Below are positions 1 to 64,000 of a stretch of 64,000 nt of DNA, one piece after another. Origin of the DNA: Sclerodactyla briareus (lineage: Eukaryota; Echinodermata; Holothuroidea; Dendrochirotida; Sclerodactylidae); NCBI GenBank assembly GCA_026419785.1, contig JAODTK010005918.1, positions 142,501-206,500 on the forward strand, read 5' to 3'. Made by a program: the position numbers and the translations under genes. Position 1 is the stretch's first letter. Each line of letters starts with the position of its first letter. Below the pieces are notes generated by a model that saw only the letters and a list, made by a program, of their open reading frames with translations, was not told where the DNA came from and did no database searches.

Positions 1-2255
1 GCATGTAATCCAGAAGAACGAATAGGGTTTCAAACTTCAATTATATTCGACCTTGACTAACATTTTCAACACTTTTCTTGAGATTTCCCTAAGAAGAAAG
101 ACGCATGAGCTACGTGAACCAAACACCTTGTGAGTGTAATACATGACCTTGTTGTGGTCCGCTGTTCTGAACGTCTAGTCTGTTCTTTCATCTAATGGTG
201 CGGCTACCAATCATCGTCCTGTCCACCCAGGGTGCGTTCGCGAATCCGTTCTTATCAGTCCTACGGGGTGCCAACTCTCCGTTCGTCGTTTATCAAGTTT
301 ATCACGCTGCCCGTGATGCTTGTTCGTTGCTTCGTCCAGCTTCCACGTTGGTGCTCCGTTGATTAGTCTCGGTAGCTCGATGCGTTTGTTGGGGTGAAAA
401 TGATCTGCAAAATGAAACCAACAAGAGGTGAAGCAAGCACTATTCGTTCTATGTGCTACCAAATGATTTTACAAACCCATTTGGCCGATGTTTGGTTCGG
501 GGACCGCAAGTCTGGTAACATCAATCGCAGAGTCGCCTGAGGAAAATCGCAACCTGTTTGATAGAACAACTGAGAGCAGAATTATGGGTTGAATAGATAT
601 TTTATCAATATGTACTTCTTATTGAAACTGAATTTTATATTTTCGGCAGAACTATGTCCTACGACACGCGTTTGTGCAGAATGGCTGCTTTTGATATATT
701 AAGAAATCTATATTGTATTTTCGCTACAAACAGTATAAGGTCCACACCTCTTCTTGCCCTTACCACCAGACGGAGAGCCATAACAAACTAATCCTATAAG
801 ACATCCCATTAGACCATAATTCATGTGATGATCGAAGTTTGGGTACTTCCGTGAACTTTCTCCTCACTAGGTACTTTTTCGGCGGCCGGCCCACGTGAGA
901 TACGAAAAGACAAACAATGTCGATAGAAGAGAAGAGCATGTTGACAACTTATTCAATGTGCTTTTCATTTCGGGCATTCATCTCATGCAAATGCGTTTCA
1001 GGAATCACGTCGATTTTCTGGGGATATCAATGTTGCAGCTATCAGGTAATAGGGGCCTATTAGCTTATGCCAGTTTTCGGTTCAGAACGCATGTATGCAA
1101 GAATAACAAAGAGGGTTCAACTTCAATTATTCTACTGTTCTACTAAACATTGTCAACACTTTTATTGGAGTTCCCTAAGCGCATGAGCTACTGAACCAAC
1201 ACACTTGTTGAGTGAATCCTTACGTGTGTGTCGCTGTTCTGAACGTCTAGTCCTGTCGTTCAGCCTAATGGTGTGGCTACTCGGTCCTTCCGCCCAGGGG
1301 CAGTTCGATCCGTCCTTATCAGTCCTACGGGTGCACAACTCTCCGTTCGTCGGTTTATCACGTTTATCACGCTATGCCCGGTGATGCTTGTTCGTTGCTT
1401 TGTCCAGCTTCCACGTAGGTGCTCTGTCCCGTATGGGTCGGTAGCTCGATGCGGTCTGTTGGGTGGAAAAGTGATCTGCCAAATGAGGACAGCAAGAGGT
1501 GAAGCAGATACTAGTTTTATGTGCTACCGCTAAACCCAAATTAATATTACAAACTCATGGCCGAGGTTAGTTCTGGGACCGCCAGTCTGATAACATCAAT
1601 CCGCTCAGTCGCCTGAGGAAAATCGCAACCTGTTCAGAGAATACTAGAGCAGAATGATCGTTTGCATGAGATTTTATCAATATGTACTTCTCTTATTGAA
1701 CTGATTGTGTATTTTCGCAGATCTGGTCCCACGACACCGTTTGCAGAATGGCTGCTTTTGATATATTAGGAAATCTTATGTTTCATTTTGCTACGATCAA
1801 GCTACAGACAGTACAAGTCCACCTCTTTTTTGCCCCCCCCTGATTTTTTGCCCTTACACCATACGCATGAAACTAATTCAATATCACATTCCCCCTAAAC
1901 CATACTTCATGTGACGATCGAAGTTTGGGGGTACTTCCTTACATTTCTTTCCACAGCACTGTTTTCCGTCTGGCCTGCCCATCTGAGATCGAAAAGACCA
2001 CATGTCGACAGAAAAGCGAAGAGAATGTTGTAGTACACAATTATTCAAGGCGGCTTTTAATTTCCGGCAATTATCCTCACCAAGGGTTTTTTGGGATCAC
2101 GTCGAATTCCTGGGGATATTCAATGTTGCAGCAAAACAGGTGATAGTGTCCTATTAGCTTATGCCATTTTCGGTTCAGAAACGCACTAATGCAAGATTAA
2201 CAGAATAGGGTTCACCTTAATTATCTTCGACCTTGACTAACATTTTCACACTTTG
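1..2255. repeat. Tandem satellite array, unit about 1.08 kb, two units plus a partial third
   Basis: Successive stretches repeat in the same order and orientation. The segment around 157-210 (motif CTGTTCTGAACGTCTAGT) recurs at 1230-1281. The segment at 495-545 recurs at 1568-1620. CGATCGAAGTTTGGG at about 831 recurs at 1915. The segment at 1003-1040 recurs at 2094-2130. The opening text at 1-80 recurs at 1095-1175 and again at 2190-2260. Offsets lie between 1072 and 1090. Copies differ by many substitutions and single-base indels. No protein family is visible in any frame. The array runs off the left edge of the window and stops where the left arm of the inverted repeat begins. Confidence 0.85.
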
Positions 2256-3049
2256 CTTTGACAGTAATTGAACGAGGTCACCAAGTTCGATCTAATCAAA
2301 GTCTGAAAATTGATGAGTGTGATAGCTGTGCACGAATTGATGTAGAAAATCCCAATAGTACCGAGGGTTGTTCTTTAGATTGGAATTATTTCTATAGATT
2401 GGATGATTTCTATAGTGTTGGGTCGGGTTAAAAGTCACATTATAAAACGCTCCACAATATATTGAGAGTACCTTTCATTTGGCTTTTTGGTCGCACGACA
2501 AGGGATAACCCAGCATTTGGGGTTCTTGCTCACTAGAAGCACTGTTTGTACATAGCTGGTTCTACTACTACAGGACTCTCATGACAAAAGCCCACTATTT
2601 GGGGTAAGAAAGTGTACAGTAACCGATGACCTCATCAACATAAGGCGAGGGTTTATGCCTCCCCTTTGTGTTTTGTTTAACGACATAGGCCGTGACTGTC
2701 AAATTGCAGCCCTCTTGAAGGTTTGTCGGGAGTCACATCGTATATAACACTCTGAGAAAAAAAAATAGTGCAAATTAAATAGAAAGTACTGGCATCTTGC
2801 CTTTTTGAAAGACCGTTGAGGAAAACTGGTGATTCGAGTGATCGAACTCCGCGACCTTGTGCTTACGGTGAACGAATACCAGCCCGAGCCCTTGCCCTTC
2901 CTCTAGGACGCCGCCAATTATGACTCCGCCACATGTGACATAGCGTTGGCGACGCGTTTTCAGCATATATTGAATAATTGCTGGAATAATAGCCTCTAAG
3001 ACTTTAGCATTGTGGGCAAAAGATTACGAAATTTAGTCATCGTTACAAC

Positions 3050-3130
3050 AAGTACCATGAGTACAAGGGCTCCTGTAAGCAGCATCACGGTTTGTACGGT
3101 GTCCTGCGTAGATGACTGGCGGCTAGTCTC
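3050..3130 (-). pseudogene. Inverted copy of SLC5 exon 6
   Basis: On the minus strand an acceptor ending TTTTAG is followed by codons for GLAA. After single-base breaks come residues like IYA, a VQTV-type stretch and GALVLMVL, the family's sixth/seventh helix region. A donor-like GTTGTAAC follows. It mirrors 34213-34290. The frame is broken at about three points. It lies 15-18 kb from exon 1, on the opposite strand, with no downstream exons 7-13, so it cannot make a complete carrier. Confidence 0.75.
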
Positions 3131-6044
3131 CTAAAATTACGTAAGAAAAAAAAAAACACCCTATAAAAGCAACTTGGGTTACTGATCTATAAAACCAACC
3201 AATTTACTTTCGACCGATCGCCCATCACCTAACATTGATGGTGGCCATAGGTACTCCCAACAGTAGTTGCCGTGTCACGAGGAGGCATACAAAGATTGGT
3301 AGTACAGTGTCCCTGGTGGGATCGAAGGGAAAAGCCATAGGCGTACGGGACCATTCAATTTGGGAGCAGTTAATTTTTGGCTGAATTTTACCAAAAGTCA
3401 ACCAACGGAGACTACCAGCGCGCGGAATTTTTTGGCATGGTTTTTCCGGCATTTGATCGAAAAGTCAAGGGGGAATCTGCCCCACACTTCTGGAATATTC
3501 GAGTGAACGAATGATTCGAATCATTACTCGCATATTTACAATGTCTGTAGAAAACGGCCATTGTGCGAGCGAAACATTTGAAAATTTATGCACTTTTCGT
3601 CTATTCGATTCAAAATTCGAGAATTTTGTATGAAACATGGGTAATCCTTCGAGTTCAGCCCTATGGGATCCGATCTTCCTTGCCGGTCTGCACCTGATTT
3701 CCAACGCGATTTGTTCGCTAGAAAGAAATTGAATCAGTTTAGCCGATCATCAAATTATGATTATCACTGTGAACCACCGCATCCCGCATAATAAAATGAC
3801 CAGGAGCACGGTACACTTTCATACAGAGTTAAGTAATTGGGGTCAGAACAACTTACCTCATATACCAAAAGGTTTAGTGATGATTTACAAATTGCATTTT
3901 TATATGCATCACTTATTAGCAGTCCCTGATGCTCGCGAAAAGTTCTGCCACCAAATTCATAATTAAAAAACTTTTCATTTTTTACTGTCAATATTTCTTC
4001 CATTATTTCTACGAATTTGGGTATTTTTAGTTCGTGTTTTTCACTTTCAAATTATCCTGCAACCCGGCCCGAACCCGTTCCGGATATTATGAGATTTGCC
4101 CCAAGTTGGTTCTGTTACGTATCCGTGATATCTTTACCATCTTTACTATATCAGCTAGATTTACAATGTCACCCAACTAAGTAAATGGTTTGCCAATGCA
4201 ATAGCGGTGTATCTGCTAGGACTATTACCAATTGCGCATTCCTTTGTGGGTTCGTGATCCTTAGCTTTTTGGAAGTCCTCCGTACTTATGTGTTTTAACT
4301 CTTGACCACCTGGTACCCTAAACTGTTCTGCCAGGGCAATTGCCACCCTGACTAGGTACGCAAAGCCAATGTGATGCCAATCATGCCAGCAGTGCAAGCT
4401 TGTTGATTACAGCAGTGAACAATGTGTTCCTCAGGCAATCGTAGGCGAACTGCAGAATAATAAATTCTGAAAGGAGAAAAAAAGCTGATGAGCTGGCATA
4501 GGCGTACCCTTCTGATTTTGGGGGGCAGACAGTGTTTTGCCTAATCTTAAAGAGACGACAGAAAGGCTCATAGCGCGCGGAAAAGTTTTGCTGTTTTTCG
4601 GGCGTTCGATTGAAAATCACGCTTGTCAGCCTACATTTTGGGCATTTCCTTCACGTTTTGCTTTTTTTCTGTCCAATTTTTCCCCGCATAATTGTCAATT
4701 TTCGCTCGAATTTTTTTTATCTCAAAATAACTTTGCGCTCTTCAAGGGGCTACGCATTTGGGTATGTCTGAGCCAGAATTCAAAGCAGTTTGGATTTACA
4801 ATAATAAATTGTGAACAACTAGGTAGCCTAGTTACTATGTCCAGAGTGGGGCGTAACTCGAATTGTTTTATTGGGTGAAGGTATTTTTACCCTGCGAAAT
4901 TAGTAGGTGCCATGTGAATTCATGTTGCAAAAAGAAAGTAAATCCGTCAGAAAGAAAGTGAATCCGTCACTGAGTTCTAAATTTATGTTTCACTCTGTCG
5001 GCAGCTGTGACGTAAGACACAGGCGAGGGGCTAACATTTCTTAGAGCGCTGTGAGAGGGGTCTCAGGGTTTACCAGTCCCTTTGGAAAGTGTTGGCTTCA
5101 GGTGCAATTCATGCTCTAAAATGTGATTTTGTGCCAAAATGTGTTGACTACCAAGGGCAGTAAGTTTTCTTCCTTTGGTTATTAGCCTGAATCCGACCTA
5201 CCATGGGACCACCTCGGTTGGGGTCTAGGAGAAAAGGCCTGGAAGTCAGAGCGGAAAGCACTTTAGGAGAAACCCCAGGTTATAAATTTTCGTTATAGTG
5301 GGTTGTGTCCAAAAAAAAATGGGGGGGCGATCTGAGATTGGCTTGCCTAAATTGATTTATTGCATATTATGGCTATTTCGGATATGCTGAATCCAAAAAT
5401 GGAGGGTTCCATTTTTTGGAAGTGGTTATGGCGGCCATTTTGGAATTCAAAATGGCCGCCATTTTTCGGGAAAATTGTCATAACCTTATCAATATAGCAC
5501 TACGGACATGATGTTAGTGGCTAACATTATGTTGTTGATTACAGCGGATCCAATGGTAACACGAGCATCAACAAAACTCCAAGGCGGCCATCTTGGATTT
5601 CAAAATGGCCGCTTTTTTCGTCGGCTAATAACTGACGAAAAAAGCTGATCCATAAGCTTTCGTAGCTTCACATTTAATGCACACATTTGACCAAGTGCTC
5701 TATTTTCGTATCGTAAATATTCGATTGTGTTCCTTGTGGGGTTGGGAGCTATTTTGGGTATTAGAACGGGCATAGCGCCCTCAAGAGAAATCACTTGTGT
5801 ACACAATCTAGGCGATCTGGCCATAATGTTATAATTTCAACAACTATCACTGCAGCTTCTGATTCCACCCATTGGTAGTAGTTCCATTAGAAAACTGTAA
5901 ACGAATCTGGTAGTCGAGTGGGAAAACTTGAGGTTTGTCCCCCCCTCCCCCCCCCCAGGAGTTGCACGGGGACATAAGTTTGAACTCGAGACTCACATCC
6001 GGAATGGCAGAAGGAATTATATTTATAGTACCAACTGAACTTTT

Positions 6045-6317
6045 ATGTGCGATATCATTCTGAACCCTGATCACACAGGCGAGAGCCTAGAGCAACTGGC
6101 AATTCGTTGCACTAGTGTTGTTCATAACCCCCTCCTTCCCGCTTCAATCCTTGAGGATCGCGCAGCGAAACTTTGTGATGAATTTCATTTCAGATATATC
6201 AATATTCAGCATGAACTTCTACGAGAGGCAGATTACTGCGCTGGATATCGCAGCGTATCGGTTCTGCGGGCGCGCAAACCAAGAATAGGAATAGGATGCC
6301 AGTCAACAATTTTATAG
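6045..6317 (+). other. Unidentified 90-codon open frame inside the 5.2-kb insertion
   Basis: An open frame of 90 codons starts MCDIILNPDHTGESLEQLAI. Composition is protein-like, with a mix of charged and hydrophobic residues and no simple repeat. I do not recognise it. It sits at the edge of the GC-rich core of the TIR-bounded insertion, so if real it would be an exon or fragment of an element-encoded protein. It could equally be a chance frame. Confidence 0.2.
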
Positions 6318-6499
6318 GTTTAATAAACAGCTGCCTGGGCACAATACATTGACGTCTCCCTTCTACCAGTAGAGCGAAGCCGGTAGGATGGACACCCACT
6401 GGGTAATATCGCCTTCCCGCGTTGGTACGGGCGGCGGTTGGAGAACTGATCGGAATCATCCGGTTGGATCAGTTCCAACCCCAGGACTCTTGTAGCCGG

Positions 6500-8780
6500 A
6501 GTCCTGTTGGTCACATTGCTGGTGATTGTAGGAGGACCACCGGCCGATATTCCTGTTCGATAGGAGGATCATGATTCCCGACGAGATCCTGTGTTCGAGA
6601 ACAGGAAACGGGAGCGGTTATTGGCAGACTGATCTCCTTTGGGCGGCTGACGGACGCAGAGTCCAGCTTGCCAGTCCTCCACCTCCACCAGGGACTTCCG
6701 ACTGGAGGCAATCCTCAAACTTCCCCCTGAAGAGGTCTTCGCCTGAAGGGAAGCTCTTGATGGCCGACTTGATTGACTGGGACGCCCACGGGTCCGCCCC
6801 CGCCCCCCCCCCCCTCATGACGGTTCCTCGCGCTCCGGACAGTACGCCTAGAGTCACAACGAGCCAGCTGGTCAAACGTTAATCGCGCTACTGAACCCAC
6901 GGGGGAGATGACGGCACCGATTCCTCACTGAGAGAGACGATCATGGCCTGTTCTGGAATTGGGCGAAGCAAAAAGGGTGTGTTAAGTTCTCTTCGGCCAC
7001 GTGAAAGACACGAGCTGCAGACTTGTTTTCTGTATAACCTTGCCGAGGCAAGGAGTGAAAACCTATTCAAGCCCGCAAGGGTGCAGACCCGGCTATTGCA
7101 CCTTATTTGTCAGCTGCGAATCCTTCACCAGGTATCCATGCATATAGGCAATCCTCTCCTCGGCGGTACCTTAATGTGGGGGTGGAGTAATCCTACAAAG
7201 ACGGCCACTTGCAAATTGCCTACCCACTCGTTTTGGCGCTGCTCCAATCCCTTATGCTGGTGCGAAGTCCATTTTTCTCGCTGCGATGGCTTAATAGCTT
7301 TCGTGGCATTCAGCATCCCCTGGAATAGAAGAAACCCGAGCTCTCGGTAAAGCCGCGTTTAAAGTGTAAGCTTCGACTTGGATTCCAACTTCGGAGTTGC
7401 AGGGCCGGTCGTACCCGTGATCGGCGGAAATGCTACTGCCCCGTTCGAAGGCTTCAACCGAGATCGATGTACCCGGCGCGCTCGCCCTCATTCTCCGCCA
7501 ACATCCTGTCGGTGAGCGTGTCAGGACGGCCACTCGTTCGTGTCCCACGATCCAACAACTCCTGCTTCGGCGAAGGGTCGTCAGGCAGAATCACCCCCCC
7601 CCCACCCTTAGGAGTACTCGTCGGAAGACCCCGGACTCGGTCGCGGAGCTCTCCTTGTCCTTTTTGCCACATGTGCCCTGCACTGCACCCCCTGATCACT
7701 CTCATGTGAGCTCCCCCCACCTCCGATGGAACAACACGTAGACTGCGAGTCGGGAGAGCCGGGTCATCCTCCAGGTCGGGCCATGTGGGGGGGGTGGGTC
7801 CTGAGATGATTGGTGGGCGCCGGGCTCCGCAACGGATCTTGTTGCCACACTGAAGCCGCAGTCGACCCAAATCCTTGCTCGAAACCCATGCCCGACATAG
7901 CGCCTGCCCAGCGCGGGAACGGGAGGAGCCTGTGGTGGTTGAGTCAACTGCTAATCTCGAACGTCCTTGGCCGCTGAACATCGCCGCGGAAGCCGCTTCT
8001 TTGCTTGCGATTTGCTCCTGGAACCCCCCTTGGCAGAACGACTTCCCATGATCCCAGAGGAGCCGTAGAGACACGAGCCGGACAGATCCTCACGAGTTTC
8101 GGACAGACTCTCGGTTCCCGTTAAATTCTGAGTTTCCCCTGGTTCCGGATCGCCGTATTCTGGGAAGTTGTTCCGGTATCCGGACCTTTTGGAAGCCGGT
8201 AGGGTCCGGCCAACTGAGGTTGCCGCACCCATGCAGGGCCACCCTACCGCGGCCGGTGCGACTTTCCCCCGGCCGGAATGCAGCACGGACCCACGGCTCT
8301 AGCAAGACGAGTCTGGAGTCCCTCCCCGATGTCCGACCGCGAGGGTGACTTCGGACGTAGGATTGCGGCGGCGGCTCTTTGTCCCAGATTTCCGGGCGTC
8401 CTTTCGGGAGGTAGTATCTCCACTAGGAGATGGCACCTGTAGTTCGACGAGATGGATGACTCGCGATTTTCCCAAGCGCCAAAAAAAAATCGTAGCCTGC
8501 ACAGCTGTTACCGGCCGTTGTGCCCATCTGCGGCAGGCGCACGCAGGCACCCGTCCGTGCCCGATCCGAAAGGTTGGCGACCAACCCCCTCCCCCAAGAG
8601 TTGAAGCGGAACGCAATAGCGGGGCAAGGGAGCCTTCCCAGCCCCTTGCCTCAGCTGGCGGTCCAAATTTAGCTGGATCTACTGGGCAGTCTCTCGCCAG
8701 CGAGGAAATTCCCACGGTTCGCAAATAGTTCACGGAGACGTGGGGGCACATGCCCAGTACCTCGTGCATATTCGTGAAAG
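6500..8780. other. GC-rich core of the insertion with antisense open frames, no identified product
   Basis: Base composition is clearly richer in G+C than the flanks, with runs of C (for example 6800-6813 and 7586-7600) and long open frames on both strands, as expected where stop codons are rare. The longest are a 206-codon minus-strand frame (7454-8074) and a 156-codon minus-strand frame (8299-8769). Both are Arg/Ser/Gly/Pro-rich, contain no catalytic motif I know, and look like low-complexity translation. A gag-like disordered protein is possible but unsupported. Confidence 0.3.
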
Positions 8781-10818
8781 TCCCAGATAGAGTGGGACGA
8801 TTTTTGTGAACATTTGCTCAACGTACTGTCTGAAAACACAAACTGTTTGAGAACACTCAGCAACACCATCAACTCACTAAAGGAACCTCCAGTAAATCTA
8901 ACTAGTTTCTCTTCGCGTTTACCGTCACGGCCGACGAACGGAGGGCCAGAGCTCAGAAAAAACGGAAGAAGGGGCCCGCCCGTCACATCCCTAAGGGAAA
9001 AAACGAGCCCAAAGGGATAACACGCTCAAAGGGCGAGTACTATAATCGAACCGAGAGCACCAGGCCTAGAGCCAAGGGCCTAAGCAGGTACTGTCTTACC
9101 TCACATGCGCAAAGATCCCCGTACCCACAGGGTGGTAGCCAAAAAGCTGTCTAGGTCTGTACCACTAGGCTAGACTCCCTAGCCTATGTGAAAATCAAAA
9201 AGCACGGCCTGCGGGCCCTCCCTGAAAAGAAGGTTTCGAATGACATCTTCTCCGAGAAAAACGTTATCGTCTTAGGTTATCTGTCAAAGAGCACGCCAAA
9301 ATCTTCCAGAAGTAGGAGGAAATGTTAAAAATGGAGGGACTCTCAGATCAAATCGACGCCGATTTGGTGCAAATGCTTACATCTTGGCGGCGGAAATATA
9401 ACTGAAGGGCTGGTCGAGTTGCCAGTGGCAACTTTTGTTTTCGGCTTGTTAGGAGTAGGATAATGACACCTGCATATGCTGTCAGGTAATGACGACTGGT
9501 GCAGTGAATTGAGGTTCTTGGAACGAATCACTCCAAAATCAATGCACATCGTTCCGATACAGACGTGTAATTCCAGTTGGCACTTCATAATCATGGATGT
9601 AAAATACGAACATATCTAGCCTTTACTCATTTCACTCATGTAGTAGTTATATATGCGGTCATATATAAAAGGTTGGGATTGTTCTACTCTTGACAATGAC
9701 GGCCATTTTTCTTCCAACTAGTAATGGCCGCTATCCAGTTTACATGACCATTATGTAATTGGCAAATTGGCAGTACAAAACGCATGCCCCTTCCCTGTTA
9801 GATCACCAAAACAGTAAGTTCAGCTTACGTAAGCTTATGCCAAAATTCCAAAATAAAAATAAAATCGTAAAATTCAACTGACCGCCATTGCCCGGAAGCA
9901 ATTGATACCATTGACGATTTGACGGTTTACCTTGTAGTAATAATATGTACGATACGTCGCGCATCCGCTGTATAGTTTTCAATTAAGTATTTCCGTAATT
10001 GCTAAAATTTACTCTGACGTCTGACTACTCTCTGATCCGCAGAGATCATCCTGATTAGTTCTACAGATCGAGTATTACTGAGATCGAACACCATGTCCAA
10101 GGTAAGCATTAACTGAAGAACCGTCCCCATAGATTGTGAGATCACGATGATTCTCTAACTTTCCGACGAAAACGGGACGGCGGCCATTTTTAAATTCAAG
10201 ATGCCCGCCATGTAGTTCTGGGTGATGGTGAATATTACGTTAGATCTCGACCGACCAACAACATTATGTTAGCACAATACCAGTCTGAGGAAGTATGAAA
10301 CGGGAGAGTTATGATAACTTTCCAATAAGAGATGGCGGCCATTTTGAAATTCCAAATGGCCGCCCAAACCATGTCAGAAAAAAATGGAACCCTCGATTTT
10401 TTGATTCAGAGTGTAATTCGAAATGCCTGAAAATGCAATGAAATCAATTTCGGCAAGCCTATCTCGAAAAATGACACCAACAAAACCCCCACTATTAATG
10501 CCTCTTACCCGTTTCTTTCGACGAAATTTTGACTGTAATATCATAAATTTGTTCGAACTTCGTTGCAATCCATGAAGGGAGAACACACACATTCGCAAGG
10601 GTGTTAGTTTCGCATGGTTTTTCCTGGTATAGTCTATGAATTTAAAAAATGCTTCGCATCTTCACTTCACTAGAATTGAATAATACATTTCTTGCCTGGG
10701 TTTTGTTAAACATAGCATATTCATCATCCTATATAGCGGCGCTCGCAATGTATGCAATATCCCGACGCGCTCCACAATGCTGTAATCGTTTCGGAATCAT
10801 GGTGCCAACGACGGTTTT

Positions 10819-10874
10819 TGTTGAAATTGAAGTGCAAGATATATATTGTTGAAATTGAAGTGCAAGATATATAT
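10819..10874 (+). repeat. 28-bp tandem duplication
   Basis: The unit GTTGAAATTGAAGTGCAAGA plus ATATATATT occurs twice back to back, followed by a third diverged copy (GTTCAAATTGGAGTGC). The mirror position in the right arm (about 31840-31875) has one unit fewer, so the copy number changed after the arms formed. Confidence 0.7.
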
Positions 10875-11784
10875 TGTTCAAATTGGAGTGCATCGTATAT
10901 CGATGCCATCAGCTGGCTAGAAATGCCATGTCTGAGGAGCATTAGTAAAATATAGTTCCAGAATTACAAAATTGCACTCAGTACTGACAGCGAAACAACT
11001 ATCAGGATACCGAAACGGACGGAATTTTTGCATATTTCTTGGAAATCGATAAAATCACAACGTCCAAACCTGACAAGATTGACAAACTTTGCTCAATCAT
11101 CGGCTTCCGACAAGAGAAATCGAATCTTCTGACATTGTGGGCGATTTATTCCATTTGCAGGTTTTGGCACTTCGGCAGGCCTGAATTGTGCCTATTCTTT
11201 GCCCAAGCGGTGTTCCTCGAACTGCAAACTTGCTTTAACTTCTATAATGTGTTGGAGCAGTCTGACTCGTATGCCAACGCCGCTCCGTGTTATAATCAAT
11301 GGACATTTTATTGTGAATCTACCTTTTTTTTTTTTAAAAAAAAAATAGTCTCACTTATGCTTCTGAGTGAGAAACCTTGCAAAAAGGCTTCATATCGCCA
11401 GAATATGCCTTCAAATGCGTCGCTCACGACCCTATAGAAACAACAGTTGTAGGTCGTCTGCGTGCGCATGCGCTCCGAAATTTGGACGATCAGGTTCGGA
11501 ATAAAAGCCACTGTGGTCTTTGTGAGGCTGCTGTCTCAATATTTTTCAGCCCACACAGACACTTAACGAATACGTGTGTAAACGGACATGTACTTCGTCT
11601 TCATCGAGGATCGAGAAGTGGGGGGCGGGGAGGGGACATTTGATATGATGTCCCCCCCGCTCTTCGAAAAGTGGGGGTGGGGGACGTGTCCCTCTGCCCC
11701 CAGGATCGACGCCATGGAGACTACCCAAGACCGCACTGCTCGAGAACTGTTACATTGATTTAAGTGGGACAACCCCCGACCTAC

Positions 11785-11891
11785 CGACCACTGTATATAC
11801 AGCTGTGATGGACAGGAGTAAAATGATGGCGAGATACAGGTTCCACCCCAAACGCCTGCTGGACAAAGAGTGCTCCCGCGAACATGTTAAC
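11785..11891 (-). pseudogene. Inverted copy of SLC5 exon 5
   Basis: On the minus strand, after an acceptor CACAG, the sequence encodes VNMFAGALFVQQA. Then a single inserted T shifts the frame, after which [21 protein letters not shown] and a donor GTAGGT follow. This is the SGLT segment spanning the fifth helix. It mirrors 30876-30981. This copy keeps the family-typical AGALFVQQ stretch, which the right-arm copy has garbled, so the two arms carry independent errors. Confidence 0.85.
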
Positions 11892-12564
11892 CTGTGAAAA
11901 AAAAAAAAAACATTGCGGAATTGAAAAGACAATGACTGTGTAATCAAAGATATTTTGGAAACACTTAAGGATTAACACAACTGTTTGTGAGTTAGTAGAG
12001 CCCGGGTCCCACTTGCGCCGAGTACCATGCGATTCAATTTCAACAATTGAATTCTGACGAGGTTCAGGAAGCTCCGTTAGGCTCAGGAACCCTGACTGTA
12101 TTGATCGTGGGTGGCACCGGCGATAACTCGCCTTTCTTCTTGACAGTGCTCAGATTGATCGAGATCGAGACGAGGGTGTAACTAATCCCAACCTACTCCC
12201 GGACCGCCATTTTACGTCCCTTCCGAAGGACGATCAGTGAACACCAGGAACTGACCATTTCTCAGAACCTCCAGTAGCGGAAGTTCATGTTCACGGTGCT
12301 GTCGTGCTCGCAGCCGACGAGACTTATCTCAAATTGCTTAAAAACAGACCCCAATAACACTAGAAGGTCCACTGCATCACAGCAAAACCATGAAGTGAAG
12401 GCCAAGATCTTGCCCATTGCAACTGCAAGACAGCCACCTAAGGAGGAATGTCTGGTGGCTGATGTAATTCGAACCCGAAATGGTTCGTTTTCAACTACGT
12501 CACTGATACCACAAATTGATATTCCTATTGAGAGATATCATGGTTCCGACTCTTATTTCCAATA

Positions 12565-12662
12565 ACATACATAACATACATACATACATACTACATACAT
12601 ACATACATACATACTACATACATACATACATACATACATCATACATACATACATACATACTC
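12565..12662. repeat. (TACA)n/(TATG)n microsatellite, left arm
   Basis: About 100 bp of nearly pure CATA/TACA repeats with a few interruptions. The right arm has two such tracts (28846-28940 and 30107-30200) flanking an extra 1.2 kb. Confidence 0.95.
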
Positions 12663-12705
12663 TAACAAGAAACCCAGAAACATCTAAGTGGTTTACTGCA
12701 CTCAC

Positions 12706-12795
12706 CGAAATCTTTGTCAGAGCCAAAACTGCGATATATACTCGAATACGCTGACCACCATAACGCTTACATAGATACTCCGGCATCGTGTACAC
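12706..12795 (-). pseudogene. Inverted copy of SLC5 exon 4, open frame
   Basis: The minus strand reads 30 uninterrupted codons: [20 protein letters not shown], then [10 protein letters not shown]. An acceptor CTAAAAG lies before it and a good donor GTGAGT after it. This is the highly conserved SGLT segment after helix 3. Compared with the family, about five residues are missing between LAL and TKIS. The right-arm copy (28686-28788) is longer there but is frame-shifted earlier. The copy stands without exon 1 on its strand. Confidence 0.88.
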
Positions 12796-12944
12796 CTTTT
12801 AGGGGAAGCACATTTTAGAAAATAGAAATTTATACAGAATCACTGAACATTATGCCGTTTCGTTCGGATATGTGGCCGAAATACTAACAAGATAGAGCTA
12901 AAATCTCAGACAATATTTGCTAGATTAGAAAAAAATAGATATCC

Positions 12945-13955
12945 AGCCTTATACGAAGTCTGTTAATTCGAGGTCATATAAAACCTTTGAATATTCTTAT
13001 ATTATCATATTATTATTTATTATAATATCGAGTGCCTATATAGCGCTTTCCAGCGTCGCCTGACATCCTCGGAGCCCTCCACAGATATGAGACCTACCCT
13101 GTTCATTGAAACCGATACGCTCTCCGACTATCCCGGAGGGTAGTTGCTGCTTTTAATATCACAGTTGTAACGAGTCGCCTGAAAGTCGAGTCACAACTCG
13201 AGTCGAGTCATCTGACAGTCGAGTCACCAGTCGAGTCGAGTCATTGACATATTTGTTCGAGTCAAGTCGAGTCGAGTCACTGCCTCAGCCGAGTTGAGTC
13301 AAGTGGAAGTAAATTTGTTTGTTTTCAGTCACTTCGAGTCAGTATGGTACAGTGCGTAATGATTTGCGATCACTAGCGCTAGCATAGTACAGTGCTGGTG
13401 GGATACATGGAAACGAAATGTGACTGCATACGTTGACTGTTTATTACCTCAGCCGCTCATCAGTGCGCTGTGTGCATGTATGTAAGTACGTACGTGCGTA
13501 GCAAGTGAGCGGCAAACATTTTTTCAATTGCGGTGACGATTTTTGCGTCAAGACTGAACTTATACTCGAGTCAAACAATAGAAATTCGAGTCAAGTCCAG
13601 TCATACTGGTTAGTGACTCAATTCCAAGTCGAGTCACAATTGTGAGTGACTCCATCCAAGTCGAGTCAGTTAGTGTAATGACTCGAGTCCGTGTCATTAA
13701 ACAATGTAACTCGAGTCGACTCGAGTCCAAGTCAATAACTCCATACAGCCATATAAGTCTGGCATTTATAGCCGCAGCTATACTGTACTGTACAGGTCCC
13801 CAATGTTCATAAGAGCGGGGTGGAGCATTGGAGACAAAGTACCTTGCCCAATGGCACATCAGAAGAGCTGACCAATAACACCGGCCTCTTTCATTCACGT
13901 ATCTAAGCATTATATTAGCAACTTTACATGATGAATAGAATCGAAATCTGATACA
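12945..13955. mobile_element. Nested insertion private to the left arm: LINE/SINE 3' tail interrupted by a GAGTC-rich block
   Basis: The mirror stretch in the right arm (about 28545-28600) lacks this kilobase. Outer parts (12990-13150 and 13740-13910) read on the minus strand as a repeat 3' region: TGCCATTGGGCAAGGTACTT, CTCCACCCCGCTC, then GGAAAGCGCTATATAGGC and an (ATT)-rich end. This resembles L2/CR1-type tails. Between them, 13160-13740 is packed with GAGTCGAGTCA motifs on one side and inverted TGACTCGAGTC on the other. That looks like a foldback or MITE-like element inserted into the tail. Confidence 0.6.
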
Positions 13956-14373
13956 AGTTGATATTCATCAAAACGTTCCCATACAAGTGTTGTTTTTCAA
14001 TAAATATACTTACAGAAATATTTACAAGCAGATCAGGCAAAGTAGCTCCATGATTCCGACAATCTATGTATTACCCGGGGGATTTAGCTGAGTGGAATAT
14101 ATAATTTTTGTTATGATTCCGACGATTGTTTTCCTAGCCGACAATAAGATGATAACTTCTCGTATGATTTCCTGGCTAGTAGCTGACAAACTGAAAAACT
14201 CCGATTTCACACTAGAGGTAAATATAATAACTACGAAAAGTCAATTCGTGTTTTCATGATCATTGTACTTTGAACTATTCCATTTTTTCCACAACGTACT
14301 TTACAAACAAGAATTCTAGGTATGAGCAAATAATATAGCAAGGTGGAATGAAGTATTCTGACGAAGTTCCTAC

Positions 14374-14475
14374 CTTCGAAGAGAAGTAACGGGAAGAAAG
14401 TACCACCCAAGGAGAATGTTGGAGACCATTGCCTGAATACAATGAAACATTGCATCATTCCATTGTTTCTTCAGC
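14374..14475 (-). pseudogene. Inverted copy of SLC5 exon 3 (5' boundary uncertain)
   Basis: The minus strand encodes, with a shift, WNDAMFHCIQAMVSN then ILLGWYFLPV and a serine-rich end before the donor GTAGGAAC. This matches the family's second/third helix ending in LGW-F-PVYISS. It mirrors 28090-28193. I could not place the acceptor: the glycine/alanine-rich start usual for this exon is not clear in either arm. Confidence 0.6.
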
Positions 14476-14599
14476 TAAGAGAATTTCAAGTTATTCGTCA
14501 AAGACATAGTCTGTGTCATCGCCGTTTGATTGTAGACCAAATAGTGGACTTAAGTGAGCCGAAAACACGACGACCTGCGAATCCGCTGCTGGCCCTTAC

Positions 14600-14720
14600 C
14601 CGGCGAGACCTATGAAATGTTCACTGCCGATGTTACTGGCGAACAGGGAGGCACCGATCGCCCGATCACCCCTGTCAGGAAGTAACCCTTGAGCGTCGAT
14701 CGAGAAGAGCGGAAGAAACC
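14600..14720 (-). pseudogene. Inverted copy of SLC5 exon 2
   Basis: After the acceptor TTTCTGCAG the minus strand reads GFFRSSRSTLKGYFLTG. A gap of about 12 bp follows relative to the right arm, then AIGASLFASNIGSEHFIGLA and donor GTAAGG. This is the conserved SGLT helix-1b/2 segment. It is the cleaner copy of exon 2: the right-arm copy (27823-27953) has several indels in the same part but keeps the GGKMAWW codons missing here. Confidence 0.85.
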
Positions 14721-15400
14721 CTGCAGAAACGGGACGAGAAGCAGGTAATACAAACGATCGTGCTGATGGCGCTGAATCCCTATAACAGAATACATACCCT
14801 GAAAGTGTGAGGTTATACCACATACTGACCAGACTTGATTGCGACAAGACAAGACAAGACTTGTCCCCGGTCGGTAAGCGTTTCTCACACTTTGGTAACA
14901 CACGACCGACTAAGCAGAACTCGGTTCTTTAAAAACCACAAGACAAAAATTGAAAATGTTCATATGCCCGAACTTGTCCAAACTTGTTGAAGCTAGTCGC
15001 AAGTTAGCTGGTCAGAAACATACGGTGCTGTACCCCGGCCCGACCCGACTCAGGTGGCATTGGATATCGACAATTTGCGGTAGGCTTTCTATTCAAGTTA
15101 TTCTCCTATCGAGTCTGTGTAAAACGGGGTAAAATCCATCATGCGGTCATTGAACAGATATATACATACGTATGAAGTATGTTATAATTTTCCTCGAATA
15201 TTTCTACTTCATCAGCTGTCTCTAGTTGATTTCTTTGATAATGTTTATAGCACACGAAAGGTAACATAGGTAACATGTGACCAAGTGGCTTCATGCGACA
15301 AATGAGAAACACACGACCCCCATTACCCAAGTAGCTCTAGTTTCCTTTGGATTCAGGCTCTACACTAATATGGTTCATGTAAAGAAGTTGGTTTTCGATA

Positions 15401-15879
15401 ATTAGGGATTGATCAACGGTCGAGCATGTTTTATACACTGGATAATGCACAACCGGTGGTCAATTCAAGCGATGCACGAGAGCGCAGTCTGAGTGCATCC
15501 AGCGTTAGACTCAACCCCCGTTAAAATCGACTGTTGATTAACCCCATTCATTCAAACAACGCGAAATTTAGTTCAGATTAGTCAATTTAGTTAATTTGTT
15601 CGCGCATGTACAAGACTCTTTGCAATGTCATCGGGGGTTCCTATTTTATCATAAAGTGGAAAAAAACGAGGGTCGTTTAGTGCATTTTTCAAGCTAAATT
15701 TCGTGTTGTATAAATGAACAGTGTTAACGGTCGATTGTGTTTTGTCATCATGATAATGCACTGCGTTAATTCTAACGCTGTATGCAATCGGGCTGCGCCC
15801 TCGTGCATCGATTGAATTAACCTCCGGTCGTGCATCATCCAGTGGGTAAAACACGCTCGACCGTTGATTTACCCCTAAT
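15401..15879. mobile_element. Foldback MITE, about 480 bp, with long terminal inverted repeats (left-arm copy)
   Basis: The element begins ATTAGGGATTGATCAACGGT and ends ACCGTTGATTTACCCCTAAT. The inverted repeats extend about 190 bp at each end, sharing CGAGCATGTTTTA-type, CTGGATAATGCAC and GATGCACGAGAGCGCAG landmarks. There is no coding content. The mirror copy is at about 26652-27147, so insertion preceded the inverted duplication. Confidence 0.8.
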
Positions 15880-16052
15880 TAATGCATGGTCAGCCTACAT
15901 GATTCAGCCAATCAAGGGAAGTATTGACTGCAAGTATGAATGAACAAGCTTTAACAACGTAATGGTAACCGTAACAATCAAAAAAAAAAAAAAGTTTGAT
16001 AGTTATGTGACAACATTCCTTCTTGTCATATATCATCCCTGGTACTCTGAAG

Positions 16053-16168
16053 GCATATCCACACAGGATACGTTCTGTTCCGTCACGTCACGACAGGTTT
16101 TATTTCCGCACGGCTGACGGTGTGACGTAGACACCCGCTCGTCCGAACAGAATCCGTCTCTCCATATC
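16053..16168. mobile_element. Short MITE-like element with about 28-bp terminal inverted repeats
   Basis: The 5' end ATATCCACACAGGATACGTT is mirrored at the 3' end by the complement of ATATGGAGAGACGGATTCTG. CGTCACGTCACG lies inside. A related copy lies in the loop (21420-21520) and the arm partner at about 26345-26480. It has no coding capacity. The ends resemble hAT-type MITEs, but I cannot confirm the family. Confidence 0.5.
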
Positions 16169-17279
16169 AGTCAAATGCTACTGGAGAATAAAATTTGACC
16201 ATTAAAAATCGTTGGGGAAGGTAAATATAATTTTTTATTTCATGGATTGCACTAGTGGCCAAAGTAGGTCTGATTTTATATTACATTCTAATATTTTCGT
16301 CTGAAGAAATACATGTTCGGACAATTTCAATCTGGCCATTCAAGAGTGGTAGGTTATGCATACAGTTTGATAAGCTGGATAATTGATTACACGAGGTTCG
16401 ATTTTCGCACGACTTCAGCAGTGATGACGGCATCGCAATCGCAGCCTTCGTGGTCCACAGGCGCAAACGGAGGGGATCATGGGTCCGCGAAATTTACCAA
16501 AAAAAAAGGACAACGGAGGCAATCGCAGCCCTCGTTGTCCACGTAACAAGCACAGGGGATCATGGGTCCACGACACTAACCGAAAAGGAAAGGATCTCAG
16601 TGAATACCAGAGATTAGTCAGGAACTGCCCTGGACAGTGAGCGATTCAAGCAGTACTTCATGCTAATCCGCATATCGGGCCACGATCTCAAGAGAGGGGA
16701 GGCAACCAACGTGGGCGGGAGGCATTGCCCGAGACAGTGGTTGGCTGTATGCCTCAGGTTAGGCTATTTTATCTCATTGAGAGGCCGGAAGTGCAGAATT
16801 TTAGGCTGGTGTGGCAATATAGGTCTGCTATGTTTCTGAATTTTGAGGACTTTTGCCAAGACGAATTCTCCGATTGATTGGTATTTCGGAAAAGGTCGAT
16901 AAGCATTACGAGGGGGCATATTGGATTGCCGGATGAGTAAAGGGTTCTTTTTACTTGTAATATTCCATAAAATCCATTCTGACGGCGCTCCAACTTATGC
17001 CTCGACCCGCGTTAGTAATTCATCCGACGGAAAATATTTCGAGGAATGCAACAGTCTTTGTTGTCACTTTTTTGAGACAGGAATCATTAAGAAATTGAGT
17101 TCATTATAAAATTCGGTGGTTTGAAAGTCCACGAAAAGACTGGTGCATGTTTCTTGCCGTGGGTGTGGTAAGGGTCGGGATACCTCCTCGGCTCCCGCCA
17201 ACCCGGCATAGTCTCTCGCCAATAACACATAGTCTTCCTCCTCTTCAAGCGGAATTGTTAACAATTGCCCTAGGAACAG

Positions 17280-17470
17280 ATAGCGCCTATTATGCATCGA
17301 ATGCGAAGGCCCTAAATTCAATGATCACTCGTTCACTCACTCATGGGAAGCAATGCCTGGGAAAGGCATCCACCGTCCGCATCCAGTCCCTCGGCCTCTT
17401 CCGGACAAAAGAGCAGGCCTGGATTCGAACGATCTCCATAGGTACCCGCTAAACTGAACCAACCAAAAGG
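17280..17470 (-). mobile_element. tRNA-derived SINE-like repeat, left-arm copy
   Basis: The minus strand contains a box-A-like TGGTTCAGTTTAGCGGG and a box-B-like GTTCGAATCCAGGCC about 35 nt downstream. It is the mirror of 24957-25150, where box B is a perfect GGTTCGAATCC. Confidence 0.4.
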
Positions 17471-17819
17471 TAAGTGGCTGCCCAGGCGGTCGACCCCAAC
17501 CTTTCGAAGTTTCAAACAGACAGGATCGGTGGAAATGGTCGTCAACCGGAAGACAAACCAATTGCTCCCATAACGCAAGAAGGCGGTCACGAATCAAGCA
17601 ACTGACCCACACTATCCCCTCTCTAAGTACCCCATAGCTGACATTAGTAGGGTCCCTGCCTCACAAGAGAAAACTCCATGCAGGGACAAGAATAACAATG
17701 AAGCTTGAAGAAGCTCAGAGAGTATGATTAGAGATGAGGTGGATGCGGAGTAGAGTAGTTACACACAACCCAATATACATGACCTAATTATAAAATATTA
17801 GACACTTCAATGATAGACA

Positions 17820-17960
17820 GTGATGAAGTCGAGACCAGCATGGTCCGAGAACGAGACACCAGGGGTTCAGGATCGAGACGGGACGATCAGGCAAGAAAGT
17901 CCCGAATCGAGACGAGAACCCACAAGGTCCAAGATGAGATCGAGACCGAGACCTAAATTA
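17820..17960. repeat. GAGACCGAGAC-rich dispersed repeat, copy 1
   Basis: This is a degenerate array of GAGAC(C/G)GAGA motifs. Related copies are at 19285-19370, 36126-36255 and 38196-38360, with arm partners at 24480-24620 and 23200-23310. Copies share motif content rather than a fixed unit length, as in an element whose interior is built from a short repeat. Confidence 0.6.
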
Positions 17961-18670
17961 GTATTGGTATCTGCATTGCTTTGTAGCAGAGAGCAATTAT
18001 GTCATTTCAAAGGTAACCTTTTAACCAGCGACTCAAGTCAAACCGCCCACTACCTCTAAGGAAGTGTGATTACATAACTACAACATTGTGTTGGAAAAAA
18101 ACAGGGGAGTCACGAAGACATTCATACATTATTGTATAGATAGACATGAACTAATCTCTATGAAATTCACGTGATCGGCTTCGGAGAAACTGCTGGCATA
18201 TGAGAGATGTAGGTTTAAATTGTGCTCATGCTCAGCTGACGGCTGATACTAGGCTGTACATATTACAGACAGTCTAAAGGATGTATTGTTTCAATCATAT
18301 GTACGGGATGTGCTCTGAAGCCTGCCCCCTAAAAAAGTAGTTCATGTCGAATCAGGGCTGTCGTACTCGGGTTACTGAGTACCCAATGAGCAGCTGCGTA
18401 TGAGGGTGCAAGTCAATAAGGTACCTTGCTCAATGGTAGCCTACTATGTACAGCTCTTGACTGTGAAATCCCTAACATCTAGATTGATATCTGACTGCTG
18501 TGAAACTGTACTTCCATCAATCTAGGTGCTGAATCAAAAATAGTGGTATACTGATGACTGACTGAGGAGGGAGAAACTAGAGTGTAGGATACAGTACAAG
18601 TTAGCTTGACACGATGTCAATTATCCGTGGCAATGACAGTGTTTAACTGTTTGCGCTAAGGAATTGAGTT

Positions 18671-18690
18671 AAGGTGGGAATTCCCACCTT
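18671..18690. other. Perfect 20-bp palindrome, left arm
   Basis: AAGGTGGGAATTCCCACCTT is its own reverse complement. The same 20 bases occur unchanged at 23861-23880 in the right arm, though the flanks have diverged. Function is unknown. Confidence 0.9.
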
Positions 18691-19394
18691 GGTTTTTTGT
18701 GAGAGGAATTCCTAAGAATAGAAGAGGGATTTTTTCAACAGAATAGGCCTCCAATTCAGATTAGTATACGAATGGACTGTACCCGAAATGGGAGGGAACT
18801 TACCACTTACCAAAATTTTTAGGGGAGATTTTGAAATAAAAATAGTCAGTTCCCTCCTTCCCCACCCCCTTAGACGCCATGTTCCTTCAACAATGTATAT
18901 GACTGGGCATAAATTCAGAAAAAAAACATCCGTGACCGGAAAAGACCGGAACTACGTCATGCACCAGACTGTAAACAATGAAGGAGAGTAGTTCTCAAAA
19001 GAAACTCGCTGTAGTGTAGTACTATAGAGTACGAGTGTGTCATACTTCTTGTCATCTATGACTGAATAGTAGGGATTACTCAGCCTATGCTAGAATTGTA
19101 GTTTGTAGCCGCCTAAGTTGAAGTAACCTATGACTAGCTTTGAAAATGCAAGTTGCTGCCTCCACTATATTGAGTGATATGGTAGAATATGAAACCAGAC
19201 AGATGAGAACTCCTAAAGTAAGAGAATTATGGGGACTCCTCACAATGCCGTATTATCTTTGATGAGACAAGGAAAAAAAATGTGGTCCGTGGGTTCGAGA
19301 CCGAGACCGAGATTCTGTAAGATGGCGAGATCGCGGACTCGGGAAAAACCAGGCTCGGGGACAATCCCATCACTGATGGGGGACACCATGTTAT

Positions 19395-19985
19395 TTCATC
19401 AAATCACAACAAAAAAACTTTATTTATGCAGGAGAAAAGGAGTCAATAGTTCATTCTTTCGTTTATTATGTATTGGTTCCAGGTATGGGGCTATGCTGTT
19501 GCTGTTTATGTAAGCAATCCGAAAATACTCCAGAAGCGCATGTTTCGCTATATCGCCAATGCGCATTATTTAGCTCCTTCTGAACCTCTTTTGAAGAAAT
19601 TGAATATTTTTGAACTTTGATGATATCGTGAAATACCAGACATCAATTTTTATGTTCCATGCTGCTCATGACTCATTGCCTCCTTCAGTTTCAACACTCT
19701 TCACCAGAAATAACCTTTACTTTGATATATTATTAATAATTATATATTCCCTACTGCAGATTACGGGTCACCAGAGGAAATATTCGTTATACGGGACCTA
19801 CCGCATGGAATAATCTTCCTGCGGATCTAGAAACAATCCCTCATTACCAAGTTTTAAACGAAAGTTAAAGAAACCACCTTTCCTGGCAGACCCCCCAACC
19901 ATTTATTATGTCACTGCTTTTGTATTCATTCAAGTCTTTTCTATGGTTGAATAAAGTTGAAGTTGAACAATTATATAACAATCAT
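19395..19985 (+). mobile_element. LINE 3' end (C-terminal ORF2 fragment), left-arm copy
   Basis: Read with small frame shifts, the + strand gives [54 protein letters not shown], then RYTGPTAWNNLPADLETIPH and a terminal AATAAAGTTGAAGTTGAA. This is the familiar end of a non-LTR reverse-transcriptase polyprotein (the TAWNNLP motif). It is 5'-truncated. The mirror copy in the right arm shows insertion before the duplication. Confidence 0.85.
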
Positions 19986-20445
19986 GATATGAAACACAGG
20001 ACGCAACTTCAAATTTACTGCACACGATGTCCAGGCCTACCACTGTCAACAACAACATTGGCATAAGAGATGGGAGTGTTTTCCTGTAGCCGGATGTAGC
20101 AAGAAAGCATGAAATATAATATAATAGATTCTTCCTTCGGGTACTAGAGCTAGCTTTCGATATGCTTTTCTGTCGCCTGTGCCGGAAATATTCCTTCAGC
20201 GTCCCGTCGACATCATCCTGCTTTTTCTTGTGTTTATTGTAAACTTGTCTCGTTCGGAGGCTGAGAGTGGGACATTCAGTGGAAGGCGATTGCTGGATCA
20301 ATGGTACCACACTCGATATACATGACACCACTTTCTTAACCAGCCCCCCAGCCCACACCACCCCCACACCACCCACACCTTCTCCGTCGGTAGCGCCCTG
20401 TTTCTTGTATCCCTTCAAAATCGTTACTACGGCGTCAAGTGACAC
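19930..20445 (-). other. Unidentified 171-codon open frame at the inner end of the left arm
   Basis: This is the longest open frame of the arm, starting MSLDAVVTILKGYKKQGATD. A basic stretch, RQVYNKHKKKQDDVDGTLKE then YFRHRRQKSISK, follows. The C-terminal half overlaps the LINE tail. The mirror region (21897-22200, + strand) keeps the similar words SLDPVVN and SCISSVV but is broken by shifts. It starts about 660 bp from exon 1 of the SLC5 gene and points away from it. I recognise no family; it may be chance or a fragment. Confidence 0.25.
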
Positions 20446-20523
20446 TTAGATAGAACAAACAAGTCAGACACTTGCAGTAAAGAGTCAATGTGATTGAATA
20501 CTGTATCCCTCTTCTCCCAGTAT

Positions 20524-21103
20524 AGCCGTCCACGTTGGGGTCCGTGGCGCGCTCGAGTGCGGCGTCGCGGCTCTAAATAAACGATGCTTCGGAAGCCCAT
20601 TGCCAAGTTTTGAACTCCGCGTAGATATGGGCCCACGGGGGATCAGCAGCTGTGCTGCGATAAATACTCGTTAAAGTAGTGAATGTACGTACACATACGC
20701 ATACCACGCGCAAACCCTAGCGTGACATAAATCCCTTTTTCTTGTTTACAACAAGGAATAAAGAAGCACGGGGCAATCGTCCGTGCAGACCTCTGTCGTA
20801 TATGAGAGCAAAGTTTAAGTGACACTAGGGAATTTATTGACTTTTTCTGTTACAACTATGTTGAACACAAAAGCCAAGCTGTTGTTGTAAACGGTGTATA
20901 AATTGTCCCACTACAAAACAGTACGGTAGTTTACACAGCGTGTTCCAAACTACGTGGTAGTGTGTTACGTATTTGCATACTTGGTTTCCAGCGCGAAAGT
21001 TCTGCACCGATACTGCCCGAGTTTCTGTCTCAGCTCGGTTCGTTTACTAGGACTTGCCCGTATCTCCCTTCCACAGTTGGTCGAGTTCAGTTTATAAACG
21101 GAT
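20524..21103 (+). promoter_or_regulatory. Presumed 5' flank of the SLC5 gene in the single-copy loop
   Basis: This is unique sequence between the end of the left arm and the start codon at 21104. A TATAAAT lies at 20897-20903, about 200 bp upstream of the ATG, too far for me to call it a core promoter with confidence. No CpG island is obvious apart from a GC-richer patch at 20540-20580. The assignment rests on position only. Confidence 0.3.
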
Positions 21104-21231
21104 ATGGATGCGAATGAATCAGTTGCCCGCTCGCATGTTGGTGCAGAAGATGATAATGCAGTGAAATTGAACAGTATCGACATAATTGTTATTGTGTTCT
21201 ATTTTGTGGGATTCTCTTGATTGGGATATGG
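21104..21231 (+). CDS. SLC5 exon 1: start codon and first membrane helix
   Basis: ATG at 21104 follows an in-frame TAA at 21095-21097. It opens [18 protein letters not shown], a polar extracellular N-terminus. [15 protein letters not shown], the start of helix 1, follows. An in-frame TGA at 21218-21220 is removed by assuming one missing base: the next codons then read LIGIW and end exactly at the donor GTGAGT (21232). This matches the family pattern VVYF(x)5GIW. Splicing in phase 0 to exon 2 (GFFRSS..., clean in the left arm) joins correctly. Exon 1 exists only here, in the loop; the left arm has none. Confidence 0.75.
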
Positions 21232-24200
21232 GTGAGTTTGTCAGCTTTCTATGCATCTACGCTCTCAGAGGGCAAACATATTGGGCAAGACTACGAAAAC
21301 ATTTCTACATGTTTACCCTTTTCGCTACCGATATGCTAGTGGGCCCGTCAGGAAGTTAAGTACAGCGGCTGTTTGGTATTAGCTGCTGTGACCTCCTCCC
21401 CAGATGTTTGTAGCCTGTTCACAGAATATGTTCCGTTCCGTCACGTCCACGTCACGTTAATTCCGATCACTTTGCACGGAATCAATGGAGAAGTCCGCAC
21501 TGGATGCGTTCCGCTACGTCACGTTCAAAAGAGTTAGACCTTCCGATTGCTCAAAGTCCATATACGTTCAGAAGCAGAATCGACGTACATATCGATACGT
21601 CAGGTTTGGAGTCTCGCTATATTTAAATGCCAATTTCCGACGAAAAATGAGCACAAAAGAAAGCCCATCGGCTATACTGTTTCCGATGCTCAAAGTCCAT
21701 GAACGTTCAGAAGCAGAATTGACGTACATATCGATACGTCAGAGGTTTGGGAGCTCGCCTAATTTAAATGCTAATTTCCGACGAAAAAACAAAAAATGAG
21801 CACAAAGAAAGCTATGGCATACTGGGAGGAAAGGGATGCACTATTCAATCACATGACTCTTTACGGCAAGTGTTCTGACTGTTTGTTCTAATTATAGTGT
21901 CACTTGACCCCGTAGTAAACGTTTGCGCTCGCGACGGAGTGATAGTGTTTCGGTGGGGGTGGTGTGGGGGTGGTTTTTGTGGAGCTGGTGGGGCTGGTAG
22001 GCAGGTGTCATGTATATCGAGTGTGGTAACATGGATCCAAGCAATCGCCCCCACTGAATGTCCACTCTCAGACCTTCCGAACGAGGACAAGTTTAACACA
22101 ACGAAAAAAGCAATGGATGATGTTCGACAGGGACGCTGAAGGAAAAATTCCGGACAGGCGACAGCAAAGCATATCGAAAGCTAGCTCTAGTACAGAAGGA
22201 AGATAGATAATATATATATATTTCATGCTTTCTTGTACATCGGCTACAGGGGAAAACACTCCCATTCCTATGCCAATTGTTCGTTGTTGAAACCTCCGGT
22301 GGCCTGGACATCAGTGTTGCCGGAAATGTGAAGTTGCGTTTCCTGTGTTCATATCATGATTGTATATAATTGTTTCAACTTCAACTTTATTAACCATAGG
22401 AAAATACTTGAATGGAATTACCAAAGTCAGATGAACATAAGTAAATGGGGGGGGGTTCTGCAGAAAGCTACTCAAAGCTCGTTCAAAGCAGAACCCCTAC
22501 AATAGTCAACATAGAAACAGAAACGAGACAACAAAACAAACACCACCAGTGACCAAACCCGCCCCCCCCCCCCGCAACGCAAACATCCCCTCACCCAGAA
22601 GAGCAGAGACGTTTACGTTTACTGGGGCACTGAAGGTGTTTCTTTAACTGTCGTTTGAAATGGTAATGAAGGTTGTTTTATTCTAAGAATCCACCTGGAA
22701 AGCTTTATTCCATGCGGTAGGTCCCGGATATAACGAATATTCCCTTGGGTGACTGTAATCTCTGCAGTAGGGAATTAGAATCGAGATTGTTCTGTATTAA
22801 GAGTAAGGGTTATTTCTAGTGAAAAGCAAAAAGAAAGAGTTGGGAAAAGAGCTTCAACGGATCGAGGGTTTTTTTTGAAACTGACGGAGCAAGGAGTCAT
22901 GAGTAGCATGGAACAGAAAAATGGGCTGGTCTGGTATTCACGATATCATCAAAGTTCCAAATATTCAATTTCTTCAAAAGAGGATCAGAAGGAGCTAAAT
23001 CATGCGCATGGCGATAGAGCGAACAATGCGCTTCTGGAGTAATTAGGTTCCGTACTACATTAAACCAGCCGCAGCATAGCCCCATTACTGGTACGCATCG
23101 AGATAAACGGAAGAATTTTAAGACTATGGCCTGGCGCGTTTCTGCATAAGTAAAGAAGTGTTTGTTGTGATTTGTATATAATAACATGGTGTCCACCATC
23201 ATGATGGATGTCTCGAGGCCACTGGTCTCGGAACCTCAGTTTCCTAGTCTCGATCTCGGCCTCTGAAACCCCAAGATCTCGGTTCGGTCTCGGACACGGA
23301 CCACAATTGGTCCTGTATTCATCAACAAAATCCGGCTTGTGAGGGTCCATAATTCTCTTGCTTTAGGAAAGGTCATCATGGTCTGGTTTCCTATCTACCA
23401 TATCACTTCATATAGTGGATGGGCACCCAACTGCATCGTCAAGATAGGCATAGGTAATTCCAATAGACGTCCTACAAACTACAATTTTAGCATAGGCTGA
23501 AGTATCCTACTATCACAGTCATGGCGGGACAGAAGTTTGGACACACTCGTACTCTGTAGTACTACACTACCTACAGCGAGTGTCTTTTGAGAAAGCCTCT
23601 CCTTCAATGTTCACACTCTGTGCATGACGTAGTTTCAGGTTTCCGGTCAACGGATTCTAAATTATGGATCGTTCATATACAGAGTTTTGAGAAAGCTTGG
23701 CGCTAAGGGGTGGGGAAGAGGGAATCTGACTATTTATTCAAAATCTCCCCTGAAAATTTCCCATTTCGGGCAGCAGTCCATTCGTTATACTAAATTTGAA
23801 TTGGAGGCCTGATCTGTTGAAAAATCCCTCTTCGATTCTGGAGTCCTCTCACAAAAAACCAAGGTGGGAATTCCCACCTTACTCAAATTCCTTAGCGCAA
23901 CAGGTAAACACTGTCATTTGCCCATGATAATGACATAGTGTCTCAAAGATACTGTACTGTAGGCGGCCTACACTGGTAGGTTCTTTCTCAGTCAGTAATC
24001 AGTACACCACTACTTTTGATTCAAGCACCTAGATTGATGGTAGTACAGTTTACACAGCAGGCAGATATCAATCTAGCTTGATAGGGATTCGCTGCTGTAC
24101 ATAGTAGGCTACCCTTGCGCAAGGTACCACAATGCAGTACATATGATTACAAAATTACTGTAGACTGCTGGAATGATGGTAGCCTAGATTAGAATAGCCG

Positions 24201-27200
24201 TCAGGCTGAGCCCATGGTGAGACAAGTAAGACTACATCATTCTCTATGCACAGTATCTCAAGAAGCAGATCACGGAATTTCAAGAGATTAGTTCCTGTCT
24301 ATCTATGCTAAAATAATAATAATAAAATATCTTCCGTGACTCCCATGTTTCCAACACAACTGTGTAGTTATGTTATATCACACTTCACTTAGAGGTAGTG
24401 GGCGGTTGGACTTGAGGTCGATGTTTAAGAGGTTAACGGTTGAAATGACATATGCTCTATGCTACAAAGCAAGGCAGATACTTCAATAGAATTTAGGTCC
24501 TCATTCTCGATCTCGGTCTTGGACCTTGTGGTATCGGTCCGATTTCGGGACTCTCTTGCCGGTCGCGGTCTCGGTTCGATCACTGATCCCTGGTCTCGCT
24601 CTCGGGACATGATGGTCTCGACTTCATCAATGTCTATCATTGAGGGTTATATTTTTATGAGTGTCATGTATATTGGGTTGGTGTTACCTCATCTCTAATC
24701 ATACTATCTGAGCTTCTTCCAGTCATTGTTCTTGGTCCTGGCATGCAGTTAATCTTAGGGGCATGGCCCTTACTATGTCAGCTAGGGTACTAGAGAGGGT
24801 TGTGTGGGTCAGGTGCTTGATTCGTGACCGCCTTCTTGCGTGTTGGGAGCGATGGGTTTGTCTCAGGTGGCGACCTAGTTCCACCGAACCTGTCTGTTTG
24901 AAACTCGCAGGATGGGGTCGACCCGGCTCTGCAGGCAGCCAGCTTACTCGTTTGGTTGGTTCAGTTTAGGCGGGTTGACATGCATGGAGATCGGTTCGAA
25001 TCCAGGCCATGACTCTTTGTCCGGAAGAGACCGAGGGAGCGTGGATTGTGAGGGTGGATGCTTTCCAGGCATGTGCCCCCTGAGTGAGTGACGCGAGTAA
25101 TTCACTGGTATTTAGGGCCTTCCCATTCGATGCATAATAGGCGCTATCTGTTCCTAGGGCAATTGTTAACAAGCACGCTTGTTCCCGCTTTGAAAGAGGA
25201 GCGAAGTCTATGTTTAATTGGCGAGAAGGGGACTATGTCGGGTTCTGTGCGATGACCGAGGGGATCTCCCACCACTTACCACACACCCAACGTGTCAAGA
25301 GAATACATTACCAGTCTTTTCGTGGACTTTCAAACCACCGAATTTTATAATGAACTCAATTTCTTAATGTTACTGTTTTTTAAAAAAAGTGACACCAAAA
25401 GGACGTTGCATTAGTTGCGGAATGAATTACTATCGCGGTCGAGGAATAAGTTGGAGCGCGTGCAGAATGGGATTACTCGCGGAATATTACAAGTATAAAA
25501 AGAACCCTCTACTCATCCGGCAATCCAATATGCTTCCCTCGTAAAGCTTATTCGCCTTTTTCGAGATACCAATCATTCGGAGAATTCGTCTTGGCAAATT
25601 CTATCTAAATTCAGAACATCGCAGACCTCTAATTGCCACAGACGAAAATTCTTAGGCCTTCAAGTGAGATAATAATAGCCTACCTGAGGCATTACAGCCA
25701 ACGCTGTCGAGGGGCCAATGCCTCACGCCAGTGGTGTCCTCTTGATCTCGCTGGCCCGATTATTTCAAAGGAGTGCCGGGAACGTGTGCGGAATTAGCAT
25801 TGAAGTACATGCTTGGAAACGCTCATGCCAGGGGAGCCTGACTAATCTCTGGTATTCACTGAGATCCTTTCTTTTTCGGTTTGGTTCGTAGAACCATGTG
25901 GTCCCTGATGCTTGTTAACTGTGGACAACGAGGGATTGCGAGGTGCATTCGTTGTCTTCTTTTGTTGGCTAGGATTTCCGTTGGAAACCCGATGTCCCCT
26001 ACGGTTGCGTCCTTGTGGGACAAACGAGGGTGCGATTGCGATGTCGTCATTTCCCTGCTGGAGTCCGCCATTTCAACAGTTGTGATGTTAGTCCGGTGTC
26101 TGGTGCGGAAATCAGAAAATCTCTTACGTGGTATTAATCAATTATCCAGGCTCATTTCAAACACAGTCTATTGCATACCTACCCCCAGTTGACTTGTATT
26201 TCTTCTAACGAAAAATATGAAAAGGTAATAAAATTCAGACCTACTTTGGCCTCTGGTGCAATCCATATGAAATGAAAAAAGTTATATTTACATTCCCCAA
26301 ATGATTTTTGATGGTTCGAGATGTTATTTCTTCCAGTAGCATTTGGCTGATATGGAGAGACGGATTCTGTTCGGACGAGGCGGTTGTTAGGTCCACATCA
26401 GTCAGCGCGTGCAGGAAAATAAAACCTTTGATCGTGACGTGGCCGAAACAGAGCGTACCCTGTGTGGATATGCCTTTAGAGTACCAGGGATAATATATGA
26501 CCAAGAAGGAATGTTTACAAAAACTATCGAACTTTTTTATTGATTATATATTAACAGAACCGCAGTGGTTAAAGCTGGTTCATTCATACTTGCAGTCAAT
26601 ACTTCCCTCCTGATTGGCTGAATACAGGTAGGCGCACCGTGCAGTTTTATTAATGAGGGGTAATCAACGGGCGGCGTGTGTAATCCACTAGATGATACAC
26701 GACCGGAGGTTAATTCAATCGATGCACGAGGGCGCAGCCCGAGTGCAACAGCGTTAGAATATGAACCCCGAGGAGTGCTCATCATGTGGACAAAACACAA
26801 TCGACCGTTAACCCGTTCATGTATACAACACGCGAAATTTTATTTGAAAAAAAAAAAATGCACCAAAAAACGACCCTCGTTTTACCACTTTATGACAAAT
26901 AGGAAACCCCTGATGACATTGCACAAGAGTCTTGGTACATGCAGCGAACAAATTACCTAAATTGATTCAACTAAACTAATTTCGCGTTTGTAGAATGAAC
27001 GGGGGTCAATCAACAGTCGGATTTAACGGGGGGTGAGTTTCTAACGCTGGATGCACTCAGGCTGCGTCCTCGTGCATCGCTGAATTTGACCCACCGGTTG
27101 TGCATTACCAGTGGTACAACCCGCTCGACCGTAGATCAACCCCTAATTATCGAAAACCAACTTCTTTACATGAACCATTAGTGGAGAGACTTATTCCAAA

Positions 27201-30200
27201 GGAAACTAGAGCCTACTGGGAATGTGGGGTGTTTGTTTCTCATTTGTCGCATGAAGCCACACTGGTCACATGTTCCTTTCGTGTTGCTATAAAACATTAT
27301 AAAAAGATGAAATCAAAACTAGAAACAACTGATGAAGTGAAAATATTCGAGGAAAAAATTATAACATACCCATACGTATGCTATATCTGTCAATGACCGC
27401 ATGATGGATTTTAACACGTTTTACCAGACTCGAAAGGTTAAAACTTGAATAGAAAGACTACCGCATATTGCGTATTCAATGCAACCGCGTCGGGTCGGGC
27501 CGGGGCACAGCACCGTATGTTTCTGACCAGCTTACTTGCGACTAGCTTTATCAAGTTTGGACAAGTCGGGCATATGAACATTTCAATTGTGGTCTTGTGG
27601 TTCAAAAAAAAAACGAGTCTGCGTGGTCGGTCGTGGGTAAACAAAGTGGAGAAACGCCTTTACTCGACCGGGCGACAAGTCTTGTCGGGTCTTGTCGCGA
27701 TTAAGTTTGGTGAGTGTTGTGGTATCGCCTCAACTTCCAGGGTGCTTTTTTGTAACTCTGTTGTAGGAAATTCAGCCACAGCACGGACGTTTGTATTACC
27801 TGCTTCTCGTCCCGTTCTGCAGGCTTCCTTCCGCCTCTCTCGATCGCGCTCAAAGGTGACTTCCTGGCAGGGGGTAAGATGGCATGGTGGGCGATTCGGT
27901 GCCCTCCCTGTTCGCCAGTACATCGGCAGTGAACATTCATAGGGTCTAGCCGGGTACGTGGGCAGCAGCGGGATCGCAGTCGCGTGTTTCGAGATCAACG
28001 TAAGTTCACTATTTGATTTAAAATCAAACGGCGATGACACAGACGATGTCTTTGAGAATAACTTGATATTCTTCCTTTAGTCTTTTTAGCTGAAGAAAAC
28101 AATGGAATGATGCAAAGTTTCATTGCATTTCAGGAATGGTTTCCAAACATTCTCCTGGGTGGATTTTTCTTCCCGTATACATTCTCCTTCGAGGTAGGAA
28201 CTTGAACCTCTTCTGCTTTTTGTCCCAGTACTTCATTCCACCTTGGCTAATTATTGCTCATACCTAGAATTCTTGTTTGTAACGTACGTTGTGAAAAAAA
28301 AAAAAATGAAAAGTTCAAAATTACAATGATCATGAAAAATGAAATCGACTTTTCGTAGTTGTTAAGAATACAGCTCGGTGAAAATCAGAGTTATTCAGTA
28401 CAGTCGTCGGAATTCATAAAAAATTAATATTCCACTCAGCTAAAACCTCGGGCAAACATAGATTGTCGGAATCATGGAGCTAATTTACCTGATCTGTTGA
28501 AATATTTCTCGGAATATCAACTCCGTATAGTCCGGGGATTATAAATATTTTATTTTCAGAAATCTTGTCTAGATATTTCGCTTTAGTCTTATTAGTATTT
28601 CGACACATATCCCGCGAAGAAACTGCAGAAATGTTCAGTGATTTTGTAAAATTTCGATTTTCTAAAATGTGTTTCTCCCTAAAAGGTGTACACGATGCCG
28701 GAGTATCTATGTAAGCGTTATGGTGGTCCAGCGTATTCGAGTATATATCGCAGTTTTGCTCTGATAATTAAGTACTGCAAAGCTTCGAGTGATTGGTGCA
28801 GTAACACCCCTAGATGTTTATGGGTTCTTGTAGAGGATGATGTATAGTATGTATGTATGTATGGCTGTATGTAGTATGTATGTATGTATGTATGTATGTA
28901 ATGTATGTATGTCTGTAGTATGTCTGTAGGTATGTATGGTTAAGAGGAAGGCTATATTACTGATGAAGAAGATTCCCCCCAATTTGTATATATGAACGAG
29001 GAGAATGGTGTGTGATTAAGAGAGGTCGGGTTCAATGGCGCGTTCTGTCTGGGGTAGAATTAAACGAGATTGCATACATGAAGACCTCTCTTGAATTTAA
29101 CGATGACACCTATGCTGTAGGGTGAGCAGGAACAATGGCCGTTCAGTTGGTATTTCGATCCCATAAGGCGCTTTCTATGGTTTCAGAAAGAAAAAATATG
29201 CCTGATGGGAGCGACAGCGACTCCAGGGTCTGAAATCGCAAGGTAGAAAAGTAGAAACGGTTCAAACCATTCCATATCTGCTTATTTGAGCAATTCTACC
29301 TAACGATCAGCGTCCAGTTCACATTTAAGGCCAGTTTGCAATTATTGGAGTGTAATTCCCGCATGCACCTTTATAGCACGATTCTATCAGAAATCGGTTA
29401 CTTCTGTAAAAACCGTCTAGACACTGTGTCCCACGCTATGAATGGCTGCCTGCCTTTTCGCAACTGCTATGTCTCAGCATGACAGAATTGTGTCATAATT
29501 GAACAGGAATTACATAAGAAGCATCCGGACAGTCTAATCCATAACAACAAAATTACTACTAGTGGCATGTTTGGTGCGCGCCCTTATGTTAATTTGAGTG
29601 CTCACCCGAAAACCGGACGGAGTTGCTACTGCTGTGACCAGCCGTACTTTGAAATGTTTTCATTGAAATTTCTTGCCCATTTAGCAGTCATTGTAAAAAC
29701 GTACGAGTCTAAGTTTCGCGATGGAATCAACCATTGAATAATCTGATTAAGTGGACACGAGATACTTGTAAAACTATTGTCTTCTTCATTGGCTAGGCCT
29801 GGTAGGAGTGTCCACAAGCGCGTTGTCAAGGCTTGCGTTTGCTGGGATTCAACATTACAAAAGTAATGCTTTGGCTAAATTTGCTAGCATTAGTGCTTCT
29901 ATCGGGTCCAGTAAAGTGTGGAAAAAAAGGGCGAGGCTTTAGCCACACTACCACATGGGCTAATATGCGAGCTATGGATTGCATACTTTTGTAACTTCAC
30001 TTTCGAAAAAGCATTATATTGACTGGTATATTGTATCCGCATGTCTTGGCTACCATGTCAGTATTGTTCAATACTGTGGTTAAAATGCAATAAACAGGGA
30101 AAACTATGTATGTATTATGTATGTATGTAGGTATGTATGTATGTATGTATGGTATGTATGTATGTATGTATGATGTTGTATGTATGTATGTATGTATGGT

Positions 30201-33200
30201 ATGATAGTGACTAGAGTCGGAACCATATATTTATCAATTGAAATATCAATTCGTGGTATCAGTAACGCTTTGAAAAACGAACATTTCGGGTTCGACTTAC
30301 CATCAGCCACCAGGCATTCCTCCTTAGCGGGGTCTGTACTACAGTGCACATGGGGGCAAGACTGGCTTAACTTCATGGTTTTGCTGTGCTGCAGTGGACA
30401 TCTAGTGTTATGGGGTTTGTTTTTAACGAATTGGAAGATACGTATCGTCAGTCGGCTGCGAGCACCGGACAGCACGTGAACAGAACTTCCGATACTGGGT
30501 TTCTGAGAATGGTGAGTTCCTGGGTTCACTGAATCGCCTTGCGGAGGGGACGTAAAATGGCGGTCCGGGGAGAGGTTGGGATTGGTTACACCCCAGGCTC
30601 GATCTCGATCTTCTGAGCACTAGTCAAGAAGAGAAGAAGCCGATTATCGCCGGTGCTCACCCACGATCCAATACAGTCGGGTTTCCTTGATGAGCTCACG
30701 TAGGCTTCCTAACCTGTATATTCATTTGTGGGAGATGGAATCTTTAGGTACTTGGCCAAACGGAAACCGGGTTCTACTAATCTACAACACCGTTCTTGCT
30801 AATCCTTACGGTTTTCCCAAATATCTTCGATTACACAGTCATTGTCTTATCACTTTCGCAATGCTCTTTTCACAGGTTAACATGTTCGCGGAGCACTCTT
30901 TGTACCAGCAGGCGCTGGGGTGGAACCTGTATCTCGCCATCATTTTACTCCTGTCCATAACAGATGTATATACAGTGGTCGGTAGGTCGGGAGTTGTCCA
31001 CTCAATCAAGTAACAGTTCTCGGCCAGTGCGGTCGTGGGTACTCCATGGGCGTGATCTGGGGGGGCCAGGGGGACACGTCCCCCCACTTGTCGAAGTGGT
31101 GGGGGCATCATATCAAATGCCCCCCCCCCCCTTTCGATCCTCGATTAAGACGAAAGTACATGTCCGTTTACACACGTATCGTTAAGTGTCTGTGTGGCAT
31201 GAAATTTTTTGAGAAAGCAGCCTCACAAAGACCACAGTGGCTTTATTCCGAACCCGATTGTCAAAATTTTCCGCGCGCTGCGCGACCTGTAACTGTTGTT
31301 TCTATAGGGTCGTGAGCGATGCACTTTGAAGGCAATATTCTGGGATCTGAACCTTATGCAAGTTTTTCTCACTCAGAAACATAAGTGAGATTCTATTCAC
31401 AATAAATGTCATTGAATATAACACGAACGGCGTTTGGGCATACGAGTAAGTTGAAAGCAGTTTGCAGATCGAGAACAAACTCGCTTGGGCAAAGAATAGG
31501 CACAATTCATGCAGAACAACCCTGCCAAAGTTGATAAATCCCCACAATGTCAGCAGATTACCGATTTCACTTGTCGGAAGCCCGATGATTATCAAAATTT
31601 GTCATCCTTGTCAAGTTTGGCACGTGTGATTTTATCGATTTCCCAAGAAATATCAAAAATTCCGTCCGGTTCGGATCCTGATAGTTGTTTCGCTGTCAGT
31701 AACTGTAGACCACGTGCACGATAGCTATGACTTCGTGCAAAAAATTATTTTGAGTGCAATTTGTAATTCTGAGCTATAGTTTATAATTGCCTTCGCGAGA
31801 CATGCATTCTAGCCAGCGATGGCATCGATATACGATGCACTCCATTTGAAAACTATATATCTTGCACTTCATTCACAACAAAAACAAGTCCGTGGCCATG
31901 GTCCGAAAACGAGACAGCAAACATTGTGGAGCGCGTCGAGATATTTCTACATTGCGATGCGCTATAATAAATGAATATGTTATGTTAACAAAACCCCAGC
32001 AAGAAATGTACAATTCTCGCGAAGTGAGAAAACATTTTTTCAAATCGGACTAAACCAGGAAACCGTGCAAAACTAGCACCTTTCGACTCTCTGTGTGTTC
32101 TACCCTTCATGGATTGCAACAAAATTTCGAACAACTCAGTCAAAATTTCCGTCCGAAAGAAACGGGTAGAGCCAAACGAAAATTAGAACCTGGGTTCTTC
32201 TCTAGAATGGGGCCTAACCGGTCCTGACCCCAGGCTTTTCCCTAGACCCCACTGAGGTGGTTCCCATGGAGGTCGCCAATAACCAAAAGAAGAATTTACT
32301 GCCCTTGGTGGTCGCACATTTTGGTACAAAAAAATCACATTTTAGATCATTAAATTGCAGCACCTGTGAAGCAACACTTTTTTCAAGGGACGGGTAAACC
32401 TGAGACCATCTCATAGCTCTCTAATAAATGTTAGCCCCTCGCCTAGTCGGAAATGCTTCCGTCACAGCTGCCGACAGAGTGAACATAAATCTAGAACTCA
32501 GGACGATTCACTTTTTTTTTGACGGTAATTTACTTTTTTTTGCAAACAATGAAATCACATGGGAACTCCCTTACTAATTCGCAGGCAAAAGTAACCTTCA
32601 CCCAATAAACCAATTTGAGTTACGCCCCACAAATAGTAACTAGGCTACCTAGTTTGTTTCAAAATTTAACTAATTGTAAATCCAAACTGCTTTTCTGAAC
32701 GATCTGGCTCAGACCCAAATTGCGTGCCCTTTGAGGAGCGATGAAAAATTCGAGCAAAAATTGACAAAATTCCGGGAAACTTTGGACAGAAAAAGGCAAA
32801 AGTGAAGAACTTCCAAATTTATGCTGACTGGCGTGCATTTCCAATCAAACGCCTGAAAAGCATGCAAAAAGATATAGTCAAACATTTTTCTGTTTTCTGC
32901 CAAAATCAGAAGGGTCCCGTACGCCTATGCAAGCTCATCATCATTTTTTCTCCTTTCGATTTAATTTTTCTCCATGTCGTCTACCGATTGCATGATGAAC
33001 ATTGTTCACTGAATGGGCCTCAAACGAGCTTGCACGCATACATTGGCTTCGCGTAATAGTCCCAGGGCGCAATTCTCTGGCAGAAAGTTTTTGAGGGTCC
33101 TAGGTGGGTCAAGAGTGAAACACATAAGACTGCGCCCTTGTAAGAGTCCTATCAGATACACCGCATATTGCTAATTGGCAATAATTTATATTTCATTTTT

Positions 33201-36200
33201 TAACCCCAAGTTGGGTGACATTGTAAATCTTTTCCCATATACTGATATAGTAAGATGGTGAAGTATATCCCCGGTGCGTACAACCAACTTGGGGCAAACA
33301 GTCATAATATCCGAGACTGGGTCGGACCGGGTTTGCGATCATTTGAGAGTGAAACACGAACGAAAAATACCCAATTCGTAGAATATGGAAGAAATTTTGG
33401 GCAAAGTAAAATGAAAAGTTTTCAATTATGAATTTGGTTGCGAATTTTCGCGCACATCGGACTGATATAAGGTTATGCATATACACTGCAATGAAATTCC
33501 CCTACCCTTTTGAGTCTGGGTCTGGGTATTCGACGCGGGTGTACGTGGTTCACAAGTGCATAATCATAATTTGCCCGTCTAAACTAATTTAATTTTTTGT
33601 CTAACAACAATAATCGCGTTGGAAAAAAGTCCACTAATTCCAAGTGCTGACCCCAGATGAAATTCTAGACCCCACTAGGGCTGAGTCGAAGAATTCCCAT
33701 GTTTCACACCGAGTTCCTCTGAATTTTGACCGAATGCCAATTCCTTTCTGGGCAACGTGTTTTCGCGCGCAATGGCCTTTCTCTAACAAACCCAGGCAAT
33801 TTAACTATGCGATGGTAATGCTTCGAATCTTTTGTTCACTCGAATTAATTTTCAGAAGCCTTGCAGATCCCCCCCCCCCCTTTTCTGAGATGAATTTCTG
33901 CTGACTTTTTAGATCATACAATGCTCGGAAAACTACACAATTTTTTCGCGCGGTAGTTTCCGTTGGCAAAAATTTACTCCTCCCAATTGACTGGTCCCGT
34001 GCGCCATGGCTTTTTTTTCCTTCGATCCCACAAGGGACTTTACTACTCATCTTGTATGCTCCTCGAACGGCAACTCAAGGTTGATATACCTATGGCCACC
34101 ACCGAATGTTAGTGGATTGGCGATCGTTCAAGTAATTGGTTTTGTTTTTAAGATCAGTCACACCCAAGTTGCTTGTATAGTTTTTTTTTTTTCTTTCTTC
34201 ACGTAATTTTAGGAGGACTAGCCGCATCATCTACACATACGCCGTACAACCGTGATAATGCTGCAAGGGCCCTTGGTACTCATGGTCTTTGTAAGTGTAA
34301 TATATTTTTGCCACAATGCTTAGTCTTAAAGTCTATTATTCAAGCAATTATTCAATATATGCCGAAAACGCGTCGCCAACTATCTGTCACATTTGCGGAG
34401 TCGTAAATTGGTGGCGTCCCCGAGGAAGGCTGGCTCGGGCTGGTATTCGTTCAACCGTTAAGCACAAGCGGATTCGAATCCCACTCGTATCCAATTTTCC
34501 GCAAAGTCTTCCCCTCGTTCAAAACGGCAAGGTGCCAGTACTTGGGATTTGAACCACTGTACGGGACATGAATTCTCTGCATGGTGGGAGTTGAGTGTTC
34601 AGGCATTATTCAATCATAGAGGAGGCGGGTCAGGCTGGCCTGTTTACACCATTGACTGGCTTCTGTCTTGGAGTCGGGTGGTCAAGCAGGCGGAGCGGTG
34701 TGCAAGGTCGCTCATACCCAGTTTTTCTCAACGGTCTCTCAAAAAGGCAAAGATGCCAGTATTCTGTTTAAATTTTATTAGGTTTTTTTCAGAGTGTATA
34801 TACGATGTTCCCTCCATACAACCTCCAAGAGGCTGTGAATTGACAGTCATCGGCCTATGTCGCTAAAAAAACACGAAGGGGAAGCAAACCCCTCTCCTCT
34901 ATGGTTGCTTAGGCATCGGTTACTGTACACTTCCTTACCCCAAATAGTGGATTTTGTCATGAGTAGGCCTTAGAGTATACCGCTATGTAAAACAGTGCTC
35001 TAGTGAGCAAGAACCCAAGGGCTGAGTACCCCTTGTCGTGCGACCAAGCAAATGAAAGGTTACTCTCACTATACTTTATAATTGGACTGTTTAACCCGAC
35101 CACCCAAAACTATAGAAATCATCCAATCCAAGGACAACCCTCTGTGCTAAGTACTAGCTTTTCTACAATCATTCGTTGCACAGTTATCACACTCATCAAT
35201 TTTCAGACTTTGATCTCGATTGACCTTTGATGACCTTCGACTCGACCTCAAAACGATAGAGGTCTTTATTCTGATTCAATAGGCAACCCTTCGTGACAAG
35301 TATGAGCTCTCTACATCATTTCGTTGCACAGTTATTGTGCTCAAAGCCTCGCATAACTCTGACCTCTGTTGACCTTGGTGACCTTGGATCCGACCCAAGA
35401 CGATTGAGTTATGGGTCTTATTCTGATGTGACCATCCCGTAAATTGGAACTTGGATTATTGAGGTTCTCTCTGGATATCGTCACATCCAACACTTTGCGT
35501 ACCTGGCATATATAACCTTCTGCCCCCGGCAATTATTCACAAGAGCCCATGGCTCAGTGATGCCATTGCCGCGCCACTGGGGACTGATAAACCGTTTGTT
35601 GTTCATGCCATTATACGGTTGTCTGCTATTTGGGTCCCAGAAAGTGCATGATGTTCTTGTGAGATATTCCTAGGGATCATTAAAATGTTCTGAAATATGT
35701 AGAAAAATCTCTCTTTTTTGGGGGGGGGGGAGGGGGAGAGGGGGGGGGGTATAGATAGATGAATAATGGACGATGGACGGAGTGGATAGGTAGAATGTCA
35801 TGCGGATTGTAATAGCTCAGCCGACAATGCTAGCTGGGGCTAGAAATATTGAGCTATTCACTCTTCAACCTCAAGACCTGGACCTATATCCTAATCCTCG
35901 GAAATTGGGTTCGCATTCCTAAATGATAGTCCACCAAGCCAGTAGAGTTTAGAGAGATACACCTATGGAGGCTTAGTGATAACGTGTTCTTCGACCTGCC
36001 ACCAACACGATAAGGATCATTTACTCTCCGAATTACAACCCTTCGAATATAAAGGACGTGAAATGGTCGATTACAGATGAAATAAATAACAATTTGTTTT
36101 TTTATTTTTAATTGTAGAACGTGTGTTGTAGCCGAGACCGGCACATCCGAAACCGAGACCGAGATCGGACCAGAGGGTGTGTCGAGACCGAGATCGGACC

Positions 36201-39200
36201 CGATACCAGAGCACAATTCAAGACCGAGACTGAGACCGCAGGTCCGGATCGAGACCGCATTTATAAGTGTATAGAGCAACAATTCGAAGTCCGAACTGTA
36301 TCGTAGGCCTATATACACACCCACATGCTCTATTTTTTTGACATGATAGACACCCTCGCTCATTGATACATTTCCTTTTTTCATGATCCACAATCGTCAA
36401 GGAATGGGTCTAACCCGAGGCATAAGTCAGGGAAGTGCCATATAACATTCACGCCCCCGCCCAACCCCATCACCCCCCCCCCCCCCCCCCCCCCCCAGTA
36501 CGCCAATTTTGTTGATGAAGCCATGCACCAAATTACACCCACCCTACCCTCTTCACATTTTCAAAATAAAAAGTCTGGGAAGACTAAGATTGGAAGACCC
36601 CGCCCGGATGTCAGACCGACCTCTATGTCATTCATCATTACTGAATATGGTACCGACACATAACATTTGGACAATGCGATGCCATGGTGAGCCCCCTCTC
36701 ACCTCTTCACTTGGTCCACCTCTTCTCGTGGCCTGGGAGCATATTTCTCTGCATCCTACCTTCAAGCAAGCATTCAGAATACTACGGATTCCTAAACCAG
36801 GAAATTAATGATCATCTCTCTCAGTCCTGTATTCCAATTAGATTATTAGGAGGTCGGAACCCCCTTCCGCTGCCCCAACCACCACCACAGGACACCTGCT
36901 TTCCTTTGTGGCCAGGTGTGGGGGGGGGTGCTATTGTGTCTCCAATCCCTAGCCCCATCCCCTGATTCCAAACCATACCAATAACTTTACCCCTTCGAAT
37001 GCATACCATTACGTTTGTCCTTATTGGATGACTAATTTCATACACCATGTACATGTAACCTTATGTCTCACTGAGGCCCAGGTGAAGTTCTTGCCAACTG
37101 TGATAAAACAAATGCACAAATGTGAATTCATTGTCTAGGCCAAGATTCTACTTGTGAACCTTTTTCACAAATCCAGTCCAGTTTTAAGGTGGTCATTTTC
37201 AAAACTAATCAAGTGCTAGCAAATACCCCTTGGAAAACACTGCAACCCTGGGGCTAGGCCTAGTAATACTGGTAGACCTACTTCATAGGCCCGACTGTGC
37301 TATAAGATCTTAAAAACAACTTTATTGATTGACTAGGCATAAACTACCTCCATGAAAAGTAGTCCATGAATCATGCACTGTACATGTATAAGTGTACTGA
37401 GAACAATTCCTCATTCGGAGACTGTGCAGTCAATGTTGGATTAACTTTCGCGAAACTGGTACCAATGTCTATAAATGTCCAACCCATCTGGAAAATCGAA
37501 ACACTTCATGTTCACGGTTCATAATGATATTGATAAATTGATAGTCGTTTGGCAGTAGCTAACATAATTCATTACCAATTACTGCCCCCTCATCCACAGT
37601 AAATTAGTGATTGAAATCACTAAGTATTCACCTCTCCTTCTCTTCTAAGTATACTTCTCTTCTATCAACAGTTTTCGTATTGGGGTACATACGTAACAGG
37701 GTTCCCGTGTGTTTATAGGCCCGCGTACTTATATTCATTTCCTTCTTCCTCATGGTCAGGGTTCAATATATAGATTGGATAAAAATTTGGTTGAATAGGT
37801 CAACATACGCTTTAAAATTGGTGGAAGCCACAGAATACTTTTCAGGTTTGAACAGACACATACCAATTATTTGGAGCAATTTGATTGGCTGATGCCTTAT
37901 ATATCCACTGTCAAATACAGGCATTCTTGAAGTGAAGCAACACGAATGAACCAGTACCAGGCTTCTGACACCTTGCCTACTGTACTGTGGCTACTGTGAG
38001 GGACTGCCAACAAGTTGGAGCTAGCAACAATACTGGGCCCTGGGCCAAGTTGTCACAACTGTTTCCCACATTGGCCAAGTTAAAGGCCCACTCCACTTGA
38101 TAGTTCATAGTAAAGCTCAGCACATGAAAAAGGATGTTTTTTCACTGAACTAACAATTATTCCAAGGAAAAATACACAAGGACCAAATATTTTTGCTGGT
38201 CTCGAAGCGAGACCGGAAGAATTTCCGAGACCAGAAGGGTTCGAGACCGAGACCGGGGGAGACCACAGTTTGTCGAAACCCTGATCGAGACCGAGACCAG
38301 CAAAGAACTGGTCTCGACGAGACCGACCTCGAGACCGAGACCGGTCTCGAGACACTACAACACTGCTGTAGAACTCCTGCATCATAATCTGACAATTATC
38401 AAACCTATACGTTCGCAACTGTTCTTCTACAGCCCTGAATCAGGTATCATGGAAGATTTACATTTGGTCTACCCGCTAGCGATTCCTACCATTGCGATAA
38501 ATAGTTCAAACACTACCTGTGGTTTCCCCCGTGAGGACGCCTTTCATCTGTTTCGAGATCCTGTGACTGGTGATCTACCTTGGCCTGGGGCTACCTTCGG
38601 CGTCACCATCTCAGCAGTATGGTATCTCTGTACTGATCAAGTGAGTTATGAACCACATTTCATAGTGGACCGGTGAGGGTGCGCGCGGTGGACGTGTAGC
38701 TCAATGACGAAGGGGGGAGGTTGAACTAGGAATATGTCACAGGTCTAATCCCATGCACCTCGCCGAACGACTGTTTTGCTGATTGTTGTATGGTTCGCTT
38801 GAAAAACGTAAGCACTTGTCGTGAGCAGCGTTGGTTTTGTTGTTTAATTCACAGGCCAGATATTCATCCGGGCGATATTCGTAATTATCGTTTAGAGCGA
38901 TTTCAAATGTGTTGGACTATGTTTCCAGTGCCGTGTTTGTTATCTCGAAATTACTACTAACATTGCAATTATAATGTGCTGCAAGGAGATGAATATATGC
39001 TAATAGTTAAATACACGTGATCTCTAATCGAGTGGTCTGTCAAAGTATCCTAGTGGCGAAGACATGGCAAGGCTGGTTGGATATTTTTGGTCTCTTGTGG
39101 GTCCTCATATTTTACCCTTTAATCAGGCCTGATTTCCAGCCAATTACATGTTATCATGATTTTCATTTCACACCATCTCCCATCCTCTTGCAAGATCACG

Positions 39201-42200
39201 TTCAATGTGCCCGAGCGGCGATTGCTATCGCTCTTGTAAATGGTGATTGTATCTTTGCTGGTTTCTTGGAGGTTCTCTCATTGTCCCCTATCATCATTTC
39301 GAGTCAATGGATGTGATAGAAAACATTCATACTACGCTGTCTCTCACTAGTTCATGCTAATTGGGGTTGAATCTTTGCTGGCTTGCTGAAGGTCCTCCCA
39401 TTATTCCTCATTATCAAATCGATATCATTTTAGAGCAACAACACATAATCATGAATGGTCATATTATATATCTCGCACCTTCTCACATTCACTAGATTCA
39501 CGGTCAACTCGTGGCGAAGACCACCACCCAAGCCACACGTGGCTGTATCCTTGGTTCTTGGAAATCTTCCATTGTTCCCAACTATTATTTCTGATTCTGG
39601 GTTGAACTGCCGTGATCCTGAATATCTACATATAGCCCCATCTCTCTCACCAGGTCATCGTTCAACGTGCCCTCGCGGCGAAGACTGTTGCACATGCTAA
39701 GGGCGGCTGTATCTTGACTGGTTTCCTGAAGGTCCTTCCGTTGTTCCTCATGATCATACCTGGTATGATAAGTCGAGTTCTCTCACCGACGCTGTCCGCT
39801 TGCGTGAGCCCAGAGGAGTGCGTCAGAGAGTGCCAGAGTCCGAATGGGTGCTCTAATATCGCTTACCCGTAGCTCGTGGTTAACGTTATGCCCGACGGTA
39901 TCTTAATATTCATAACCAGTCTTTACCAGAATCCATATTTATAAGCGAGAAACCGCGATCGCTACAGGCTAATAGTTTAGCCTCGCTCCTAATTTTCAGC
40001 AATTCACGGTACAGTATGAACCTGTATCGTGTTTTCTTGTGTGAACTCTCAAAGTACCAAGAAACGGCTGAAATTGCAAATTTCGAAGATTTTGTTACTC
40101 CAGCTATCGTTGCTGACTAACAGATGAAGTTATTCAAAGAAATGGTCATGTGAATGACTGGACTTTTGGTGCTTTCTAGTTCTACGTATTACATTATGAC
40201 AGCCGAAACTCTACACCTGCCTTGCCTTTGCCTTGTAACATCACGACAATATTGTTCACAAAATATTAAAGAATACCTCTCTTTTTTCCAAGTGAATACC
40301 CTTTTTTGTCTTCCTGTTGTCATGGCGCAGAAATGTAGCATATACTGTGTAGGGTCTATGGGAGGCCTTTGCATCGTTCCCCCAGGATGTCACGGGTTCC
40401 TCAAATTTCTCGAAGGCAAATTTAAATATCTCAATAATGCTCCAGATTTAGGGTGTGTGGTTTTGATATGTCTTTTTTCACCTGTGCTAGTGTACAACAA
40501 ATCTGTTACATGGCCATTGCAGACTTTCAGTCATGTCCATATATATTACGCCGTGGGCCCGACATGCAAACTGCCCATATTATCAGGACGATATGTTTTT
40601 GTTTTTATTATGTTATAGGTCTGAAAGGATTGATGTTAGCTGCCGTCATGAGCGGTCTGATGAGCTCTCTGACTTCTATTTTCAACAGTAGCAGCACCAT
40701 TTTTACCATTGACATATGGAAGAGATCCGACCCAACGCCAAGGAATGGGAGATGATGGTTGTCGGAAGGTATAGGCCTATATCTGCTCAATAACACGTAT
40801 ATATCAGTGTATCAAACGTAATACTTAGTGCATTCTTTCGAAATCTTGTCGACACAGGACGTAGACAGAACGGGAGGAATTCCTTACCACTTCCGTAGGC
40901 AGATAAAAACCCGTACGGTCAGTGTTTACTCTACCTGGCAATTACCGAAGTCACGCCCTCGGAAGAACCCAGCTATAGACGTCAGGGTGTCAGTCAATGT
41001 ATACGAAGATATTCATTTCTGCAGTTTTTGAGTTGTGAATTCTTCTTGCTTACAAACACAATATACCTCGCATATACATAGAATAAGTTTAAACCCTTTC
41101 CCGCATCTCCCCACCTTCACAACCGGTCATTATAATGTATTTCATAAAGGGAACGGCTTCAAGCGAAAGGCAAAGGGGGAAATGGGGAGAGAAAGGTTGG
41201 GAACCACTGCTCTAGATTAATGTGATAGCAGTATCGCTTCTCAAGTTTGCAAGTAGACCTACATTGACCTTTTTTCCCCTATATTCGTCAAATGCATTTC
41301 AATGGTTCAATCCAATGCAACGGATCAGAACCATCTGAACGGTGGTGTTTCAGAAGATTGGAGCGTGGTGTGTATTTAAATTCTGAAGACCAGATTCTTC
41401 CTAGATTTTTCTCTTCCATGATAGGCAGGCAGAGCAACATAGGGCCAGTATCTGTCCCCAGCGTCGTATCGCTTCATACCGCTCTGTCAGTGTCGTTCCC
41501 GTACTGGGCATCCAGGCAGACTAATCATTTGTTATAGGCAACATGTGTTTAGTGTAGAATGATGGTAACACATGACCCACGATTCCGATAACCTTTCATT
41601 GCGTTCCTGTAGAGTGTTCGTCTTGGTTATGGTGGCTATCAGTATTCTGTGGATCCCGATTATCCAGGCAGCTCAGGGAGGCCGTCTCTTTGACTACATC
41701 CAGGCCATCACGAGTTACCTGGCCCCTCCCATCTGTGCCGTCTTCGTTCTCGCTGTGTCTTGGGAGCGGATCAATGAGAAGGTACAAAAGAAAGAACTCA
41801 GTATATGTCAAGTCAAGTATTCGGTTATGACGAAAACCAACACGGATTCCTGCATATCTGAATTTTCATCTGATTCACTGTCTATTGTCGCGCTCATAGA
41901 AGACCTGACCGCGTGATCGTGGATTATTATTATTATTATTATTATAAACCGTATTTATATAGCGCCACTCTCAAATGAGAAATTCGTCCAGAGGCGCTTA
42001 ACAAGGATAAAAACAAGCAAGATTAGAAATACAACAAAGAATTAAGATGGATACAAAATACATGATAGTAAGGCTAAATTGGCAGCAATAAAATAATAGA
42101 GATATAAAAATACTATTAAAGACGAGAGACGAGTACAGGCAAATGTAGCTAAGCAAATTGATAAAATTATGAAACGATTATAAAAATATATGCGTTTCGA

Positions 42201-45200
42201 GATGTTTGCGAAATATGGCTAATGAATTGGCATTGCGAATATTGTTTGGAAGTGAATTCCAGAGTTTACTTGCTGAGAAGCTGAACTGTCTCTCACCGTA
42301 TCTGGCTGTGCGTACTCTTGGGACGGCCAATGAAAGAGTGTTTGTTGATCGTAGAGCTCGGCCGGGTCGGTATATCTCGATCATCTCGCTGAGGTAACCA
42401 GGGGCCTGGTCGTGGATACATTGTAGCAATTACAAGGACTTTGAACTGCACACGCCGGTCAACTGGAAGCCAGTGTAACTCTTGGAGTAGAGGGGTGATA
42501 TGCGCATACCGTGACGATCTGGTGATATGCGTGCGGCTGTGTTTCTGAAGTCTCTATAACTTCTTCATCATCGTCTGAGGAACACCAATCAACAGGAGTT
42601 ACGTATCGATCCGGGATGTTACCAGACCATTGACAAGGGACTTTGCAGCATCTTTAGTGAGGTAACGACGTATATGACCGATGTTCAGGAGAGCAGCATA
42701 TCCGGATCTACAGACGGTGTTGATCTGCTGAGACATGTCGAGGTATCAGTCAAGTGTACCCCAGACTTTTTGCTGATACCATGGGGTGATGGTGGAGTTT
42801 CCGATTCTGAAGGATAGATGGTCGATGCAGTTTCCATTACGCTTTGAAGTAAAAACTACCACCTCTGTTTTACTTATATTCAGCTTCAGCTTGTTTGTAG
42901 ACATCCACCCTTCGATATCATTCAGACATGTGACACTCGATCCACAGCTTCTTGCTGAGAAAGCTGGTCGGTAGGGTTAAATGATACATCAACCGAAGTG
43001 TCATCAGCATAGGAGTGATACTAAAGCCTGTGACGGTGATGTCTCCAAGTGGTGATGTGTAGAGGGTGTAAAGTTTGGGGCCCAACACTGACCCTTATGG
43101 AACGCCTTGCTTTAAAATAGTCGGGTCGGATTTCAATTCGCCAATGGTAACGGCCTGTTTACGGTCATGTAGGTACGCCGACATCCAGGCAAGGGCACTG
43201 TCCGTAACTGCGAATCGTCTCTCAAGTCTACGCAGCATAGTGTCGTGGTCGAGTGTATCGAATGCTGCAGATAAATCAAGCAATATCAATGCACAGACAC
43301 ATCGTCTATCCATAGCCTTGAAAATGTCATCCTGCACTTTGAGCAATGCCGTCTCTGACGAGTGGCACAATCTGCCGATAGGCTGTTGCAATGGCTCCTG
43401 GAGGTTGTTTTCAGCAAGATTTGCATCTAGGCGGAGGTCAACAACCTTCTCCGTCAGTTTTGAGATGTAGGGCAGATTCGATATGGGTCTGTAGTTATTG
43501 AGGTTGTCTCGGTCCAGCCCTGATTTCTTTAGAAGAGTGTTACAAAGGCTGATTTGAATTTGGCTGGAACATGGCTCTCGGAGAGGGATGCATTTATGAT
43601 GTCAGTGATTGGAGAGAGTAGCTGGTCAACACACGATTTAAGTAGCCATGTTGGAATTGGATCGAGCTTACATGATTTAGATGGGGAAGTCTTAATAACC
43701 TTCCTTACCAGTACCTACCTCTGCCTCGCTAGCATGTTCGAAATGCGTGAGACTCGACCCTGCAGTCGATGCATCGTCATCGTCCTCATTAGTGGCCCCA
43801 GCTTCGAATGCTCCCGTATACTGTCGATCTTCGCAGTGAAAAAATCGCTGAAAGCGCCAGGGAGCTCATCATCAGTGAAGGTGTTTGGATAGATAGATCT
43901 TGTTCCTTGCCCACAATCGATCACTGATGTTATAGATCTTCTTCACATCACGTCCGCATGCGATAATTTCATCAGAGTGGTACTGGGTTTTGGTCCGTTT
44001 AAGAAGACGATTGTACGATATACAGTTTTCGCGGTCGATCTGTGGTCGATAGCTAGACGACTGGCCCGCCATTTACGCTCGAGCTTTCTCCGCATGTGCT
44101 CGGCTTGGTGAAGGTCGTTGGAATACCACTGGCCATAAGTCGAAGAGTGATACTTTGTTTGAGTGGCGCATGTTTGTCGAGAAGAGACGTCATTCCACAA
44201 TAGTAGGTGTCAAGAAGTGCTCAGTCAAGATGTGCTCAGTTCCGGCGTGTTTAGGATGTCCGCTTAAATGCTTCCCACGTCATGTTTCGACAACTCCGGT
44301 AGGAAACCTTTTACGGAACTGACAGCCTTCGTGAAGGTAGTCGCAATTTACAGCACGGTGGTCCTGGATGAATCTGCCTTCGTGGTCGCAAAGAACAGGA
44401 TCGGTGACCGTTACTGCTGACAGGAGTTTTCTGGTGTCCCCGTCTGATACCGCATCTAGTATGTGACCGTGGACGTGGGTTGCTTCACGGACGTGCTGCT
44501 GTAGTCCATGAGATTTCAGTGTATCCAAGAATCGCTGTGCATGTCGGTCAGCCGCGTCATCCAAATGGAAGTTGAAATCACCGACGATGAGGATTTCGCG
44601 GTAATCGACGGCAAACTCGGAAAGGAACTCTGACCATTCTTCTAGGACGATGTCGTTGATAGGCCGTTGGTCTGACTGGGAGGCGGTCGGTATACTACGG
44701 CCATTCGCACCCTGGACATGCTGGAGGTGCCAATGTCAAGGTCCATGTATTCAAATTGTTTGAATCGTGCAGTGCCGGGTGGGGAACTAGATGCCAATAG
44801 CTTGGCCGTTCACTGTGGCTCCTGCGGACTATGGCGACACCTCCTTCCCTTCTCCATCAGGGCGGGGAGCAGCTTATGGGAGTAGCTTGGTGGTAGCAGT
44901 TCGTTGATGTAGGCCTGGTTCACGGCGGAGCCCAGCCAAGTCTCTGTGAGCCCACTATATCGAAGCAATTCGACCGGATGCAGTCGCCGATTGAAGAGAA
45001 TTTGTTTTTTCACCGAACGAGGATTCAGACAACATATTTGGAAGCGCTTTGAAGCGATGGACACCAATGTTATTGTGAGTCAGCATGCCGGTCGACGAAC
45101 CCCTCTAGCTAAAAATGACTAAGTATGGTTGAAACCTGAACATTAACATTACAATGCAAGACAAGAAAAGCTCAACCCTATCTATAAACGATCAAGACTA

Positions 45201-47925
45201 ACCAGTTGTCCAGACGCCCATAACCGCAATAAAAATTGCAATTTGAATCTCGGAACTCATGTTATAACATTTTTGTCCACCGTATTTTTATAACTTGACA
45301 TTCGGTGACACTTGATGACCTTGGACATTTTTTCCAACTTGTGATTTGTTATTCCTGAGTTCTTTTTGTTAGAACAATCTATTAATTCGACTGGTATTGA
45401 CCTCTGAGGGCCTTGTAATCACCTTCAACATTTCACTACCTATTAGTTACCGTACTACATGAACTGAGCTTAATTTGTAATTTCGATGTTAACTAATTTG
45501 ACTTTCTATGACTCTGATGATCTTGGATTCACTTCTATCGTGTAGTCATTAAAAAAAAGCCCCCAGGGACCTTTTAAAATGGTGATTCCGTAGTCTTTAT
45601 AAGAGCCTTCTTATATACGCTTTCCCGTCGAAGACATGCTCAAGCGCCCTATGCAATATTACCCCGATCATTAGTACTGTCACAGGACACAAACATCACC
45701 CTAAGCTATAATACCCCCTCTCGCTTGTTCCCTCCTGACGAACCATTCCAGCACGTCGCTTCATCGGTCCCCCGGGGGACTTCCCAATAGGGCTGCCTCG
45801 CTACTCTTCTCTTCACCAAATCACCTCAACCAAGTACCCACTGTTGGACACTTGGTGGCGTGGTACATTCAGGAGACATGCCTTGTCCAACAGCACTGCG
45901 GAAAGTCCTCGGGCTTCAATGGGCTCCGAACTCACAATCAATGGTTTTGCAGTCCGGAGCTCTACCGACTGAGCTAATCCGTCTCCAAGTGTTGTGAATT
46001 CAACGTAGTTTATGCAGCTATTCCTGCTCCGACTTTGATTTCCGAGACCTAGAAATGACCATATATGTAAGACCTCAATATTTACTCTTGGTGTAATTTT
46101 TAGAATGTTAATTCGTCAATTTTGAGAATCTGTCGTATTCATGACCTCCGATGACCCTTCAACGTTTCACCTATTTTATTGTTGACCGTGTTCCAACGTA
46201 AATTCGTCAATGTCAAGAATCTGGCATAATTCATGCAAAATACCTATCGAATTGAGTGTAACTGGAAATGTCTTGGTAATTACGTGAGACTTTAAAGTGG
46301 CGATATAGCATGACAAACAAACCAAAATGTTTCATCAACTTTTATTACATTGTTCATTCTGTTTTTCAGAAAACCCAATTCTTGGGTAATGATGAAACGT
46401 TGATATATGACAAGCAAACAGTACCTGTATAATTACACAAGCTGTCTTGCGCAAGAACTGAATCAGCTAAAACTATGTATGCCTTTAACCCGGTTAAACT
46501 CGCAATTCATTTTGTGTATTGTCAATGATTTTCCAGCTATGTGAAAGGGCTGCTTCGTTGCAAATGCGTGAACTATCTTTCCCTGAGATATCTCTCCCAA
46601 GGGGCAAAAACTTTATATTAATAAAAGTGCCGAGGGGCCCTGAAGACCTCAGCTGAAGCACCGATTGGAGCTGATTAGGAGGCTATTATCCCCTTTGCTT
46701 AGGTGGGGATTGTGAGAGGATATGGGTACGTTCTCTCTACTTGGTTCCAGGGAATTGAACAACATGTGGCCTATTGATTGAGAATCTTCCCCTGTGTTAT
46801 GGTTTACAAATCCCAACTATGAGAATGATTTCCGCACATGGCGACAGCAATAACATGGATGTATTAAATGGATGTCCATGAATTTCCCACGTTCTCAAGC
46901 AAACGGAACAGGTTCCCGACCATAGGACTAGTGCATGACTCATTAGTCAACTTTGCTCTTCATTATCTTACAATTCGTGTATACTCTATGTAAGTGAATG
47001 GCGATAAAATATCATGTTAATACACTCTGTAGAATGGACCTCCACTGTGCAAAAGCATAATACACCTCAGAGTAATAAAGCCCGGTTTACAATCACATGG
47101 TGCGCAACTACCCAGGAGTACGGAAAGGATTACACGCCCCAATGCATTGAATCCAACCGAAGCCTAACAAACCGAGCACTGTGATTAACAATCTACAGGG
47201 CTGAGCTTGTGCGGCGGAGCAGCAACCGATGCTTCCTCGTCAAACTCTACTCACACACTGAAGCCGTCGAACTGCTCGTGCTATCTCACGTAATACCAAT
47301 GCGTAGTGGAATAGCGAGGTAGAATCAATTCAATCAATTCTTTTCGTTTCCCAGGGCGCTTTTTGGGGGTTAATGTTGGACTGGTTCATACGGTATGAAC
47401 ACGCATGGTACTCGATTTTGCGTACCCGGCGCCTGTTTGTGGAGAGAAGGACATTAGACCTGGTGTAGTGGCCAAATGGCATTACCTATACTTGGTATCT
47501 TCCTGTTTGGATCAGTCTGCATCTTCACCATAGCTATAAGCCTCCTTACCAAACCTCTGCCGGAGAAATAGTGAGTATACCAAACAGCTTATTTTCTTCA
47601 TAGTTATAGTTTGATGGACCAGGGACCTAAAATTGAGCTTCCAGCAAGAACACTTCTTCCGCGGTTCGGAAGGCGGATGACTTACGGTTGATCTCAGATG
47701 ATTTACTACGAGAGTGAGGAGAAGAGAGAGCTCTGCGTAGAATAAAGGCTCTTGTTTTCATATCAGTTCCAGTTAAAAATTGTCGGAAGATATTCACTTA
47801 TTCCCAGCTTCCATCCTCAGCAGGTAACGGCAATTCTGTTGGACCCAAGCCTCCATAGCAAAGATGACACACCGAGAACATGATATCCTCACAGTTCACA
47901 TTAGGCGATTTTATTAATGATAATG

Positions 47926-47961
<36 letters not shown>

Positions 47962-50900
47962 TAATAATAATAATAATAATAATAGGTATTTATTTAGCGC
48001 TAATTACAACCCACAAGGGTGTAACTCTACTAAGACATTACGGGATAACCCGGAAAACAAAGAGTTACAATAGACAATGGTAGAAGTAACAAAAGCATGC
48101 ACCAACAGTTCGATGGACTTAGTACTGAGGTAGGGACGGATCTTACCAATGCTACGTGAGTGAAAGTATGCCGATCTACATTAAGGTTGATAAAGTCTTC
48201 CAATGCGAGATGACTATCAAACATGACTCCCAAAGCGATTTCTGTGGTGTTTGTAGTTGCCCTGGTACAAGGAGTTCACTCATTAACAAAAGTACCGTGA
48301 TCATTACATTATGAGTGAAATTTCAGTGATCGCCTCCGTGTAGATTATATGACATGTGTAGGCCTATTCGCCTATATGTCAATATGGCAAATCGTTTCAA
48401 ACACCAATTCAAACACAATTCGATTCGATAAACGATCTACCGTCAAAATGATATTGCTTCGGTGTGAGCAGCTCCTCCATTACTAGCCGGTGTTGCAAGA
48501 CGATTATGTCTCTCTGATATATGACATGCAGTACGGTCTGAAATGTCTTTATCTCCTCGATAAAACAGCGAACGGACTGACATTCTGGAAGCGGAAAGAA
48601 GGGCTGGTTGAGCAGGCCGAACCCACTGAAATGGCGGAAGATGGAGATGATGAGAACATGAAACAAATTGATGGTAACAACATGATAGGCGCTTTCCGTG
48701 GGCATATGTGATTTTGGCTCGAGAATGTAAACACGTTCGACATTCGTCATTTAGAAGGTGCAGATGCATTATTTACAAGATGTGAAGGCGTACATCCCAG
48801 CGCCGTTTATCGGGCGTTAGTTAGGGGGTTTCCATCTTTAGAACAATTATCAAGTGGGACTCTTGTGCAGCAGTACACTGTCCCTGGTAACTGGCTTCAT
48901 GACGTCAGCGCTCCGTTTTCACACATTCTTCCATTTTCGCGGAACTGACTCACAATTAGAGACACTATATGATTATATATGATTATTAATGATGTGCTGT
49001 TTATATTTTACTGTTTATATCCAACATAAATTCTACTCTACACTATCTGAATAATGAATGAATAAATGAATGAATTAATGAATTAAGTGAATCAATCAAT
49101 CAATCACATAATTAATTAATTATTATGTCCAATTAAAGCTATGAATACTGATTGCGCTTGCCAAGCTTGATACTGCAATTACCGTATTCAACTCCGGGTT
49201 TCATGCTTACTTTATTGGCCACAACCTTCTGAACGAGCGCCATGAAATAGGCATACTGGTTGGTGCACAGAAGGTCCCATGGTGAGTGAGTCAGTGCTCA
49301 CTGGATTCTCCATATTCATTCTTGCAATCGGAAAATCGGAAAATCTACCGTTCCTTCCCCTTTTCCGTTGGCCTCACCCCTCTCCTACCCGCCCTCTCCA
49401 AAATACGTCTCTACACAACCATAGTATATATGGGAGGCTAATGTCTCTCAAACAAAGCGACAACCTTGTAGAGGGAGGATCATTTGTCTAGGAGAGCAGG
49501 CGCTCTAATGGCGGGCAGCCGCGTAAGACTAATAGGACCGGAACGAGATGGAAAATTTTTGGGGGAAGCATAGGTGTGGGGGCCCTCCCAGACCCCGCTG
49601 AATGAAGTCGCGTAGGGCATGTTTTTTAATTCTTTCGAAGGCAAAGGGAATGAATCATGCGGTTCATGCTGTATGGCGTATGTGCGGTTGTGTGTATGTG
49701 TGGGTGGGTGTGGTTGGTGTGTGTCTTGGGTGGTGTGGGTGTGTGCGTGTGGGTGTATGTGTGTTGTGTTGTGTGTGGGGGATGTGGTGTGTGTGTGTGG
49801 TGTGTGTGTAGGGTGTGGTGTGTGTGTGTGTGTGTGTGTGGGGTGTGTGAACACTTTGTTAGCACGATGATCTAACGAACGCAAACAAGTTCAAATCAGG
49901 CACGGGGGGTGCACATATGGTGAGGATGGAACCATTGTTTTGTGTGTCAGGTAAAGTGTATGCAGGTCACCATAGCGTAATCCTGTTGTAGCTTGTTTCT
50001 TGTGCAGACGAAACATTGTTGAGCACAATGTTGTAATGGAGAATGTGTTCGTCTGTGCAAAGTACATCTGGTTACCCACTGTGACTTATTTTTACCTTTT
50101 GACCGCATTGATCCAATGGCCATGTGACAGTCTTGGTCAGTTCTTCGTAATGATCAGACTCGTTGTGTTGCGACAATCCAATAAGTCAATTTCACACTGA
50201 CGTACAAACACTTCCATCGCACGCTAATCTCCAGTTATGTCCTCTGTAAAAGGGGTGACAACATCTTTAAAACATTGATAAAGTCCATGTTCGACATTGA
50301 CTTTTCGCAATGAAAAAAACATCCCAGAGGGAATAGCGTGAGGGAAGATAGGTTCGTCTGTGTGGCTAACCACTGGACCCAACTTTCCAGGACCCAACTC
50401 ACTATTACTGGCGTGGTATTGGACATTGAGTTCAGTACTTTTTCAATATTGTTTCCAATCCTGGGGTGAACAAAGCTTCTGAATTATAAAATATAAATAT
50501 GCAACGGTGTGACTTGTGAATGAACGGAAAAAACACAGCTCTTAACGCAGATCGAACCCCTACCATATCGGGTAAGTAGGGATAATAGGCAACAAGGTAT
50601 TATTTGCATGGAGTTAAACAGACCAAATGGTGGGACGTGTTACTTGAACTCCACTTGAAAAGCCAATCCGGACGTGTTGGTGTGTGTTGTCTAATTTAAT
50701 TATCTGCCACTGCCTGATTAGAATAAGTATTCAGATTGTGATCTTGAAGTTGCACGCAGTTGGATATCTGCACAGAATCAAATACGCATTATGAGTTCCG
50801 GTTCAGAAGAAGTCCAGTCAATATAGGAATTCAGTGGTTGTGCGCCACCCTTTTTGCTTTTCGAGTGGCCCAGCAGGTGTCATTACCGTACTATGGGAAT

Positions 50901-52399
50901 GGGCGACAGTGCTGGTTGGGGTTTTTCATGTTGCAGTCATGTTGTTATATTGGAAGAGATTATGGTGTGAGTATTGATTATCATGAGTTATGTTCTACAG
51001 TGTAAATACGGGTAGTAAAGGGTCGGCTCCCCCTAAAGTCGCCTCTAGGGCACGATGTTAGAAATACCACTAGTCTACTCAAGCCGCAACGGTCATGATT
51101 GATCAGAAGGCGTTGATTACACCCTATACGCAGCCCTCTCTCTCCCTATGCTTATAATGCTGAGAGATCGAATGATTTCCACCGAAATGATCAGAAGGCG
51201 GTTGATACACCACTGAACCTCAGTCCCTCTCTCTCCTATCTTGTAATGCTGAGAGATCGCAGATTTCCACCGATATGCTTATCAGACCGAAGTACAGACG
51301 TTCAGTTTATGGTATTGTGTGATGAGAAAGCTCCCTATGAGACCCACGTTAATAACATATGCAATGCTGCTTACAAGGCGCTTCCATTAGATTGGTCAAT
51401 ACGAAACTATCTTGACAAACAAACTACAGAGAAACTTGTGCATGCATGCATCCGTCTGCGTCCTGGAATGGTTGTAGTGATATGTTGTCAGGTCTTCCTG
51501 AATATCAGCTATCCAGCGTCAACTTATTGAGAATTTTGCTGCGAGACTGGTTGTTTCGATCCTCCCCTTTCATTCACACGAATTACAAATTACAACTTAC
51601 ACACCTATTCTCTATGACCTTCATTGGCTTTCCTAATCAGTCAACAACGCCAATCCTACGAATCTTCTTCTTCTTACTTTTCAACGTATCTACCTGCCCC
51701 TTGCTATCTCGAGGAACTTCTCAGAGGTACAAAAACCACTGCTTGTTACTCTTCTGATCGAAACGGCAGGCGGTCCTCCGAATACTCCTCCCGCTCCTTT
51801 GAACACCTGCTAACACTGAAGGGTGCACATAATGTCGAGAACGATTCTGCCCTCAGACGTATATGTTTTCCCTATGTAGTTTCGTTTGTCTTGCCGCTTT
51901 ATAGAAACTGTATTATTATTATAATTATTTATTTTATTTATGATTATATTAATATGATATTTTATTATCATTAATAATAATATATATTAGTATTATGGTG
52001 TTTTGATCTGGCCGCGCGATCGGGTATGGTGCTCACATCCTCCCCTCTTCAGGACGTTTTCCCCCTTTCCCCTCGATGAGCTTCAATAGCTCAAAATCTG
52101 GAACCAATTCGTTATGGTTTCACAAACGTTGCTATTCCCCCAGATCTGGCAAAGACGCATACAACGTTTCTGTGTTATCATCTCTTTTCAGAACCATAGA
52201 AATCTTCACGGAGAATGAAGATCGTAGATTGCTTGCGGCACTAGCCGGACAGAGAACTAGCATGGCTGACCAACAAGAGCTCGCAGCACAGGAGAGGCTC
52301 TCAAGACTAGAGGAATCTCGCTTCGAGAAGATCGTCGTGAACGCGTTCGCTGTTTTCATGGTCGCATGCTGTGCTATAATAGCGACTGTCTTCGCATGA
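21104..52399 (+). CDS. SLC5-family sodium/solute symporter gene (SGLT-like), 13 exons, frame broken in places
   Basis: SLC5 carriers couple Na+ entry to uptake of sugars or similar solutes across the plasma membrane through a LeuT-type fold with 14 helices. Exons appear in family order from the first helix to the C-terminal helix, adding to roughly 640-680 residues, the family's normal size. Splice phases agree across nearly all junctions. Residues matching the human SGLT1 sugar site, by my recollection of numbering, are Asn78 and His83 (SNIGSEHF), Tyr290 (VWYLC), Lys321 (GFLKVL) and Gln457 (FDYIQAIT). The Na+-site serines of [13 protein letters not shown] are also present. The Trp expected at 291 is Leu. 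Single-base indels break exons 1, 2, 3, 5, 6, 9, 11 and 12, exon 4 differs in length between arms, and exon 8 has a TAG. The substrate and the exact orthologue are not determinable. Confidence 0.9.
21537..21800 (+). repeat. Tandem duplication in the loop, unit about 135 bp
   Basis: Two adjacent copies share TGCTCAAAGTCCAT, ACGTTCAGAAGCAGAAT, GACGTACATATCGATACGTC and AATTTCCGACGAAAAA. The first is at 21547-21655 and the second at 21687-21790. Each contains the near-palindrome GACGTACATATCGATACGTC. The pair ends at the start of the right arm. Confidence 0.8.
22376..23100 (-). mobile_element. LINE 3' end, right-arm copy
   Basis: This is the reverse-complement partner of 19395-19985. The minus strand encodes [19 protein letters not shown] and ends with the complement of TTCAACTTCAACTTTATT. 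The frames are broken. It lies in intron 1 of the SLC5 gene, antisense to it. Confidence 0.82.
24940..25150 (+). mobile_element. tRNA-derived SINE-like repeat, right-arm copy
   Basis: TGGTTCAGTTTAGG (24957-24970) and GGTTCGAATCC (24993-25003) match the A and B boxes of a polymerase III promoter in the right order. Spacing is slightly shorter than in a tRNA. No tRNA cloverleaf or anticodon arm is visible, so I read it as a SINE head rather than a tRNA gene. Confidence 0.4.
26652..27147. mobile_element. Foldback MITE, right-arm copy
   Basis: This is the partner of 15401-15879, starting AATGAGGGGTAATCAACGG and ending CGTAGATCAACCCCTAAT, with the same internal inverted repeats. It lies in intron 1 of the SLC5 gene. 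Confidence 0.78.
27823..27953 (+). CDS. SLC5 exon 2: helix 1/2 with SNIGSEHF motif
   Basis: The exon follows the acceptor TTCTGCAG and ends at the donor GTACGT. It opens like the left copy (polar FRxSRS linker), then reads [15 protein letters not shown]. From there four or five single-base gains and losses scramble the plain translation, although the DNA still tracks GASLFASNIGSEHFIGLAG codon by codon. Asn and His of SNIGSEHF correspond to sugar-site residues of SGLT1. Most family members have Gly where this has Glu before His. The mirror copy at 14600-14720 is clean at the motif, which confirms the reading. Confidence 0.8.
28090..28193 (+). CDS. SLC5 exon 3: helix 2/3 (5' boundary uncertain)
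   Basis: With one missing and two extra bases this reads ...[15 protein letters not shown] before the donor GTAGGA at 28194, joining in phase 0 to VYTMPEYL of exon 4. That is the family order. The left arm supplies the preceding part as WNDAMFHCIQAMVSN. The acceptor could not be fixed, and the usual Gly/Ala-rich opening (TGAASG-like) is not seen, so about ten residues may be lost or lie in an unrecognised mini-exon. Confidence 0.6.
28686..28788 (+). CDS. SLC5 exon 4: VYTMPEYL segment
   Basis: After the acceptor CTAAAAG the frame reads [14 protein letters not shown]. An extra C then shifts what is [12 protein letters not shown] in the left copy. The exon end (around TTCGA/GTGATT) is altered compared with the clean donor GTGAGT in the left arm, which leaves the 3' boundary unsure. 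This copy has about four more codons than the left one before the conserved K(A/I)S end. Confidence 0.75.
28846..28940. repeat. (TATG)n microsatellite, right arm, first tract
   Basis: A nearly pure TATG/GTAT array. It marks one end of the 1.2-kb insertion private to the right arm. Confidence 0.93.
28941..30106. other. 1.2-kb stretch private to the right arm
   Basis: It lies between two TATG tracts where the left arm has only one (12565-12662). I see no coding motif, no terminal inverted repeats and no LINE tail. It could be an insertion into the microsatellite or a deletion from the left arm by recombination between tracts. Confidence 0.6.
30107..30200. repeat. (TATG)n microsatellite, right arm, second tract
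   Basis: TATG repeats with a few interruptions form the second boundary of the private 1.2 kb. Confidence 0.93.
30876..30981 (+). CDS. SLC5 exon 5: helix 4/5
   Basis: Acceptor CACAG, then [35 protein letters not shown] and donor GTAGGT, joining in phase 1. The frame is open, but EHSLY replaces the family-like GALFV that the left arm preserves. A lost G and a gained A a few bases later compensate each other. The exon ends are otherwise exact. Confidence 0.88.
34213..34290 (+). CDS. SLC5 exon 6: GGLAAVIYT segment
   Basis: Acceptor TTTTAG, then G|GA GGA CTA GCC GCA. With two one-base losses the continuation reads VIYTYAVQTVIML then QGPLVLMVF, ending at a consensus donor GTAAGT. The split glycine matches phase 1 from exon 5. 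The family usually has Asp after VIYT, where this has Tyr and the left copy a different residue. Confidence 0.82.
35160..35480 (+). repeat. Minisatellite with TGACCT half-sites at the outer end of the right arm
   Basis: Units of about 130-150 bp repeat landmarks CATT(C)GTTGCACAGTTAT and TGACCT clusters. TGACCT-TTGA-TGACCT lies at 35221-35236. TGACCT at 35360, 35370 and 35379 are spaced by 4 and 3 bases. The left arm ends in the matching sequence just after 2255, so the breakpoint of the inverted duplication lies in this repeat. Confidence 0.7.
36126..36255. repeat. GAGACCGAGAC-rich dispersed repeat, intron 6
   Basis: The same motif family as 17820-17960: GAGACCGAGATCGGACC appears twice, with further GAGAC words. 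Confidence 0.6.
38196..38360. repeat. GAGACCGAGACC repeat with inverted ends, just before exon 7
   Basis: It contains GGTCTCGAAGCGAGACC and GAGACCGGTCTCGAGAC, which are self-complementary, and GAGACCGAGACC direct repeats. It lies about 70 bp upstream of the exon 7 acceptor. Confidence 0.65.
38433..38640 (+). CDS. SLC5 exon 7: [21 protein letters not shown]
   Basis: Acceptor TTCTTCTACAG, 69 open codons, donor GTGAGT. It reads [16 protein letters not shown], then [40 protein letters not shown] and Q. The [21 protein letters not shown] loop is a signature of the sugar-transporting SLC5 branch. The usual VGG before the first residues appears reduced, and the joining phase from exon 6 (phase 0) does not fit exactly, so one or two bases may be missing at the 5' end. 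Leu stands where SGLT1 has Trp291. Confidence 0.92.
38690..38790 (+). mobile_element. Possible degenerate tRNA-derived SINE head
   Basis: GTGTAGCTCAATGACG resembles box A and GGTCTAATCCC, about 50 nt later, resembles box B. Both are imperfect and no tail was found. Confidence 0.25.
39035..39610 (+). repeat. Four decayed tandem copies of SLC5 exon 8, period about 155 bp
   Basis: Starts are at about 39035, 39195, 39351 and 39496, before the good exon at 39654. Each keeps a pyrimidine tract with CAAG/CTAG/CACTAG, then degenerate text matching the exon: GTGGCGAAGAC (first and fourth), CAATGTGCCCGAGCGGCGA and TGTATCTTTGCTGGTTTCTTGGAGG (second), TTTGCTGGCTTGCTGAAGGT (third), GGCTGTATCCTTGG (fourth). 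All are interrupted by stops or shifts relative to the exon frame. They cover only the first 110 or so bases of the exon plus upstream intron. Confidence 0.8.
39654..39897 (+). CDS. SLC5 exon 8: [18 protein letters not shown] segment, with in-frame TAG
   Basis: Acceptor CTCTCACCAG, then [40 protein letters not shown] and [32 protein letters not shown] follows, then TAG at 39870-39872 where the family has Lys (AYPK), then LVVNVMPD and a split Gly at donor GTATCT. The two-cysteine extracellular loop and the K of GFLK are typical of sugar-type SLC5. A single A-to-T change explains the stop. Downstream codons are intact, so it is either a sequencing error, a fresh null allele or a read-through site. 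Confidence 0.93.
40619..40768 (+). CDS. SLC5 exon 9: [15 protein letters not shown] helix
   Basis: Acceptor GTTATAG, split Gly, then [35 protein letters not shown]. One base is missing near 40732, after which [12 protein letters not shown] follows up to the donor GTATAG. The serines of SSLTSIFNS line the conserved Na+ site. Without the one-base fix the frame ends in TGA at 40753-40755. Confidence 0.92.
40769..41612 (+). other. SLC5 intron 9
   Basis: No coding motif, repeat tail or RNA gene is recognised. Ordinary intron sequence. Confidence 0.5.
41613..41781 (+). CDS. SLC5 exon 10: [22 protein letters not shown]
   Basis: Acceptor CTGTAG, then [40 protein letters not shown] and [16 protein letters not shown] up to the donor GTACAA. 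All 56 codons are open. The split Arg joins exon 9 in phase and the exon ends in phase 0 before GAFWG. FDYIQ includes the Gln that in SGLT1 (Gln457) contacts sugar, and SYLAPP is invariant in the family. Confidence 0.95.
41926..45115 (-). mobile_element. Nearly full-length LINE (CR1/L2-type), antisense in SLC5 intron 10
   Basis: On the minus strand the domains come in order. First is the endonuclease start ([19 protein letters not shown], 45067-44810). Next are an endonuclease interior ([20 protein letters not shown], 44564-44440) and a connector (about 44200-43715). The reverse transcriptase reads [20 protein letters not shown] (43310-43240), with the YADD catalytic box at 43011-43000. The C-terminus reads [20 protein letters not shown] (about 42285-42225). 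The 3' end has AGCGCCACT/GCGCTATATAAATA then (ATT)n at 41926-41946. Several frame shifts break the polyprotein. No separate ORF1 was found. Confidence 0.9.
45280..46260 (+). repeat. Minisatellite with TGACCT/ATGACCTT words, split by a SINE
   Basis: Units of roughly 110-140 bp share TAATTCGTCAAT, TGAC(C/A)T(C/T)TGATGACC and TTCAAC(A/G)TTTCAC landmarks (45290-45560 and 46030-46260). The central 45595-45990 is a SINE insertion. Motif content resembles the arrays at 35160-35480 and 62870-63480. Confidence 0.65.
45595..45990 (-). mobile_element. tRNA-derived composite SINE, complete copy
   Basis: Minus strand: box A TAGCTCAGTCGGTAGAGC (45976-45959) and box B GTTCGGAGCCC (45931-45921), about 45 nt apart as in tRNAs. 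A body with GGACAAGGCATGTCTCCTGA and GGCAGCCCTATTGGGAAGTC follows. The tail has GGCGCTTGAGCATGTCTTCG and GAAAGCGTATATAAG. That tail resembles L2/CR1 LINE ends, so the SINE probably uses that machinery. A second copy is at 61650-62040. Confidence 0.85.
46261..47354 (+). other. 3' part of SLC5 intron 10
   Basis: No coding motif, tail or RNA gene is recognised; an unremarkable intron end with a TTTCGTTTCCCAG acceptor. Confidence 0.5.
47355..47570 (+). CDS. SLC5 exon 11: GAFWG helix and cysteine loop, several indels
   Basis: The exon opens GAFWGLML right after the phase-0 acceptor. With five single-base corrections it continues [50 protein letters not shown] and [10 protein letters not shown], ending in phase 2 at the consensus donor GTGAGT. 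This is the family's helix 11-13 block (GLxxGxxRM, HYLYFxIxLF, SLLTxPxPE). Corrections are one lost G near 47378, three extra bases between 47381 and 47395, and one lost base near 47489. No other exon is as damaged. Confidence 0.87.
47920..48240 (-). mobile_element. LINE 3' fragment with (AAT)n tail, intron 11
   Basis: The minus strand reads [17 protein letters not shown] (a reverse-transcriptase C-terminal word) then degenerate text and TTAGCGCTAAATAAATACC followed by (ATT)n at 47990-47922. Strongly truncated. Confidence 0.75.
48569..48673 (+). CDS. SLC5 exon 12: cytosolic linker RLTFWKRK
   Basis: Acceptor AAAACAG follows a pyrimidine-rich tract. One extra G near 48573 must be removed to read [20 protein letters not shown], then [15 protein letters not shown]. 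The exon ends in phase 1 at GTAACA. The RLTFWxR start is the family pattern after SLLTxP, and an acidic cytosolic stretch follows, as is usual before the last helix. Confidence 0.75.
49680..49855. repeat. (GT)n-rich microsatellite
   Basis: About 175 bp of GT/GGT/GTATGT repeats on the + strand. Open frames here are low-complexity Val/Cys/His artefacts. Confidence 0.95.
51100..51285 (+). repeat. Tandem duplication of about 85-90 bp
   Basis: Two adjacent copies share ATCAGAAGGCG, TTGAT-ACACC, CCCTCTCTCTCC and AATGCTGAGAGATCG, then TTTCCACCGA. The LINE fragment follows directly. Confidence 0.75.
51280..51975 (+). mobile_element. LINE ORF2 C-terminal fragment, sense, intron 12
   Basis: Across shifted frames: [47 protein letters not shown] and an ATT-rich tail (51912-51975). 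This is the typical order of the end of a non-LTR reverse transcriptase (KLVHAFI, GLPEYQ, LYLEELL). 5'-truncated and decayed. Confidence 0.8.
52200..52399 (+). CDS. SLC5 exon 13: last cytosolic stretch, final helix and stop
   Basis: Open frame [20 protein letters not shown], then [20 protein letters not shown] and [29 protein letters not shown] at 52397-52399. The end matches the family pattern (W/F)xxxVNxxAxxxxxxxxxxxFxA for the C-terminal helix 14. Two acceptors compete: TTTTCAG ending at 52191, and CCATAG ending at 52199. Only the second keeps the phase left by exon 12. The Glu/Arg/Ala-rich part may form a short coiled coil. Confidence 0.85.
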
Positions 52400-54590
52400 G
52401 GATGTCGTCTTTGATGATTCAATCGGGCCCCAGTCTCAACAACAGCGATATCGTTGGAAAAACGTTTCTCTAGGGGAGGGAGACTTACAGTAAACCATGC
52501 GTATAATATATTCCGAGGTGGTGTTCCAAAACCGACTACATTCTTGTGTGGAGTCGAAAAAAAACTAGGGAAACCATGTCAGTAACGCAAACCGGACAAT
52601 ACACTGTTGTAGTGTACCTGGTATGATTGTGTGATTAGCTGTTGTGCATAATTTTCAGCCTTACTGACTACAATGGTAGTTTGTTATTTTTTTGTTTTGT
52701 TAGTTTTAGACAAAGTGAGGTGAGAGCGAAATAGTGAATAATGTATGTTGATTCTGTTTTCGCACTTGTGATAGATCGTAATAGTGTGGAAGCGGATATT
52801 TCGTTGGTATAATACAGTACACTAAGAGGCCAAGGACACAGTAGCGGCACGGCATTTGCATTTGGCAGCCGTTTCAGTGTGAAATACGGCAGGAAACTGC
52901 AATTTGCAGAATCCTTGAAATAACGGCCACGCCCCACACATGAACGCCCATATTCCAAACAATTGGTCAATGTTAACCATCGACAAATGTACACCGATTT
53001 TATACGCATTGTTCCCCGTAGAACCTGCTTGGACCATTAAAAACCAATGGGGGAAATGAGTCAAAGATGGCACTTTGACTTTTGAAAATTTCTGTTATCA
53101 TACAGTCTGTTGTGTAGGAGTAATCTCTACGTGAAGATTCTCATTGTTTTCATCAGACAGTTAAATGAGTGACTAATTTCTTCCTCGTATACGCTTCTCC
53201 AAATGAGAAATACTTTGAAGGTTATCTTTGCTCCTCTATCTTACGTGCTATAATTCATCTTTCGCAGTCAAATCATTACTGTTCACAGGTTTTTTTTAAT
53301 CTGTCGAATTATAAAAATATTTCCTCTCATTCTCTCAATCGTTTTTTTTTTAAATGACGCATAGGATTTCAGAAAAACATAGCCACTCAAGCATAAAAGC
53401 ATATTCAAATACACTTGATCGTTTTATTACAAACTGGTTTTCTTCGGGTGAAACTAAGTTAAATTACTACTATTCGTTATTGGTAGACACGCATGTTCAT
53501 AGATGGACACCCATTATCGTATTTCTAACCAATATATCGACAAAATGTTCATCACCAAGGTAAAGGAATATGAATATCCAATAAATTCTCCCACGTTTAA
53601 TGTTACAGGAATTGAACTTTGCGCTGGTTAGAGGGTGATCCGACCTATATCCGTCAAATAACACTAGTAATTTTACACAGACTAAGAAAATCCATGGGCC
53701 AAAAAACTAGGACAAACCTTTAGCAGAAGCATCATCGAATATTTTTGGCAACTTTTCCACATAATTGCCCCTTACTCCCCTTTAACGACCCTTGACCTGT
53801 AATTCCCGGACGCCCCAAAGGTACTGCTAGTCAATGATGACATCGAGCATCATGAAAATACAACTTTATTTATGAGAGGAGATACATTCTACATTAGGCT
53901 CCTTTATTGCCATTTGACCTTGACATTCAGGTGGTCGAAGGTCACCCAGCAGCCAATGAATGATGTGTCAAACAATCCATCAAGCATGAGTATTTTTAGG
54001 GCCAAAACATGCAATTGCATGTATTTCCTTATTTGAACAAAATGTACTACTACCCCTTCATGCATTTCCCCTTCAATTCCTGAAAGACGCGTAGGTACCA
54101 ACGTCAAGTTTACACCTGGGTCAACATTCATGGCAATCCGAATCTAATCTGCAGGAGGAGTAGCGTTTTTGCATTTTCCACCTATTGACCAATTGTGTCT
54201 CCTCAATGCCATTTTAATGCCTTTTATTTGCCCTGTAAAAAACGCAATCTGTCGCTGGTTCGTTTCCAACAATCACTACAATGACTGAAGATGCTGATGG
54301 ACTTCATTGATTGCAACACTACAGTTCTAGCCGATAGATTTTAGAAGGGATGATTGGATAACGTATCAAAACATGTCCATACGTGTTTCAGGGCATTGTT
54401 CACGACAAATCCTCTTTCAAGTGTCCTTAAACCCGCAGTAAAACTCTCAGTGAGAAAATAAACCAGAAAGCCTAAAGGCTTAGTGATTCCTTGACTTATA
54501 TCTGATAACCTATGACCAGAAACAAGGACAATGAGAATCTGTACCATCTCATTGAGGCGCCATAATACATTTGACACGAATTTCCCATTT
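52400..54590. other. 3' flank of the SLC5 gene, no gene seen
   Basis: No AATAAA stands out as a certain polyadenylation site, and no coding motif or repeat family is recognised up to the (AC)n tract. Confidence 0.5.
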
Positions 54591-54591
54591 T

Positions 54592-54593
<2 letters not shown>

Positions 54594-54661
<68 letters not shown>

Positions 54662-54664
54662 CAC
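54594..54664. repeat. (AC)n microsatellite
   Basis: Almost uninterrupted ACACAC for about 70 bp. Confidence 0.97.
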
Positions 54665-54779
54665 AAGAACGTTGATAGGATTCATCTGTGCTCTTGAGGA
54701 GAGAACCACAAACCAAGTTTCAACTTGATCAGACCAGGCATTCTGAGGTTATTGTGTTTATTTCGACGATGTCTTTCAT

Positions 54780-55335
54780 AGAACGTCCACCAAAACCCCA
54801 CTCCACCCGCCCCACACAACCCTCCCCCACCCACTACTACTACATCAACAACTACAAGTAGTATTAGTAATATTAGTAGAAGTAATAATAATAATAATAA
54901 TATAATAATAATAATAATAATAACGTCCCCCACCGAGCTATCTCCTCACACCCCACACCACCAGCTTCCCCGACCCACCCGACCACACCCCCTCCCCCAT
55001 CACTCCAGAAGCCGACCAAAACCCCACTCCACCCACCCTCACCCCAACCCAACTACTACTAACTTCTACTGCTGCTGCTAGTAGGAGTCAGAATAGAATA
55101 GTAGTAATAATAATAATAATAATATAATATAATAATAATAATAATATAATAATAATAATAATATAATAATAATGATGATGAAAACGTCCCCCACTGAACC
55201 CCATCTCCCCACACCCCACCCTACCCCGATCAAACTCCCTCCCCATTCCTACCCCACCCAACCAATACCCCAACCCCACTCCACGCCACCCACCCTCATC
55301 CCCACTCAACCTCACCCACCTTCCCCTTCACCATG
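54780..55335. repeat. Tandem C-rich plus (AAT)n repeat block
   Basis: C-rich text (CCCCACTCCACCC, CACCCACTACTACTA) followed by (AAT)n and then AACGTCCCCCAC occurs two to three times. (AAT) tracts lie at about 54885-54925 and 55100-55178, with a unit of roughly 230-260 bp. Confidence 0.75.
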
Positions 55336-55559
55336 CCCATGGGAGAATCGATCATACGCACTTATGGAGTTCGTCGTTTGTGAAAAGAATGCTGTGCATT
55401 GTTTCAAAATCAAGATCCGTGTCCGTGTAAGACACTAGATATTTTTCCATCTTACGTGAAAGACAGTTTCTGGAAATAATGTTTCCAATAGGTTTCACCC
55501 TTCGAAGAAGTATCCGCTCTATTGGCGCGCAAAAGTGCAGAAATACGGCGTACTTCGAG

Positions 55560-56100
55560 CTTAGAAACATCAACAATATCACCTCCAGTGGCTAGCCTGA
55601 GTAGTAGTATGTCTCAATGCTTCTCTCAGAGCCATCTTCGCTGGAGCTTCTTCGTGGATTCTGCAAACGTGACCTGAAGAACCTCACACTTCTATGTGCT
55701 CCAACTACGGATGACCAAGGGATTTGGTTGGTCACACAATAGCTTTCGTCGTGTTGTTACCAATTGTTATTGGTCCATCTGATGTTGAGAACATTGCGGA
55801 GTAGTCTTCTTTGGAAAGTGTCAATTTCGTGATCGCGATCATTCGTTGTACCCCACAGTTCCAATTATACAGGAGGATACTCTTTATTGGGGCAGTGAAA
55901 ATTCTTCTGTTAATGTCTTCTTCGGTTCCCAACAAACTTCATACATATTTACATTTTTTCCAATTCCGTTGCATTTCTCGTGATTGAAAATTTATCAGTT
56001 TTCGTGCTGTCGATTTTCAGATTCTTCTGTCAGTTTTTTCTCAGTCACTCGTTCTTCGATGGCTTGCCGTATATGTTCACCAGTTGATGCCCAAGAATAG
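55560..56100 (-). mobile_element. LINE reverse-transcriptase fragment
   Basis: The minus strand reads GTEEDINRRIFTAPIKSILL, then, shifted, WGTTNDRD and IDTFQRRLLRNVLNIRWTNN, then QIPWS. This is the C-terminal domain of a LINE polyprotein (LLRNVLNIRW is a recurring family word). It is upstream-truncated and broken. A G homopolymer (56270-56288) lies just beyond. Confidence 0.65.
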
Positions 56101-56239
56101 CATCAGCGTTTGTGGTCCACGGCGACGAAGTTGGTGGTGTTATTATTTGCACTGATCGTCATGAACAACAACTGATATTGTTTGGATAAAACTGCATTAT
56201 GTCCTTTTCATCTATTCCAAGAGTTGCCGGTATGTTTAT

Positions 56240-59200
56240 GAAGAATATGCACTCGCACTGTCACCCTGGGGGGGGGGGGGGGGGGGGGCGATGTACGCGC
56301 TGAAAGGATTTCTTAGTGTGCCGTCTAATTTGACCGTGTATGAAATATCTTTCAGTAATAGTGAGATGAGATAGAGTTCGTCGTCATTTCGGATTTTCAT
56401 GAATAGAGAAAAAACAAAACTTAATGAGAATCGAATGGGAATCGGGCTGCAGCGGTTGTTCTCCAATTTACTCACTACTTGTATGTTTTCATGCACATGC
56501 TGCCATTTTTCCTTGCTTTGGCCGTCATTCCGACCGTCGTTGTGAAAACCAATCAAGTGCTCGTTATTTCTGTTAACATGTTAAATGTGAAAGGGGACCA
56601 TTACGTGAAACTGAAAACTGGTCTGTTGGTCGAGGAGGATCGAATGGGGGGGGGGGGGGGGGGGCGGACTGCACGACTACCAAGTGTAGATACTATACTA
56701 ATGCTTTGAATATAATATAGCCCATGAACAAAATTCAGAGCAACAACAGATAAGCTCAATACACTTGAGTACCGGACGGGTCGATCGGAAAGGTCATGAG
56801 AATGCATAGGACCTCATTATCCAATGGACGTTTAGAAAAGTCAAGTTATCGTATCGTCAATGACGTCCGGCGTGCAGATTGGGACCTGTGATGAACTAAA
56901 TACATCAGGCACTAGAATAGCTGTATTAATCTTCTTTGTGTGGGCGTTCTGTTCCCTTCTGTTGTAGAAAAGTGATTGAGGATTATAGCGACAGAGGTTT
57001 CTTTTTTATTTCTTTAAATGCGCAGAGTATTTTCAGGTATAAATACGAGTATGTATAACATATGAATGTCAAGGATAATGGAATGAAATGTACAATCTGA
57101 CATTAATGAGTCACTTGATTCGCAGTGTTAGAATGAGTTTGAATCATTAGCGAATAATCATAAGTCATAAATAATAGCAACTGCATTGCTAGAGCATTTG
57201 TGAGTTCGGTAACGGGCATAGCATATAAGAAGGTGACTGCTTCAGTTTTACTCTGTTTTTTCGGGCGCGGCGCATAGTCGACTGGGTGGACGCCCAAAAA
57301 GCGCAAGTGTGGTAGATTCTGCGTTTAGCCTATTAGCCCATGTGACGGGAACATCGTAATGACCGATAGATGGAAGCAGTCTGGTGTACGGATCGGAAGG
57401 GTATTTTAGAAGTGCAGCAGGCATATCTCTTCACGAGGCTGAACAGGATATGCTGGGTTGTCCATCCTTTTGCAAATTCGGGCATGGTTATCAAGCGTAC
57501 GCAAACCAAGCCGAGGAACAGCTTACTAATGGGTACGCCTCAGTAACTTTCAGCTGGGGATAATGCAAGCCCAATTGTATTGTGATATAAAACATGTTGG
57601 TCTTCTATTTCGTCGTCCAATCCTCTCTGTTACCGCCGAAAATTACGCCCGCTCCATTACGTCATACCTATCATCCACTAGACGATTCCAAGGCCAATTG
57701 GAGAGGGGTGCGGGTGTCGAGCAGGTGAGTATCAGTATGTTCAGAAAAAGACTTTCAAAGTTGGGAAAGGAAATTCTCTCTCAATCTTATACTCACCTGT
57801 ACTCATCTACAACAGGCGGATGAATTAAAGCAGTGGCAGGGGGAGGGGGCGATGAAAAACAAGACACCTCTCAAACACCAACCCTAAGCCACCAACTCAA
57901 AGTTCATCACTAACAATTATTTCAGCAACGTATATACAAATGCAAAACAAGAAGGAATCAGTCATTTGTATTAAATACCGGTAGAAAAAGAAAACCAACA
58001 AAATACCAAACTATGCTGGTGATACCAATTTTGAGATGACAAAAAAAAAAGCAGCCTCCATGGCCAAAAGCGACTTCGCTATGCAGCCATGTCTCTCAAA
58101 AAAGGAAGAAACGGGTGGAGAAGCAGAGGACCGCAGCCGCTGCATCCATGGCGGAGTCTCCGGGAGGATTTCCTCTGATGTAACCATTCTCATTCTGCAT
58201 TCCTAATTGTGATAGTTATCTTCAAGTAGTCTTTCCGATTAGTTAACCTAGGAGGGTATGTTTTCCACACAGAAATACTCAGAAACTACCGTTGTCTTTG
58301 GGAGCAGATTTGTTTCCAGTGATATCTATAGGCCTATCGCTCTTAAGCGGTCTTTCGTCTGAAAGTTGAAACTTTCCATGAAATAGTAAATCGCGCAGGA
58401 CTATCGTTATCCGCGCGAAAGAGGAGAATAATCTCACATTGTGATGTTGGTCTTGATATCTTTCGGTGTCCAATATTATCCAACATGCTGAGGACAGTCA
58501 GTGGATTCTCCGTCCCGGTGCAGGACTCAGTCCATGGTCAGTTATACACCGGAGCAAGTGGCGTCGCCCAAAAAACTCTCAGTCGGGGCCCTCGGGGACG
58601 GCCGAGATTCAAAGGGAGCATTTCAGGGGGAATGTTGTAATCGTCGACCTAGGGAGGTGCCTGAAGGTATCGGGACAATTTTCCTAAATGATGAAGATCC
58701 CTGGTGCTACAGTTGTATATTCTACCGCAAAATTAGAGCCAGGATAGACAATAGGGGAGAAATTACTCGAACGACGCCACCTGTGCTCTGTAATAAACAT
58801 TAGAGTAGCTGATTGGTACAGTTCTCCATAGCTGGTCGGCTCCTGGAATAAACTGGGAAAAGTACATACGTACATGTGGTAATTGTAAAAAGAGAACGAA
58901 AAAGGTCGCGAATACAACACATATATCGCGAGTTGGTGGAGTGTTGGAGGTCAATTATTATTTATCATACAAAATAATATTTGGGCGAGGTGTCCAAGGG
59001 CTACTCGGACCCGGGGTCAATTAACACTTGATGATAGCAGTTGTTTAGGATATTGGTTTTTCGTATGTGAACGTAGTCCTATTAAGATATCCTATTACTT
59101 CAATAGGAGAGACAATATCGTAATCGACATGACTTATAGACTCACTACAGGAAAAGTCTCGCGAATAGGCAGATATCGGGAAACTAATTCTTCATTGACA

Positions 59201-60955
59201 TAACATTGTGACGTCTATACCGTATCACATAGAATGCAATGGGACTATCCTTAACAGTTGAGTCTGTCAAACGTCGCCTTCCACTTTTCGCCAGTTGCCA
59301 CATGATGGACAATGCCCTTTATGCCGCCTGTACCACATTAACTTCACAATGGGGCATCGTAGCACGGCACGTCTTACGATATGTGTGTCCGTGAGATTTA
59401 AAATCCCCCCGTTGGTGGCTCATAGCGTCAGGCGATTGATGAAAAATCTGAAACGGAATACCTACGTGAGATGATTCTCGCTTACTTCAGACCACCCACG
59501 ATTACATAATTAGATGGTTATTGCTACTGTGGTTACTGCGCAACATCCAATTGGGGCATTTTTTCGGTACCTTGCGGCTTTCTAGTTTCCTCACCTCATA
59601 AGGGAACCTATCTCTGTTTGCATTGGCGAAAAAACGAGGCGACATTTGATACCGGATACTCTGGCACAACAATAAATCGTAGGGCCTACAGCAGAAAATA
59701 TGAAATCCGTTTTACTATTTCTCCAATCATAAAGCGTCGTCACAAGAACATCGTTTCATTTAGTTCGTCCACCATCAAGGATAGCTAGATTTACATTTTG
59801 CATCACTTAGGCACTATTAGTCACAGTTCTTTTTGTTCTGAGGAAGTCTGAGACATTTCACTAATGTGCCTAATTTGACTAATCTGCTATTGAATTAATT
59901 CGGACTCATTGCATAATATGCACCCAAATTTGTAGTAGTTTCCTACGAAACTGTAAAAACGTTTACCATTTTACGCTGATCATCAAACTAAGAAAACATT
60001 AGAGCTCTTCAAGAGTCGGTAGTATCATGTAAACCTTACATGTTCATTCCCTCTATTAACACACAACGTACCCCACAGGCCATAGATTATTAAATCCTTT
60101 GTAAAATGATGTCATACACATATGAGCATTACAAATAGCCCCTGGTTTTCCTTAGATCAGCGTTGGTGGGGACTAGTCATATACTTTACCCAGTATATAG
60201 TAACTGGGAATGTATTCTAATTGAAAACACGTTTCAAGCCCCATTTCTTCCTTCAACAAAAATTGTTTCCTGATAAGAAAACCAAACAGTTGAGCCAAAA
60301 ACTAACATACCAACGAAGAATGTGGAAACTTGTCCTAGATGTGGTCGGCCAGCTGTCAATATATGAATTCACAGAAAAGCATCCTCTTCCTCTCGCTACA
60401 TGTTTGAGCAGAGGAATATGGACATGCTGGCTTATTTACAGTGATATAACACACTAGTGGCGAAGTATTTTTTTTTTTTTTTTTTTTTTAGGTGCGGACA
60501 GGACCATTTGGTAACATGGATGAAAGCGGCCACTGTCCAAAGTTGACAGTGCATGGTGAAACAGAAAGCGATGGCGGGAATCACTCTCTGGGCGAGAAAA
60601 CAGCACGCAAAGACTAGACTTTGTTCACTGATTTGAAGTAACTGTCCAGTCGAGAATCTTCTGTTGGGAAGCCCCCTCTCTGTCCGAGCGTTACCACCGA
60701 TGTAGCTGTGTATGAGAGAATAAAATGATTTAGGATGGAGGGCGAATGTATAGTGAGTGAATATGAATATGAAGATTGAAGATGGAGAAATGGACGCAAT
60801 TGTTCGGTGTGTCACGGATTATGAGCGATATACGCGAATCAATGAAAATAAAATTACAATGAAAAATAGTTGAAAAATATTCTGTCGCCACATTAGGAGT
60901 AAATTGAGTAACCTTTCCCATAACAGTGATCTCACGAGGTTGGTGTAATTAAAGG
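56240..60955. other. Long stretch with no recognised gene
   Basis: Contains G runs (56270-56288, 56646-56664) and a poly-T (60471-60489). Short open frames (for example 56479-56709 and 58501-58803) match nothing I know and lack splice context. Confidence 0.5.
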
Positions 60956-60959
60956 ATTA

Positions 60960-61538
60960 ATGTATCTTAACCAATCAACATCCTCCATTCCACGTTGTCC
61001 AAAGGTTTCCATTTCTAAAGCATCACGGAACAATGGTGAAATTATTGACAAATTTGGACTGTCAAACCGTGACCTTCCGTCAATACTGGAACAACTAGCA
61101 CACTACGAGCGTACAATTGAAACGATATATTCCCGTGTTCACAGACCCGAAGAAAGTATAGGAAAGCGGGGAACGTGTCCCTTGGCGTCCGTCACCAGCA
61201 CTTTCGCTCATGGGGGGCACAGGGTGCCAGGCATTTTTCAGGGAGCAAAGAATACTCCTACATCTAAGCGGAGCGCGGAACCCAGGGTAAGGCGCGGAGC
61301 GTTCCCCGCAAAAATTTTTGGTTGTGCAAGCCCCCCTAGATGGCCGGAAAAGACCTTTCCCGGGCGTTTTAGGTTTGCTTGTACAGGCTTCAAATATGGG
61401 CAATTTTATGATCAAAATTCTCTAATCGTGGAAAAACTGGACATTTTTGTCGGACTTCGGTCCAGGTCATTGCCTGGCCAGAATGTTCGACAATTGTTGC
61501 GCCATACTATTATCCACCCAAAGTGTCCAGAGCACTAA
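60960..61538 (+). other. 192-codon open frame of unknown nature
   Basis: This is the longest + frame of the right end, starting MYLNQSTSSIPRCPKVSISK. It has no signal peptide, membrane helix or catalytic motif that I can see, and the second half is Arg/Pro/Gly-rich. No splice signals or neighbouring exons support it. It could be a chance frame or part of an unknown repeat. Confidence 0.2.
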
Positions 61539-61649
61539 AAAAAATCAGGGATCCCAACAAAAAAATAGGACATTTAGCCGCTTTAGTTCGACTGTCCCAA
61601 CCATGATTACAGCGTTCATTGCCATAGAGAGCAGAGAACTTTCGAATAG

Positions 61650-62040
61650 TAATAGGGAAGGCGGATGGCGAGTTTGGAGCCCATTGGAAGCCGGAGGACT
61701 TTTCCGCAGTGCTGTGGACAAGGCATGTCTCCTGAATGTCTCACGCCACACACGTCGTTAACGTGGGTACCTTGTGAGGGGACTTGTGAAGATAGCGAGC
61801 GCCGTATGTGGCAGCCCTATTGGGAAGTCCCCGGCGACACGATGAAGCGGACCGTACTGGAATGATGCGCGGGAGAGAACAAAGAAGAAGGTGGCGTTCT
61901 AATAGTACGGGGTGTGACCCAACCCCCCCACCCCCCCCCCCAAAAAAAGTCACTAAATGATCAAGGGTAATATCGTTAAGCGCTTTGAGCATGTCTTCGG
62001 ACGTGGAAAGAGCTATATAAGAACGAGATATTATTAGTAC
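61650..62040 (+). mobile_element. tRNA-derived composite SINE, second copy, damaged head
   Basis: GGACAAGGCATGTCTCCTGA, GGCAGCCCTATTGGGAAGTC and the tail AAGCGCTTTGAGCATGTCTT with GAGCTATATAAGAACG match the complete copy at 45595-45990 in order. Box B survives as GTTTGGAGCCC (about 61672-61682); box A is lost. Confidence 0.82.
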
Positions 62041-62675
62041 CGGTAGTTCTCGCGTTGAAAATTCCAAAGCAGTTTGAAGCCTAGGCCATTACTGCAGCGT
62101 GGTTGAGAGAGGAAGAAAAGGACAAGAGGCCAAAGGCGTTAGGGAATCCTGAAAGAGGGTGATTGTAGTTTTTAAGGTCACATATGTAGAGCTACGGAGG
62201 CCAATGAGGCAGAAATTTTCCATAAGCTGCGGAGATGTCGGGAGACGGGTAGAAGCAACGGGACGAGTTCCATCACTGTGGCACTTGCGAAGCACGAAAC
62301 TGGGCTTACTTTTGTGCATTCCGAGCAAATTTGGGACAATTATGCCTTTCTTGTCCTATAAAAACACCAAATTAGTAGGTCTATATTAAAATGGTAGTCG
62401 AATACTGACTACAGACTGTTTCTCTGAAAATCACAAATCTATTGGGTGGGGGAGGGGGAAAAAGTGCCCCTTGCCTCCTCCTTGGCGACGCCACCGAAGT
62501 TGGTCCTCTACAACTTTCCACTTCAATGACTCCGCCGAAGGCTCGGTAAATAGTGTCCTTGTACAATTGCCGATTACACTAAAGGGTGCGGGTTCGATAC
62601 GCAGATGAGGGATTGTTCATTTTTATTGCTTGCGAAGCTAAAAGGAACATATACAGTCATGTCGTGCGGTTGTGT

Positions 62676-62760
62676 GTGTTTGTGTCGTGTGTGTGTGTTT
62701 GTGTGTGTTTGTGTTGTGTTTGTGCGTGCGTGTGTTTGCGCGCGCGCGGGCATGTATGTA
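62676..62760. repeat. (GT)n-rich microsatellite
   Basis: GTGTGTTTGTGT-type repeats grading into GCGCGCGCG. Confidence 0.9.
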
Positions 62761-62859
62761 CGCATGACGCCTGGCTTGTGGTCACGATCAATCTAACCCT
62801 ACCTGGATGGGTGGAGTCAGACTTATTATGCGGGTTTTGCATGGTTGCGTACATGCTCC

Positions 62860-63480
62860 CTATTGTATTGGGGTCAGGTCAGACTCGAGGTCATTGAGGT
62901 CACCAGGATCAAACCTTGTGGACACGATAATTCAAAAAAGCCTGGTCCGATCAGTCTGAAATTTGACACCACTGTTCTAGTGGGAGGGGATCAAGAACCT
63001 TATAGTTTTTAAGTGAGCAAGGGTCACTCATTTGGTAAAAAAAAAGTGGCGGGAATTGTGAACAAAAGAGTATCTCTCTTGGACAATTTCAACACCATAA
63101 CTTGAGCCGCCTGGATGGAACGCTTGGTCCGATCATGATGAAATGAAATTCGGCCATAACGCTCTCTTGATAGGGCGTACAAGAACCCATGATCTCTATT
63201 GTTTGAGGTCAGGTCAAAGGTTCATCGGAGGTCTCCAGAGGTCAAGTCAGAAAAATCTATGGCGTACAGCAGGGGTCAAGTTTGGTGAAAAATACGGAAA
63301 TCGTCAAATCCTGATATTTGGCAAATTTTTGCTTTTGAACACAATAAACAGACCCCATACTTGGTATGTGGGTTTACCCATTGATGAGTACATGATACCG
63401 ATGTTTCGTGGTCAGGTCAAGTGCCATCTGAGTCAGATACGTCCCACAGTAGCAAATCTTGTGAACACGATTGGAGTAGT
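62860..63480 (+). repeat. Degenerate minisatellite with GAGGTCA words
   Basis: Landmarks TTGTG(G/A)ACACGA, TGGTCCGATCA and (C/G)AGGTCA recur at spacings of roughly 150-200 bp (for example 62876-62960, 63125-63250 and 63405-63470). AGGTCA-TTG-AGGTCA lies at 62888-62902. Confidence 0.6.
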
Positions 63481-64000
63481 TACATCTTGGTTCATCGAGC
63501 TTGACGTTTGGTGTTCATTCATATCACACTTCCCATTTGTCATGTCTATGGTCATAGGTTATAGAAATAGGCATCGAGTGTTCTGCATGTTCTTCCCAAT
63601 CAATCAGGTGTTGTAAAAACCACGTGGTAATACCATTTAAAAACACACAAGAATGATGGAAACGAACATTATCGATGTTTCTTGATCGGAACTGAAGAGA
63701 CTGTTAGGAAACCCTGGGCATATTTGGGACTATCGCTGATCGTCCCCCCTCAACTGGATCTACACAATGGATTCAATGTGTCTTTCCTCACCTCTAACAG
63801 ATGTGGAAAACGCACCGAGGGATGTTTAATGGGCAATTCCTTCTCGAAATTTTGCAACACAAACTGAATGCTCATAACTACTGGGCTAACTTTTTCGAAT
63901 TTGGATTTCTTGCAACATTCGAATGACCTCCAGCCAGTTGAAGAAGTAATGGAGCTCCGCCTCTTTTCATCTCCAAACTTTACAGGCTTAACTGAAATTG
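63481..64000. other. Right edge, nothing recognised
   Basis: No motif, tail or splice-supported frame is seen; possibly further degenerate units of the preceding minisatellite. Confidence 0.4.

Follow-up and report, generated by a model that had tools for sequence, protein, structure and literature searches.

The window analysed here is a stretch of 64,000 nucleotides from the holothurian Sclerodactyla briareus (contig C3161, i.e. C3161:142501-206500; positions below are those of the window unless given as contig positions), and parts of it were searched against the assembly of 319 Mb in 3,171 contigs. On its + strand lies an SLC5 gene that was placed by means of a human SGLT1 protein query and the Pfam SSF domain (PF00474); the latter scores above its cut-off in the frames 39651-39872 and 41569-41913, and thereby assigns the gene to the SLC5 family. 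From the human SGLT1 query, we take the gene to be probably of the SGLT type. The gene starts within a palindrome (Table 1). Exon 1 lies in a single-copy loop between two mirror-image arms, exons 2-6 (our own numbering of the five right-arm exons) lie on the + strand of the right arm and recur on the - strand of the left arm, and five later coding stretches follow to the right.

This arrangement of the exons had been described in the original prediction, which also held that the right arm runs into the complete SLC5 gene. Later exons do follow up to 47565, but as the last C-terminal exons and the far 3' end of the gene were not located, the description as complete is not borne out. The right arm is moreover not a clean copy, its exons carrying frameshifts like those of the left arm. 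The five later exons (924 bases) contain one frameshift and two in-frame stops. A search with PF00474, which yielded seven matches and also missed the exons of the arms, returned no left-side exons 7 onward, and no second copy of the stretch at 38.4-42 kb was found in the assembly among the best 40 of the 1,427 candidates scored. Most likely, the right copy is the gene and the left copy a non-functional, and presumably inert, fragment. A second SGLT-type gene is found on the + strand of the same contig, within C3161:12501-22500, and has two frameshifts in 610 coding bases.

Table 1. Features of the window around the palindrome
Feature	Position in window	Strand	Remarks
1.1-kb tandem repeat, two units	1-2269		Abuts left arm; more copies, mostly inverted, past right window edge
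Left arm	2275-20523	-	Inverted copy of right arm, with exons 2-6 on - strand; from self-BLAST and exon matches
Transposon-like insert	5296-10494		5,199 bases, private to left arm; inverted ends flanked by TTA
Private left-arm segment	12919-14013		Contains pieces of dispersed repeats
Loop between arms	20524-21818	+	Single copy; one full match in assembly
Exon 1	21104-21231	+	Inside loop; one frameshift before splice donor
Right arm	21819-35236	+	Carries exons 2-6; from self-BLAST and exon matches
Private right-arm segment	28936-30104		Flanked by two (TATG)n tracts
Exon 2	27830-27999; left copy 14554-14713	+; left copy -	Borders approximate
Exon 3	28100-28195; left copy 14372-14465	+; left copy -	Borders approximate
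Exon 4	28686-28775; left copy 12716-12795	+; left copy -	Borders approximate
Exon 5	30876-30990; left copy 11776-11891	+; left copy -	Borders approximate
Exon 6	34212-34285; left copy 3055-3131	+; left copy -	Borders approximate
Later exons	38470-38655, 39651-39902, 40618-40725, 41611-41778, 47351-47565	+	Five stretches

Mirror-image arms that derive from two different molecules

Comparison of the window with itself (self-BLAST) yields nine inverted blocks in mirror order, ranging from an innermost block that pairs 20523-19886 with 21819-22461 to an outermost one (within the window) that pairs 2829-2275 with 34718-35236. When the reverse complement of the left arm is aligned with the right arm, 10,936 bases are paired (small overlaps between pieces counted in) at an ungapped identity of 88.6% and with 706 gap openings. 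The strongest single inverted block scores 3,019 bits, as compared to 37.4 bits for the top match obtained with 20 copies of the left arm that were shuffled in 10-base blocks. A search of the assembly with the 4.3-kb arm block showed no third copy among the best 40 candidates scored, and the window contains no N letters, i.e. there is no assembly gap between the arms.

The loop (1,295 bases) has a single full match in the assembly, with no second copy among the best 40 of the 63 candidates scored; at least 44 other matches are confined to a dispersed repeat close to its right end, and one match of 39 bases connects the loop with the left arm. This short dispersed repeat (21412-21679) has at least 44 further matches in the assembly and is partly repeated at 21681-21812.

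The three large private indels reported before are all present, two in the left arm and one in the right arm. The largest of these, the transposon-like insert, has a GC content of 0.50 and inverted ends that start with TAGTGGG, and its empty site is found in the right arm near 32170. It is a member of a high-copy family, with at least 205 matches in the assembly and identities of 64-87% among the matches listed (the self match aside); three open frames of the insert have no Pfam match. Since a transposon with duplicated TTA is present in the left arm only, the arms represent two different molecules and not one folded read. The earlier argument that private insertions speak against a missed-adapter artefact therefore stands, as the element, its TTA duplication and the empty site opposite preclude one molecule having been read twice.

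In its simple form, a fold-back read is thus excluded by the private insertions, and a fold-back artefact of any kind, in which one molecule is read through both strands by way of a missed adapter or a whole-genome-amplification chimera, is very improbable. Palindromes of this sort do arise in amplified DNA and get into assemblies, according to one report (PMC6218980), and palindromic long-read chimeras likewise have head-to-head arms on one contig. Nevertheless, the arms at the present locus differ in transposon content, two further segments of more than 1 kb are private to one arm, the 1.3-kb loop includes a real exon, and the mirror extends far outside the arms with private segments of tens of kb.

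A larger mirror on the contig

The bounds originally predicted for the repeat (2270-35230) are those of the arms, but the mirror resumes beyond them, reaching at least contig positions 122,503 and 281,281. The contig matches its own inverse over 122.5-281.3 kb or more, such that the palindrome of the window constitutes only the centre. This self-comparison covers C3161 122.5-282.5 kb and leaves out 22.6-122.5 and 282.5-299.8 kb; the inverted genome matches on C3161 itself were found with a piece of the left flank as the query. Overall, the outer mirror pairs 122,503-137,175 with 267,634-281,281 in inverted orientation (four loci): 122,503-130,163 is mirrored by 281,281-273,422 as one block of 8.1 kb, and 131.2-137.2 kb by 273.1-267.6 kb piecewise, with one pair locally out of order. 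The tandem array at contig positions 142,501-144,770 has its mirror counterpart in larger arrays at 210.2-213.7 and 219.6-230.6 kb, in which a few units run in direct orientation, and the order of arm, array and outer block is the same on both sides. A few weaker matches of the 1.1-kb repeat are found on the contigs C366 and C1010. The right outer block contains an open frame of the thioesterase type (PF00975, E 9e-10); a frame from the left copy of the block has no Pfam match.

Inverted matches cover 4,644 of the 4,646 bases at C3161 122.5-127.1 kb, 8,276 of 10,029 at 127.1-137.2 kb, none of the 5,325 at 137.2-142.5 kb, 2,268 of the 2,270 bases of the left array and 11,650 of the 18,249 bases of the left arm, leaving 13.7 kb of the 40.5 kb of the left part read without an inverted match; the direct matches of this part, the array aside, are two pieces of about 110 bases each. 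On the right, the contig regions 177.7-210.2 kb (about 32.5 kb, exons 7 onward) and 230.6-267.6 kb (about 37 kb) have no counterpart in the left part read, the exceptions within the unmatched sequence being a weak repeat of 0.7 kb at 192.5 kb and a direct duplicate at 242-244 kb. Part of the outer block (C3161:265868-269734) recurs over about 4 kb in direct orientation at C3161:240417-244181 (25 kb apart, 81% identical), and the locus therefore has duplicated segments in both orientations. Near the ends of the contig, the stretch at 16.0-21.9 kb has itself as its sole full-length match among the best 40 of 5,239 candidates, the other matches listed being fragments of dispersed repeats that are scattered over many contigs (two lie inverted at C3161:245.2-245.9 kb), and of the last 4 kb the first 2.7 kb matches only itself among the best 40 of 3,067 candidates, the remainder being dispersed repeat.

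Consensus error and true divergence

Many of the small differences noticed earlier between the arms appear to reflect errors in the consensus rather than evolutionary divergence. The five shared exons show 35 substitutions and 32 gap openings in 510 aligned bases, and the non-exon remainder shows 1,217 substitutions and 675 gap openings in 10,426. Exons and introns have the same density of gap openings (0.063 vs 0.065 per base, p = 0.93), which is unexpected for a working gene, whereas substitutions are rarer in exons (0.069 vs 0.117, Fisher p = 0.0006). Frameshifts occur in exons 2, 5 and 6 of both arms and in exon 4 of the right arm too, and often the exon of one arm is intact where that of the other is broken. 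On account of this equal indel density, which concerns both arms, we attribute many of the small inter-arm differences to consensus errors. Outside the arms there are three frameshifts in 1,534 coding bases (the later exons and the second SGLT-type gene taken together), as compared to 16 gap openings in 510 bases (p = 8e-8), where 16 is half of the 32 observed and the halving is assumed. The frameshift in exon 1, as one event in 128 bases, does not decide whether the loop sequence is clean or noisy.

The spectrum of the differences is in line with this view. In the arms, the transition/transversion ratio is 0.56, close to the 0.5 of random error, and the gap/substitution ratio is 0.56; the transition/transversion ratio is likewise 0.56 within the 1.1-kb tandem pair and 0.55 between this pair and its right-hand copies. 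For a first transposon family it is 0.90 (21 pairs of seven copies, one pair consisting of overlapping loci without differences), and the left-arm transposon copy compared with those seven gives 0.59-1.10, with gap/substitution ratios of 0.26-0.47; a second family (36124-38368) gives 0.67-1.00 and 0.40-0.60, respectively. As these controls overlap with the arms, the error spectrum alone does not single the arms out; the comparison of exons and introns does. The second family is represented in the window by a dispersed element of 2.2 kb with dozens of copies in the assembly, the longest matches of which are 70-83% identical.

Among 281 isolated 1-base indels, 124, 91 and 47 fall in runs of 1, 2 and 3 bases, and thereby roughly follow the shares of bases in such runs (about 0.53, 0.27 and 0.12), apart from a slight excess in runs of 2-3. 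Microsatellite tracts in the arms are interrupted by indels, and so is one outside the arms at 55.1 kb. Gap rates are 0.065 in the arms, 0.076 in the 1.1-kb array and 0.057-0.065 in the outermost block. The mirror blocks at 131-137 kb of the contig, with substitution rates of 0.078-0.109, transition/transversion ratios of 0.79-1.16 and gap rates of 0.027-0.036, are closer to real divergence.

The best fit is a true divergence of the order seen in these blocks, overlain by an error layer that is most pronounced in the arms, the 1.1-kb array and the outermost block. Uncorrected long-read error, we infer, accounts for much of what differs at the base level, over a true divergence of very roughly 8-10% substitutions, and this layer renders any age estimate rough. 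Two simpler accounts were discarded: sequencing error between identical copies does not explain the private insertions and the lower rate of exon substitutions, and pure evolution does not explain why, in both arms, coding exons match introns in indel density and isolated 1-base indels roughly track base runs. With respect to the source of the errors, a palindrome-specific nanopore effect, as described in PMC7229812, would account for the noise of the arms but not for the 1.1-kb repeats, which look just as error-like, whereas a failure of short-read polishing in repeats, as outlined in PMC8812927, would fit both. Over one stretch of 402 bases, three actin copies on other contigs have 0, 1 and 2 frame changes (0 being the query itself); as copies elsewhere are broken too, low-level error is not confined to C3161.

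Inverted duplication or joined haplotypes

Judged on sequence comparison, the palindrome is probably, if by a modest preponderance, an old inverted segmental duplication that was poorly sequenced and the left copy of which has degenerated. The duplication would comprise about 159 kb or more of C3161 and would have copied head to head the 5' half of the SGLT-type SLC5 gene, the 1.1-kb tandem array and the outer block. The left copy, in the part read, would be without exon 1 and exons 7 onward and would have gained the transposon, and both copies would presumably reside on one chromosome. In agreement with the definition of a segmental duplication, two copies of more than 1 kb occur in opposite orientation on one contig. 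The usual identity threshold for this class is at least 90%, and the arms, as assembled, are at 88.6% ungapped, a value that the error layer lowers to some extent.

Support for an inverted duplication comes from the nine mirror-ordered blocks, the mirror that resumes outside the window, the transposon that is private to one arm and the exon substitutions that are fewer than those in introns. It also comes from the absence of a full-length partner for C3161 16.0-21.9 kb and for the contig end, of a third copy of the arm block, and of a second copy of the loop and of the 38.4-42 kb stretch (each among the best 40 candidates). Against it stand the unmatched 13.7 of 40.5 kb on the left and, on the right, the unmatched 32.5 kb or so and most of the 37 kb or so; left-side exons 7 onward could be located in C3161 22.6-122.5 kb. 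Like an inverted segmental duplication with a partial gene copy, the locus has two large opposite copies, one truncated exon set and a one-sided transposon, but it departs from the typical case in that private segments occur on both sides, the error layer masks the true identity and the placement on one chromosome is presumed.

The main rival is a false head-to-head join of two haplotypes from a heterozygous animal, in which the left half would be the reverse complement of the other allele; we regard this as possible, though less likely. The mirror runs outward in order for at least 40 kb on the left and at least 117 kb on the right, and large segments are present on one side but absent from the other, as in a heterotype false duplication, where a contig contains one locus in two divergent versions; the loop is single among the best 40 of 63 candidates. 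According to a study on this subject (PMC9516828), divergent haplotypes were the main source of false duplications in earlier assemblies, with 7-24% of the total on the same scaffold in the assemblies studied, and such heterotype duplications are recognized by half read depth and allele-specific k-mers. The present copies, however, are inverted, and no gap of N letters separates them in the window. The stretches compared close to either end of the contig look single-copy, and one of the supposed alleles would be without exons 7 onward in the part read. With a single misjoin of this kind, the mirror would moreover be expected to run until the shorter side ends, and second copies to occur elsewhere, provided that the haplotypes had been kept apart. 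The first 2.7 kb of the contig's last 4 kb is partnerless among the best 40 of 3,067 candidates, which could be explained by a private insertion, and three stretches (the loop, 38.4-42 kb and contig 16.0-21.9 kb) have one full match each among the best 40 candidates, such that retained alleles do not look general in this assembly. These last two observations weigh little against a misjoin, because much of the right half is private.

Which of the two readings applies has consequences for the use of the locus. A physical mirror would represent a large inverted duplication of a transporter locus, of a kind that can drive rearrangement; otherwise, a contig-scale haplotype misjoin would give rise to false partial gene copies. 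Above all, the locus calls for caution: the differences between the arms resemble evolution but are in part assembly error, and dating the palindrome or deriving antisense regulation from it would mislead.

Transcription of the arms and neighbouring features

In the original prediction, a promoter in the loop that fires both ways would yield an antisense exon set on the left, and transcripts of the two arms could pair and feed small-RNA pathways. Both parts fail on the orientation of the exons: as the left set is on the - strand and the right set on the + strand, divergent transcripts are both sense for exons 2-6, and since they have the same letters and are not complementary, they cannot pair. 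The small-RNA mechanism thus does not work as proposed, and, going by the order and strands of the exons, a hairpin RNA would arise only from read-through across both arms.

Hairpin RNAs are known to arise from inverted gene fragments in other organisms. That the present arms are a working regulatory device, i.e. that they produce hairpin or antisense RNA and thereby silence the transporter gene via small RNAs, is nonetheless highly unlikely, given that both RNAs transcribed outward from the loop would be sense and that the hairpin would be imperfect, with about 11% mismatches and frequent indels as assembled. More far-fetched still is the combination of a natural inverted duplication of at least 100 kb with read-through of the loop, which would produce an exon 2-6 hairpin and, through small RNAs, silence the neighbouring transporter gene.

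Further to the right in the window, at 42.5-44.7 kb on the - strand, fragments of a LINE-type retrotransposon are present, with a reverse transcriptase match (PF00078, E 8e-9) and weak endonuclease matches below the cut-offs.
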